A stretch of 64,000 nt of DNA from contig OX453281.1 of the NCBI GenBank assembly GCA_949710005.1, positions 18,339,501 through 18,403,500 of the forward strand, read 5' to 3'. The stretch comes from Ricordea florida (lineage: Eukaryota > Cnidaria > Anthozoa > Corallimorpharia > Ricordeidae). Below, piece after piece: positions 1 to 64,000 of the stretch; within the stretch, counting starts at the first letter, position 1, and each line of letters begins with the position of its first letter. The translations under genes and the position numbers were made by a program. The notes under the pieces are model-generated. The model saw only the letters and a list, made by a program, of their open reading frames with translations, was not told where the DNA came from and made no database searches.

Positions 1-555
1 GGGCAGGTACAGTACTTAAAATTATTGGTGTGACAAGTTTGTCTTCATTGGATGATGAATAAATACACCTTGATTTTATTTGCATTGCAATAATGTTTGC
101 ATAATTCAGGGAGCTAGTCAGGTGTATACAATAACAATCATGACTTTCTTCACCGGGAAGAAACTAAAATTAAAATGGTGAAAGGTCATCTAGGTCATGT
201 AAACATATTAACTAATATAGCTGCCATATACAACAGATAGCAGATTTCTTTCAAAATGTTTCATTCACTCATGTCTTTTTGTTATCGAACTAAGTGCTAC
301 AAAAGATTAGCAACGATTCTCTAGGACTAAAATGAAGATGAAAATTTGCAAACTATATGACTAGTGATATCAATACTTCACTGTTGTTATTGTTATTATA
401 ATGAAGTTGACAGGCAATATGACTGGCAGTACTGTTTGTCAATAAGTGGGTAGTTATCTAAGATAATTACCGGTATTTTAAGATTACATTAATTAATGTC
501 TATATTTTAATGTCTTTGCTAACTGTTGACCTCAATAGTTCAACTGTTTTTGTAG
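1..555. other. AT-rich non-coding, likely intron or 5' flank
   Basis: I see no coding exon, RNA gene or repeat here. The exon beginning at 556 is preceded by a pyrimidine-rich stretch and an AG at 554-555, and its reading frame has no upstream ATG before an in-frame stop at 553-555. This segment is therefore probably an intron, with the first exon(s) of the following gene lying to the left, possibly outside the window. Confidence 0.5.
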
Positions 556-3500
556 GCTGCAGGGCTACTCCAACAGATTGATGGCTGCTTAGTGAAGAAA
601 ATACATGAGCTGGTCAGCGATGGTGTTAGTCGTGTCTCTGAGATGGAGAGACATCTGCACAGTTTTTTAAAAAATCAGATTTTCAAGGGGCAAGCAATGC
701 CAAATCATCTCAATCGACGGTTTTACCCAACAGCAGGTGACATCAGAAACCATATGTATCGTGCAACTGTTTCACGGCGACACTCTTGTATTGACCAAGA
801 AAATCTGGAGGAAAAGATCAAGCAGTGGAAGGAGGAGCAGCCACTGGACAACTTCTTTTTTCGCCCCTGTCAAGATGACAATGAGAATCAACACACACAG
901 AGAAATCAGGAGCATTCCAACATCAACAATGATGAAAATAAGGATGATGATGATGATGATGATGTCATCATTCGAGGAAACTCAAGCTCTAACTCAAAGG
1001 ACTTGCTATTTGTCTATCAAACCAAATGGCAGCAAGACCTCCTATCAAAATATGGTGGTGAAATATGCTTGTTGGATGCAACTTACAAGACATCAAAATA
1101 TGCCCTTCCACTATTCTTCCTGGTTGTCCAGACCAATGTTGATTACTGTGTTGTGGGTTCATTTATCACCCAGCATGAAACTAGTGCAGCAATTGAGGAA
1201 GCTCTGACAGTGCTCAAGGACTGGAATCCAGAATGGTCACCACCATACTTCATGGTTGATTTCAGTGAGTCTGAAATTCAAGCCATAGAAAACGTTTTTG
1301 AAGGTAATTGTATACTGGTACATGACAAAACATATGCATGCATAGAGCAACACTTGATTTAACAAAATACTATAAAAAGTCCCCCTGCTCATGGGAGGCT
1401 TACTTATTTCATTATTCTAGTATATTTGGGGGATAGGGGTAGGGTGGGGTTCCTTAATTATAATAAGTGTAATGACATTTGGCAATTGGCATGCAGGTGG
1501 AAAACATAAACAACATTTCTATCTTTAAGTTATTTTGGCATGAATAAAAATACCACTACTAATCTTACTAATTTTACCCTTTACACAATTTCTTATTTTC
1601 CTTTGTTTTATATAATTTGATTATCATAAGTTATATTACCCTACACCAGACCAAACAATGTAACAACAGAAAACAGAATGCAACATGACATAATATCAAA
1701 GAAAACAAAGCATAAGATAGGAACTTATTAATGAAGCAGCACATATTTTTCAGATTGCCAGGTGTACATTTGTGATTTCCATCGAGAACAGGCCTGGTTG
1801 AGATGGGTGGTAAACAACAAACATGGCATTCCCAAAGATGATCAACCCAAATTGTTAAATATGTTGCGGCACACTGCCTGTGCAAGTACAGAGGAAGAGT
1901 ATCAGAAAGCTGTCAAGTCACTTCATAGTACTTCCCTGTGGCAAGACAACAAAGCAGTGCAACAGTGGATGACTAAAAAATGGCTTCCTCATAAAAAGGT
2001 TCAATATTTTTAAATATCTCATGTGACATAATTAGTTTTCCCAGTTGATTAAACATCAGATTTATCTTTGTTTCATATTTTGTCTACTCTTATTAGAAGT
2101 GGGTCCGAGCATATCGCAAAGACCGATTCAATGTACGACTCAACACAAACAATGGCGTGGAACGCCAAAATCGGTCCTTCAAGTACCAGTATCTGGCTGA
2201 AAATCGCGACAAGACTCTAAGTGGAATGGTATCAGTCCCGGTTAATCAGTTTCTTCCCAAGGTCATAAAAAAGTAAGGGAAACATGCTGATTTGTCCCAA
2301 ATCATTACTTGGCATATACATGTACATGCATGTGTATTGGTTTTATATGTCCATTTTCAGGTTTATAATTATATTATTTAAAATAAAATTCAACATGAGT
2401 AATATTGCTCATCAAGTAGAATGGCTTACCTCATGGAAATTCCCACCAATTTTAAAAGCAAAAAAAGGAATAACTGCTAAGTCACCAAAAAATGACAGTC
2501 AAAAATCAGACAGCCTCCAATTCTCCAATGCTTGTTGTTTACTTGTCGGTCTCATCATAAAATTATTTCTTTGCAGGTATGTTGAAACCAACATTTTCTT
2601 CTCCAGTTCGTATCGCCAATATAGCAAGTCTTTGCCACTATGGTTACATGATAGACCACGTGATTTTCTGACGCACTGTAAGTTACGACATCAATACTCT
2701 GAAGAAATAGAAGACCAACACATAACTGTTGTTGACCATGGTCTCTTTCAAGTGAGAAGCACCACAGACCATTCCACAAGCTATCAAGTTAACTTCGGAG
2801 ATTCCCAAAACATGCCATCATGCTCTTGTTTGGATTGGCAACGTAGCCACTGGCCATGCAAACACTTCCTAGCCATTTTCAGGCACAAACCACAGTGGGG
2901 TTGGGATAAGCTCTCACCATCGTACCAGAACAGCCCATATTTTAGAATTGACGATGACTGTCTGTTCCATATTATGGCAAATGATGCACCACCCAACTAC
3001 CTTCCTGGCAACAGAACGTCTCCTTTCCCTGATGTACCTCCTCCCACAATGGCAGACCATCTCAAGGAAGGACATCTCAGATCTCCTTTCACTGATGATT
3101 CATCTACCAGAAAAGCTGATCACAAGGAAGAAAGTAACAGAGCCAATGATGAAAGCAGTGATTCTCCTAATGTTACTAGCAATCAGCAGTCGCTCAAAGA
3201 AGCTTGTAGAATGGCCAATCATTGCAGGGACGTCATGCGCCAATTACAAAACATGACATACCTATGTACAACCCCTCAACCCTTGGAAACCCTTTTCAAA
3301 AGTCTACAAAATGCAGTGCAAGATTTGCGTCCACATTTGGAATCAGAGAATGGCATTTTCATGGAAACAAAATTGCCAAAGAGAAGTCTTTCACTTAAAA
3401 AGGCTCATAAAACAAAGAGAACACCCGGGTCATATGGCACGCTACCAGTTAGTCACAAAAAGCCATCAGGTCAAAAAGCAACAACCTTGAATGATGTGTT

Positions 3501-4755
3501 AGAGTCTGAACCAATCCCTCCCCCACCCTCCACAATGAATACTCACTTGTTGCAACCAAGCACAACAATTAACATTTTGAATGAACATTCACCTCAAAAG
3601 GAAATCAAGGTCAATCATATTGACGAAGGATGCACTTTTAGCAAGGAAAATGATGTTCCCCACAAACTAAATGTAGAGAAAAACACATTGAATGCCAACA
3701 AGTCTGTGACTAAATCTCCTCACCTACATGTACAACAACCAAGAACAAAGTCTGAACCCCAACAGGCTGAACCCCAAATTCAGCTCATAACAGAACCTTC
3801 GCCCCCAAAGAAAATGCGGCTTAATCAAGATGAGAAAGCAGTTTTTGGAAGTCCCTGTGCAAGTTCCTGTGCAAAAGGGAATAACATTGAGAATGAAAGC
3901 ATGAATTCAAGAATGGCTAAATCAACTGTTACAACTGAACAAGACAAAACAATTTTCACAGTAATAGATGACACATCGCCTGATCCAAAACAGTGGGTAA
4001 CCTTTAGTGACAACACAAATGACATTTATTTCAGGTTATATGAAGCAAGCAAATCAAACATTTATAACAGCAAAGGTTGGCTGACGGATTCTGAAATCCA
4101 TGCTGCTCAACAGCTTCTGAAAACACAATTCCCACATATTGATGGCCTCAATGACCCAGATATTATCAAAGCTGATATGGTGACACCTGCAATATCAGAA
4201 TTTATCCAAATTGTAAACACTGGCATGCATTGGATCTGTCTAAGTACATTGGGATGCCCAGTGGGTTTTGTTAAGCTGTATGACAGCCTGTTTAGTAGGC
4301 CTTCTGCTACAGCTATTTTGACTGCTTCTCAAATGTTGTTTCACACGGGCAAAGAAATCACTGTCTCAAACCAGAAAGTGCAACAGCAAAAAGGAAGCAG
4401 TGACTGTGGGTTGTTTGCAATAGCTTTTGCCACCACTCTCTGCTTTGGTGGAGATCCTGTAGAAACAAAGTATGATCAGCCCCTTCTTAGAGAGCACTAC
4501 ATCAAGTGTTTGGAGTCTCACAAGATGATTCCATTTCCAACTACTGATAAGAGAGTACCTATGCTTAAATCAGTATCAAAAGCCATTGTGCCAATCTACT
4601 GCACATGCAGAATTCCAGATGATGGTAAACGCTACGTGGCATGCTACATGTGCCATGAATGGTTCCACCCAGAGTGTGTCAAGGCACCAGCATGGGCCAT
4701 TAACTCAAAGAGATCATGGAAATGCCACACATGCAACTCCAGTAAAGTGCAATGA
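556..4755 (+). CDS. MULE transposase-SWIM-Ulp1 protease-PHD finger protein (5' partial)
   Basis: Four exons fit with consistent phase: 556-1303, 1754-1998, 2097-2272 and 2577-4755, giving 1,115 residues to a TGA stop. The N-terminus is missing. A MULE-type DDE domain shows Asp174 (motif LLDATYK), Asp235 (MVDFSES) and Glu353 (TNNGVERQN). A SWIM zinc finger (CxC then CxH) lies at residues 472-486. A long low-complexity linker follows, then a Ulp1/C48-like domain with His941 (MHWIC), Asp959 (YDS), Gln992-994 and Cys1000 (SSDCGLF), which looks like an intact catalytic set. A C4HC3 PHD finger at 1065-1109 ends the protein. Known family roles: MULE DDE domains cut and paste DNA, Ulp1 proteases cleave SUMO-like modifiers, PHD fingers read histone tails. 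All key residues are present and the frame is open, so it is either a recently active transposon or a host-recruited gene. I found no terminal inverted repeats. Confidence 0.82.
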
Positions 4756-4956
4756 TATTGCTACGAGCACAGGCATGAATTTACTGCATGCCTTGTTTAC
4801 AATCCATATGGATCCAGTTTATACAGCAGAGTTGCATTGTCTCCTGTTATTGTCATAATCAAGTTCCTGCTTTTGAATTTTAATTTTTTGGGACATTCTG
4901 ATCAAATATATCCCCACAGATTTAAGTCAAATTTTGAATATGCACTTCCACTGACA

Positions 4957-4962
4957 AATAAA
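4957..4962 (+). promoter_or_regulatory. candidate polyadenylation signal
   Basis: A canonical AATAAA hexamer lies about 200 bases after the stop codon of the MULE-Ulp1-PHD gene, in AT-rich 3' flank. It is the first canonical hexamer I see downstream. The assignment is inference. Confidence 0.4.
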
Positions 4963-5763
4963 AATTAAAACTTAACCCTTTCACTCAAGGCAAGGACTAA
5001 CAAGTAAAAATTCCTACAAAATCAATACATAGGGAAAGGTGAAAAAAGGTGAAAATATGAACTAAAGGGTATTGTCTGATTTAACACTGAATTCTCCCCT
5101 AAGGTGCATGATTGCAGAAAAATTTAATAACAAAGAAAAAACAAAATAGCACATTTGTTATATGCCTCGTTCATTTATTCATTGAATTAATTTTCTGCAG
5201 TCTCACACCTCAATCAAATTACCCATATTCTCTGAGCGAAAATTACAAGAAATGTATGGCAGACCGTAAGAAGAATTTATATCATTCACCTTGTGAGTGA
5301 AAGTGGTAATAAAATGAGTGCTTACGATTTAGTATTCCTTTAGGTCCATCTTTGTATCTTTTTGTTTGCAAAGTGTCCACTTCTCAATGGATCCCTTATA
5401 AACGTTGTCTCTTGTCTCTTCCTGTATTATCAGTATACATGAGACGACAACTCCGGCTTAACTGCTCACATGGTCTAGGCCAATGCCGTTTATCACGCAA
5501 AGGCGACCGAACACTCGACAGCATTGCTTACAACCAAAGCGTAAACAACCACAACATACAAACTCTGTCGGTGAAAGAGCAATAATGTTTGTGGCACAAT
5601 GTTCGTAGTCTCACTCATAAATCAAAACAATAATGTTTTATCTAAATAAAAGCGAAATAGCAGTGTTTTCCTCATAGAAAACTCTGTACCGCTGGAATAT
5701 CAAGGGCTCACATGGTCTCAATCAATGCCGTGTAGTGCTTTCCCGAGAAAGCAGCTTTCCATA
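4963..5763. other. intergenic; EXOSC2 upstream region
   Basis: No gene is supported here. A sequence of about 25 bases is present twice, at 5465-5489 and 5707-5731, both containing CTCACATGGTCT and CAATGCCGT. The second copy lies 33 bases before the EXOSC2 start codon. The repeat could be a bound promoter element or a small duplication. No clear TATA box sits at a standard distance. Confidence 0.35.
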
Positions 5764-8700
5764 ATGTCTGTGGATGTAAGATTGCCAAAGGAGAGGAAAA
5801 GAGTTCCTCCTTTGGCAGGATTTGAACCGAAGCACATTGTTTCTCCTGGAGATGTGATCACAGAAGATACAGGTTACATGAGGTAAGGTTGAATCGTCAC
5901 ATTAATATCGATCTTCAAATTATTGTTTTCCTGAATTTTGTTTTAAATTTGTACGCTACTGTTCGCAGAGGTCATGGTACATACGGTGAAGGAGAAAAAC
6001 TGATCGCTTCTGTAGCTGGGATTGTTGAGAGAGTGAACAAACTGATCTGTGTGAGGCCTTTTAACACAAGGTGAGCACAGACATTACCACGAAAAACAAC
6101 TGCACAAACAGTACAGTCTGTAAAAAACACCGCTACATTAATTTTCTGTATAGCACCATGCTTAATTATACAAGCTATAGCTGCATTGTTTAGGGTAATA
6201 CACATACAAAAATTTACTATTATTATTAATGAAGAATGGGGTGGTATGGCAATCTAGCCAAAAATACCTCAAGTATTGTATCATCCAAGAAAATGGGTAA
6301 ATCAAACGAGTTGATTAAGTAAGTTATACCACCGTAAGGTTAAAGGGAGGTGCTGACGTTTCGAGCGTTAGCCCTTCGTCGGAGCGAATGACGAAGGGCT
6401 AACGCTCGAAACGTCAGCACCTCCCTTTTACCTTACGGTGGTATAACTTACTTAATCAACTCGTTTGATTTACCCATTTTCTTGTGTTTCAACTTCCCAC
6501 CGACGCAGCACCAGTTTCTTTAGAAACTATCCCCACAATATTGTATCATCCTACTAGTAAGAATCAACTGGTATACTAATGCAAATGCTGCAATCTGATT
6601 GGCTGAGCTACTGCATGCTATCAGCCATTACTATCACCCTACTAGTAGACTAATGCAAATACCACAATCTGATTGGTTACGCTACTAGAGGATTATGGGT
6701 AATAGTTCTTGAGTAGCGAAATTTGTGATGCTTTCTTTCGTTTTATTCCCAAATAAATATTTCTTCAACTGGTATTTGCAAACTTTGTTATTGCCTTTTC
6801 TGTCCAACTAGTTGGGCGATACTTAAGCAATTAGACCCTTTGCCCTCATGGACCACGGGTCAATAGCCCGCAGATTGTTAAGTAGAGTGCAGCACTTGAG
6901 ACATCTTCACACTTAAGCATTTTGGTATTTTTTTCACTGATATATGATTTGTTTATTACGATTTTTACTAAAACAATTAGATTATTCGCTCTCAATTTCT
7001 ATGAGGTGATAGTTGATTTAGCCTTCAGCCTCATGAACTATCATTATAATAATGACAGCCTGTGATGAGAAAATATATTTCCATTATGGTGGAGTGAAAG
7101 GGATGGAGCCCAATTCAGAAATCTGTTTTCTCACATTGCCACACAGACATGACAAAAACAGGAAGCTAGTATTTGAGACAGCTTTATTGTAAAATAATGC
7201 CACTTCACACACTGTCAAAATGGTACCAAGTTTGCAATAAAATATTATTAATACTCATGCTTCTTGATTTCTCAGCCAATCAGCATTGTCAGTGTACAGT
7301 ATGAGTGCAAATTACATCTTCAAGACATGTACTTTAATAATGGGACTTTGCTTTGATAGTAATTAAATCATGTTAAGATTCAATTTGCCAACTTGGTTAT
7401 GTCCCTGTTTTTTTGGCATTTTTGATTTTACCATAGTTCTAGTATTGCATTATATGATACCATGATTACATTATAAAATATTTTTATGATTGCATGTTTA
7501 ATTTATTCTTTGTTTTATTTTTACTTAAGATACAATGGGGAAGTAGGAGATGTTGTTGTTGGTAGAATTACAGAGGTATGGTTCATATTTGATAAGCAGT
7601 TCTTGAAAAATTTTTTTTTTTTGAAGTGTGATTATTTAACTGTGAGTTTTGTGATGAGGTGATTACAGGATGCAGCCCAGATGCTGGAAATGTTTTGTTA
7701 CGTTTGGCCAGATCAGATAACAAACTGACAACAAACTTTATTTCATGTTGTTCCTTTCCACCTTAGGGAGTAATTGGGCATTGAAGGTGTAACCATTGCC
7801 ATTGGTTTTTCTGCAATAAATTGAAAGGGTGCCTGTCCATAGTGACTTTTGACGAAGTCCTAGATTTTCCTTTTCATTCGCCTATGTTCTTGTGGGTCCA
7901 AAAAAAGTTTGACTCAGAATTGGGAGTCAATCACTTTGGTGCCTCTTCCATACACCTTTATTATTACGGTCTTATCCAAGGACAAAGGAGGTTCAGAAGG
8001 GCACCATCCATTCTTAAAGGTTGTGTACTATACATTGAAACCAGGTGTGCCATCAGACATGATGAAGACACAAAGCAAGAGTCACCTTTCAATGAAGTTG
8101 AAAATATAATTTTTACATGTTTATACTGTATCTATCTGAACTGAACAAAATGTGTTTGCAAAATTTTTGCTTGGAGACAGGCTTCCCAAGCTTTTGCCAT
8201 CCTCCAAACTTGAGGGGCTTGGTGTCAAGGCCCACCTTCCGTTATGGCCCAGCATTAGCCTTAACTGGTGATGAAAGTGTTTTTAGGGGTGTGGGAGGAG
8301 AGGAAGAGAAGCAAAGTGAAGGCGGCCAATGGGTATTTGCCAAAGTGTTTAGGGGTGTGGTACTGGGTTGCCTTTGACCAGTTAAGTTGGGTGCAGCACA
8401 CTATCTATAGTATAATTTATGTGTACTTAAGTGAAGCCTCAGTAGTCAGGGTTTTCAATAAGAATTGTAGCAGCTGGAGAATTGTGTAAAGTAACAGGAG
8501 AATATTCTGAAAGCGCTCCATGTCTGAATTTAAAAGTAGCTCAGGTCATCTAAATTTGACTAGGGAATTCTTTGTAGTAGCCGGAGATTTCTTTGCAGTT
8601 GCTGGAGAATCCTCCGATCTTCCTAATGAACAGCCTGAGTAGCACAAGTAATAATTCTGCTTTTGATACACAGTGTAAATTTACTGAAGATTCAAATTTT

Positions 8701-10639
8701 TTTAGGTAGGTCAAAAGAGATGGAAAGTAGAAACGTTCTCCAGACTAGATTCTGTTCTCTTGCTTTCTTCTGTGAACTTGCCTGGTGGAGAATTGGTAAG
8801 TCAAGGTGTCACTCCCATTGATTTCCTTTTAATCCTTTCACTTCAAAAATTAACAGTGAGTAACTTCTCCTTAAATGTATTGTGAAACAAACAGGAGACA
8901 ACAATAATTTTATATTACTGGTACCGTATGAAATTGATTAATCAAAAAATTCTCCTAGACTAATCTACTGTACAAAGGTGGGTGATTTCTCACTATGGAA
9001 AGTTGTTACATACTGTGGTCTACCAGTAACTCTAATCTTGGGAGTGAAAGGGTTAAACAGTGCTAACTTGGTAATGTACAGAGAGAATAAAATTTAATTA
9101 TAAGGAATTCATGCAAGAAGCACTGTTTGTTTTTAAGAGAGCGGCACAAGGCAATGGAATTGTTTAACTACACTATAGTATTCCTCTGTGCTAAGAAGGA
9201 AACAAGTGAGAATCGATTATGCATGGAATGAGATTTTTCTTATTATAAAATGTGTCGTTGGAAGTGGTGGCCTCCATTTGCTATGGCAACAGCATGAGCT
9301 GAGGCTAATGACCTGCGAGTCTGAGAAAACCTATTTTGCTACTCTGCTGGGTTAAATAGGAATGAAGGCAGGTTAATGCAACAGCAGAACAGAATAAGTT
9401 CACTAGAAAGTCTAGCACAAGGAAGTCATTGTGCACAATCAACCAAAACACAAGATGCTGATAAGCATGATCCCCACCGTTTGTTATGGAACATGAGGAT
9501 CTACTAAAGAAGAAAAATTCTTAAAGACAGGATACTTTTGTTTCTCAACTGTTTGGCTAATGCTGTGTTTACAATTGACTGTTTACCATTTAGCGTTTAG
9601 TGAGGGTCTTCGGTATCAGTTTGCATTTACACATAAAAAATATTCAACTCTCACTGGTACCTCAGTAAACCGCTCAAGTCGAAACACAGAGTAGGTTAGT
9701 CCAAGGTTTGCTTGTATTACAGTAAAAACTGAAAACATAAACTGCTTGAAACTAAGTTGATAATATAAATTCTTCTTTTGTCACACGATGTAGTCACTGG
9801 ATGTTGATTGCGACGGGTTGACTGCTTAGTTGCTAGTCTTCTTCATGTGATGGGGTCAACTGATTCTGACTCACCATGTCGCCTGAAGAAGACTAGCTGT
9901 AAGCAGTCGAAACGTTGTGATCAACATCCAGTGACTACATCGTGTGACAAAAGAGGAATTTATATTATCGTCACATTTTCCACTGACAATAAACAACAAC
10001 CCATTCCTTAACATTGAAACTAAGTTATTTCAATGTATGCTAAGTGTACAAGACTGGAGTAGTAATAATAACAAGAGTAACAATGACAATTATTATAATA
10101 ACAATGATAACGATTATGTAAATTCTTCTATTGTCACACGAAGGTTATAGTCACTTGATGTTGACCACATTGTGTGACAAAAGAAGGATTTACATTATCA
10201 TTGCAATTTCCACGGTGAACAACAACCCATTCCTTAACAATAAAGATAATATTAATAATATTCTGAATTATAATATTATATTAGAGGTAATGATAATGAT
10301 AATGAATTTCTATAGCACACTTTTTCATATGAATATGTTCAAAGGCGCTTTACACTTCTATTGGGTGAGGTCGGACGTCAGAATGTAAAGGCGCCTCTGG
10401 CTGCCGCTATCAGTCCATATATGATTTCACCCACCCACCCAACCCATGCATGAATTGTCAGATGAAACCAGATGTAAAGATAGACCACCACACCAGGAAC
10501 TACGTCCCCTGCTCTTTTTGAACAGTGTGTGGATTCTTTAACGTGCCACAGATTATTAGGAACAAGTGTTGTGAGACGGGTCCTACGGTTTATCGTCCTT
10601 ATCCGATAAGACTAGAAAGTCTAACCATTTACAGATGTC

Positions 10640-10673
<34 letters not shown>

Positions 10674-13600
10674 TAAGACCCTGAGTGTTGGTCCGGCCAG
10701 GGTTTGAACCCGCAACCTCCCGCACAGTAGTCCGGTGCTCTACCAACTGAGCTAACCGGTCGGCGGTTGACTGTGGCAATGATAGTGATAGTAATAGTAA
10801 TAGTCATAATACAAAACAATGTTTATTGTGTTTCTTAGAGAAGACGATCTGCAGAAGATGAACTTATGATGCATCGGTTCCTTGCTGAGGGAGACTTGAT
10901 AAGTGTATCCTCTTAATTAATTCAGCAATTGTTTAACAATAATAATTCTTCCTTGTTTTTCTTGTATTATCCTGCAAGATCACATGGAATATCACCTGAT
11001 TTTCTGATTTCTATAAACAATTCAAACAGCAAAAAAGCCATTCATGATCTAACCATTAAAAATCTTGACAGCAAGCTTGGCCCCTTTCTTGGTATTTTCA
11101 GAAACAGCATTACAATGTTTTTATTTCTTTCGTGCCACCGTTTCTTCTTCTCGAGAAACTATGGATATTGCAGGATATCTCAGTGGCATGCTATGATGAC
11201 AGATATTTATTGTGTTATGATGAATTTGCAAAGTACATGTGCTGTCAGAAAATACTGATTTTTCATCATTGCAGAATGAAACCATGCAGTCTGACCATTC
11301 ATTGAAAACATCAAACATTCATTCTGCAGTGTTTTGAAAAATGTTTTTGAATTATTATGTTAAAAGGGTAATGAATAGTGTGAATATTCCAGGCTCTGCA
11401 GTCCAGGTTTAAAGTGACAGCAACAACACACCATAGGCAGGGTTTTCAATAAGAATTGTTGCAGCAGGAGAATTGTGTAAAGTGACAGGAGAATATTCTG
11501 AAAGCGCTCTATGTATGAATTTAAAACTAACTCAGGCCATCTAAATTTTACCGGAGAATTCTTCGTAGTAGCCGGAGAATTCTTCGTAATAGCAGGGTCG
11601 TAACGAGGTATATGGGATCAGGGATCAAAGGCCTGCAAGGGGGTGGGATCAGGGATTACAGCCCGGGATCTGGGCTCACGGCCCGTGGGATCGGGATCAG
11701 CGGTGTTTTTCATGGAATCAGGGATCAGGCTGTCCTAGATAACAACGAGGATCGGGATCAGGGATCAGAATTCTGATCGCTTTTGGGATCAGGGATCAAA
11801 ATTCTGGGTAAAAAAAATGGGATCAGCTACGAAAAAAATATACCTCGTTACGACCCTGTAATAGCCGGAGAATTCTTCATAGTAGCCAGAGAATTCTTCG
11901 TAATAGCCAGATAATACTTCGTAATAGCCGGAGAATTCTTCGTAGTAGCCGGAGAATTCTTCGTAGTAGCCAGAGAAATCCTCGTAATAACCGGAGAATT
12001 CTTCGTAGTAGCCAGAGAATTCTTCGTAATAGCCGGAGAATTCTTCGTAGTAGCCAGAGAATTCTTCGTAATAGCCAGATAATACTTCATAGTAGCCGGA
12101 GAATTCTTCGTAGTAGCCAGAGAATTCTTCGTAATAGCCAGATAATACTTCATAGTAGCCGGAGAATTCTTCGTAGTAGCCAAAGAAATCCTCGTAATAA
12201 CCGGAGAATTCTTCGTAGTAGCCAGAGAATTCTTCGTAATAGCCAGATAATACTTCATAGTAGCCGGAGAATTCTTCGTAGTAGCCAGAGAATTCTTCGT
12301 AATAGCCAGATAATACTTCATAGTAGCCGGAGAATTCTTCGTAGTAGCCAGAGAATTCTTCGTAATAGCCGGAGAATTCTTCGTAGTAGCCGGAGAATTC
12401 TTCGTAATAGCCAGATAATACTTCGTAGTAGCCGGAGAATTCTTCGTAGTAGGCGGAGAATTCTTCGTAGTAGCCAGAGAATTCTTCGTAATAGCCAGAT
12501 AATACTTCATAGTAGCCGGAGAATTCTTCGTAGTAGCCAGAGAATTCTTCGTAATAGCCAGATAATACTTCATAGTAGCCGGAGAATTCTTCGTAGTAGC
12601 CAGAGAATTCTTCGTAATAGCCGGAGAATTCTTCGTAGTAGCCGGAGAATTCTTCGTAATAGCCAGATAATACTTCGTAGTAGCCGGAGAATTCTTCGTA
12701 GTAGGCGGAGAATTCTTCGTAGTAGCCAGAGAATTCTTCGTAATAACCGGAGAATTCTTCGTAGTAGCCGGAGAATTCTCCGATCTCCGATGCCTAATGA
12801 ACACCCTGCATAGGTAAACTTCATCGTTTAATTTTTGGTCTTTGACGTAAACAAGGCAGAAGTACAGTCTGTGTACAGCGATGGTTCATTGTCGTTACAC
12901 ACTCGCAGTCTCAAGTATGGGAAAGTAAGTCTGCCTACTGTAAAGTGATACATACATCCTATTGATAAGTACTCAGGTGCTTGGTTCGCTATCTCGGATT
13001 ATCAGCCGATAATCACCTCGACGAACAAAATGGCTGCCACTCGTTGGCGCGCTTTTGATGAAATAAAACTTTTTCATGGCGTGCAATGCTTTTTCTTTTC
13101 TTTTTTTTGAAATAATCACCTGTGTATTTATACTAAAACAATTATTCGCCTCAGGCTCAGTGATTATCTGTGAATATTCACCTCGACTTCGTCTCGGTGA
13201 TTATTTAGCAATTAATGAATGAGGCTGAGTAGGATATGAAGAATTTAGCGGATCGAGGAAGGTGTTATACGGCCTCGGTGGATAACACCCTTCCGAGATC
13301 CGCTTAATTCTTCATATCCTACGAAAGCCGAATTCATTAATTGCTTTATTATTTATCAAAATATTTTCAAACACTTAAAGGAGAAAATGAGCTTTATTTT
13401 CACAAATTTCACACCCACCAGCAATATCCAATATACAATAATTATAACAATAATATAAAACAAGCTCGTCCCCAGGTCTTCTCGGTTAACGGTGCCTTAC
13501 CCTGCGAAAACGCTGCATTTTTGACGTCATTTCCTCGTTAAAGTCAAAATTCTTCAAAATTTGGTCATCAGTAACTGGTTATGGTGAATTAAACGTGTGC

Positions 13601-16600
13601 TTTTAGCCAATCAGAGTCGGGGAAATATTTTGAATGAATAATAATCATCAATAATCACTTCGCCTTCGGCGAATAATTGTTAATTCAAATTGCAACTGTA
13701 GCAAGGCTGGTATATACTTCATGTGAGAATGGCACGTATGCATTCCCTACAGTTTATTATACATAGAGATTAATTCATGGTTGGTGAGTGCGTACGATTT
13801 TTATTCACGAGTTGTGAAGAATCATAAACGAACGAGCGAGTGAGATTTTGATTCTTTACAACTAGTGAATAAAATCGTGCATACGAACCAACGATGATGT
13901 AATTTGTTTACATGTGTACCGAGATTTAATCCAAAATAAATCGTGAAACGATGTATATCGAGGCGAAATCAGTACAAACATGACAACGAGTTTCAAACGC
14001 TTTTATTTTAAGCAAAGTGAATTGTGCTTCTAATCAAAGTTCATTTTTTTTTCCAATGATTGAAGCTTAAGTTAATTTTTCAGTCAAATGACAGTGGAAA
14101 CTTTTCGCTTTAATATTAGGAGCAGGTCAAAAGCCTAAAATACAAAGTTCAAAGCAGTAAAGTTTTTTTTGGCTGTATTCATTTCTAAATATAAGCTTAA
14201 TAATCAGAGTCAGAATCTAATACTTTTCATCTTTTGTACCTCTTTGGAGAAAACTCCAATTTAGCTTTTTGGATCGCCAGTTTCAGGTATTGATTCAGCC
14301 TGTTGACTGAAATGCTGAATTGACCTTCATAAATTGCAGGACCCGTGAAAAGTGACATAGCTTGCTGGCTGTGTTCATCGATCTGATCTGCTGCCGAATT
14401 GGCTGAATGAAGTTCAGCCGATTTTTGGGCAGCTTGGGATGAATTCATTTTGTTGACAGTTCACTCAAAGAGACAGGTTTGGCTGCTGTTTTGCAGGAAC
14501 CACTGAAACTATATCTACAAATCTTGAGTTGCGCGAACTAGACAACATGATTCACTTTTTGCTTCGTGTAAGTTAATGAAGCCGATAGTGAAAGGCAGCA
14601 AAGGCGATACGATTTTTGTCACTAATGGAAATTATCGTATGCGGGCTGTGATTGTCATACGATATTTTTCACTCGTGAGAAAAATCGTACGACCAATCAG
14701 ATTTCTTGACATTTGAAACATACGATTTTTAATTCACAATTTATTTCTGAATAAATCTCAGTACATATATAATAAATGCTATGTCGCGAATGCATATGTG
14801 TGATTCTCACATGAAGTATACCCCCCAAGGCCAGTGCAAAAACGACTGAGGGCCTATATTCTCCAAGTATGGTTCCAAGCAAATTTGGTCAATAAGAGGT
14901 TTATTAGATGACTGGAAACTGTATTGAGAATTTGTGTATTGAAAAATGCTATTCCAGAGAATTAGGGAAAATGTTTGTACTTCAAGATCGGTCATATCAA
15001 AATAAGGCATGTATGTGCCCGCTATTCATTGCATGGATTTTTGCGAAAAAATATTGTCTTTGAAAAGACCCTTAGGGAGAGTCAATTAAGTATTTGTGTA
15101 TATAGTTTATAATTTAAGTATGGGTGGCGTTCAGAAAAATTCCATTAGATGACTTCACTTGTATAGTATAGATCTAGTGGACAAAAGTTGTGTAGGCAAA
15201 TTTTGGAAGACTTTTCATTAACAGTCATCTCTACAGAGCCCATTAGCTGTCGAGTTTTGTTCAGACCCCTTTTCATTTTTTCCTTCTTATCTTTGTGTGC
15301 CATTCTGCAGCTGAAAGAAGGCACGTTGATACGAGTTCCTCCGTCGCTTGTAAAGCGTTGCAAGACTCACTTTTTGAATCTTCCGTGCGGAGCCAGTGTT
15401 ATTCTGGGTAATAATGGTTACGTGTGGATCAGTCCGCTCGCCCCAGAAGAAACCATACCCACAGACAGTCCGGCAGACCGAAGTGTGAATAATGACCCCG
15501 CTTCTACTCAGGTTGATATATTTATTAGGGATTCCGTGTGAATACAGTTGTAAGCACAAGAAAATTTGTGTAAATTATGTTAGTTAAGCAATAAATCGCA
15601 GTTTCTATGTGTTTACCAGCGTAATGAATCACGCGGGATCAGTGTTGGGAGCTCTTCGAGTGTTCCCCCAACATTTCAAGTGACTTATTACGACGGTGAA
15701 CCAACAGAAACCGCGGTTTATTGCTTTTATAAACTAACTTTGAATAAAAACAGAAAATGTTTCTCTTTTCTATGGGTTCACTGGCACAATAACCCATAGG
15801 CTTTCGACCAATCAGCGCGCGCGTAGTAGTCAAAAACTCGAAAAAGAACGCGGCCAATATTCAGCCGTATTGACCGAACAAGTTTGGTCAATGAAGGATT
15901 TGTTATATGGCTATTTTTGTTTGTTTTATTTCGCAGGACAACGCGGGATATCCCGGGCGGGCGAAACACTCGCGAAACACTAGTGAAAGTTTGCGAGAAC
16001 TTGAAAACGCTGTCGAAACACTCGCCTGTCGGCTCGTGTTCCCACAGCATTTCTCGTTATCCCAAACTTCCACTCGTGTTTCTATTAAATAGATTTAGGC
16101 ACTTGAAACCTAAAAGCGGAGCTCCTCACACAGTCCCTCCAAAAATGCTTGAAAACTTGTAGAAAGAACTCAGCTTTATGCTTATGTCCCTCCAAAAACG
16201 CTTGAAAACTTGTAGGAAGAAAATTTTTCCTCCAAAGCCGCTATGAATAATCCGTTTCTTCAGCAAAACATTGTAGACTGCTGTAGACTGCTGTCTGTAG
16301 GTTGTGTAGCCGCGGCAAGCCGCGAAAAGCGCGCGAAAAACAAAGCCTCGTTTCGGTTTAAGACCTTCTAAATATCCCGGATGACTATGGCCGCCATGTT
16401 GGGGCAACATCGTCGTCGTCGTCGTCGCTAGGCGCACGCGCCCGCGAGCCATGCCGCTAGCCACGATGACCATGAAAACCCAAACACATGGTTTTCTCAA
16501 TTTCTATCCTCGCACGGTAGTTATGGGGCTCCGCTCTTTGGCTCTTCGAGCGTCTGTGGAGCTCCGCTATTAAACAATTAGATTATGAGCTCGAGATTTC

Positions 16601-18952
16601 TTTCGCGTGATAGACTTTTGTAATCTTGCCCAAATTGCGCCTGCCAAATCTCTAAGGAAAATAGAATCATTTGTGGTCAGTTCATATCATTGTCTCCTTC
16701 TTACCATCTTATCTGCTGTCTTTTCTCTTTTTTGCCCAGGTCTCCGACGCGGACAGAGCGACCATAGCCCGTTTGCGTAACTGTATAGTTATACTAACGG
16801 ATCACGGTGTCTTGCTTTTTGACACTTCACTGCAATATGCGTATGATACGTCTCTGAAATACTCCGTAAGTACGACCATTGCTTGAATACCTTTCCACAG
16901 TCGTGGATTGGCTCATAGAAACACTAGCTAAACCAGCATTAAACGTTGACTAAAGCTTCATACAAGTCCTTGTTAGCTGCCGAGAAGCCAAACTCGTTTT
17001 CAAGGTTTTCCGGGCGTTGTTCTTTAAAAATTGGTCGCCATTTTTAAAACACCAGTTTCTTTAGAAACTATCCCACAATACTAAGAAAAGAATAGTCTGG
17101 AATGAATTCGAACTAAAAACCAAACGAACACCGGTCTGACGCCCTACCCCCGGGGCTAAACCCCGGCCCTACCCCGGGTCTAAACCCCGACCCTACCCCC
17201 GGGGCTAAACCAGCCGTCTATGCTTTGAGCTGGTCACTACTGACCTGTACAATTGCTAAAAATGGCTTTCATTTTTATTGGGATAGCTACCGCCGTTTTC
17301 GCAATCGTGTGACAAATGAAATAAGATCAGCGAAAGCGTCTTATAATAAACGGCTCATCGAGGAAAGTGGTGGTGATCACAGATCGTTTTGGAGGACGAT
17401 GAAGAAAATCCTGCCGGGTGAAAAGAAAGTTACGTCTCCAAACATTAAAGTGAACGGCGTTGTCTCTTCAGACAAACAATGGACTGCCAATGCATTTAAT
17501 AAGTTTTTCGCATCCGCGGCAAGCAAATTGATGGCCACCGTACGGTCAACTTGTGGTCATAATCAACGTGATCACAATACGTCTATCCGGCAATATCCGC
17601 CGTTTAATTTTCTAGAAATCTCTGAGGAATTTGTTCTGTCGCAGTTACGTAGCCTGAAATCTGGGAAGGCTGTGGGTTTGGACGGCATACCAGCGCGCCT
17701 TTTAAAAGATTCTGCGGATATTGTAGTCAAGCCTGTGACGTTCATTATCAACACTTCGTTGCGTACTTCCAAAGTCCCTTGTGATTGGAAATCTGCGCGG
17801 GTCATTCCACTTTTTAAAAAGGGCAAGGCTGATGAGATGGACAATTATCGCCCGATTTCCATTTTACCTGTTCTATCCAAGGTTTTAGAACGGGCTGTAC
17901 ATATCCAACTGTACAACTATCTTCAGCAATACAAAATCTTGAGCCCTTATCAGTGCGGGTTTCGGAAGTGTCACTCGACAGAATTCGCTGCTTTTAGTTT
18001 TTCTGATAATATTCGTAGGAACATGGACCAAGGTCAATTAACTGGTGCTGTGTTTATTGACCTTCGTAAACCTTTCGACACTGTGGATCATGCGGTACTT
18101 CTGGACAAGCTTTCCAATTTGGGGATTGTGGATAAAGAGCATGGCTGGTTTACGGACTACCTGTCGAACCGCACCCAGGTTGTTGAGTTTCAAGGGGTGA
18201 CTTCTACTCCGGAAGCCATCTCTGTTGGAGTACCTCAGGGTTCTATCCTCGGTCCACTTTTGTTTATTCTTTTGTTTATTCTAGACCTTGAAGCCCTCCA
18301 AAACCGGGCTGCCAGAATAGTTGCACGAACTGTGCGCAGCAACCCGGCAATGGACGTTCTGAAATGGCCCACGCTGGAGGAGCGCCGTCGTAAATCTGTT
18401 TTTAAACTCGTTAAGAAATGCCTGCAAGGGCAATGTCCCCAATATTTTAAAGAATATTTTAAACGTAATAATGCAATCCATGCGCGCGTCACTAGACAAA
18501 GCAACCTTTTACATCCGCCTGCTGTAAGGACTGAGATCGCAAAACGATCCTTCTATTACTATGGTTGCACTCTCTTTAACGAACTATCTTGATGGTATTT
18601 CGTACTCAGTTGCTTCTAAATCTTTTATTTGTACATAGTTTTCTATCTATATTATTATTAATGTTAGTGTAATGCATATGTATGCTATAGTTTTAGTACA
18701 TTGTTGCGCTCAGGGCTCCCATTGATAACAGACAGCTTTTTGCATCTGAAGGGGCTACCCTGAGCGGTATAAATCAATAAAGGTTCTTTACTTCTTTACT
18801 TTACTTCATGCTGCGAGAGTTTACCGACGCTTGATCCTTGACTTATATCCTATTTTTTTACATTTTTTTTCCAGGTAAAGGAACTTCTTAAGCCGGAAAT
18901 ACAGGAAGAAATTGCAGACACAGTGAGACAACGCCTTATCCAAGAAATGTAG
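5764..18952 (+). CDS. EXOSC2: Exosome complex component RRP4 (EXOSC2)
   Basis: Nine exons give a complete 298-residue protein (human 293): 5764-5882, 5969-6070, 7530-7575, 8706-8795, 10839-10904, 12856-12924, 15311-15511, 16740-16865 and 18875-18952. All junctions keep phase and the coding total is 897 nt. Rrp4 is one of the three S1/KH cap subunits on the RNA exosome ring; it guides RNA into the 3'-to-5' degradation and processing machine of nucleus and cytoplasm. The N-terminal domain carries the family motif GHGTYGEGEKL near residue 41. The S1 domain spans roughly 75-165 (YNGEVGDVVVGRI; SLHTRSLKYGK). The KH-like part (CGASVILGNNGYVWI) is in exon 7, and the C-terminus ends KPEIQEEIADTVRQRL. 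Exon 5 uses a weak donor (GTATCC). Every intron except the first is large, and most carry transposon debris. The exons show no damage, so the gene is probably functional. Confidence 0.96.
6287..6483. mobile_element. foldback (hairpin) element in EXOSC2 intron 2
   Basis: Two arms of about 93 bases, nearly perfect inverted copies, meet around 6381-6390. The outer ends read AAGAAAATGGGTAAATC and its complement. The arms contain TCGAAACGTCAGCAC near the loop. There is no coding content. This is the structure of a MITE or foldback element. Confidence 0.85.
6547..6690. repeat. direct duplication with octamer and CCAAT motifs
   Basis: Two related copies of about 39 bases (6574-6612 and 6648-6686) each contain ACTAATGCAAAT and CAATCTGATTGG. 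They are preceded by matching CCTACTAGTA sequences at 6550 and 6639. The octamer-like ATGCAAAT and inverted CCAAT box are probably incidental to a repeat family. Confidence 0.5.
8447..8637. mobile_element. short MITE with CAGGGTTTTCA ends, single-array copy
   Basis: This 191-bp element in EXOSC2 intron 3 starts CAGGGTTTTCAATAAG and ends CTAATGAACAGCCTG, giving imperfect inverted ends. The flanks AGTAGT and AGTAGC match at five of six positions, as for a decayed 6-bp target duplication. It is homologous over its whole length to the outer parts of the element at 11438-12808 but has only about two degenerate internal units where that copy has about 46. Confidence 0.75.
9759..9970. mobile_element. 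foldback element in EXOSC2 intron 4
   Basis: Inverted arms of about 49 bases run from GATAATATAAATTC and TGTCACACGATGTAGTC inwards, with matching complement at 9920-9970. The centre holds AGAAGACTAGCTGTAAGC followed by GTCGAAACGT. Related material occurs at 10117-10194, 35650-35770 and 63364-63475. Confidence 0.85.
10117..10194. mobile_element. compact hairpin related to 9759-9970 element
   Basis: Two arms containing TTGTCACACGA and TTGTGTGACAAAAGA face each other across a short centre with CACTTGATGTTGA. It looks like an internally deleted relative of the foldback just upstream. The DNA between them is low-complexity AAT/AAC-rich sequence. Confidence 0.65.
10286..10764 (-). mobile_element. 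tRNA-derived SINE, near full length
   Basis: Read on the minus strand it opens with a tRNA-like head: box A-like TTAGCTCAGTTGGTAGAGC and box B-like GGTTGCGGGTTCAAACCC. A central domain follows (CTTATCGGATAAGGACGA), and it ends with a conserved tail (GTAAAGCGCCTTTGAACATA, then GTGTGCTATAGAAATTC) and an ATTATC-type repeat. SINEs are RNA polymerase III transcripts copied by a partner LINE. Other copies are at 40778-41070 and, in pieces, at 22390-23170. It is not a working tRNA gene because the anticodon arm is poorly paired. Confidence 0.85.
10905..11437. other. EXOSC2 intron 5, unique part
   Basis: Non-coding AT-rich intron sequence before the array-bearing MITE. I see no exon-like segment with splice sites and no repeat. 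Confidence 0.5.
11543..12779. repeat. 21-bp minisatellite
   Basis: The unit is GCCGGAGAATTCTTCGTAGTA and variants with GCCAGAGAATTC and GCCAGATAATACTTC. Many variants recur in the same order of three, giving a 63-bp higher-order unit. Without the insert at 11593-11858 the array is about 965 bp. Because 21 is a multiple of three, one minus-strand frame stays open for over 300 codons with heptads like NSPATTK; I do not regard this as a gene. Confidence 0.95.
11593..11858. mobile_element. nested DNA element with CAGGGTCGTAACG ends
   Basis: Inverted ends CAGGGTCGTAACGAGGTATA and its complement bound 266 bp, flanked by a TAATAG duplication at 11587-11592 and 11859-11864. The interior repeats the motif GGGATCAGGGATCA. 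Because it interrupts the 21-bp array, it inserted after the array existed. Confidence 0.85.
12985..13202. repeat. MITE-like sequence, part of a nested insertion
   Basis: This stretch in EXOSC2 intron 6 has several copies of a TGATTATC/GATAATCACCTCGAC motif in both directions and TTATTCGCCTCAGGCTC. Similar sequence resumes at about 13651-13690 (AATAATCACTTCGCC). It may be one element split by the foldback at 13203-13650. Confidence 0.5.
13203..13650. mobile_element. hairpin-headed element, copy 1
   Basis: A palindrome of about 140 bases (arms TAGCAATTAATGAATGAGG and GCCGAATTCATTAATTGC, centre GGCCTCGGTGGATAACACC) is followed by about 300 bases of tail ending TTGAATGAATAATAAT. A second copy lies at 22639-23084 with the same structure and boundaries, which defines the element. 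Confidence 0.8.
13711..14822. mobile_element. 1.1-kb DNA transposon, probably non-autonomous
   Basis: The ends are inverted copies: TATACTTCATGTGAGAAT on the left and its complement at 14805-14822, with weaker similarity continuing for about 70 bases. The target duplication may be TA or TATA; the palindromic end makes it ambiguous. The element sits in EXOSC2 intron 6 and contains a 73-codon minus-strand frame at 14227-14448. Confidence 0.75.
14227..14448 (-). CDS. small ORF inside DNA transposon, unknown
   Basis: A 73-codon frame starting at an ATG encodes a polar N-terminus (MNSSQAAQKSAELHSANSAA) and a basic C-terminus (KAKLEFSPKRYKR). It has no domain I recognise. It might be a passenger or the remnant of a longer transposon protein. 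Chance is also possible at this length. Confidence 0.25.
   Translation of the reverse strand: MNSSQAAQKSAELHSANSAADQIDEHSQQAMSLFTGPAIYEGQFSISVNRLNQYLKLAIQKAKLEFSPKRYKR
14870..15310. other. EXOSC2 intron 6, remainder
   Basis: Mostly unique intron sequence. The stretch around 14878-14915 (TTTGGTCAATAAGAGG) resembles 15884-15905 in the next intron, so a shared MITE family may be present in both. Confidence 0.35.
15640..16100. mobile_element. candidate MITE in EXOSC2 intron 7
   Basis: The segment contains a near-palindrome TTGACCGAACAAGTTTGGTC at about 15869, a local inverted pair around TATGGGTTCACTGG/AACCCATAGG, and GC-rich sequence unlike the surrounding intron. It is related in part to 14878-14915. 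I could not fix its ends. Confidence 0.4.
16131..16219. repeat. 33-bp direct repeat
   Basis: GTCCCTCCAAAAATGCTTGA and GTCCCTCCAAAAACGCTTGA occur at about 16132 and 16186, each followed by AAACTTGTAG and AGAA or AAGAA. A short CGT triplet run follows at about 16411-16427. Both lie in EXOSC2 intron 7. Confidence 0.7.
17140..17211. repeat. GC-rich 24-bp tandem repeat, three units
   Basis: Three units of the form CCCTACCCCCGGGGCTAAAC lie directly before the CR1-like LINE remnant in EXOSC2 intron 8. They stand out as GC-rich in AT-rich sequence. Confidence 0.8.
17225..18806 (+). mobile_element. 5'-truncated CR1/L2-like LINE with RT deletion
   Basis: A 455-codon frame (17225-18592) is reverse transcriptase of the jockey/CR1/L2 kind: GLDGIPARLLKDSADIV, DNYRPISILPVLSKVLE, FIDLRKPFDTVDHAVLL and GVPQGSILGPLLF. 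Immediately after the last motif it jumps to the C-terminal region (ALQNRAARIVARTVRSN). The segment with the catalytic YxDD is therefore missing, and a 12-base tandem duplication (TTTTGTTTATTC twice, near 18259-18282) marks the joint. The frame remains open, but the enzyme cannot work. The 3' end has GGGGCTACCCTGAGCGG, a polyadenylation-like AATAAA and a short CTTTA-rich tail. It lies in EXOSC2 intron 8, same strand. Confidence 0.88.
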
Positions 18953-19599
18953 TCTTAGTGTTGACCTTGCCCTCCCAAAATGCAGAAGCATAAACTTTTT
19001 CCTTGCAGCAACCATCGATTAGTAAAAAAGAAGAGAAGGGAGAAATTATGAACTTGAGGATCGACACTAAATTCTCCAACTAACACATAAGAAAGTGTAT
19101 AACAACAAAGTAAGGATAATTGCTCGTACGGAGACTATTACAGTGAAATGGGAAATATGTGGGAAGTTTTTGTGGCTACGAGCCAGAAGGCTGGTAACCA
19201 CTATGCCATCGGGTTGTAAGTAAGAGTAAAAACTTGACGCGCGAGAGATGCTAGGATTTCAAGTGTTCGGACTTGTTTCGGATTACGATCGACTTAACCG
19301 AGTCGACCATGTATTCAACTACTATGCAAATGGCGATATGTTAGAAAAGGTATTTTTATCGAATCGTGACGGACCTTATGGGACAATCCTCAAGAACATT
19401 GTAGATAATCTAAACAAGCTCATGGAGGAAGGAAATCTATAGATACCAGTTCTTCGGGAGCACTAGTTTATAATGTTTACTGTGTTTACTCGACTTCTTA
19501 CTTTTGTTTCAAGATGACTAGAATGACTATATTCAATATCTGCAGCTTTGCCATACGCGTAGGCTACCTGCGATTTCTAAGGCCGGATTGGGTTTAGCT
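18953..19599. other. 3' flank of EXOSC2; weak small ORF
   Basis: The likely EXOSC2 3' UTR starts here. A 64-codon frame at 19248-19442 (…FNYYANGDMLEKVFLSNRDG…) has an even composition and could be an exon or transposon remnant. I recognise no domain, and nothing else supports a gene. Confidence 0.3.
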
Positions 19600-20772
19600 C
19601 TTTGTCAGTTACCTCTGTTCTCCTTGAACGATGACCAACAACAACTTGAAAGCGTCCTTAATATTCCCCAGCACAAATCGGTTCGTCCTTGTACTTGGTC
19701 TAGAGCAAGTTAAAACAGACGGCCACCTCAAAACGCATCAAAACTGTCTTAAAATCATCAAGAATGTCTCTGAGATACTTGACCTAGTTGATACATGGAG
19801 AGTTTTGCACCTGGAAACTAATAGATACACGTGGAGACGACGACACTCTAAAATGCAGTGTAGGCTCGACATTTTCTTGGTTTGCCAAAGTGTTACTAAT
19901 ATCACAGTCCTTTCTGATATCCATGCAGGATACAAATCAGACCACTGTATGATAATATTAAACTCACTCGAACTCTAGGGTACCGGGATTTTGGAAACTA
20001 AATACATCCTTTTTGACTGAACTTAGTTACGTCAATCAAATTAAGGAGACTGTTCAGAAAACGCTAGATGAATATAAAGATGATGACTTTGTCAACCCTT
20101 CACTTCTGTGGGAAATGATTAAACTAGAAGTTCGTGAGAAATCACTCTCTTCTTCAAAGCAAAGGACCAAACAAACAAAACATCGCGAAACAGAGTTAGA
20201 ACAATCAATCGTCAAATTAGAGGAGGAACTCGACAAGGGAAACCTCAGTAACTTACAAACCTCGCACTTTGAAGATGAAATTGATAAACAAAAGCTTGAG
20301 CTTGAAAAAATAATTGAATATCGCACAAAAGAATTTTGAGACCCAAAGCCAAATGGTATAATGAAGGAGAAAAGAATACGAAGTCTTGAGAAAAGGCATT
20401 TTAAACAGAGCACAATGAGTCAAATTAAGGTTGGCGACAACGCTTTTATCAATTCTGATAAAGATATTCTATGTGAGTGGACGTCTTTTTATAAGAATCT
20501 CTTTGAATCTAAAAGCAAGGCAAGCAATTAATTCTCTTGACACGTCAGCTTTTTTTGACGGCGAAAACGATACGGCTCTTGAAGACTTTGAACGAAATGC
20601 ATGTGAAGGACAACTTAAGAAAAAAAGGCTCTAGAGGTTTTGAAAACTATGGAATCTGAGAAAACTCCAGGCACTGATGGTTTACCAGCTGAATTCTATA
20701 AAGTCTTTTGGAAAGACATATCAACCACTTTAATTAATGCATTAAATTTCGCTTATGAAATAGAATATACAC

Positions 20773-21107
20773 TTAATGTATGGTTCCGAGGGAAACAGTT
20801 AGTTTTGTTTCCCAAGAGTCCTGATGTTTCCCGAGACGAAGTCGAGGGAAACATCAGGACTCGAGGGAAAACAAAACTAACTACTTTCCCGAGGGACCAT
20901 ACATTAAGTGCTTTGTTATATATTTAGACTTCCCCTTAGCAAAAACAAGCAAACAAAGACGGTACAACTGGCGAGCGGGCAACAACTGCGCAATTGTTTC
21001 CCGGTCGGGATACATTTAAATTTGTTCAAGGGCACGTGACCAAGAATCAACCAATCACAGTGCTCGTTTTGTTGAATGAAAGTCTAGGTATATAACAACA
21101 TGTTTTA
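20773..21107. mobile_element. foldback-headed insertion in LINE
   Basis: Arms of about 60 bases (CTTAATGTATGGTTCCGAGG and complement) form a palindrome at 20773-20909. About 200 bases of non-LINE sequence follow before the LINE frame resumes near 21108. The inserted sequence splits the LINE reverse transcriptase, so it is younger than the LINE. Confidence 0.75.
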
Positions 21108-21781
21108 ATCACCCAGAGAAGAGGAATTATTAAGCTTATTCCAAAAAAAGACGCCGAGCCGTACTTTATTAAGAACTGGAGACCTTTAACGCTGCTTAAT
21201 TGCGACTATAAAATCGCGGCCCAGGCAATTGCTGGCCGCTTAAAAACGTTTCTTCCTGATCTAATTAACAATGACCAAACAGGCTTTATAAAAGGCTGAT
21301 TCATAGGTGAAAACATCAGACTCGTAGAAAGTATCATTTGTTATGCAAAAGAGAAAAATATGCCAGAATCACTCTTGTTTCTTGACTTTGAAAAAGTGTT
21401 TGACACGATAGATTGGTGTTTGAAACTCTCAACTATTTTGGCGCCATTGTAATACAATGACTCGGCCTTTTTTACTGCTCTCCTGAGAGCTGCATCCCAG
21501 ATAATGGTTGGACGAGCGACTTTTTTTGAAATCCAAAGAGGTGTTAAGCAGGGCTGTCTACTCTCACCATACTTATTCGTTTTATCGGTTGAAATGTTAG
21601 CCAAAGAAATCGGTAGAAATAAAAAATTAGGGGTTTTCTGATAAATAACGAAGTAATTAGAGTTAAGTCTGTCAATATGCTGACGATACAGCGTTAATAT
21701 TAGATGGATCAAATCAAGAGTCACCTGCAAAACCTTGCCTTTAAAACTTGGACGACTTCTACAAAGTTCCCGGTCTAAATT

Positions 21782-21783
<2 letters not shown>

Positions 21784-21836
<53 letters not shown>
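21784..21836. repeat. (AAT)n microsatellite
   Basis: About seventeen AAT triplets lie within the decayed LINE. Confidence 0.95.
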
Positions 21837-21840
<4 letters not shown>

Positions 21841-22389
21841 CAGAAGCCCTTTGGATTGGATCAAAATGTGAGAGCAACGATGTGCTATTCCCTGAAGAAA
21901 ATTTCAAATTGTCAATATACAAAGTAAGAACACTAGGAATCTAACTTTCAGTTCATCTGGAGCAATCCGCAAATTTAGATTATGATGAAAAACTTGAAAA
22001 GGTCAGGAATATATTAAGCAGTTGGAAATACCGCAGACTGACACAAATAGGTAAAATAATGGTGCTAAAAAGTGTTGTTGTTTTGCAGCTTGTTTATGTT
22101 TTATCACCGCCACTTTTAAATGCGAAGACTATTAAAGAAGTAAGCAAACTCTTTGTCTCATTTCTCTGCATGGAATGGAAAAGGGGACAAAATTAAGCGA
22201 AATACTACCAGTAATGACTATCCAAAGGGAGGCCTTAAAATGATAGATATTGACTCTTTTAGTAAATCCGTTAAAGCTACTGGGATAAAAACTGAAAATA
22301 CTTAAATGAAGAAAACCGAGGTAAATGGAAACTTTTCTTTGATCTTGAGTTGAAGGCTTTCGGCTGAAAAGTGGTTCTTACCAGAAATC

Positions 22390-23170
22390 TTAACGCAAAA
22401 GACACCAAAACCTTGGCCGGACCAACACTCAGTGTCTAAAAATAACTGAGGAGAATATGCTGCCTTTGTTGACATCTGCAAATGGTTAGACATTCTAGTC
22501 TTCTCGGATAAGGACGAAAACCGTAGGCCCCGTCTCACAGCACTGTTCTTGTGGGGCGTCAAAATCCCACAACACTGTTCGAAAAGAGTAGGGGACGTAG
22601 ACCCCGGTGTTGTGGTCGACCTTAGTAAAGTTTGATTGTAATTTAGCAATTAATGAATGAGGCTGAGTAGGATATGAAGAATTAAGCGGATCGAGGAAAG
22701 TGTTATCCACCGAGGCCGTAGGCCTCGGTGGATAACACCCTTCCGAGATCCGCTTAATTTTTAATATCCTAGGAAAGCCGAATTCATTAATTGCTTTATT
22801 ATTCATCAAAATATTTTCAAACACTTAAAGGAGAAAATCAGCTCTATTTTCACAAATTTCACACCCACCAGCAATATAACAAAACAACAAAATAACACAA
22901 GCTCGTCCCCAGGTCTTCTCGGTTAACGGTGCATTAACCTGCGAAAACGATGCATTTTTGACGTCATTTCTCGTTTAAGTCAAAATTCTTCCAAATTTGG
23001 TCATCAGTAACTGGTTATGGTGAATTAAACGTGTGCTTTTAGCCAATCAGAATCGGGGAAATATTTTGAATGAATAATAATATAAATTAATAGGAGAATT
23101 GATTTAAAGCGCCCTTGAACATATCCAAAGGAAAAAGTGCGCTATACAAATTCATTATCATCATCATTCT
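22390..23170 (+). mobile_element. SINE fragment split by a hairpin element
   Basis: 22390-22630 matches the central domain of the SINE at 10286-10764 (GGCCGGACCAACACTCAG, CTTCTCGGATAAGGACGA) but lacks the tRNA head. The matching tail (AAAGCGCCCTTGAACATATC, GTGCGCTATACAAATTCATT) appears at 23100-23160 after the hairpin element at 22639-23084. The simplest reading is one SINE inserted in the LINE and then split. Confidence 0.75.
22639..23084. mobile_element. hairpin-headed element, copy 2
   Basis: This has the same palindrome, tail and boundaries as 13203-13650, with a longer GGCCGTAGGCCTCGG centre. It lies inside a SINE, which lies inside the LINE. Confidence 0.8.
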
Positions 23171-23831
23171 TAAATTTTTAATGATAACTTCATAAGAGAA
23201 GTCCTGACAATTTGGGCAGACGTTAATTTTGAAGACCAAATAGTCTCGGAGAATCACTTTCTCAACCAGAGCTTACGGTACAACTCGTTGATTAGAATTG
23301 ACAACTGCCCTGTTAACTACCCTGAATGGCATTGTGCAGGTATTACAATGGTAAGACATATGAACCCAAGGACGATTCCAATAATTTTCTATCTTTCACA
23401 AAATTATAAACAAGGTACGGACTAACAGCTTGTCCTCTTAAGTATTACGGAATTTTGTCCACGATTAAACTTTTATGGAAAGCACACCAAAACAGCTTTG
23501 CGACAAACAACCGTCAAAGCATGAAAGCTTTTCAACTAAACTGCTGAACACTCGAAAAGCAAACAAACTAGTATACACGATACTTATAACAAGGAAATGT
23601 GCAACTCCTAGGCAAGCTCAGCAGAAATGGGTAACGGACTGTGGCATAGAAGACGACGAAAGAATTAAGTGGCACTTAAAACATATCATCTAGCTCTTGA
23701 GTGCAGCACACGTACAAAACGTCTTGAATTCCGGTGCAAGCTTCTGCACAGATGAATATCAACTAACGAATTCTTAGCTAAAATTGGTCTACAAGACGAC
23801 CCAAACTGCTCCTTTTTGCAACGTGTTACAT

Positions 23832-23925
23832 GCTGACGTGCGATCTCACCCAATAAAAGTGTAAAGCGCCTTTGAAAATATTCATATGAAAAAGTGCACC
23901 ATGTAAATTCATTAATTAATTCATT
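23832..23925 (+). mobile_element. SINE 3' tail fragment
   Basis: GCTGACGTGCGATCTCACCC, GTAAAGCGCCTTTGAAAATA and AAAAAGTGCACCATG match the tail of the SINE at 10286-10764. No head or central domain is attached. Confidence 0.75.
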
Positions 23926-24539
23926 AACGATGAACCAGAAAATCTTGTAACCTCTTTTGGTACTACCCTAAAGTGACCACTTTTTGGACCTTCTTAATGA
24001 AACGCCATATTTCGTCTCAGGTCATTACGGAAAACTACCAATTCAATATCCTTACAGCTTTAGGTCTAATTCCAGATTCCTTCAAAAATCATCGCCAAAT
24101 TAATTTTTGTCACTTTTTAGCTAGACATTATATTTGGACTTGTAAGAATAATAAAACGTTACCAAAGATAGAAGGCTTTCTTAGATACCTTTAGGCGAGC
24201 TATCTAGCTGAACAAAAGGCTTTGGGCACCGTACAAACAAAGTGGGAATTGCTGAAAACTTTAATCTAGAAAACCTTCCTATTCCTTTCCTTGCTTTGTA
24301 TTTTTTGTTTCAATTAGCCTCTAGACCAAACTATCCTTCACTGCCCTCTCACCGTCAGCTTTGCAACCCACTGACTGAAATTTTAATGCTTAATTTTATT
24401 CTGAGTATTGAAAGTTCTGTTTGTCGTTTAGTGTGAGTATGTAGCCTTTCTTGTAAGTAACTTGTTTGTAAGTTTTTGTGTGTTTCAATGAAATTAATAA
24501 AAAAATATATATAATAAAATAAAATAAAAAAATTTGAAG

Positions 24540-24729
24540 GGCGTTTTTGCCCGTATTACCACCTACGTGAGCAACTTGTCACGCAACAAAATCCAGTGTT
24601 GCATGTTGCAGCAACGTGTTACGCAATGTAGACTTGAGTTCTACTTTCTGCAACAAATTTTAGTTTTGTTGTTCTTATTACCACTCAAGCCACAGCATGA
24701 CACGCAGGTGGTAATCCGGGAACAACGCC
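24540..24729. mobile_element. 190-bp MITE
   Basis: Imperfect inverted ends of about 30 bases (GGCGTTTTTGCCCGTATTAC and complement of GGCGTTGTTCCCGGATTACC) bound a non-coding interior. It sits directly after the A-rich end of the LINE. Confidence 0.65.
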
Positions 24730-25618
24730 TTTCAGCTTGCAATGCAACAACGTTGCGCGACAAGGCCGCCATTTTCATTTCGCTTTGATGCCATTTTGTT
24801 TAATCTTGAACCAAATCTCAATGGCGCAAGGATTACCCAGAAGCTCCAGCGTTATTGCTGTAGAACGGGCAAGAGAGCACAATCAGGATTTTACCAGAAT
24901 GCATTGCATTTAACCAGGGTGCACTGCGCCACTTTTTAACCAGGGTGCATTGCGCCACGAACAACTCAAATAAAACGCGTGTCGTCTTTTTTCACGTGGA
25001 TTTTAGTGAGCAAGGTTAGTCGTGATGTTTTGCTCTGACCTAGTGTAAAACCATGCGAAGGAGGTACAATTCCCGCTTTCGTTCTTAATGCGATATACAA
25101 AAGTTTTCTAAATCATCTTAATATCTTAAAAATTTATCTTAAAAATTTAGACATCTTAAAAATCTAGACTCGGTATGCCATTTCTTAGCAGTCTCGTCTC
25201 CTTGGGCGAATTCTAAGGTGAAGAGAAATCACCGTTATTCTAGGTCGTAGAATGATTAGAACAAATGAAAATTGTAGAACACGCTTATTTCAAATTTTCT
25301 GCGATCTATTCCTCTTCATCCAAACATGAATTTGAGCTGAAGCTTTAGCATTTTCACACCTCGCGATTGACGTGTCCTCAACATTCTAGAGACATTTAAG
25401 ACTTATTTATGCGTAGCAGGAGAAATGTTTTAAGTTAGATTTTTGCTCTTACGTTGCAGACAATTTACACATCTTTCGATTTTTACAATCTGGTAAAGGG
25501 GAGGTTGATGTGCATCGTTTTATATTATATCTATGACCCCTGGATATGAGCAAACGCGCTTTCTGATTGGTTCCCTACTCACAGGCTATCATCTCACATC
25601 CCCATAAGTACGGGCATC
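24730..25618. other. non-coding; one short direct repeat
   Basis: The only structure I see is a near-perfect repeat of TTAACCAGGGTGCACTGCGC at about 24910 and 24937. The last 70 bases before 25619 are a possible promoter with an inverted CCAAT (GATTGG). Confidence 0.35.
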
Positions 25619-25734
25619 ATGGAGGATAGATTTCTTGAATAAGACTGCAAGGGGAGAAATTCAAGTCTTGCTTGAAAAGAATATACCAAAAAATACTACC
25701 GAAGCAAATAAATATGGGATGAAATTATTCGGCG
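25619..25734 (+). pseudogene. first-exon fragment of DUF3504/Crypton-derived type protein
   Basis: An ATG at 25619 opens a frame that stops after seven codons. The +1 frame then reads a segment (EIQVLLEKNIPKNTTEANKY) that resembles the N-terminal region seen in many cnidarian DUF3504, Crypton-recombinase-derived proteins. It ends at a good donor (GTAAGTGAG, 25735). The one-base frame change suggests a broken copy. No following exon with the recombinase-like domain is present downstream. Confidence 0.45.
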
Positions 25735-26070
25735 GTAAGTGAGCAAATTATATAGCAAAATTGACACGATTTTAATTGTTTATTACGAACTTAAGTGAAA
25801 CTCGTACAAACAGCCGCCATCTTGAAACATCCGTGGAGCCAGTAAACTGAGTTTTTTAACCTCTGCCTACTTTTTCCGCTTTTAATTCTCAGACTGGTTT
25901 GCTAACTCGGGAAAATTTGACAAGAATATTAAAAAGCTGTTTAAGAACGAGCCGGACTGACGTGTTTGTAGTTGTTTTGTATTAAAACAGAACCATCATA
26001 TCAAACTTATCCCATAGAAACCTGAACATTTGCTTAAATTGGTCCCAAGCCTCCATATTACCCACCTGAC

Positions 26071-26280
26071 ATGCGCATGGAGTTAAATATGCAAAGAACG
26101 CCAATGTTCAAAATGGCGGCCAATAGAGCGAAACGGGAATGCAAGATTCCGAAGAGATTTATTGACGAATTCGCAGAAGCTAAACCCAAGAATTACAAGA
26201 AGTTAAAAGCTACGGACAGAAATATTTATCCAGTGGAGATAACACAGGTTGACAAAGCGAAAAACATGGTTAAAATTCAT
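26071..26280 (+). pseudogene. 5' half of split Tudor/chromo-like protein
   Basis: The frame encodes a basic N-terminus (MAANRAKRECKIPKRFIDEF) and the first strands of a small barrel-like domain (YPVEITQVDKAKNMVKIH). The best start is the ATG at 26113 (AAAATGGCGG context). After KIH, where such domains continue with a GY..FDEW motif, the sequence changes abruptly to the CG-rich element starting CCTCGCGAAGC, and a stop follows at 26311. The missing continuation is found at 34829. No splice donor exists at the break. Confidence 0.6.
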
Positions 26281-26281
26281 T

Positions 26282-26460
26282 CCTCGCGAAGCGAGGCCGA
26301 AGGCCGAGCGTAGCGAGGTTACTAATCGTGTCGCCTTCGGTCAGACCACGTGGCTCGCAAGCCCGAGGAAATCGAGCCGAGAGTTTTTATATATGTATAT
26401 ATATTTATAATCGTGAGAAGTTGTAGAAAACACTGCTGAATAGTGCTCAATACACATTTG
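26282..26460. mobile_element. CG-rich transposon end
   Basis: The sequence starts CCTCGCGAAGCGAGGCCGAA, is rich in short self-complementary CG motifs, and interrupts the coding frame to its left. The complement of its first 11 bases, GCTTCGCGAGG, occurs at 34795-34805, just before the other half of the split gene. Confidence 0.5.
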
Positions 26461-26465
26461 TGTAG

Positions 26466-26630
26466 AGCGGTATATAGAATTGGGTTACTAAATGAAAACA
26501 CACATGATTCCCTGCAACTCTGAGTTTCGTGCTTGTGCACTCATCAGGCAGATTTAATCATAAGCACGAAACTCAGAGTTGCAGGGAATCATGTGTGTTT
26601 TCATTTAGTAACCCAATTCTATATATATTT
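26466..26630. mobile_element. foldback element with tRNA-unrelated arms
   Basis: Near-perfect inverted arms of about 65 bases (TTGGGTTACTAAATGAAAAC to GAGTTTCGTGCTT) surround a 30-base centre. There is no coding content. Confidence 0.85.
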
Positions 26631-26674
26631 ATATATATTTATTATATCTTTCAGTTAGTACGCGCGCTGTGATT

Positions 26675-26916
26675 GGTCAATTTAGCGGGCCGTACTTCAC
26701 TGTACGGCCCGCTAAAGTTTGTTTTGGTCGCCAAAATGACTCCAGAGATATAATAAATATCTTATTAACCTCGTCTTCTCGGTCCGTACTGTAAAATACG
26801 GACCGAGTTTTTTCCCGTCGATTTATGGCCCAAGCGCGAAGCGCGCGGGCCATAAATCGACGGGAAAAAACGAGGATCCGTATTTTACAGTACGGACCTC
26901 GAACTCGATTAATAAG
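26675..26916. mobile_element. two adjacent hairpins (foldback cluster)
   Basis: A 37-base hairpin (TTTAGCGGGCCGTAC and complement) lies at 26680-26716. A larger palindrome lies at 26761-26916 with arms from CTTATTAACCTCG to the GGGCCATAAATCGACGG complement. They may be parts of one element. They abut the left end of the DIRS-type retroelement. Confidence 0.75.
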
Positions 26917-27194
26917 AGGTATATATCTATATTCCACCTCGTTACCAGTGCCTTCGGGCTTACATGAGATAGCAAGCGCATGCGTCAACTCAGTGCAACG
27001 CAACGTCAACGCACGAGGTTCACGTCTTTGGAACTCGTGGGTTTTTTGTGATAGAAAACTTGGTTTCTTCACCGCAGTCACACAAATCTGACAACGGCTT
27101 GTCTAAGGACGTGGTATAAGTACCATTTGTTGTCTGAAACCCTGCTTGTCTGGGTTCATCTTGTTTTAAATCAGTGGAATTGGTGTTCGCCGCC

Positions 27195-29158
27195 ATGACG
27201 TCTCACGGTATCCGGTCGATTAGCCCCCAAGTCGATTAGCCCCCACTAAGTCGATTAGCCCCCAAGTAAAAGTCGACCAGCCCCCAAGTAAAAGTCGACC
27301 AGCCCCAAACGAAAATCTGTTTTCAACTTACTAGATTACTCTTCTTTGGGTTTCTCATTGTTTTACTAATGCTTGGAATTGAAGTCAATAACTTTAAGAT
27401 TGTTTGTTCGTTCGTTCGTCCGTTAAGGGTGGCCGGATTTACTTTCTTCTTTAACCTTTACTTTGCGTTTAAAAACTTCATGACTTTTGCTTGGTTTATG
27501 ATCTTTAGAACGAGATTTAGTTCTGAATGTTTATGAAGTAAAGAACATTTACAAGATACAGTTCTAATCGATCAGATCAACTGATTTTTCTCGATCGTAA
27601 CAGGCTACAATTTCATCAACATCAAAAAAGTTTGGTTCATGGACCATCGCAGGTTTGCTAGAATGCCGATGTCAGCGTCACGAGTAGATAACTTAGATCG
27701 CAAGTTATAATCCAAGCATTAGTAAAACAACAAGAAACCCAAAGAAGAGTAATCAAGTAAGTTGAAAACAGATTTTCGTTTGGGGCTGGTCGACTTTTAC
27801 TTGGGGGCTAATCGACTTGGTGGGGGCTAATCGACTGGGGGCTAATCGACTTGGGGGCTAATCGACCTACAACCCGTCTCACTCTCCGAACGTTCTGTCA
27901 ACTTGTGAAAAGCAGCTCCTGGCCCCTGCAACCAACGAAAGGCCAAAGGAACCTCAAAGGAAGGCTCCTAGAGCCGACAAAAGCAGAGAAAAGGCCCCTT
28001 CAACCTCTAAGGAGGAAAATAAGGGGGAAAGCGGGCGAAAGGCCTTTGACAAGAAAGAAGGCGCCGCCCCAACGGGCGCCACAAATGGCGGGAAACGCTC
28101 CGAGCTTTCGGGCAAGCCCACCGAGACTGAACGAGAAGTGTCTTCTAACGCCAGCTTTGACCCGTCAGTTATAACCACAATCCTAACTGAGACACTTCAA
28201 AATTCTTTCAGCGGATTACGCCAAGCGATGGAATCGGGTTTTAATGATCTTGGCAATATGTTAAGTGCAAACTTTCGGGAAGACGACGCGTCGGTGGATG
28301 AGGATAATGCGTCGCTCGCGACTGAAAGTGATGAAGAACCTCCAACCAAAAAGAAAAAAGTCTAACAAATCCGACGACGAAATTCCTCACAAAGCTGAGG
28401 CGAATGCACCGCAGAGTGTAATAATTGACAGGCTGGCCAAAAGTCTCCAGCTCACGGAAAATGCTGGACCAGCACTTAACACACAACTTGCTAACCTAGT
28501 CAACAAGCTTATGAGAGACAAACTCAATGAAGAGAAGCTGACTGAGCTGAAAAAGCTTTATGAAACCCCAGAAAACTGTCCCACCCTTGCTGAGACAAAG
28601 GTGAATCAGGGAGTTTGGAATAACTTGGATGAAACAGCCAGATCAATGGACCTCAAACTTCAAAAGTTGCAAAAGAGCCTTATAAAAGGAATGATAGTGA
28701 TTATATCTGTTGTGAACAAACTGATACCAGTGTCAGAAGCAGATGATACATCTAATGATCAGGAAGAGACCATAAACAAACTGATGGATGGTATCCTCTT
28801 GTTTGCTAATGCAAATCAAGAACTAAACTTCAGGAGAAGGGAGCTCCTTAGGCCACAGCTAAATGCCAGTTATAGGTACCTGTGTGCCCCATCCAACCCT
28901 GTCACAGCAGAACTGTTTGGAGATGATTTGCCTAAGGCTGTAAAAGATATTGCAGACACAAACAGGTTAACATCCAAACTGACCACAGACAATCGCCCCC
29001 CACGTTCAGGTTATCGCCCAGGGAGACGAGACCGGGGTCGCCATGCTTACGGGAAACGTCCATACCTACCTAATAACTACGCTTCAACCAAGCCAAAAAA
29101 CTACCAACGCCCCCTCCCACCCAGGAAGTGGGAGGGGAAGAAGACAAAGACAGACTGA
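27195..29158 (+). pseudogene. gag-like first ORF of DIRS element, interrupted
   Basis: The likely start is the ATG at 27195 in strong context (GCCGCCATGA). After about seven codons the foldback at 27214-27867 intervenes, and the frame resumes at 27868. It runs through an acidic and lysine-rich region to 28365, where a one-base shift in AAAAAGAAAAAAG moves to the frame that ends at 29158. The C-terminal part (28370-29158) is a helical domain followed by an RG/RP-rich basic tail (RPGRRDRGRHAYGKRPY), as in nucleic-acid-binding gag-like proteins. Confidence 0.75.
27214..27867. mobile_element. 654-bp foldback with repeated GTCGATTAGCCCCC arms
   Basis: Arms of about 150 bases are complementary. 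Their outer parts are built from repeats of GTCGATTAGCCCCC and GTCGACCAGCCCCC; the inner parts share CGAAAATCTGTTTTCAAC and its complement. It disrupts the DIRS first ORF. I found no convincing target duplication. Confidence 0.85.
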
Positions 29159-31206
29159 ATACATTGCAGGTTAGTTTGCCTGAACATAAATTTGCAGGCA
29201 GGATACAATATTTTGTACCAGCATGGCGTAAGATCACAACAGACCCTAACATTCTGGATATTGTGCAGCACTGCCACTTGGAAATCAATACAGACCCAGG
29301 TCAAACCTGTCTTAGACCTGAAATCAAATTTAATTCAACAGAACAGGCAATTATCACTGCAGAAATCTGTAGCCTTTTACAGTTAGGAGTTGTTGAATAT
29401 GCCACTCACTCGCCAGGGGAATTCATCTCAACTATTTCTGTGAGGAAGAAGAAGAGTGGGAAATATAGAATGATTCTTAATTTAAAAGGACTTAACAAAC
29501 ACATTGAATACCATCATTTTAAAATGGACACTCTGTGGTCTGCTGTGAGGCTTATGACTCAAGAATGTTATATGGCTTCTATTGACCTTAAGGATGCTTA
29601 TTATAGTGTTCCAGTTGCTCTCGAGCACCGGAAATTTTTAAGGTTTTATTGGCAGGGAACATTGTTTCAGTATACTTGTATGCCAAATGGGTTATCATCA
29701 GCCCCCAGATATTTCACAAAACTGCTAAAGCCAGTGTACTCTGCCCTGAGGCAACAAGGTCATTTAAATGTGGGCTACATAGATGATTCTTATCTCCAGG
29801 GTAGGGACTATGAGGAGTGTGCACTGAATGTCTCTGATACAGCAGGCCTCTTTACTGATCTTGGATTTGAAATCAATCATGAAAAATCAGTCATGCAACC
29901 TGTCCAGTGCATCACATTTTTAGGCTTTGTGCTTGATTCAGTAAACATGGTCATAACCCTGACACCTGTGAAAAAGGCCAAGGTCAAGTCAATCTGTACA
30001 CAAATCGTAAATAAAAGTGAGGTGAAGGTTGTGGACTTAGCGCAGGCTATTGGAGTACTAGTCTCGAGCCTGCCTGGGGTACAGTTTGGCAGCCTTCACT
30101 ACCGACAGCTTGAAATTGAAAAGAATCTTGCTCTAAAATCTAGCAATGGCAATTTTGATGCTGTTCTTTCCCTCTCACCTCACGCACTTTCAGAACTTTC
30201 ATGGTGGATCAATAATGTAGATCAAGCTTTTAACCCAATATCTCACGGTAACCCAGAGGTTGAAATTGAAACTGATGCATCTAAAACTGGTTGGGGAGTG
30301 CATTTTGCTAACAACACATCCCAGGGTTTATGGTTCTCTACTGAGACTCAACTACACATAAATGAACTGGAGTTAAAAGCTGTACAGTTTGCAATTAAGG
30401 CATTTGATGACCTTTTGGAAAACAAACATGTAAAGGTGTTGTCTGACAATTCTACAGCTGTGCATTATATTAATGCCATGGGAGAAACAAAGTCTCCCAG
30501 CTGTAATGAGATTGCTAATGCAATTTGGTGCTTTTGCAAACCGAAGAACATTTGGATCACTGCAGCTCCTGTAGCTGGGGTGGAGAACTGTGAAGCCGAC
30601 AGGGAGTCAAGAATATTTAATGACAGAACTGAATGGACTCTAAAGAAGTCTGTTTTTTCCCAAATTGTCAGTAAATGGGGCTTGCCTGAAATTGACTTGT
30701 TTGCTTCTAGACTTAACACCCAGTTACCTAGATTTGTTTCATGGAAACCAGACCCCAAGTCCTGCTTTGTTGATGCTTTTACCATTGATTGGGGGAGGTT
30801 AAATTTTTACGCATTTCCTCCATTTTGCCAAATCCACAGATGCCTCCAGAAGATTATGCAGGACCAAGCTTTGCAGGGAATCCTCATTGTACCTCTATGG
30901 CCGACTCAGGTATGGTGGCCACAGTTACTCAGAATGTTAATTGCAACCCCCTTAGTACTACCAAATGTTCAGGATCTGCTAACACTACCTCACTCAAAAA
31001 AGCTTCATCCTCTGAGGAGACGATTGACTATGGTGGCATGTCAGCTGTCTGGAATTCCCTCAAAAGCACAGGCATTTCAGAGGAATCTTGCAAACTCATC
31101 ATGTCCTCCTGGAGGCCTGGAACCAGGAAGCAGTATGGTACCTATATCCCACAGTGGACTGAGTTTTGTAACAAACAAAAATGTGATTCACTTTGTCCAC
31201 CTGTAG
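29128..31206 (+). CDS. DIRS reverse transcriptase/RNase H
   Basis: A 692-codon frame overlaps the end of the gag-like frame by about 31 bases and has no ATG near its start, so it may be reached by frameshifting or read-through. RT motifs are present: GKYRMILNLKGLNK, ASIDLKDAYYSVPV and the catalytic YIDDSY at residue 217. RNase H follows with ETDASKTGWGVHF, ELELKAV and LSDNSTAVHYIN, giving the expected acidic residues. The enzyme copies element RNA to DNA. The C-terminal 140 residues overlap the recombinase frame. No stop interrupts the domain, so this is the best-preserved part of the element. Confidence 0.88.
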   Translation: MGGEEDKDRLNTLQVSLPEHKFAGRIQYFVPAWRKITTDPNILDIVQHCHLEINTDPGQTCLRPEIKFNSTEQAIITAEICSLLQLGVVEYATHSPGEFISTISVRKKKSGKYRMILNLKGLNKHIEYHHFKMDTLWSAVRLMTQECYMASIDLKDAYYSVPVALEHRKFLRFYWQGTLFQYTCMPNGLSSAPRYFTKLLKPVYSALRQQGHLNVGYIDDSYLQGRDYEECALNVSDTAGLFTDLGFEINHEKSVMQPVQCITFLGFVLDSVNMVITLTPVKKAKVKSICTQIVNKSEVKVVDLAQAIGVLVSSLPGVQFGSLHYRQLEIEKNLALKSSNGNFDAVLSLSPHALSELSWWINNVDQAFNPISHGNPEVEIETDASKTGWGVHFANNTSQGLWFSTETQLHINELELKAVQFAIKAFDDLLENKHVKVLSDNSTAVHYINAMGETKSPSCNEIANAIWCFCKPKNIWITAAPVAGVENCEADRESRIFNDRTEWTLKKSVFSQIVSKWGLPEIDLFASRLNTQLPRFVSWKPDPKSCFVDAFTIDWGRLNFYAFPPFCQIHRCLQKIMQDQALQGILIVPLWPTQVWWPQLLRMLIATPLVLPNVQDLLTLPHSKKLHPLRRRLTMVACQLSGIPSKAQAFQRNLANSSCPPGGLEPGSSMVPISHSGLSFVTNKNVIHFVHL

Positions 31207-32027
31207 GAACAGTTTTAGACTTTCTCACCAAGTTGTACAAAAAGGGTTTGTCATACACTGCAGTTAACACAGCTAGGAGTGCCCTATCCTCCTTGCTTTC
31301 ATTACCTGATGGCACTACATTTGGCAAGCACCCTCTGGTCTCCAAACTGATGAAAGGGATCTTTCAGAAGAGACCACCACAACCAAGGTACTCAACAGTT
31401 TGGGATGTGAACACTGTTTTAACACACTTCCAGCAAATGCCTTCAACCAGGGAACTCTCTTTAAAGGAACTTACTTTGAAATTGGTTATGTTACTGTTAT
31501 TAGTTACTGGCCAAAGAGGCCAAACCATTCACCTCTTAGACTTGCACAATATGAGTGAATGCAATGATTCCTATTCGTTTACCATTACAGAGCATCTTAA
31601 GCAAAGTCGACCAGGGAACCCAAACCCTGTCATTACTCTTAAAGCCTACCACAGGGATAAACGTTTGTGTGTATTTACACACCTTAAGGAGTATTTAAGT
31701 AGGACTTAGACCATTAGAGGCACAGAGTCATACCTTCTTGTAAGTTTTGTCAAACCTCACAAGAGAGTGAGTAGAGACACCATTAGCAGATGGGTTAAGA
31801 TTTCATTAGATAACGCAGGCATTGATACCACACAATTCAAGCCTCATAGCACAAGACAAGCATCTATGTCTGCTGCTAAGAGAAATGCTGTAAGTCTGCA
31901 TGAAATCCTAAATACAGCCGGCTGGGCATCTGCTGTAACGTTTGCTCGGTTCTATGATAAGCCTATTTTACAGGAGGCAGAATTTGCAAACGGGGTACTT
32001 TGTCATAAGCCTATTCACTCTGCCTAG
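30789..32027 (+). pseudogene. DIRS tyrosine recombinase with internal stop
   Basis: The frame runs 30789-31709, stops at a TAG (31707-31709) and continues in the same frame to 32027. The N-terminal SAM-like core-binding domain covers WRPGTRKQYGTYIPQW to about 31400. The catalytic residues are seen as Arg in TGQRGQTIHLLD, His and Arg in HSTRQASMSAA, and Tyr in FARFYDKPI. The recombinase joins the circular DNA copy to the genome. One stop codon separates the first Arg from the HxxR/Tyr part, so the protein is truncated unless the stop is read through. Confidence 0.85.
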
Positions 32028-32240
32028 AATCTGTGAAATTTTCCAAGAGGTGTAGTCTTTGCCTCAGGTGCATTTTGTAATGAACCTGTGTATGTTCTGT
32101 AACCGATGATGTTATGGGAGGCAAAGTTTTGCTAAAGGTGGCACTTGGTAATAAACTTGTTTTGTTCTGTAGCACTTGACTTCATGTGTCTGTTGCTGCG
32201 AAATCTCATGTAAGCCCGAAGGCACTGGTAACGAGGTGGA

Positions 32241-32513
32241 ATCGAAAAATTAAACGAGACTTACCTGTAAGGTGAAGTTTGATTGAGATTCTACCGAGTT
32301 ACAACAGTGCCAAGGGATTACATGCCCTCCCTCCCAGCCCTACTGGACTTACGGGGGCATCTCTTTTGTAATGTCTACCAGCCACATTCAGTCCTTCAAA
32401 ACCTGAGTTGACGCATGCGCTTGCTATCTCATGTAATCCCTTGGCACTGTTGTAACTCGGTAGAATCTCAATCAAACTTCACCTTACAGGTAAGTCTCGT
32501 TTAATTTTTCGAT
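32241..32513. repeat. inverted-repeat module at DIRS right end
   Basis: Two 84-base arms (32241-32324 and 32430-32513) are near-perfect complements. Their sequence near TTACAACAGTGCCAAGGGAT is a diverged version of the element's terminal repeat, so this may be a second or rearranged terminus. Each arm carries CAGGTAAGT pointing outward, a full match to the 5' splice-site consensus. Confidence 0.75.
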
Positions 32514-34828
32514 TTTAAAGGGTCCGTTCGCAGGCCAGGTTACCTGGCAACATTAATTCATGTGAATTTCCGCCATTTCGAATTCCGTGAATGATGTTTT
32601 GAAAATAATGTGAATTTTGTGGAAACCGATTTCACTAATCCTGGAAATACATCTCAGCAAGAAGATCTCCGAGATATGCAAGAAAGAGCGGCGAGGGATC
32701 GTCGTCGAGTAAGTTTGAATGCCGCAAAAATCAGCGCACGGGAAGCGGCGACTCAAAGAATAGATTAAGAAACTACGGTAGGGACGATAACAAGAGACAT
32801 CGCAGCAGAGACAACAACTGCTCGCTCAAAAAAGGGAAAGGAAACAGCAAGGAAAAGGACCAGGAAGGCAATCAAGTTAGATGGGAAATTGAATTTGTTA
32901 TAGATAGTAACAAAGACTCGTTTTAGCCATACAGGACATGAGAGACTTCGAACGGAAACCGAGTAGGAACGACTTCAAAAAGATTGAGATACACTGGAAA
33001 ATATGATAATCACAAGGCAAACTGCAATGAAAACAGAATTTAAGGAAATTCATAGCAACAGCGTACAGACAGAATCAGAGGACGAACGAGGAAACACATT
33101 ACCATATCGTCGTGAAAAAAGTTTCAGGAAAGGGGAAACAGAAACAAACCGCAAAGAAATGAAAGATGACAGTCACGTAGTATTTATACTGCAATGAGAA
33201 TGCAAGTAGGTATTTTTCGTAGTGAAACGATTGCCTTCCATTTTAAAGCAATTCCCAATACAGAGGTTGCAGTTGTGATAGCAATTATTTATAATTATGT
33301 GATCTGATATCATTGCAACTGTGAAAATATATTGTAGATTTGTTTGATGTAGCAGTTATGTTCAGCATTTTCAACAGAAAACATACCAAACAATAAGTGA
33401 CTGGTTCTGCAGTATTATCAGTGATCAGTGCAAGTATTTGTAAATAAAGCAGTTGTCATTACTGACTTCTGAGTAGTATTTCTCTTTGCTATATTTCTTT
33501 CCTACATATATGTATTAAGTAATTACAAGGTTTCGTGGGGACAAACAATTTTCAGACCCATTTCAAAATGGGTTTTTACCTTTGAGTTCCAAGTATCCCT
33601 GGGAGTTACTCTCTTAGCCCCCACCCTTTTCCCACAAATCAAAAGTTAATTTAAGCCCTACATTGCAAAATTAGGCGTAAAATCTTAACCTTTTTCCTTA
33701 ATGCTGTTTAAATCATTTATATGATGTCAAATACAAATATTTAATGACAACCACAATACACAGTTGACCTTTTTCATTAGAAAAACTCTATAAGGGAGAA
33801 ACTAAAGTTTGTAATGCTAAAATTTTTAGTGATCTTTCTTATATATTCATTGCAAGGGTGCTGTATGTAATAACAAGTCTTTGAAGTTTCCTAAATGGCC
33901 TATACTTTCAATCATGATTTTCCACACTAACTGTATGGACAAATAACTGCACTAGCCTGATTGCCACAGGTAAGTAAAGAAAATGGTAAGGAAAAAAATT
34001 CTTCAAGGTCAGTGAAAAGTCTGGGAATTTCAAGTCAAGTAAGGGAAAGTTTAAGTCTTTGAGAGAATTAAGAGAAAAGTGAAATTTAAGACTACTAATT
34101 TATTTCTTGCCAATTTAGTGATGGTTTGGTGTGGTCAAGAATGTGACATGAAATGTGTTGGATTGGTAGAATTAAATTGCTGATTACCTGATTTTGGGTA
34201 TCCAAGAAAATCAATCCTTCTTCCATAACCTTGTTATTTTAAGAAACTATAAATCCATGTACACTGTATGTGAATTTCAGAAAGCATATTAAATAAATGG
34301 GTGGAGAGGTAGGCTGTTTGGAGAGGTTGGAGGCCATTACCAGGACTAATTTTGGACTTTTCTTATTTAGTTGGAAAGGGAAATTTTACATTTGTCAGGG
34401 AAATGTAAGGGAATTTCAAGATCCTGTGGCTGTGCAACCATGACTTGATTATAAGTCTAAAAGAATAAATGGTATTTTTCATAGTTGAGTAATTTTTACC
34501 ACCTCTGATACAAACCCTATTCAGAATAAAACTGTATTGCTTGTAGTAGCAGAGGAACCTTTTCTCAGAATAGGACATACACCCCCACCCCGTAACAGTA
34601 TATTATGTTTAACATAAAAAATAACAATACCAGAAATTATAATAATAATAATCATAATGCAAGAATAATAATAATCATAATAAAAACAAGAAATGAGAAA
34701 ATACAAAAAGTGATAATAATTTAGTAACCAAAGTAAATACATAAATTGGGGTCTTATCCCTCATGAAAAACTATTACGAGTTCTTTAAAAACTAGCTTCG
34801 CGAGGTTTTGCGGGAGTCGTATTTCTAG
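32514..34828. other. AT-rich, no supported gene
   Basis: One exon-like segment at about 32592-32708 (…TDFTNPGNTSQQEDLRDMQE…) ends at a GTAAGT donor but has no ATG and no recognisable domain. A short polar frame at 33003-33197 is equally unsupported. AAT-rich low-complexity sequence lies at 34617-34735, and an 11-base GCTTCGCGAGG end at 34795-34805. Confidence 0.35.
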
Positions 34829-35381
34829 TTTTAAAGGGTACAGTGAGAAATTTGACGAATGGAGGCCGTGCGATGAAAATAACTTGCCAGTGATACGATT
34901 AGAACCGATGTCACAACCAACCGATGATTCCCTTAGCGATTGCCTGCAAGCTTTTTGTGAACGTGTTTACAGGGAAATCAAGCGAAAGTTGTACTCAGGG
35001 CGCAAAGAGGATCCCCAAGTACGTATTGAAATTCAAGTCGATGTTGACGTTTTCAATGCAAGTCTCGGAAGGATTACGTCCAAACGATATCAGAGGAATA
35101 AAGTCATATATGAGGTTCTTTCTAATGAAACTTTGGATTTTTTTATCGGCACAAAGTGGAATGAGCGGATCATGAATAAAAACGGTGATTTTGCCTATGT
35201 TGTACCAGGAACTTTGAGATTTTGGCTGACAAAAAGAAACCCCATAGTGGAATTTAAATTAATTGGCGATAAATATGTGAGATCTGAAATAGAAGACGGG
35301 CATCAAGTCGTTATTACATTTGTCCGTGGAGATGGCAACAGATGTGGATACAAAGAAAAGGTCCATCATAAATATATTTGA
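34829..35381 (+). pseudogene. 3' half of split Tudor/chromo-like protein
   Basis: The open frame begins after an acceptor-like TTTCTAG at 34828 and encodes FKGYSEKFDEWRPCDENNLP, exactly the continuation expected after KIH at 26280. A domain of about 160 residues follows with no name I know, ending GYKEKVHHKYI and a TGA. The acceptor phase would suit a donor splitting the His codon, but at 26279 no GT follows. The two halves lie 8.5 kb apart across the DIRS element and several foldbacks. Either the gene was broken by insertions or the original intron boundary was overwritten. Confidence 0.6.
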
Positions 35382-35844
35382 TTTAACAATTGCACATTAA
35401 TTTTTCTGTATCTATGAATAGTTGATTATTTTACTTGCTTGTGAGTTATTTACATGCAATTGTAACATGTGGGTATAAATTACCCATATATTTCAGTCTG
35501 TGATTCTGTTGTAATCAATACGGTAGTATTGTGAAAAAGACTACCAGAATACTGTATTCAACTAACATATTTCATAGATATAGCAAAATTATTCAGACAC
35601 AAGCCACTTTGGAAAGAAGTTAAATTTATTGATTGTGATAACCACTGGTACATAAGGAAGGTGAAAGAGCAATCGAAATGTTGCAATCAACATCCAGTGA
35701 CTACATCATGTGACAAAAGAAGAATTTATATTATCATCAAATTTTCCATGATAAACAACAACCCATTCCATAAAAAAATTATTGTACACAACTTCTACTG
35801 TTATTAGGAAATACACTCCTTTAATACATTGACATATCACATAA
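35382..35844. other. 3' flank with a foldback arm
   Basis: The segment 35660-35770 contains AACATCCAGTGACTACATCA and TGTGACAAAAGAAGAATTTA, one arm of the foldback family at 9759-9970. The other arm is absent. Nothing else is seen. Confidence 0.5.
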
Positions 35845-38394
35845 TTACTGATTGATTAATTCACATCTTGGCTTCCATTTACCATCTATTTTAACAAGAT
35901 GTGCACAGAAAGTAGGAGCATCACATTTCCTGCATTTTGCAGTACATGTTTTGATGGTATGGCCAGAAGTTGAACAGTGTCCACAACTGTAGCTTTCCTT
36001 CACCCTTTCCATACCAGCTGCTTCCAAAAGCTGTATTCTGTGTTTTTTCAAGAAAAGTTGCCTTAGTGCAGAAACCCCTCTATGGTTTGCTGATCTAAAG
36101 TAGTCCTTCGATACAGTGTCATTGTACTTCTCCATACCTTGCTGGGTGTAATAAGCTAAATTTTGGTAAAGCTTTAAAAATTCAGGCACATGAGCATACA
36201 AAGCATGCATATAAGGTGTCACATCTTTTGCTTGGTATAGGTCAAGGAATTTTTGAAACCAGTTTTTTATCTTGTCTTCAAGGCTAGAGATAGCATCATC
36301 TGTTGTGTAGTCTAGTTTAAGATCACCTATAATATCCATGAAACTACTCCAAAGGGCTTGCAGCTTATCTGTGCCTTGACATTCTGATAATAGTGAATGA
36401 AAATTTATGTGCTGAAAAGCCAAGAGTTTTTCAGGTCCTGTAAGATCTCTGTACTCCAGCTTCTTGGTGTCCCTATTGACTTTCCATTCAAAACTAATTC
36501 CAAGGTCTTTTACAAATTTTTCATACCCAGCCATGTGTCTATAACTGTTTCGACAAAACCCATTTGAAAAAGTAGATACCTTTTCGATGGCATCTTTTCT
36601 GCGAAGTTCCCTGATAAGAAGTTCAATTAAATTATCAGATATTCTCAAAAACAAATGTAGTGTATCAATTATTACATGGTCAATGGGAATAAAGTTAAAT
36701 AATGGATTGGTTTTACAATTATATTGTTTAGATTTTGCATGCCTACCTATTTCTTGTGAGTCTCTTGCCCCAAGGCATTTGTCAGTTAAAGACCACTTTT
36801 TGCTGATGTCAAATCTCTCATGTCTTGGGCACTTACACCAAATACAGGCAAAATTTTGATTTGCAGCTCCTAGACCACAGACACAGGCTAGAAACTTCCA
36901 GTCTCCTCCCAAAAAATACTCGATGCTATACTTATGATTATTTACAGTTATCTCTTTTAAATTTGACATTTCATTGTTTAGATCAGCAAGGCTTTCTTTA
37001 AGATTGCAATAGTTCTCTGTTGTCTTGATTATTGCTAAAACATAGTTCCCTTTTTCGTTCATTGCTGCATCCTTTTCATTCAAGATTGTATATGTGACAT
37101 TTTCAAGTTTAAGTCTTTTTCCAATGTTAGTACCATCACCACTGATCTTTACTTTAATAGTAGTAGCCTTGTCCAAGACTCCATTTTTCTGCAGCCTTTT
37201 CATCTGTTCCTCAAGACTCTCCTTGAAAGAAATCTGTATTCCCTCTGCCTCCCCTGGTGTACTTTTCAGATTCCAATTGGCATTAAGCTTATCTAGGTGT
37301 TTGCACATTTTATATTTTGTGGGCATGTCTTTACACTTCATGGCCAACTCGTGCCAGGCTTCGTTAGATATATTGAATTTGTCCTTTAAGTAAACCCACA
37401 TATTGATGTCATCAATATCATTGTCATTCAGTTCTTTTAGATCAGTTTCCCGTAGTTTCAATTCTCCATCTTCTACCAATGACATGGTTTCGTACTGCTG
37501 AGTCTCATTATTAAATACTTCAACCCTGGTGGCAACAAAATCGTACAGGCCTAAAAATGACAGTGCTGAAAGGCAGTCTTCTTTAAATCCTCGCCTTATC
37601 CTTGCCTGGTGCTGTTTGGTGTAATCAGTGAATTTTTTACTTTTGTTTGGACCTCTTTGTCCCCTTTTTTGCATACTTGCTGCTTTTTTCACTAATCTCC
37701 TGAATTTTTCTTTGTACTGTTTTTTTCTGTTTTCTGAATCCCTAATGACATCTTCAAGCTTCTGCTCAATTTTTAGTCTCTTTGCCTGCTCTGCAGCTAA
37801 ATCCAGTTCAGCTTTCCTTTTCTGCCCACGGAGCTGTTGGTTTTCCTCAATCAATGAACTATTTTGAAGCTCATGATAGAAAATTTTGAAAGAGTAGTTT
37901 TTAGCCTTCCACGAGTCAACAAGCTTACTTATACTCTTCCCCCCACCTCGTGAACATTTCTTGAATGCTGAATGGAGGAGAGAAATCTTTTTCCTGAAGA
38001 CGTTGATAATTCTGGAATTTATGACAACTCCGCGAATCCCAGATTCCCTCAAGATTTTTTCCACTATTCCTGCAATTACAGAATCGGCACTTTCGTCGTT
38101 GGGTTCCTCAACAGGCTTCTTCGACAGGGAATATATGAGAAAGCTGATTAAAAAATGAAAAAGAAATAAAAAAAAATAAAAAATCGTTTTGATGAAAAAA
38201 ACAAAACATTAACAAAATGAAACGTGTTTGAATTAACGCATTTTTACTTACTTGTTTATTTCGTAAGTAAACCAAGGCAATTGATCCCCTTTTGGACCAC
38301 TTGTTTCCTCGCCAAAATCGTTTTGTGCATCTACCGCCACCGCGAAAAGAGCCAGCGAGGACAAAATCACCAGCGCGTAAACTTCGAATCCCAT
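35845..38394 (-). CDS. DDE-like transposase-family protein spliced to a signal-peptide exon
   Basis: Exon 2 (38143-35845) is open for 766 codons. It has a coiled, lysine-rich region (residues about 120-210) and then conserved-looking blocks with candidate catalytic acids: KISGDGTNIGKRL, FIPIDHVIIDTLHLFLRI and QQGMEKYNDTVSK. Cys-rich segments (CVCGLG, CIWCKCP) and a C-terminal zinc-knuckle-like CGHCSTSGHTIKTC follow. I believe it belongs to a transposase-derived family common in cnidarians, but I cannot name it. Exon 1 (38394-38252) starts at an ATG in good context and encodes a hydrophobic leader (VILSSLALFAVAVDA). A 108-bp intron with GTAAGT donor and TTTTTTAATCAG acceptor joins them in frame, giving 813 residues. 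A secreted transposase is unexpected, so the leader exon may belong to a host gene. Confidence 0.65.
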
Positions 38395-39508
38395 TTCCCG
38401 AACCCAAACAATATTCAAACCTCATGTATTATACATCAAATTGCGCCAAATTTATTCCTCTTTTCGTATTTCGCGGTAATAACCCGTTGTGTGCATGCGC
38501 CTTAGAGTTCTAGCCCCAGACTGTACGGCCGGTGCTTGAATGTGGGATGAACGTCTCTTCGATATGTCTTAAGCGCTAACCAAAAGTCTGGAAAACCCAA
38601 ACGAAATATTTTAATGATTGCCTTCAGATGCAGTGATATAAAAAGCTTATACATGTTAGTTTTATAAACTGAAGGTAAGAAAGATAGCAATTCAAATGGA
38701 ATACACGAAAAAGAAGAAAATGTTCGAAAATTAGCGCGTTTTTGACTGACCTCAGACTGCGTGACATGTCACGAAAATCTGTAGAGGCAGATGTTAAGCG
38801 TAAGTTTGATATGGTTGTCGAGCCGACATGTTGTCGAACCGATGTGTAGAAAAGTTTCGAAGTCAATTCTTGTCGTACAAACTAGTTCCAATTTCTCACA
38901 ATCGAGGGTTTAGAGAGGGTTCTTAAACCAGTTTTCGTAAAACGCCAAGATTTGTGACTATTAAGTGCTTTAACCTAAATCTTGGGACGCGCAGGTAGAT
39001 GGAACACTGCCTACATTATGTTAGTATCGACAGAATGTACCGCAGCAATACTATCGCTTAGATACCCTAGTTAAGTCCTAGGACGTAGATAGTGTTGAAT
39101 ATCTCAAGTTGTAGAGCCAATCAGATCACTCAAAATGCTAAGGTTGTCGAGTTGATAAATACTTAATTGGTTTATCAACGATTCGAGTAGAAATGAAATG
39201 AATCATATTTCTGCTGTGTGGTTGGAAACGTGATGGAAGATTTCTTGCTCAACTCTCCTTTATATGAACGGTTTGAATTATTGAACTGAGAAAAAAATTT
39301 GACCGTTTTAATTCACTGCGATGAAAGGGGATTTTTGGCACGCAATGATTGTCGAAGAGACGGGACAATAGTCTTCGGACTCGTCATTCTACATACACGA
39401 AGCCGCAAAGGAGCCACAGTAGACCTTGGACTCTACCGAACACGCTCGACCTGGAAAATTCCTTCATATCAGTAGTCTTTAAGTCATAGCTCTAACAGAA
39501 TCGAAATT
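38395..39508. other. no supported gene
   Basis: Likely upstream region of the minus-strand gene ending at 38394, followed by unique AT-rich sequence. I see no repeat or exon. Confidence 0.4.
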
Positions 39509-39849
39509 TTACGTTTTGTAACGGGCTTCCTGTGGAGTTAGTAGATACTCTGCTATTGTGTCTGTAAGTCCGTCTGTAAGTAACAATAGAACCTTTCTGT
39601 AATTAATCGCAATTCATCGGATTTTCTTCGTTTTCGCCGATTCTTTTTGCCAAGCTTCGATATCTTTGACGTGTGCTGGCTCTGCTTCGACGCTTGTGGG
39701 GGAAAGTTTGCTGTCGCTATTCTCTGTATTTTTGATGTTCTTGCACCACCATCACCATCATCTTTTATCATAATCCAGAAATAAGTTTAGATATAAAAAC
39801 TAAACGCAAATAGCCGAGCTAGTTTAGGCGTGTAGTCTGGCGACAAACT

Positions 39850-40545
39850 ACATTACAGACTACAATACGTTACATTACAAACTACAATACGTTACATTAC
39901 AAACTACAACAGGGACGGCGGAGCCGGGGGGGCTGGGGGGGCTTTAGCCCCCCCACTTTTGAGGAGCATGACATTTTATTTTGTTTAAGCTACAACTTTA
40001 TACAAGCCTCGTCGGAACCTTTTTGCGTTTACGTATTTTTAACATTTTCTCAGCGTGTGCTTCCTTCCCACAGACGGGAAGCTTGTGTCCAAAAACCGCA
40101 GGTTAGCGTTGGAGATCGGAAGGCTGAGAAATAACCTCCAAAATATTGCTGTAAGCATTAAAAGTACCTTTCATTTTACGCTTTATCCAGGCTAATTATT
40201 TCAAGAAGTATGTCGTGGAGAATGTTGTAAATACGATTTCAGAGTCTCTAGATTTCAAACTTTTCTGGCGGAGGATGCCCCCAGACCCCCCTACCAACTC
40301 GCGCCTCCGGCGCTCGTTTTCAGCCCCCCCACTTCAAAATACGCTCCGCCGTCCCTGTACAATACGTTACATTACAAACTACAATACGTTACATTACAAA
40401 CTACAATACGTTACATTACAAACTACATTACGTTACTTTACAACTGACTACATTACGCTACATTACAAACTACATTACACTACATTACAAACTACATTAC
40501 GCTACATTACAAACTACAAACTACATTACATTACATTAGAAATTA
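39850..40545. repeat. 22-bp minisatellite, split by an insertion
   Basis: The unit is ACTACAATACGTTACATTAC plus AA. It lies at 39850-39909 and again at 40358-40545, with degeneration toward the right end. The two parts are one array split by the element at 39910-40357. Confidence 0.9.
39910..40357. mobile_element. 448-bp DNA element with CAGGGACGGCGGAGC ends
   Basis: The left end CAGGGACGGCGGAGC and right end GCTCCGCCGTCCCTG are complementary. The flanks share TACAA (39905-39909 and 40358-40362), consistent with a 5-bp duplication, although the repetitive target makes the exact length uncertain. The interior has runs of G and C near both ends and no coding content. Confidence 0.8.
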
Positions 40546-40777
40546 CAAATAATTAACAGCAATTTCAGATAACAAAATTATTAGTTATGAAACACTATAT
40601 TATGACGCACAATCACATCTTATTTTCCTTTACCGCGGACATCACATAGAACTACGACATGACGATAGCAGAGTATCTAACAGTTTCACAGGAAGCCCGT
40701 TACAAAACGTAACTTACTCTAATAACCAGTTTTTCAGAAGTGCATGAGATAACTATTCTTCAGGTAACACAGCGCAA

Positions 40778-40869
40778 CGCCAATCGGTTAGCTCAATTAG
40801 TAGAGCACCGGACTACCGTGCTGGAGGTTGCGGGTTCAAACCCCGGCCGGACCAACACTTAGGGTCTTT

Positions 40870-40902
<33 letters not shown>

Positions 40903-41070
40903 GACACCTGTAAATGGTTAGACTTTCTAGTCTTCTCGGATAAGGACGATAAACCGTAGGTCCCGTCTCACAACCCTTGTTCATGATAGCTTAGTGGGAC
41001 GTTAAAAGAACCCACACACTGATCGTAAAGAGTAGGGGACACAGTTCCCGGTGTTGTGGTCTGACCGTTG
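40778..41070 (+). mobile_element. tRNA-derived SINE, copy with intact head
   Basis: The tRNA-like head (TCGGTTAGCTCAATTAGTAG; GGTTGCGGGTTCAAACCCC) and central domain (CTTCTCGGATAAGGACGA; AGAGTAGGGGACACAGTTCC) match the minus-strand copy at 10286-10764. The 3' tail shared by that copy is missing here. Confidence 0.85.
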
Positions 41071-41502
41071 GGTTGGCGCGTCACATAGGGATAACCTCGT
41101 TGCGCCTTTCCCCCTTGGACAGAATTGTCCAAGAAAAATAAGTATGTTCTATGTTCACAGTTTGAAACGTTTACCTTGCTAGCTGAGCCATCACGTGGAT
41201 ACATGCAATCCTACACTGCTCATTTTTTGTTCATCTAAGTGTTTACAAAATAAACAAATCTCTATATGGAAAGTGCTTTTAACCATTTCTATCAACACAC
41301 GCGTCCATCTTTAGACACGACATAATTTTGAAAAAAATAGAAAAATGATTTGCGTTAAACCAGGATTAAACCGTAACTTAAACTCAACAATGAGCCCCGG
41401 GCTTGGACTAATCCACCTCCCGAGGAGCCCTTCCTGAACTTTTATATTCGAAACCGGTGCGCAATGCATGCCGGATTAAAGTGGGTCCTTGAATTAGCGG
41501 CC

Positions 41503-41541
<39 letters not shown>

Positions 41542-41820
41542 CTTTATTTGAGTGTCAACTGTATCTAGCACTGACTTACTAATTGGAGACACTGTAATGC
41601 ACAAATTAAATCAAATCAAATCATACTATTAATCAAATCAAATCAAATGTTGGTTTTTGTGGAGAGGGGAAAACCGGAGTACCCGGAGAAAAACCTCTTG
41701 GAGCAGAGTAGAGAACCAACAAACTCAGCCCACATATGACGCCGGGGCGGGAAATTGAAACCGAGCCACATTGGTGGAAGGCGAGCGGTATCAACACCGC
41801 TCCAACCCTGCTTCCCTAAC
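41503..41820 (-). mobile_element. second tRNA-like SINE family with (TTA)n end
   Basis: On the minus strand it begins with a decayed tRNA-like head (AGCAGGGTTGGAGCGGTG; box B-like GGCTCGGTTTCAATTTCC), continues through TTTGTTGGTTCTCTACTCTG and CTCCGGGTACTCCGGTTT, and ends in an (TTA)n tract that is the (AAT)n at 41503-41539 on the plus strand. The head is unlike the other SINE, so I treat it as a separate family. Confidence 0.6.
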
Positions 41821-42064
41821 CAGGTGGAAAGGCATTACAAGTGCTCTCTCACATGCTGAGCTGTTGTACTCCTTAAGTACGTCATGTAGCTACGCCACTT
41901 GTCATCCCGCATGGTTAGGAAATTCTTATCTAGATGACAAATTAAGACTTTTCTGATACTTATTTACAACGATTATTATCGCTGTCGGATGTCTGATGGA
42001 AATCAACACTGACACTGCACGAAGCTGATAAGTTAAAAGATAGGCGAGCTCAGATGTAAAGTAA

Positions 42065-42590
42065 ACAGTACCAAAGTACAGTATTGCTCAGTAACTTTAC
42101 AAAGAATGGTCACACTGCATGGTTTGATCCACAGATAAAAACGTTAGAACCACACTGTATAGTAAAACAAGCAGTACCACAGTACAGTACTGTTCAGTAG
42201 CTTTACAAAGTATGGTCACACTTTATAGTTTGATCCACAGATGAAAAAGTTGGAGCCATACTGTATACAGTAGTAAAAAAAACAGTACCACAGTACAGTA
42301 CTGTTTAGTAGCTTTACAAACAGTGGTCTGAGGTCTTTACAAAAAATGGTCTTTTCCACCACAGGTGGAAATGTTGGAACCACACTGTATAATAAATCAA
42401 ACAGTACTGTAGTACAATTCTGTTCAGTAGCGTCCTAAAGAATGGTCACACTACCTGTTTTGATCCATAGACGAAAAAGGAACACTGTATAGTGCGATTT
42501 ACAGTACCACAGAAGAGAAGTGTTCAGTAGCTTTCAAAAGAACGATCACAATGCATGGTTTCGGCTTCCTCAGGTGGAAATATTTCGCTA
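42065..42590. repeat. 106-bp satellite array A
   Basis: About five diverged units of roughly 106 bp contain ACAGTACCACAGTACAGTAC, TCAGTAGCTTTACAAAG, TGGTTTGATCCACAG and ACCACACTGTATAG. The same satellite forms a second array at 62150-62790 in the same orientation. Confidence 0.9.
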
Positions 42591-42939
42591 TAATATTAAT
42601 GAAATTCTACACACTGAAACCTTGCCGTTTTGCCAAATGAGACTTACTTTTTGGGTTTGACGTTTTGAGTTCTTAGTCTATTCACAACACGATACACACT
42701 CACCCTTAGTTTTGATTTCATTTCACTTGTGGTTCTTAAAGTAGAATAAAATCCATTTCGACATTTCGACAGGGGGCACACAATTGAATTTGTTTTGCTT
42801 GCGTGAGGCACTTAACTTTGTCTCTACATTTAGTATGATAAAATTGAATAAAATTGATAAGAAAAAATTGAATCAGTGATAGCGTCGTTAAGACGGAAGT
42901 TTGAAAGCTTAAAGTGGAAGGGATAAACGCTGGAAACAG

Positions 42940-43460
42940 ATTTTATGACTCAAGGTTTGACATGCATTGATGGCGAGAGTGTTATAGGCGAAACTGACTG
43001 CTCATGACTCAATGACACTGAGAATAAAAATGTTGAAAGTTACAACCATGATTGAATGACTCAAGGTTTGACTTCTGGAAGCAACATTTCCAAAGATTGG
43101 ATTCATCTTGTAGAAATCACGGCTTAACCTTGAGAGTGGACGGGTTGAAAGTTACAACCACATTATACGACTCATGGTTTGACTCTGGGAGTTAAAAAGT
43201 TGACAGTAACAACAACAGCTCAAGTTTTGACTCTACGTGCGAAAGGGGCAAAAGCTCAGTGGAAGCAAAGTTTCTACGGTCTCCACGTATGACGCATGGT
43301 TTGACTCTGGGAGTAAATCAATCAATCAATACTTTATTTAGATACGTATTAAAGTCTAGGAGCTGTAGTGAAAAGCTCGTAAGAATGTTGAAAGTCAAAA
43401 CCACTTTGTATAACTCAAGGTTTGACTCTAATCCTGGGAAAGAGGGGTTTAAAAATAAAA
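42940..43460. repeat. degenerate tandem repeat of about 70 bp
   Basis: Several loosely spaced units share TGACTCAAGGTTTGACTCTG and GTTGAAAGTTACAACCAC. The periodicity varies. It lies close after array A but the unit is different. Confidence 0.65.
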
Positions 43461-43812
43461 CCACGTGGACACTGGAAGAAAAATGGTAAAAAATTAGATC
43501 AATATAAAATTGTAGGAACTCAGATTCACGTAAGGAATGCAGTACAAAAAACCGCATCTTTCATAAATCGTTACGTTTGAACTTGAAAAAAGAGCCTCTT
43601 AAATTTTGTCCACATTTTTAAAAACAATGAATCACAGTGGTGGAAAATGTGACTTTGCTAAAGCGTACTCCAGTTTCCTTACGTAATATAACTCCCTGAT
43701 TGCCGGAGTACCTATTAATTACAAAAGTCCGGTCCCAAAGACGCAAAGACTGTGTTTCAAAGGTTGTCATCAGTATCGGAAAAAAGGTCCTCTCATCGAT
43801 GGTGTTACTACA

Positions 43813-43850
<38 letters not shown>
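43813..43850. repeat. (AAT)n microsatellite
   Basis: About twelve AAT triplets. Confidence 0.9.
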
Positions 43851-43851
<1 letters not shown>

Positions 43852-44110
43852 CAATAACGAAACTACATGGCATGAGAAAACTATCCAAAGAATGTAGGGC
43901 TGGTGAATAAAAATCTTGCTGCTTAACTCATGAGTTAAAACTCTCAAATTTATAGAGGAAGGAGGGATGCATCAATATTTTTGTCACCCCAGCGGAATTA
44001 TTGGAAAGCCACGTTTCCTTTAATGTTTCTCGCAAATAGGTGGATATCTTACTTATAACTCAGATTACAAGCTATTTTTACTTTTAGAACAACTGTTTAT
44101 AAGTTATAGC

Positions 44111-44245
44111 ATGACGACTCAGGGGAAATTTGTATGTTTAAGGCCAGGAAGCAAACAATGGGTTTTTACGTCAGGGAGAGATTTAGCTATTCACAGTCTT
44201 GAGACCTTTTACCTCAGGCATCAAAGTCGCTTCGTTTCTCCTCTC
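44111..44245 (+). CDS. possible first exon, unknown
   Basis: An ATG with A at -3 opens 45 codons (MTTQGKFVCLRPGSKQWVFT…) that end exactly at a strong donor, CTCTC|GTAAGT, at 44246. The composition looks coding. No second exon could be joined, and no domain is recognised, so this is a weak candidate. Confidence 0.25.
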
Positions 44246-47200
44246 GTAAGTTCTTCTCTCTTTATCGAACTCGTAAGTTTATCCATAAAGAAATAAAATT
44301 TGGCCTCACTCAACGATTTCATCTTTTCCGAAGTTTTTATTACACCGATTTGTTTTCTTATGCCAGTGATAAGGCGAGTAAATTAGGCCTTGTTGGATTT
44401 GAAATTGTATTTTAAGTTTTGTTATTGAGAATGCAGATTATAAACCTTAGGTTTTGAGTTACGTTACGGCCGCCTTAACTCCGGTAAGACGTGGACAGTT
44501 GAGCCCATTCGTAACCGTTTCTCAGTTCTAAAATGTCATGTCTAGCAAACCATAACGTTTTCGATTAAATTCGACAGGTACTGATACTCCTGGGCTCAAA
44601 CATTTACAGTTTCGTATAGAGTTAAATGTTTGCTACAAAACGACATAAAGTACGTGCTTGAAATACTATTGAGTCGATCTATTTTAAGACCAATTCAAGT
44701 TTATCGCTTTTCATTTCCATGATTCCATACAGAAGGTAAAAAAGAACTTTATAACCAAATCTTTGAAATCTGCCTCCCATTTCCAAAACTGGGCAATTTG
44801 TTTTCTCTTATTGTCAATTTTAATCGGCTGTAAAATTAGCAAAGATTTAAAACTATGCAACAGCCGGCGAAGATAAAAAATCGCTACCGAGAAATAGAGG
44901 GAAATTAAAACCTTTTCCAGTTATGTTTAATAATATCGGAAGATAAGTAAATTTAGCAGATACTTCATTCTCTGTTTGGCACTTACGTAAACCGGTAATG
45001 GAGAACGCGGTACACTGTATTCTGCCAATTCTAGTTTTTTTCAAAACAAAGACACTCGCCTATAGAGAAGCTTGAAGAATAAACAAAATGCATGAAAAAA
45101 AAAATAGTTTATTTCAATGGAAGTCCATCATTGCTAAAAAGGGTGGTAAATAACAATCGAGATTCACTAAAAAAACAATAACAAATAAGATAATCTTGAG
45201 ATTCAATAAAACTTCACTTTTCACGTCTTAATTCTGCCTCGGTCCGTTGCGTATCGTAGAAAATTCGAAACGAGCCCGTCGCAGTAACGTGAAGCAATTT
45301 TTTTCGTTCATTTTATTTTTTTTCGGGAGATCCATCTGTCTTTAAAATCTCTTTATACGCCCTGAAGGACAACCCGCAGTGACACAAAACCCCTTAACGA
45401 GAAGAGAAAACAATTTACGACTAACAGCAGGTTGAAAAAGACGCTCGCTTGCAGTGATGCAAGTAAACCTACAAAACCGCAAAGTAGGAAATCCCGGTTC
45501 ATGGCTGTCTTGTTTAGTAGGTTACACTGATAATAGGGCGCTATCAGTAAAATCACCCGCCAGAACAAAAATTCTTAATTGTCCACAAAGTACCTATCTT
45601 TCAATAGTGTAATTGTAGAGACAAGACCTCCACCTGGGTTACAAGATAGTTTAGATTTGAAATTTTCCGGAAACAGACTAAGCACCGTTTGTGCGAGACT
45701 GAAATGGAAAGCCACATGAATGCAACTAGCGATTCACGGTGTTATCACGAAACACACGTTGAAGCATAAAAATTGCTACAAAATTGAGGGAAGATTGACT
45801 CATTTGTTAGATGATAATCACCAGAACTTGTTTTGGTCTCCTTTCGTCTCTTAACTCTCGCAGTAAATTTGTGTGTTGTTTGCGTAGCGTATAATAAGAC
45901 AACGCAGACCATTTAGGTATCGCTGTGTAAACCTGACTCAAACGCATCCTTTCACCATTGTTCATAAAAGTAGTCAATTTCGTATTCCCTTTTTTCTATT
46001 TTTAACCACCCGTTGCGAACACATATATATTCTATTTAAAGAAAGCTTCCATTATATATGTGTAATGAGTGCGACGTTCTAGAACATGAGATCGGCAATG
46101 CAAAGCTAGCTTGCAACTTTCTACACAAAAAATATACTGGAGAACACACTGATTCTTTATTCTAATAGTGATGTAAGTGGAAGGATGTTTGCCTAGGTTC
46201 CTAAGTAAAATTCGAACTCAGTCTGTTTCTGATCTCTTGTGTTATTGTATTTTCTTTTATTTCTTCGCTATACATGTAAACCACGCTTCTCATTCAGTTC
46301 GCTAATTATCCAAGGAACTTTGAATAGCTTTATTTCGCCCTCTCTTCTCAAAAGAAGAGAGAATTAAAAAGAGGAAGAAAAATCTATCCATCAGTTCTGC
46401 TTTACGTAAAATGTCATAGGCTTAACTATTTCGACCAATGAAAGGCTGAAAACGGAAATAATCTAATTTCACACATTGTTGCAAAAGTTTTCTTTTCCCC
46501 CAAAGTAAACGGTACCATAATTGATTTTTTGATTGTTTCAGTGGGGATGACAAACCAACCGCGATTTAGCTCGCTGTATGCTAATTCAGATTTGGCTCAT
46601 TTACTTACTTGTTTAGACCGACCGATTTTTAGAAAATCTCTCCAAATAAGTAAACTCATCTCTTACTGATAAAATTCTTCTGTGAAACGATTTCACAGAA
46701 GGTGAATTTTACGTTTGGTTTGAGCCAACAGAGCTGAAAACGTGAACACCTGTGTACTAAAGAACACATATTTCCCAACATCGTTGCATGCGATTCGAAG
46801 CTTCGTAAATAGAAGTGCTTTGGCTTGCAAGCTGGAAAGATTTAAGAAGTCTTCTACCACGTCAAATAGTGTTAAGCCTTGAAAATCAAAAGTATTAGAT
46901 CCCTCTAGACTGGCGTTTCTGCTTTGTTAAACCCAAACTGAAAGAATTAAGCGAAGCGAAACGTTAATAGAGAATCACGCTCTGACCTTTTTCTCTGTGA
47001 GTCAGTACAAACAATGGCGATTTTGCAGTTTCAACGGACTGACAGAGAGATTGCCCTTAATTCTTTTGAGCTTTTGTTCGGTATGAAAAGATTACTTTCT
47101 ATGGCTAGGCAATGTCGAGGGCTTCTCTCAAAATTGAATTCGGACCTAGTGTACAAACAGTCAGTGCTGTAAACCACAGTCCATAATTCGAGTTGTCGCG

Positions 47201-50200
47201 GGTTCTAAACTCAAAACGTGAAGCTAGTCGTGCACACAGTACTGGAACTCTTTATACATTTCCAAACAATTACTCTCGTATTAATGAACACTCTCTCTTC
47301 TTTAAGTTTTTTTTTTTGCATTAAGAAGAACGCAAAAGTTGTAAATTGAGAAAGAATAATCGGTAAATCTTTGCTATTTATAAATTGTCTGCGCGCTTGT
47401 TAAGAGTCTGGAATGGCACGCATTATTCGGCTCGTTAATATAGCGGTTTGTAGCACTGTTAAATAATTGAAGTATTTTTCTCATAAGAAAGAAAGAAATC
47501 TCTGTTGAAACCCGGTTAATCACCTCAATACTTCTGAACATGAAGGTAAATTTATCAGCCTAGCTTTAAGTGTTTCTTACAAACAGTATACCTAATTAAG
47601 TTCATGAGGAAGACATAAAGTAATATGAACTTATGTACTTCATTGCTACAAGAACTGAAATTAATGGTCTCAAAAAATTTCGTTTTTCACACGTAGCATT
47701 CATCTTAAAATGTAAACAGACGGCAAGTTTCCTCAGTCGAATTGACAGCGACGAATGAGAACTGGCAAAGTTTCCAACAAATCGTGCTTGATACAAAATA
47801 ATTTACTTGGCCTAAGGACGCTTCGTTTCAAACCCAAATTCATCAATAGTAAAGAAAGATGCGTAAAAAACGATGAACTGAAGTTTTTATACAAATACAA
47901 TAACACTAATGCATACTTTCTAAGCCTGCAATGCTTTTTGTAAGTTTTTAGTTTCTCAGATGTGCTTAAAACGACAATGAATGTTCTGTTTCTTTAGATT
48001 TCTATGGCGTGTTGAAAGGCTTGCAGACTTTTTAAGTGAAGGCGTGCGCAAAGCTCTTCGAAACATCATTCAGTTAACTTTCCAACAGCTTGCCTTGTTT
48101 TCACGAGAATATTTAGCGGTAAAGCTGTTGTAAACTCATGACAAAGGCGTTATGCATAGAGCTAAGATGAACGATGTTTTCACCATTATATATGCGTTTT
48201 CCTTCTTAATAATACTCGAATTTCAAAGTTGTGTTAATCACTACCTTCTTTAATTTCCGGCACGAGGCCTCACAAGAATTGACTATTCCAAAATAAAGAA
48301 CCTCTTTACCAGGAGAACTTTAACACTAAGTTCGGTTTTGTTACTATGTTCTAAATCTTCGCCATTAATCATGAACTCAAGAAAGACAGTTCACGAGTAA
48401 ACCACTGAAGCTCTCTTTGATAAGCATGCGCTGTGTCTGGAAAACTCTCGTCATAAACAAATGCAAGGGAAAATTCGCCCGCGTCGTTTTGTAGCCAAAA
48501 TTATTTGGTTTTGTTTCGGTCGAGTAACTAATGCTGAGAATAAATATTGACAATTTTTTTGTGAGCAAGAAACAGTCTTGTCAGATTTTATCGCTTGCCC
48601 GCTGAGAGCTGAATAGAGGAGCGTTCAACAACTTATATAATGAACAGAATTATTGTTAGCCGAACGTCAGTTATTTGATTTTAGAAACTGATTTTGGAAT
48701 CACTTAGATAAACCGTGAAACGGGTTTTATTAAAAGATAAGGTTTTTTTATTCTTTGGTTTACTGAAGGAATAACCTGACAGTCGACGAGGAACAAAGAC
48801 AAAGCGAGAAGACACTTTTGTATAAGGCTGTTTGTCATTGAAAATCAATCCTTCGTAAAAACCGGAGAAGCAAACCCGAACGAAATTCAAACAGCGGTCT
48901 CTAATTTTCTCTGTTGACTCCCGTCTTCTTCGGAATGGCGTTTAATTTTGATTTGAAAACTTTATCGCGACGGTTAAATTAGTTTAAGAAGTAAAATTCG
49001 TAAAATTGAATTTACACCAGGGCTTAAGATTTAACGGTAAGTTATGCAGCAAGCAACATTAGAAAAAAAAAAAAAACATCCGACGACCAAAAGAGTCCAG
49101 AAGAATTGTAGAATTCATTAATAAAATGCTTTAAAAGAAAAAGGCTTCTCTAGCTTGTGACTTGTTCATTCAACGGTTTTTGCTCCACGGCCGATTTAGG
49201 CTCGTTATCAGTTCACAAGCAGGAATTAAAAATTAAAATAATGCTTCCCACGATAGACAATCAAAATTTTGTGGTCTCAGCGGGAAGGCTTAAATTTTTA
49301 ACTGGAAAAAGCCGACTAGAAGCCAAGACTTCTTTTGCTAAAACTGGTGAGAACTTTCGCCGCCTGGTAAAGCTGTTTAGCAAAGGAGAATTAAGAAACT
49401 AATATAGCGAGAAAGGCGTAGCCACACCTAAGTTTAGACATTTGTTTCGGCACACAAATCTTGTTTTGAACTGTAATAACAGGCTTTTACTTGTATCTTA
49501 GAGGAAAGCGTTGGCGATCAAATACACGGATATTTATTATTATGACAAGTATATTCATACCGAGTTGCGAACTACAAATCGTTCAGGATTAAGAAATGAC
49601 CGTTACCGCTTTTCAAGTTTATAGATTTAGATACGCAAGTGGAAATTTTTCTTCCGTATTACCCCGAGAGAAAATTTGAGACGATTGTCTCAAATATTTC
49701 CTTGCGCGTGCACAACTGAGCGCGTTAAAACCCGCTTTTAATTCAACATTCAAAAAGTTGCTCTCTAATGTATAAAGTACTTCCGATACAAATACATTTT
49801 CACCTTTGCCGCCCATAACGTAGACGATTGCCAACTCGTAAAACGGCTGTTTTTTCATTTTAGATACAGTAACCTTTGCCGGTGATTGAGAACAAGTTCT
49901 AAAAACTCGATCAGTTTAGTTCATTTACTGATGGGTGACTTACATTATTAGCCGGATCATTTAGAAGCCGTCAGGTGAAAATGGCGTGTTTGTTTCACGA
50001 ACGTTGTGATCGATTAAGAACCGCTGCACTTAGAAGCTATGAAAACCACTTAGCATTTTGCTTGTCGATAATTTTCTCGCAGTCTTTTTGGTCTGTTATT
50101 TTTCTCACAAAGAACTGTGTTAATTTTTGGTCACCTTGCTCATAAAAGGTGATTTAAGGAACGATTGTTCGCCACGAGATTTGGCCCTTTTGCGCGACTA

Positions 50201-53200
50201 ATATACAAGCTTTAATTTCGCCTACTTTGGGCACTTCCTTAGCTAGCTGATTGTACAGCTCCCTCGGGCAACATATCTTTTACGAAGCACCGCAAAGTGA
50301 CCCTTGGCAATTAAGAATGTATTTAAATTTACTTTTCGCCAAGAATCAAAACAAGCAATCACCGTTTACCACAAATCTAAACAAAGGAAAAATAAAAGTT
50401 GTTGATGACTCAAGAGATAGGAAACAAGGCCTGTTGGAGATTTGAAGTAATGAACAAAATCCTACACTAATTTATTCTTGTCTACGCACCCCAACGGGCT
50501 TGCCTTCACTTTGAACGCCAAGGAAAGCTAATGAAATGAAGGTCTCTTAAAATTTTCCTCTTAAAGCGAAAGTTTTATTAGTAATAGCGTGATTCTCAAA
50601 CCCGAAATTCTACCACGGTCATAAACTTCGGAAAGAAGGCTTTGAAAGAATGGGTTTTTCTTCTTCTTGTTATTAATTAAAGGGTTTATTTTCGACGTTC
50701 CGGAAAGGAGAAATTTAGCATTGAGCTTTTGTTCATGTTGAACTGTGTCGTCCCTGGTTTCAAAAGCAAGATCTATAATCTGGTGTTACCTAGATTGTGC
50801 ATACACATTTTGCAGTGTGTATATTCGCGGCATGTTGTCGACCTAGGGAACCGCATACAGACCCCTATAATGGGTTGTCCCCTAAACAAAAACTCGCCGC
50901 ATCTCCGGGGCTATACTTTTGCCTGCACCTCTTCGATAGCAAATAAAACTCGTTAGCTGCCAGCTTCCATGGCTGTGCCTTAACCCTTTTCCTGAGTTTC
51001 TATGGAAGGCACCTGGTAAACCACGAATTGGCTCCTAAACCAGTGTCCATCCTGGAAGAAGACCCTAACGGGATAAGCTTTGAAGGCAATTTAATGCTTT
51101 AATAATTGATCATATATTGTTCGCAAACGATTTGTTTGCTATAAAGCCTATTTTTACAGCACGTGTATGCAGAAACAAAGTAAGGCTGGCCTTGTTGGCG
51201 CGTGCCCTCATAAAAAGACTCAATAAACCTATCTCGACTTTTTCCATTGTGACTTGCAGAACGCATATCTCCTCCGCGGCAACCGCGTCTGCATGGCGCG
51301 TAACTGTCCGCTCATTAAACTTTCAAATCAGAACAAATCTGTGAATATTACACATTAAAGCAGCTAGAGTGTTCACTTTCATGAATTTTCCCCTTCCTTA
51401 GTTTGTCTTTTGCAAACTTTAATTTGCTTTCGTTGGAGATTACTTCCAAATTGGCTGTTTTCCGGTCATTACAGAATTAAAACGAAAATTAAGTCCCCCG
51501 CTCGCGATGTTTGAGCTAGTCAACGGAAAGGAAATTAAGGCATTTTTCAGGGAGCTACGTGATGCATCCCCGAGAAAATTATCTATTATTCCAAGCTCCA
51601 GCTCCGGAGCGCGTAATTTCCTCGAGTTCACATTCTAACGTGGCAATCATAATAACAGTTCTTTTTTAAAAGTCCGAATTTGAGATCCCCACAGCGCGAA
51701 ACGGTGCAGCGAATAAGCGATCTATTGTTGCCTGAGTAAACACAAAAGTTCATAAGAAACAACCGCTGCAAAAAAACTGGCTACCATTTATTGATCTTCG
51801 AAATAAAAGCTGGCTGTTTTTCTCCCCCTAAGTTATTTCCTTGTCTCATTTGCCTTAATATATAATTAATGACACTCGAATAGTTATTTCCCATAAAATG
51901 GTGAACACGGAAAGTAATACTATTTAAAGGATAGTTTAAATAAAACGTATTTATGGTAAGAGGTACACTGTAGCGTAGTTCTAGTTTTCGAAGTCCATTA
52001 CGATTCGAGGAGCTCTGATTGAGCGAAAAATAATGAGTTTTTGGCCGTAATGAACTCTATTTCATTCTAATGCAAATTTAATTTCCTTTGCCTCTATTTA
52101 AGTGTCGAAAAATTTCCGCACGTTTTATCCACTTTTTTTTTAAACCAAGTACAATGATGATCAATGATAAAATGTTTTCTTTGATTTAATTTGTGAAGAT
52201 CTTTGAAAGGCATCGCGTACCGTCTCCAAACGTTTCTAAACAAAGTGAAAAAAGGACGAGGTAATTTCCGAATCAAAAGTGGTCCCCACCCTAGCACAGT
52301 AGAGCTGAACGGTTTGCAAATTAAGCGCTCGCTCTGTCGCTCCACCGTCGATTTGTTTTCCCTCGCTTCAGCGCAGTGTGAAGCAATCTCATCGATAATG
52401 TCCAGATTACAAAACACAAGCTTCTAATTATGAAAGAAAGGTTGCGAGTTCGAGCAAATATGTTTAAGCTCCTTTGTTCTCGACACGCGCCTGCCACGCG
52501 CAGATCAGCAGGTGCCCAGTTTGTGCCCCGCCTTTGAGGAGAAAAAAAACCTTGGCTCGATCACAGTGTTAGTTACACGCTCAGCAGAGAGCACAAAAAC
52601 AGACACGACTTTCTCCCATGGCATTCAGGAACAGCGACCACTGGTACGAGCGACTCGCACAGAACATTTCACGGCGAGAGTTAACTAGATAACAGACTAA
52701 TGCGAAACCAAATTTGAAACCTGAAAAATAACAGGCAGTTGTTTTTTTATTACCATTAGCTGCATGCTCTCTTAATAAAGAGATGGTGGTCTTAATAAGG
52801 CTCTTTTCTATTGGAAAATGTTAGAATACCACTAATTAAATAAACCTATCTAATCGCTCCTGATTGATTTGGGCGCTAACTTCTTTGTATTTATTAATTC
52901 GTAATTGGGACCGAACGTGTTTACATCTTACCGTCCCTGCAATGTTAATTCGTAGGATCTTTATCTAAAGGGGTTTAAATAAGCAGAAACTACCTTCAGG
53001 TAGCCGCAAAAATGAATAAAAAAATCCTAGAGGGCCAGACGTTCGCTGCAAATTCGAAACGTGATAAGATTCACTTTTTTCGCCAGGGAAGAACCGTTTT
53101 ACCATTCCTACGCATTTATCTATGGGCAAAGCAACAGCGGTGTTAAAAATGGATATTAAGGAGAAGTCAAACGTTGACAAATTACTGTCTTGTGAAAACT

Positions 53201-53888
53201 TAAGTTCTAAATCTCTTTTCCTACAGGCAGAAAATAATGTGAGTAGAACTCGATACAAACCATAACAAACACCTGGTCTTGTGATTTATTATTTGAAACC
53301 AAATTTCCTTTTTTTCTTGCTTCGATAGATTTGACTGTCCGGATGCCGGGTAAAATAAAACACACATAAACCTAATCTGCGCTAATTTTGCTTTTTTTAC
53401 TCCACCACTTTTTGGTTTGGGCGTTTATGAAATTGCTCGTTTTGCCCGTAGCCTTTGTCAAACCGACGGATATTTGTAGAAATTTTGCAGGTCACATCAA
53501 AGCTTTATGACAAAAACCGGAATTGGTTTGCTCCTCGAGTCGTTGGACCCAGCTGATCAATTGCTTGAGTCTCCCTAAGGGGGGGGGTAGATGATGCGCA
53601 AGCGCGTTTGCCTACATGTGCAGGTGCATTGATGTTGGCAGCTCATTATAAGAGTACATCGTAGCGCTCAATAAGGTGTGAAGGGCATGATGAAAAATAT
53701 TTGATTTATTACAAAGACTTATTTAGTTTTGCTTTGCCATTGTTCACATTTAGATCATTGTCAACTGCAAACACAGGCCAGAATATAAAGCACTGACGTT
53801 TCATTAAAATCTCATAAGCCGAGAGTAAGTGAATACGTAAAGAGTGGAAATCACCGAGCTGACTAGCCATCGAGGAATTCATGCAGAG
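44246..53888. other. 9.6-kb gene- and transposon-poor region upstream of PRDM12
   Basis: I found no exon, LINE, SINE, hairpin element or tandem array here, in contrast to the rest of the window. Only short chance frames occur. Near the gene there are bHLH-type E-boxes (GCAGGTGC at about 53619, CAGCTG at about 53551; another GCAGGTGC near 52509) and, from 53890, the first PRDM12 coding exon. The region probably includes the promoter, the 5' UTR and any upstream enhancers, but this is inference from position and lack of repeats. Confidence 0.5.
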
Positions 53889-56800
53889 ATGTCGGTCTGG
53901 ATCAACCCTTCGCTACTAGAGAAACCAGGCGCGCCTTTGAATATCAGCCAGGAGATCTTACGAAGCGTGCTCTACGGCAAATGGTGTAACGTCTTCGGTG
54001 GCCAAAAAGAGCTCACTTTTAAATCAGGGCTGCTAGAAAAAGTCGACTACAACTCAGACGAAGGTGAGTACAACCGGATAGTTTTCTTAAACACAGTGTT
54101 CTAGAGAGTAATTTTACTGTCAATTTTTTTTTACAAAATTGCAATGAGGGACGTGGTGCAAATTAAGTCCCGTTGCGTGTTTTCGCACTTTGCGAGATTT
54201 ATGCAAAGACAAGTTATGTAATGATTCTTATTGAAGAAAATTTGTTTTCTTCTAGAATTTTTTTGCTTTTGCACAAGTTTTTCAAGTAATCGAACGGCGT
54301 AGGGCTTCTTAAATCAATCGCGTTACGTATTCTTCTGGAATTTAACTAAGGAATGCCATTAAATTTTAACGACTCAGGAAAGTTTTTATAGTTTCTGGTT
54401 TATCTTTATAATGAGACAGAATCTCGCTTTATTAAGTCCACATGCATTTTTTCTTACAGCATTTTTTTGTGAAAACAATTGTATTACGCGCTAACGCGGA
54501 TCGTTCTAAAAGCCTTTTTCAAGATGTAGAATCGCGTGAGAGCAATACCAATTTTTGCTTCCATCACTTAGTGAAAAAATCGCTCTAGGCTCAGTTGAAT
54601 TAAAAATTAGACAACGAAAGCTTTGATTGATTTTGCGTTGTGTCATGTAACGTGTCCTAGCTTTCAAAGTAGTACATCGTCTTTGAGTGTACGCGCCACC
54701 AAGTAACGGCAAAACGACCCCGCATGTTCACATCCTTTCTTCTGTGTTTTTGTCCGATGTTTTTGAAAACGCCTTGTAAAGTTTCCGGCTGTCTGGTGAA
54801 ACGGTCATTAGGACTCGATCTACCAGTAAACAACATTTCAAAAATGGATGTGAAATCGCTTCCTAGTTCCAATTGTAATCCTGGCACCGTAATAAGGTTT
54901 AAATACCCAATTTGCTACGGGCAGGTGGGATTGGCGCGGTATGAATATGTATGCGCGTTGGAAATTTAACTAAAATCGGTTTATCCAAATGTTTTGTAAA
55001 ACTGGAAATCTTTTTGGAGTTTTGCGCTCCGCTGGCAAACTTCACGCGATATCGCATGTTGCTTTCCTTACACGGAGCAAGGTCAAACCCTGCTATGCCA
55101 TTTGCTAACAAAGTGATTCCTTCACTATCGAGTCGTAAGCTCGGTCATTGAAATTCTTGAGTGGTAAAATGTCACAGGAGAGAACGAAAGAAAAGAAAAA
55201 TATTTAATCTAGTCTAATTTCGGATTTGCCCTTCGAGAGGTATTAGCATGTTTGGACATTTTTTATCATGTAATTAATGTCTACTAGTTGGCATTAAAGA
55301 GAGATTAGCATATCAAAGAACAGTAACATGATGGGGGGACAATAAAACCAAAACAGCCAAACTCCAGCTCAACTGAGGAAGGCAGCCGAGAAACCTCTGG
55401 CAACCGAGCGTGTTTTTGTGCAACTATAAACACGTGACACAATTACGTTTTCCGCCCTCGTCAGAACATAAACAACTGCTCGTAAGTGGAAATGAAAAAC
55501 AAGCATTGAAAGAAAAGTCACAGAAGCGCCTGTTTTCGAGAAAACAAGCTTCCGCGGCAGCTTAATTCAAATACGCGCGCTGCATTGTTCGAAACTCTTT
55601 ACTTTCGTATTGTTTATGAAATTTTACCAATGCCCAAATAAAAGCCTATTATGAGAGAAGTGTTCAGTAATGAAAATTCGCCAACCATATCCTTCCTTGC
55701 CATATCTTTACTTCCGCAATCATCTCCAAATTTACTTCTCGGGTTTGTATTTCATACTGTGCTCTTCTTAGAAAGTAGATGGTGTGTGCGCGATAAGCCC
55801 CCGTAGCATAACAATTCGTTAGAGATCTTAATGCGACGGGTAAACCATTGCATTGTGCTAGCTTATCATAGTGTATTTAGCACGTTCCATGGGTTTACTT
55901 TAATTCAAGATCATAGAGATGATTAGAAAACTCAAGGCAGGTGCGGAGCTTATCCTGAATAAACCGAACACAGATGAATTCATTACAACAGAAAAAAAGA
56001 AACCTTTTCTTATTCTTTCCGTGTCATTGCAATTTTCAGCTCATTTCACGCGCCACGATTTTGGTGTTACTTTCTTCAATTGCTTCAGTTGAGGAATAAA
56101 ACGTCATGAATAATTGATTGTAAACGACTTCTGTTTGCTGGAGTGAAAAACTATATTAAAGGATAGCGCTCCGGTTTTAAACCGTTTGAAGAAACTGGAT
56201 GCCTCACAGTTCTTTCAATTTTATGTCTTAACAAATTCGAAGATATGTAAATTTTACGGTTTGTTTTCCGGTTGCCTGCTATGTCCTTGCTGAGTTTTGA
56301 ATCTGCTCGTTTCCAAATGTAATGTGCTTTTACACAGTTAGCAGAAAAAGTTAATGTCTGGCCTTCAATTCGGTTATCTTAACTAGAGAGATTAGTGTGC
56401 AAGGTTAAAAAAGCGCACGTTTAAACGCAAGTTTGAACGCGATGACAATCTTCCTTGAAGTTAAATCTCTTTTCCCTCTTGTTTTTCAGAAAGCGAGTCT
56501 GGTTTTATGAACAGTATCAAACGCGTTGGATCCACCGCTTTGGTCCCTGTTGTTAACAACGATAACGCTAAAACGAAACAACTATGTCTCGAAAATGACT
56601 CATTCTTTATGGCATTTGTTTCCCTACCGGAGCAAGTCACCATAGCTCCTTCCTCTATCCCTGGCGTTCAACTTGGCGTGTTTAGTACTTGCTGGATAAA
56701 AGAAGGAACACAAATGGGGCCATACACTGGTCGCATTGTCAAAGTGGAAGAACTCAGCTCGGATGTGGACAACAGTCTCATGTGGGAGGTATGTAACTGT

Positions 56801-59800
56801 GACTGTCTGGGAAATCGCGTTAGGATGTGTGAGCGTTATCGTTATTATGCGGGTTCAACGTGATCGTTCTTATACTGATCGGGAAGCACTGTGTGATATT
56901 CACCCTCATTTAACGTTGAAGTTGTTAGACAGTGGTGGAAATTTCTGTTATCCTTATACGCTATGATATGGTTGTATTCAAGGGGAAACATTCCTAATCT
57001 CTTGGTTCCTCCAAGGAGATCGATAGTGCTTGCTTAAGAAAGAAAGCACAGCTTTGCTTCGTTCAGTTGAGATTCGTATAGATGCTTTCAAGACCTTAAT
57101 GCAATAACCAGAGCATAAATAATATGAATCAAGGAATTGTCTGGAACTCGTCATCAGATAACCGTACGCACTTAACTGGGGAAAACTAAGAACTTGCTAA
57201 AAAAAACTATTCAAAATTTTGTGCCTCGAAGGTTTTCACAGTTTTCATTGCAAGCCTGAGTTTCGAGAGTGAAATTTAGGTTTTTACGAAGATCCTGTAC
57301 AAATGAACTTAAATGAAAATTATTCACGTTTCGTCCACGGCGCCAACATGTTTTAGTTACTTCTCGGTGTTCGCTGGAGTGCGTTTATTTTAAGAGAAAC
57401 GAAACAGTCGATGATCTCTTTAGATCTAAACCTACACTTGGTTAAATTATTTGTATATATCTCTTTTTTTTCTCTGACATTATGAAGCTGACTGAACATT
57501 ACAGATTGCAATCACAACGCAACCGGGTTCACAAGAGTAAGTAGTGCAGTGAAGAGCCGTGTTTTCTTTGCACTTCAAAAACCACTGTACAATGCTCCAA
57601 GGCTTCCATCTTGAATAAGCTTTTACAACAGCATAAGTTACGTTCTCGGTAGAGTTTATATCTCGACGCCAAATACAAAAAATCTGCGCGTTTTAAACTG
57701 CGTTGGATAATTCTGACTTAAACGCTTGATGTTTGAATGCAGGTTCTTAACGAAGATGGCTCTGTCAGTCATTTTCTCGATGCCAAAGACGAGAACCCGC
57801 GAAACTGGATGGGTTTTGTTAACTGCGCGAGAAACGAACAGGAGCAAAACCTGGACGTGTTTCAGTACGGAGGGAATATCTATTATCGTGCTGTCAAAGA
57901 CATCCCACCCGACCAAGAGCTTCTGGTTTGGTATGGCGGTACGTACATTCAGTTCCTCGGAATACCCGGTATAGCACCGGTGAATGATTTTGTCAGGCGT
58001 AAACGTAGAGGACAAGACGATGAACCCGTTGAGCCTGCCCTCTTGCAAGGTGAGTGCTGTACACTTAATTTGTGATATTAATCAGGGTGTTGCAACAAAT
58101 TCAATCTTGCATATAATACACGTTTGTTTAGATATACGCTTTCCTTTAACTTACAATTTACAAGACGAAAAGCAAGCTTGAAATTCAATCGCAAAATACA
58201 ATTGCAAAGTTGCAAAAGTGCGATTTCGAAATTCTACTTTACCCCGAAGTTGCCGTAGTTTGTCTTCCTCTGGTTTAAACTGACAAAGCCTTGTAAAACC
58301 ATTATGAAGTTTTGGTCACCGAGCTTGGCAATTATCCAGATTTTGCATACATATTTGATGTTATTTCATCTGCTAGTTTTAGAGAAAGAAATTATGGACG
58401 CAACTGATTTCTTCCTGAACTGAGTAGGGAGACACAAACATTTTCTGAAGGGGATCAAATTGCTGCAAAACCCTCAACCCATAAACTTTGTTTCACGAGA
58501 CAACTTTTTTTCAAAAGTAAGTTGTGAAGGTAATTTTCGATTCTGAATTTCAATCTAACAAAAAGCAGTTTCATTTAGGTTAGTGCATGGAACTATATAG
58601 TACCTTAAGAGTCAGTAAAAAAAATTGAAACTTTCATCGTATATTCGAGATTCCCTTATTTTTAAAACCATTTACTGGTCAAGTTAACACATTGTTCTAA
58701 TCTGCCCAAACGAACGTGATTTTTCATTTTTTTTTTTTCTGAGTGCATAAAATGCGGTTAGGGAAAATATTTAGCTCAGTTAATCTGACTATGTTAACGC
58801 GGATCCTCTCATTCATCAATGTTTACACCCGGGCACACTTTGATTATTTGCGAAATATAATAATTGTAATAAGCCGTTGGTCCTTCCTAAGTCATATTTA
58901 CTTCCACAACAAAAAGCCTCCCTTCGCCTTTCAATGTGTGTGTTTTCTTTTTCACCGGAAACTAAATTCTAGCCTTAACAACACACTTCGGGTTAGGTGT
59001 CATCGTATTACTGTACTGCGCGTGAGTCACCAAGATTGTTGTTTGCCTCGTATGTTCAAGCTGGCATTGTCGAGACTACGACTTTCTAAAACGGTGTTTG
59101 TGACAGCTAGAGTGAGAGATCTTTTATTACTTATCTACCACACGGGCTTAAACGCTCACTTAAGTTACAAACTCTGTTAAAACAAACTGTTCTCGAACTT
59201 AACTATTCTCTTTTGTAATTAAAACACAACTGAGTTTTGAGAAATTTGCATGTTACAGCGCGCGGGACGGTGGTTAATGAAACCGCAATGTATTAAAACC
59301 GCGGGAAGACGACCTTCTCTTTCGATTTTTGCACCTGTAGAATTTCTAAATGTTTTCTTGCTCTTGGAAAGAGTTATTGTAATATTCAAATCACGAATAT
59401 GTTGAGCTACAACCTAGCGTTTCTAATAATGCCTTTAAGACTGTGGGGTGTATACGTGTTTGGCGCGTCCAATTAATAAACCATACTGGATGCACAGTGC
59501 ACAATATGGAAATTTGTTTAAGTCTAACCATATCAGTGATTTGACGGAGACTTTTTTGTGAAGGCGCGAAAAATGATTATATTTGTCAGGGAAGAAGGAA
59601 TATCTTTCGCGCTCTTGCTTTTAGAGAAAAATTTCCTTGGTCACGAAAAAGTTGATCGCTGTGATAACAGGGATTATTATTGGGTAGTTAGTCCATTTAA
59701 ACGACTTCGAACCCTCGAGGTAACATCATTTCTCTGATGTAGCCCTAATGGAAAGGCCCGAGTTGATAAAAAGTCTTTTTTCCAAAGCGATTGTTTACAG

Positions 59801-62800
59801 AATATTCTTTGGGCCTTGCGAAGGTTCGGTTCTTGTTTCCGGAAACGAAACCCCGAAAGTAAGATGTGGTAAACACTGCTAAAAATAAATAATAAGAAAA
59901 AACTCAGTAGTCTTAATAAGATCTGTGGAAATAATTCCTCAGCAGTGAATCAAAAGAAAAAGGATGTAAAATGCTGGGAGTCTTCCCCCGAGAGCAAGTT
60001 CCGTTCTTCTTTTATCCCAAAGTAAATTTACTTAAACCGTTTTCAAACAAAAATCAAAATTCGGCCTCGCATTTCTTGTGTTGGACAGAAAAAATAACAT
60101 AGACTATGGACAGCTGGACTGCGATTAATTTAGCAGGCTTTCAGTAAAAATCAATTAGTGCGCAGGTCTATAAATTAATAATGAATTAACTATAATGATT
60201 TGTAAACCGTTCCAATTCGGCATGTTTAAAAGTGTTCAATTAAAGGGAAGTTTATTTAAACGAAGTGGTTTAATAAAAAGAGCTTTAGCAAACAGAGAGG
60301 AGGAGCGAAGATGAGCATATTAAAAAGGCTTTTCTTCACAGTGAATGTAAGGCTCTGTGCGATTTCTTTAAGGGTATAACCCAACAGACAAAACGCGGTG
60401 AGCGAATGAGCAAGAGCTTAAACACATAACTCACTCAGAATGCGCCTTATAAAAGTTGAAACACCGCGCCAAAAACAGTAAAAGCTATTGTTAACAGTGC
60501 TTCACGTCGTAGCTTACATGTTCCTTTTTTATGGCGCTAATGAAAGCCAGCGAACAGGTGATTTCGTTCTATCTGCTCATCGGTACCTTTGTATTCCGAT
60601 AACATCACACGAGTTTTGTTGAAATTCTATCTAGCTTGAACAACCTGCTACCAGCGAAGATGGGAACGATGAAAATGGACATTTTAAAGCCAGATAGCTT
60701 TGTTTGTGCCCCGAAGCGCAGTTAGTGGAAAAGATGACGGCTGTTAGACGCATTGCATTTAAAAGCGGCTCGTTTCAGTTTGCCCGCAATTTTACGCTTA
60801 CTGTAACAAATCACTGGAAATCGTCGAGGGTGTCGTTATGTCGGCTTTTTCGTGAAATTTTGTGTTTTAATTTCTTGCGTAATTTAGTTTCAAAAACGTT
60901 TCGTACGATATGCGCGCGCATGACTAATCACTCCATAAAGGGAAAACGATGAAATCGCTGCTAAAATCATTTCTCAGCACCAAAGTTTCTATTTCTTTCA
61001 GCAGTCCAGTCTTGCGTCATATCGAGGTGTTTAGCGTTCGTTTTCTGTTTGGGTGTTTCAAACTGTAAAAAAAGGAACTCTGCTATCGAGCGGTGCTTTG
61101 TAAATGCGACTGTGCCTTTCTTTGCTGTTTTCCTCCAGACAAAAAGAAAAAAAAGAGTCGTTCGAATTTATACGTGGGCAGTTGGGTTATTAAAGAACGA
61201 AACTTAAGGTTAAGATACCCGGAGTTAAAAGTATGCTTTCTAATTACTCTTCGCTGTGTAGATGATGCTCTGATTATATCAGCATTTTTTTGAATTTCGG
61301 AGTAAATACGAGGCGTCTGAGCCACAGTTAATTACGAGTTTTAAATTGGTTTCATTGAGCTCATCACCTGGATTTGAAGACAGGTTTTTCTTGCTCTCCT
61401 TTTTTCTGTACTCGTGTAATTGGAAATGTGCCACAGCCATGAATGGAGGTATCATATATCATAAATCAACATTGTCATTTTTGTCCTCTGTAAAACTTTT
61501 TGCGTTAATCGAAATCTATTCAAAAATACCCCCCAGGTCATATCGCAAATGAACTTTTTACTTGGTGAAGAACTTAAAACTCGGAGTAAAAATCGACCGC
61601 ACCCTGCATTAACGACGGCAAGGAACTTCAGTTTATTGCTTCGGGGTAATAAAAAATCTGTCAGCAAAAAAACAATGCTTAAATGCTACAAGCTGCGTGA
61701 GTACAATGGACGAAAAAGCCAAACGAAAATCGTGACAATTTCCATGCTTTGTCTTGGCGCAAAACGTAACTTGTAAAATTTAAGAAAACGAGTTTAGTCT
61801 CCCCTCACGGAACGAGAGATTTTTGTACTTGATGAATTGGTTCAACAACAGGCGAACGAATAATTCTTTTTTTCTTATTTATTGAATTACTTGCAAAAGG
61901 AGTGATTTGTGGTAGATCTTAACTATAGGTAAAATTACAAGCGGCTCGCTTGCGAGAGTTGGCTACACGTGGCTATCAGCTGCAGCCGAGTCTGCAAAAA
62001 CCCACAAATTCATAAAAATTCTTTAGATTAGTTGTTCTGGTGTTAAATTTATTTAAAACAGATTTAACTACAGTACTGAGTTCACTAACTTCCTAAGATA
62101 TGGCTGCAGTGCATGTCGAGTGTTATAGTTAGATGAAGAAGGTAGACGCACATTGTATGTTAAAACAAACAGTACCACAGCACAGTACTGTTCAGTAGCT
62201 TTCCAAAGAATGGTCACACTGCATGGTTTGATCCACAGATGGAAAATCTTGAACCACACTGAGTGGTCACCCTACATGGTTTTATCTAGAGATGAAATTT
62301 GAACCACACTTTATCGCAAAACAAACAGCACAACAGCACAGTACTGTTCATTAGCTTTCCAAAGAATGGTCATACTGCATGGTTTGATCCACAGATGAAA
62401 AATCTTAAACCACACTGTATAGTAAAACAAACAGTACCACAGTACAGTACTGTTCAGTAGCTTTACATAGAATGGTCACCGGCACTGCATCGTTTGATCC
62501 ATAGATGAAAAAGTTAGAACCACACTGTATAGTAAAACAAACAGTACCACAGTGTAGTATTGTTAAGTAGCTTTCCAAAGAATGGTCACACTGCATGGTT
62601 TGATCAACAGATGAAAAATCTTGAACCACTCTGTATAGTAAAACAAACAGTACCACAGTACAGTACTGTTAAGTAGCTTTCCAAAGAATGGTCACACGGC
62701 ATGGTTTGATCAACAGACGAAAAATCTTGAACCACACTGTATAGTAAAACAAAGAAATAAGATAGTGACAGTGCATGGTTTCGTTCATTATAAAAAAGTT

Positions 62801-64000
62801 AGTCTTTTGTCCTTGTCTAAGGTATGATAAAAAAACTTTGCATTTTCTTTAGTCCTTCTCTTTTATATTTTTCATTACCTGAAGAAAAAAAAATAACTGG
62901 GAAACCGAGGCTGTCTTGTCATAAATCCAGTCAGTGCACATATTTCTAACTGGTACTGAAAATAAAATCATTAAAATCATAGTTGTAAAATCTGCCACTT
63001 TCCAAGAATCACAACCCGCTGAGAGCTTAAAACCGCTGCTATGAATGTTATCTTGTCCTTGAAAGTAGGAGTCTGAAATATATCATTTGAAGGCTTCTTG
63101 CCATGAAAGGTCACAATTCAAACGGGAATCTTGCAAACTCCCCGCCCCCAAAGTGGTTTTAAGCGAATTGAGTGTGTTGTGAATATAAAATTCTTGGTTT
63201 TCGTCGAATTGATGATTTCGTAAACTTCTGTTTTGGTTAAAAAGTGTTTGTTCCAAGTCTTAATTTCAAATTGTTGGAGTCGAGGACCTTGTCATTTAGA
63301 ACACAGCGTGAGATGACATGGGATATATTGTTAGTAATCGCGGATGATTCAGTTGTATAAACTTTTTCATTTGTCTCACGACTTGGATGTGGATCGCGAC
63401 AGTGACAGAAGACTAGCAGTTAGCGGTCGAAACGTCGCGAACCATAAGTGACCACGTCATGAGACAAATGAAAAACAGCGTGAGATTTTTATCTAAGAAC
63501 TGAACTTGTTCGTGCAATTTTCGCGCTTCCCTCTTTGAATTGTTATTTGCCAAACAGGAAGGTGCGCCCAACAGAGCACAAAATTGCGCCAAACTTGTTT
63601 TTTAATATCAACTCTTAAGTAATAAACTGTTGTTTGTAGTTGGGATGTAAGGTTGCTGGCCTAACAAGCGGTTTCTTTTCTGCCTTTTTTTTAGAAGATC
63701 CAGTTTACAAATTCAATCCTGAAAGAGTCAAAGCTTCGGTGGTTCCCGGCAGACTGAAGTGTACGCTCTGCAGACGAGGTTTCAACTCACGGAGCAACCT
63801 ACGTTCGCACATGCGCATTCACACCATGGAGAAACCGTTTCAGTGCAAGTTCTGTAAGAAGTCGTTTTCTCAGTCGTCTACGCTTCGGAACCACACCAGA
63901 CTTCACACGGGCGAGAAACCGTACAAATGCACCGTATGTCACTTCGCCTACTCGCAATTAGCCGGTTTGAGAGCACACCAGAAATCCGCGAGACACCGAC
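53889..64000 (+). CDS. PRDM12: PR domain zinc finger protein 12 (PRDM12), 3' partial
   Basis: Four exons keep phase: 53889-54063, 56490-56788, 57743-58049 and 63695 to the window end (362 residues so far). The N-terminal segment [20 protein letters not shown] resembles the equivalent part of vertebrate PRDM12. The PR/SET-like domain (about 100-240) has [40 protein letters not shown] and [11 protein letters not shown]. Exon 4 encodes three C2H2 fingers at 283-303, 311-331 and 339-361, including [15 protein letters not shown] and [17 protein letters not shown], almost identical to vertebrate PRDM12. In vertebrates this nuclear regulator acts in sensory-neuron specification and works with histone methyltransferases. 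The start was chosen at the ATG at 53889 because a stop lies 51 bases upstream in frame. The C-terminal end lies outside the window. Confidence 0.96.
54064..56489. other. PRDM12 intron 1
   Basis: About 2.4 kb of AT-rich intron. No transposon, tandem repeat or extra exon is visible. Confidence 0.5.
56789..57742. other. PRDM12 intron 2
   Basis: About 0.95 kb, interrupting the PR domain between LMWE and VLNEDG, a position that I believe is also an intron in vertebrate PRDM12. No repeat is seen. Confidence 0.5.
58050..62149. other. PRDM12 intron 3, left part
   Basis: About 4.1 kb without recognisable transposons. The 145-codon open stretch near 58743 has no ATG at its start, no domain and no splice support, so I treat it as chance. 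Confidence 0.45.
62150..62790. repeat. 106-bp satellite array B
   Basis: About six units in PRDM12 intron 3 match array A at 42065-42590 in sequence and orientation (CAGTACCACAGTACAGTACT, GAATGGTCACACTGCATGG, TTGATCCACAGATGAAAAAT). The units here are more alike than those in array A. Confidence 0.9.
63364..63475. mobile_element. foldback element in PRDM12 intron 3
   Basis: Short inverted arms (TTTTTCATTTGTCTCAYGAC and complement) flank AGAAGACTAGCAGTTAGCGG followed by GTCGAAACGT, the same core as the element at 9759-9970. It lies about 220 bases before the zinc-finger exon. Confidence 0.7.

Follow-up and report, generated by a model that had tools for sequence, protein, structure and literature searches.

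The stretch analysed, hereafter the window, comprises 64,000 nucleotides of Ricordea florida DNA on a single contig (C10:18339501-18403500) and contains no N. The genome amounts to 537.8 Mb in 48 contigs, of which C10, at 30.4 Mb, represents 5.65%. The family PF21318 (BRCA2 OB2), searched as a probe for placing the window, matched C7. Two complete genes were modelled on the forward strand, EXOSC2 (RRP4) followed by PRDM12 (Table 1).

The EXOSC2 model begins with an ATG exactly at 5764, its stop codon ends at 18952 and all of its introns are GT-AG. The top PDB match to the product was human exosome RRP4 (E 1.4e-115), to which query residues 1-297 of 298 could be aligned with 191 of 290 aligned residues identical, and the ORF that includes exon 7 was assigned a KH_6 domain by Pfam.

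The four coding exons of PRDM12 form one open frame, the final 113 coding bases of which lie beyond the window, at positions 1-113 of the next stretch (L002). Its product matched the PDB entry PRDM12 3ep0 (E 4.7e-53). The PR domain was best fitted by human PRDM12, at 183.9 bits versus 116.9 for PRDM14, with 78 of 144 residues identical to the human domain, and three C2H2 fingers were found by Pfam in the last exon. When the genome was searched with PRDM12 (104 of 502 candidates scored), its own four exons were matched at 88-98%, other PR domains reached at most 59% among the matches listed, and no second copy of the gene was present among these. Nine of the PR-domain matches listed fall within 0.9 Mb of another contig (C2:36.20-37.09 Mb), resembling a local PRDM expansion. 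As a separate observation on this genome, the GFP family gave 61 matches, 57 of them on C11 with an expansion at 8.98-19.74 Mb, some containing stops. Amphioxus likewise possesses many GFP genes.

Table 1. Features of the window, numbered from its first nucleotide.
Feature	Position	Strand	Details
EXOSC2 (RRP4) gene	5764..18952	+	complete, 9 CDS exons, 298 aa
EXOSC2 CDS exons 1-5	5764-5882, 5969-6070, 7530-7575, 8706-8795, 10839-10904	+	gene model
EXOSC2 CDS exons 6-9	12856-12924, 15311-15511, 16740-16865, 18875-18952	+	gene model
Minisatellite, EXOSC2 intron 5	11858..12779		TRF, rows with period 42, 63, 105
Reverse-transcriptase ORF, last EXOSC2 intron	17117..18589	+	RVT_1 E 2.5e-20
EXOSC2 stop to PRDM12 ATG interval	18953..53888		34,936 bp; host gene not recognised
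LINE-like element remnant, broken frames (partly by eye)	19628..24191	+	weak RVT_1 at 21453-21638, E 2.8e-4, below cut-off
DIRS-like retrotransposon (name inferred)	29077..32024	+	reverse transcriptase, RNase H, tyrosine-recombinase-like ORFs
Mobile-element ORF, 787 aa, dispersed family	35848..38208	-	genome copies; without Pfam family
PRDM12 gene	53889..64113 (window part to 64000)	+	complete, 4 CDS exons, 399 aa
PRDM12 CDS exons	53889-54063, 56490-56788, 57743-58049, 63695-64113	+	gene model, one open frame

Between the two genes, only transposon-type and unassigned ORFs were recognised, and no host gene, from a list of ORFs of at least 80 amino acids with little self-repeat, a Pfam scan of some of them (ten ORFs of the window, some outside the gap, the others being judged by eye) and a genome search with one ORF. 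The gap may hold a host gene that escaped recognition. Within the DIRS-like element, matches were obtained to RVT_1 (E 3.7e-18) and RT_RNaseH (1.7e-6), together with Phage_int_SAM_4 (2.3e-4) and Phage_integrase (3.4e-5), the latter two below their cut-offs. Searching the genome with the 787-aa ORF, with 57 of 512 candidates scored, yielded at least 64 matches, including near full-length copies on two other contigs. As these copies are 99% identical, the element appears to have been active recently, and the occurrence of near-identical copies elsewhere shows that the spacing of the two genes, at least, has changed recently. For three unassigned ORFs beyond 43 kb, Pfam gave no match.

Two further ORFs on the forward strand, at 26038-26310 and 34767-35381, flank the DIRS-like element and resemble halves of one protein with a Tudor- or chromo-like stretch; neither belongs to a Pfam family. 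Just upstream of EXOSC2, at 556-4755 on the forward strand, an ORF with ZSWIM/MULE RNase H-like matches is followed by one with SWIM, PHD and a weak Ulp1 peptidase match, both likely to be transposon-derived.

Gene order and chromosomal linkage

The original prediction described EXOSC2 and PRDM12 as neighbours on the same strand, in the order opposite to that of human, and both elements of this description were borne out: the genes are in tandem orientation with start codons approximately 48 kb apart, and no intervening host gene was recognised. Human EXOSC2 presumably lies on the same strand as human PRDM12. The latter is on the sense strand (PMC8585061). PRDM12 comes first in mammals, as judged from cattle coordinates: the order in cattle is FUBP3-PRDM12-EXOSC2-ABL1 with a PRDM12-EXOSC2 gap of 9.3 kb (PMC10621155), the sheep gene list gives the same four genes in one run, in agreement with cattle (PMC10376747), and human distances are consistent with this arrangement (PMC8774373). 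Ancient microsyntenic pairs are defined by orthologues that lie adjacent in each lineage, separated by no more than two genes, and EXOSC2 and PRDM12 lie so here, as far as host genes were recognised, and in cattle and sheep. A single inversion cannot swap the order of a tandem pair, hence the arrangement has been rebuilt at least once; the swap needs a transposition or about three inversions. In the literature searched, which did not extend to supplements or the Irimia list, PRDM12-EXOSC2 linkage in a cnidarian was unreported; the papers naming both genes were mammalian and, as far as seen, none dealt with synteny.

No ABL1 or FUBP3 motif was detected by crude patterns in 344 kb, and the conserved block is, as far as seen, limited to two genes. 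Upstream of EXOSC2 are exons of COG7 (minus strand of stretch L024, 493-771 and 3872-4132), with a Pfam score below the cut-off. Approximately 4.1 kb past the PRDM12 stop, YEATS and 3HBD occur in one intronless frame of 896 amino acids on the minus strand (L002 4169-6856; C10:18407669-18410356), which we take to be a YEATS2-type gene and which is perhaps a retrocopy. In human, COG7 and YEATS2 both lie outside 9q34. A golgin-like N-terminus further downstream (L006 3983-4327) was considered as GOLGA1 and dropped as a 9q gene, having neither a GRIP motif nor a Pfam family.

At the scale of the chromosome, an ancient linkage of EXOSC2 and PRDM12 is supported. Seven Pfam families were chosen as markers of human 9q34; four matched C10, one matched C3 and two were without a match. 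Those on C10 were SPOUT1 (0.38 Mb), COQ4 (8.54 Mb, one exon), ASS1 (19.69 Mb) and PTPA (24.15 Mb). SPOUT1, COQ4, PTPA and TRUB2 we take to be residents of human 9q34. For the others, ASS1, FUBP3 and ABL1, a position beside PRDM12 is given for cattle and sheep in PMC10621155 and PMC10376747. The families representing FUBP3 (FUBP_C) and ABL1 (F_actin_bind) gave zero matches in the genome search, a result which does not show absence of the genes. TruB_N was chosen to test the COQ4-TRUB2 pair and matched with one exon, of uncertain orthology, on C3 rather than C10. COQ4 and TRUB2 form a pair in human; the TruB_N domain is common to TRUB1, TRUB2 and dyskerin, and the match on C3 therefore says little. 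With C10 at 5.65% of the genome, the computed probability of four out of four markers falling on C10 by chance is approximately 1e-5, or 5e-5 for four out of five if TruB_N is counted as a miss. Other genes of the human region thus share the chromosome of the pair, as in an ancestral linkage group, for four of the seven families. Their spread from 0.38 to 24.15 Mb indicates that the chromosome was kept and gene order lost. Sea anemones are described in similar terms, with chromosomes kept, order lost and low microsynteny among cnidarians (PMC10719294).

Inherited adjacency or a second meeting

We give slightly better than an even chance to the view that C10 descends from the ancestral chromosome of 9q34, that the pair was on it prior to the split of cnidarians and bilaterians, and that the two genes have been close ever since. 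C10 would then be the counterpart of an ancestral animal chromosome that also yielded human 9q34. The presence of both genes on that chromosome before the split is supported here, and they were most likely already close. Local shuffling within the chromosome would have swapped the order of the pair and scattered the other 9q34 genes over approximately 24 Mb while the pair was kept within 35 kb, so that its closeness would most simply be a remnant of the gene neighbourhood of the ancestor. Any force holding the genes together might be control of PRDM12 from sequence on the EXOSC2 side, without CTCF-bounded domains.

Inheritance is favoured by two intact genes that lie on the same strand 34.9 kb apart and are adjacent in cattle and sheep, by the four markers on C10, and by the size of the gap: if the two genes are on C10 and the position of one is drawn at random, a gap no larger than 35 kb arises with a probability of 0.0032. 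Weighing against it are the swapped order, neighbours of the COG7 and YEATS2 type, the TruB_N match on C3, the number of such pairs expected by chance, and a deficit of old blocks, since vertebrates inherited 70 blocks of three or more genes versus 110-124 in shuffled genomes, that is, fewer (PMC8851819). The adjacency is probably inherited, a leaning that is not firm.

The strongest competing account, less probable yet far from negligible, is that EXOSC2 and PRDM12 were always on one chromosome, were separated when its genes were shuffled and by chance became neighbours again in this lineage. The swapped order would follow naturally, as would the scattering of other 9q34 genes on C10 and the difference between the nearest identified genes here and those in human. 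Low microsynteny among cnidarians (PMC10719294) points the same way. If 1500-5000 adjacent ancient pairs are assumed, 40-70% of them on shared chromosomes, 2-11 pairs adjacent by chance are expected per genome, which is more than one under these inputs. For one named pair, however, the probability is of the order of 0.003 given the contig. The retained linkage proposed in the original prediction is supported at the chromosome scale, whereas for close adjacency a small probability for this pair has to be set against the several such pairs expected per genome.

A possible regulatory constraint and its significance

Possible, but in our estimation doubtful, is an account in which PRDM12 enhancers within or beyond EXOSC2 would have hindered separation of the genes since the cnidarian-bilaterian ancestor, by analogy with what has been argued for Isl-Scaper. 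Such a target-and-bystander relationship would itself be one form of inherited adjacency, and the likelihoods we attach to the two overlap. Pairs in which a developmental regulator adjoins an unrelated gene with enhancers in its introns form an established class (PMC5429095, following Irimia 2012). EXOSC2 and PRDM12 fit the class, PRDM12 being the developmental regulator and EXOSC2 the unrelated neighbour, and as a candidate pair resemble the ancient metazoan microsyntenic pairs of PMC5429095, adjacent unrelated genes of which one is a developmental transcription factor, shared by distant animals; they differ in that the order is swapped here. Enhancer-like marks were found in 43 of 60 such old sponge pairs, although the same source reports that Nematostella has not conserved the Isl2-Scaper pair itself (PMC5429095). 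According to an echinoderm study, contacts over long range are older than CTCF, and old blocks correspond to TADs (PMC13317027). Ultra-conserved non-coding elements are common to edwardsiid anemones (PMC12053456), and old cnidarian blocks are inferred to be held by constraints other than CTCF (PMC8851819).

Several observations count against a regulatory tie. The gene order is swapped, and transposons, young ones in the gap, together with a minisatellite lie in the gap and the EXOSC2 introns. The single mouse Prdm12 enhancer found in the literature searched sits upstream of the ATG by more than 25 kb, on the side away from EXOSC2 in mammals (PMC8585061), and two species of sea anemone are described in PMC10719294 as having close-range regulation and no clear TADs. 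The same paper gives cnidarians as lacking CTCF. A genome search with human CTCF zinc fingers (150 of 309 candidates scored) did not find a CTCF-like gene here, the best-scoring match being 38% identical and none of the matches listed exceeding 49%, as is typical of generic fingers. In combination with the many GFP genes, this result is suggestive of an anthozoan, and the want of any listed match above 49% speaks against a bilaterian such as amphioxus. Vertebrate genomic regulatory blocks lie within CTCF-bounded TADs. The pair is a candidate for the target-and-bystander arrangement of such blocks and differs from them in that the CTCF on which a block inside a CTCF-bounded TAD depends was not found in this genome.

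Base composition is mildly favourable to a regulatory tie. In the 5' part of EXOSC2 (4-10 kb) the observed/expected ratio of CpG was 0.33-0.47, whereas within PRDM12 it was 1.01-1.25 at 54-62 kb and 0.78 in the final 2 kb. In 2 kb bins it changed in steps along the window, from 0.24-0.47 at 1-10 kb through 0.86-1.39 at 12-28 kb and 0.21-0.69 at 28-38 kb to 0.67-1.29 at 38-64 kb. This profile suggests that EXOSC2 and PRDM12 may occupy different methylation or expression regimes, which argues against co-expression. That co-regulation keeps the genes together through shared expression is very improbable: nothing was found in its favour, there is no evident reason for an exosome subunit to follow a neural pattern, and the tandem starts are far apart. 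Misassembly is equally hard to credit despite the repeats within the interval, given the N-free window, the long single contig and the expectation that a random join would not reproduce a mammalian neighbourhood.

With four 9q34 genes on one contig and their order lost, C10 resembles the cnidarian ancestral linkage groups described in PMC10719294, from which the present case differs in that EXOSC2 and PRDM12 lie nearer to each other than a named pair would be expected to from linkage alone. C10 thus illustrates an animal chromosome that retains its genes while their order is lost. Conserved pairs of unrelated genes serve to locate old regulatory domains, and survival of a pair including PRDM12, a gene of pain-sensing neurons, without CTCF would help to test the need for vertebrate-type chromatin domains. 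A linkage inherited by both cnidarians and bilaterians would be more than 500 million years old. It is unlikely, in our judgement, that PRDM12-EXOSC2 represents a previously unreported regulatory linkage of this kind, maintained across a change in gene order and without CTCF in the genome; if it does, then together with the sponge evidence it would mean that the constraint between target and bystander genes predates CTCF-bounded domains and does not depend on them.
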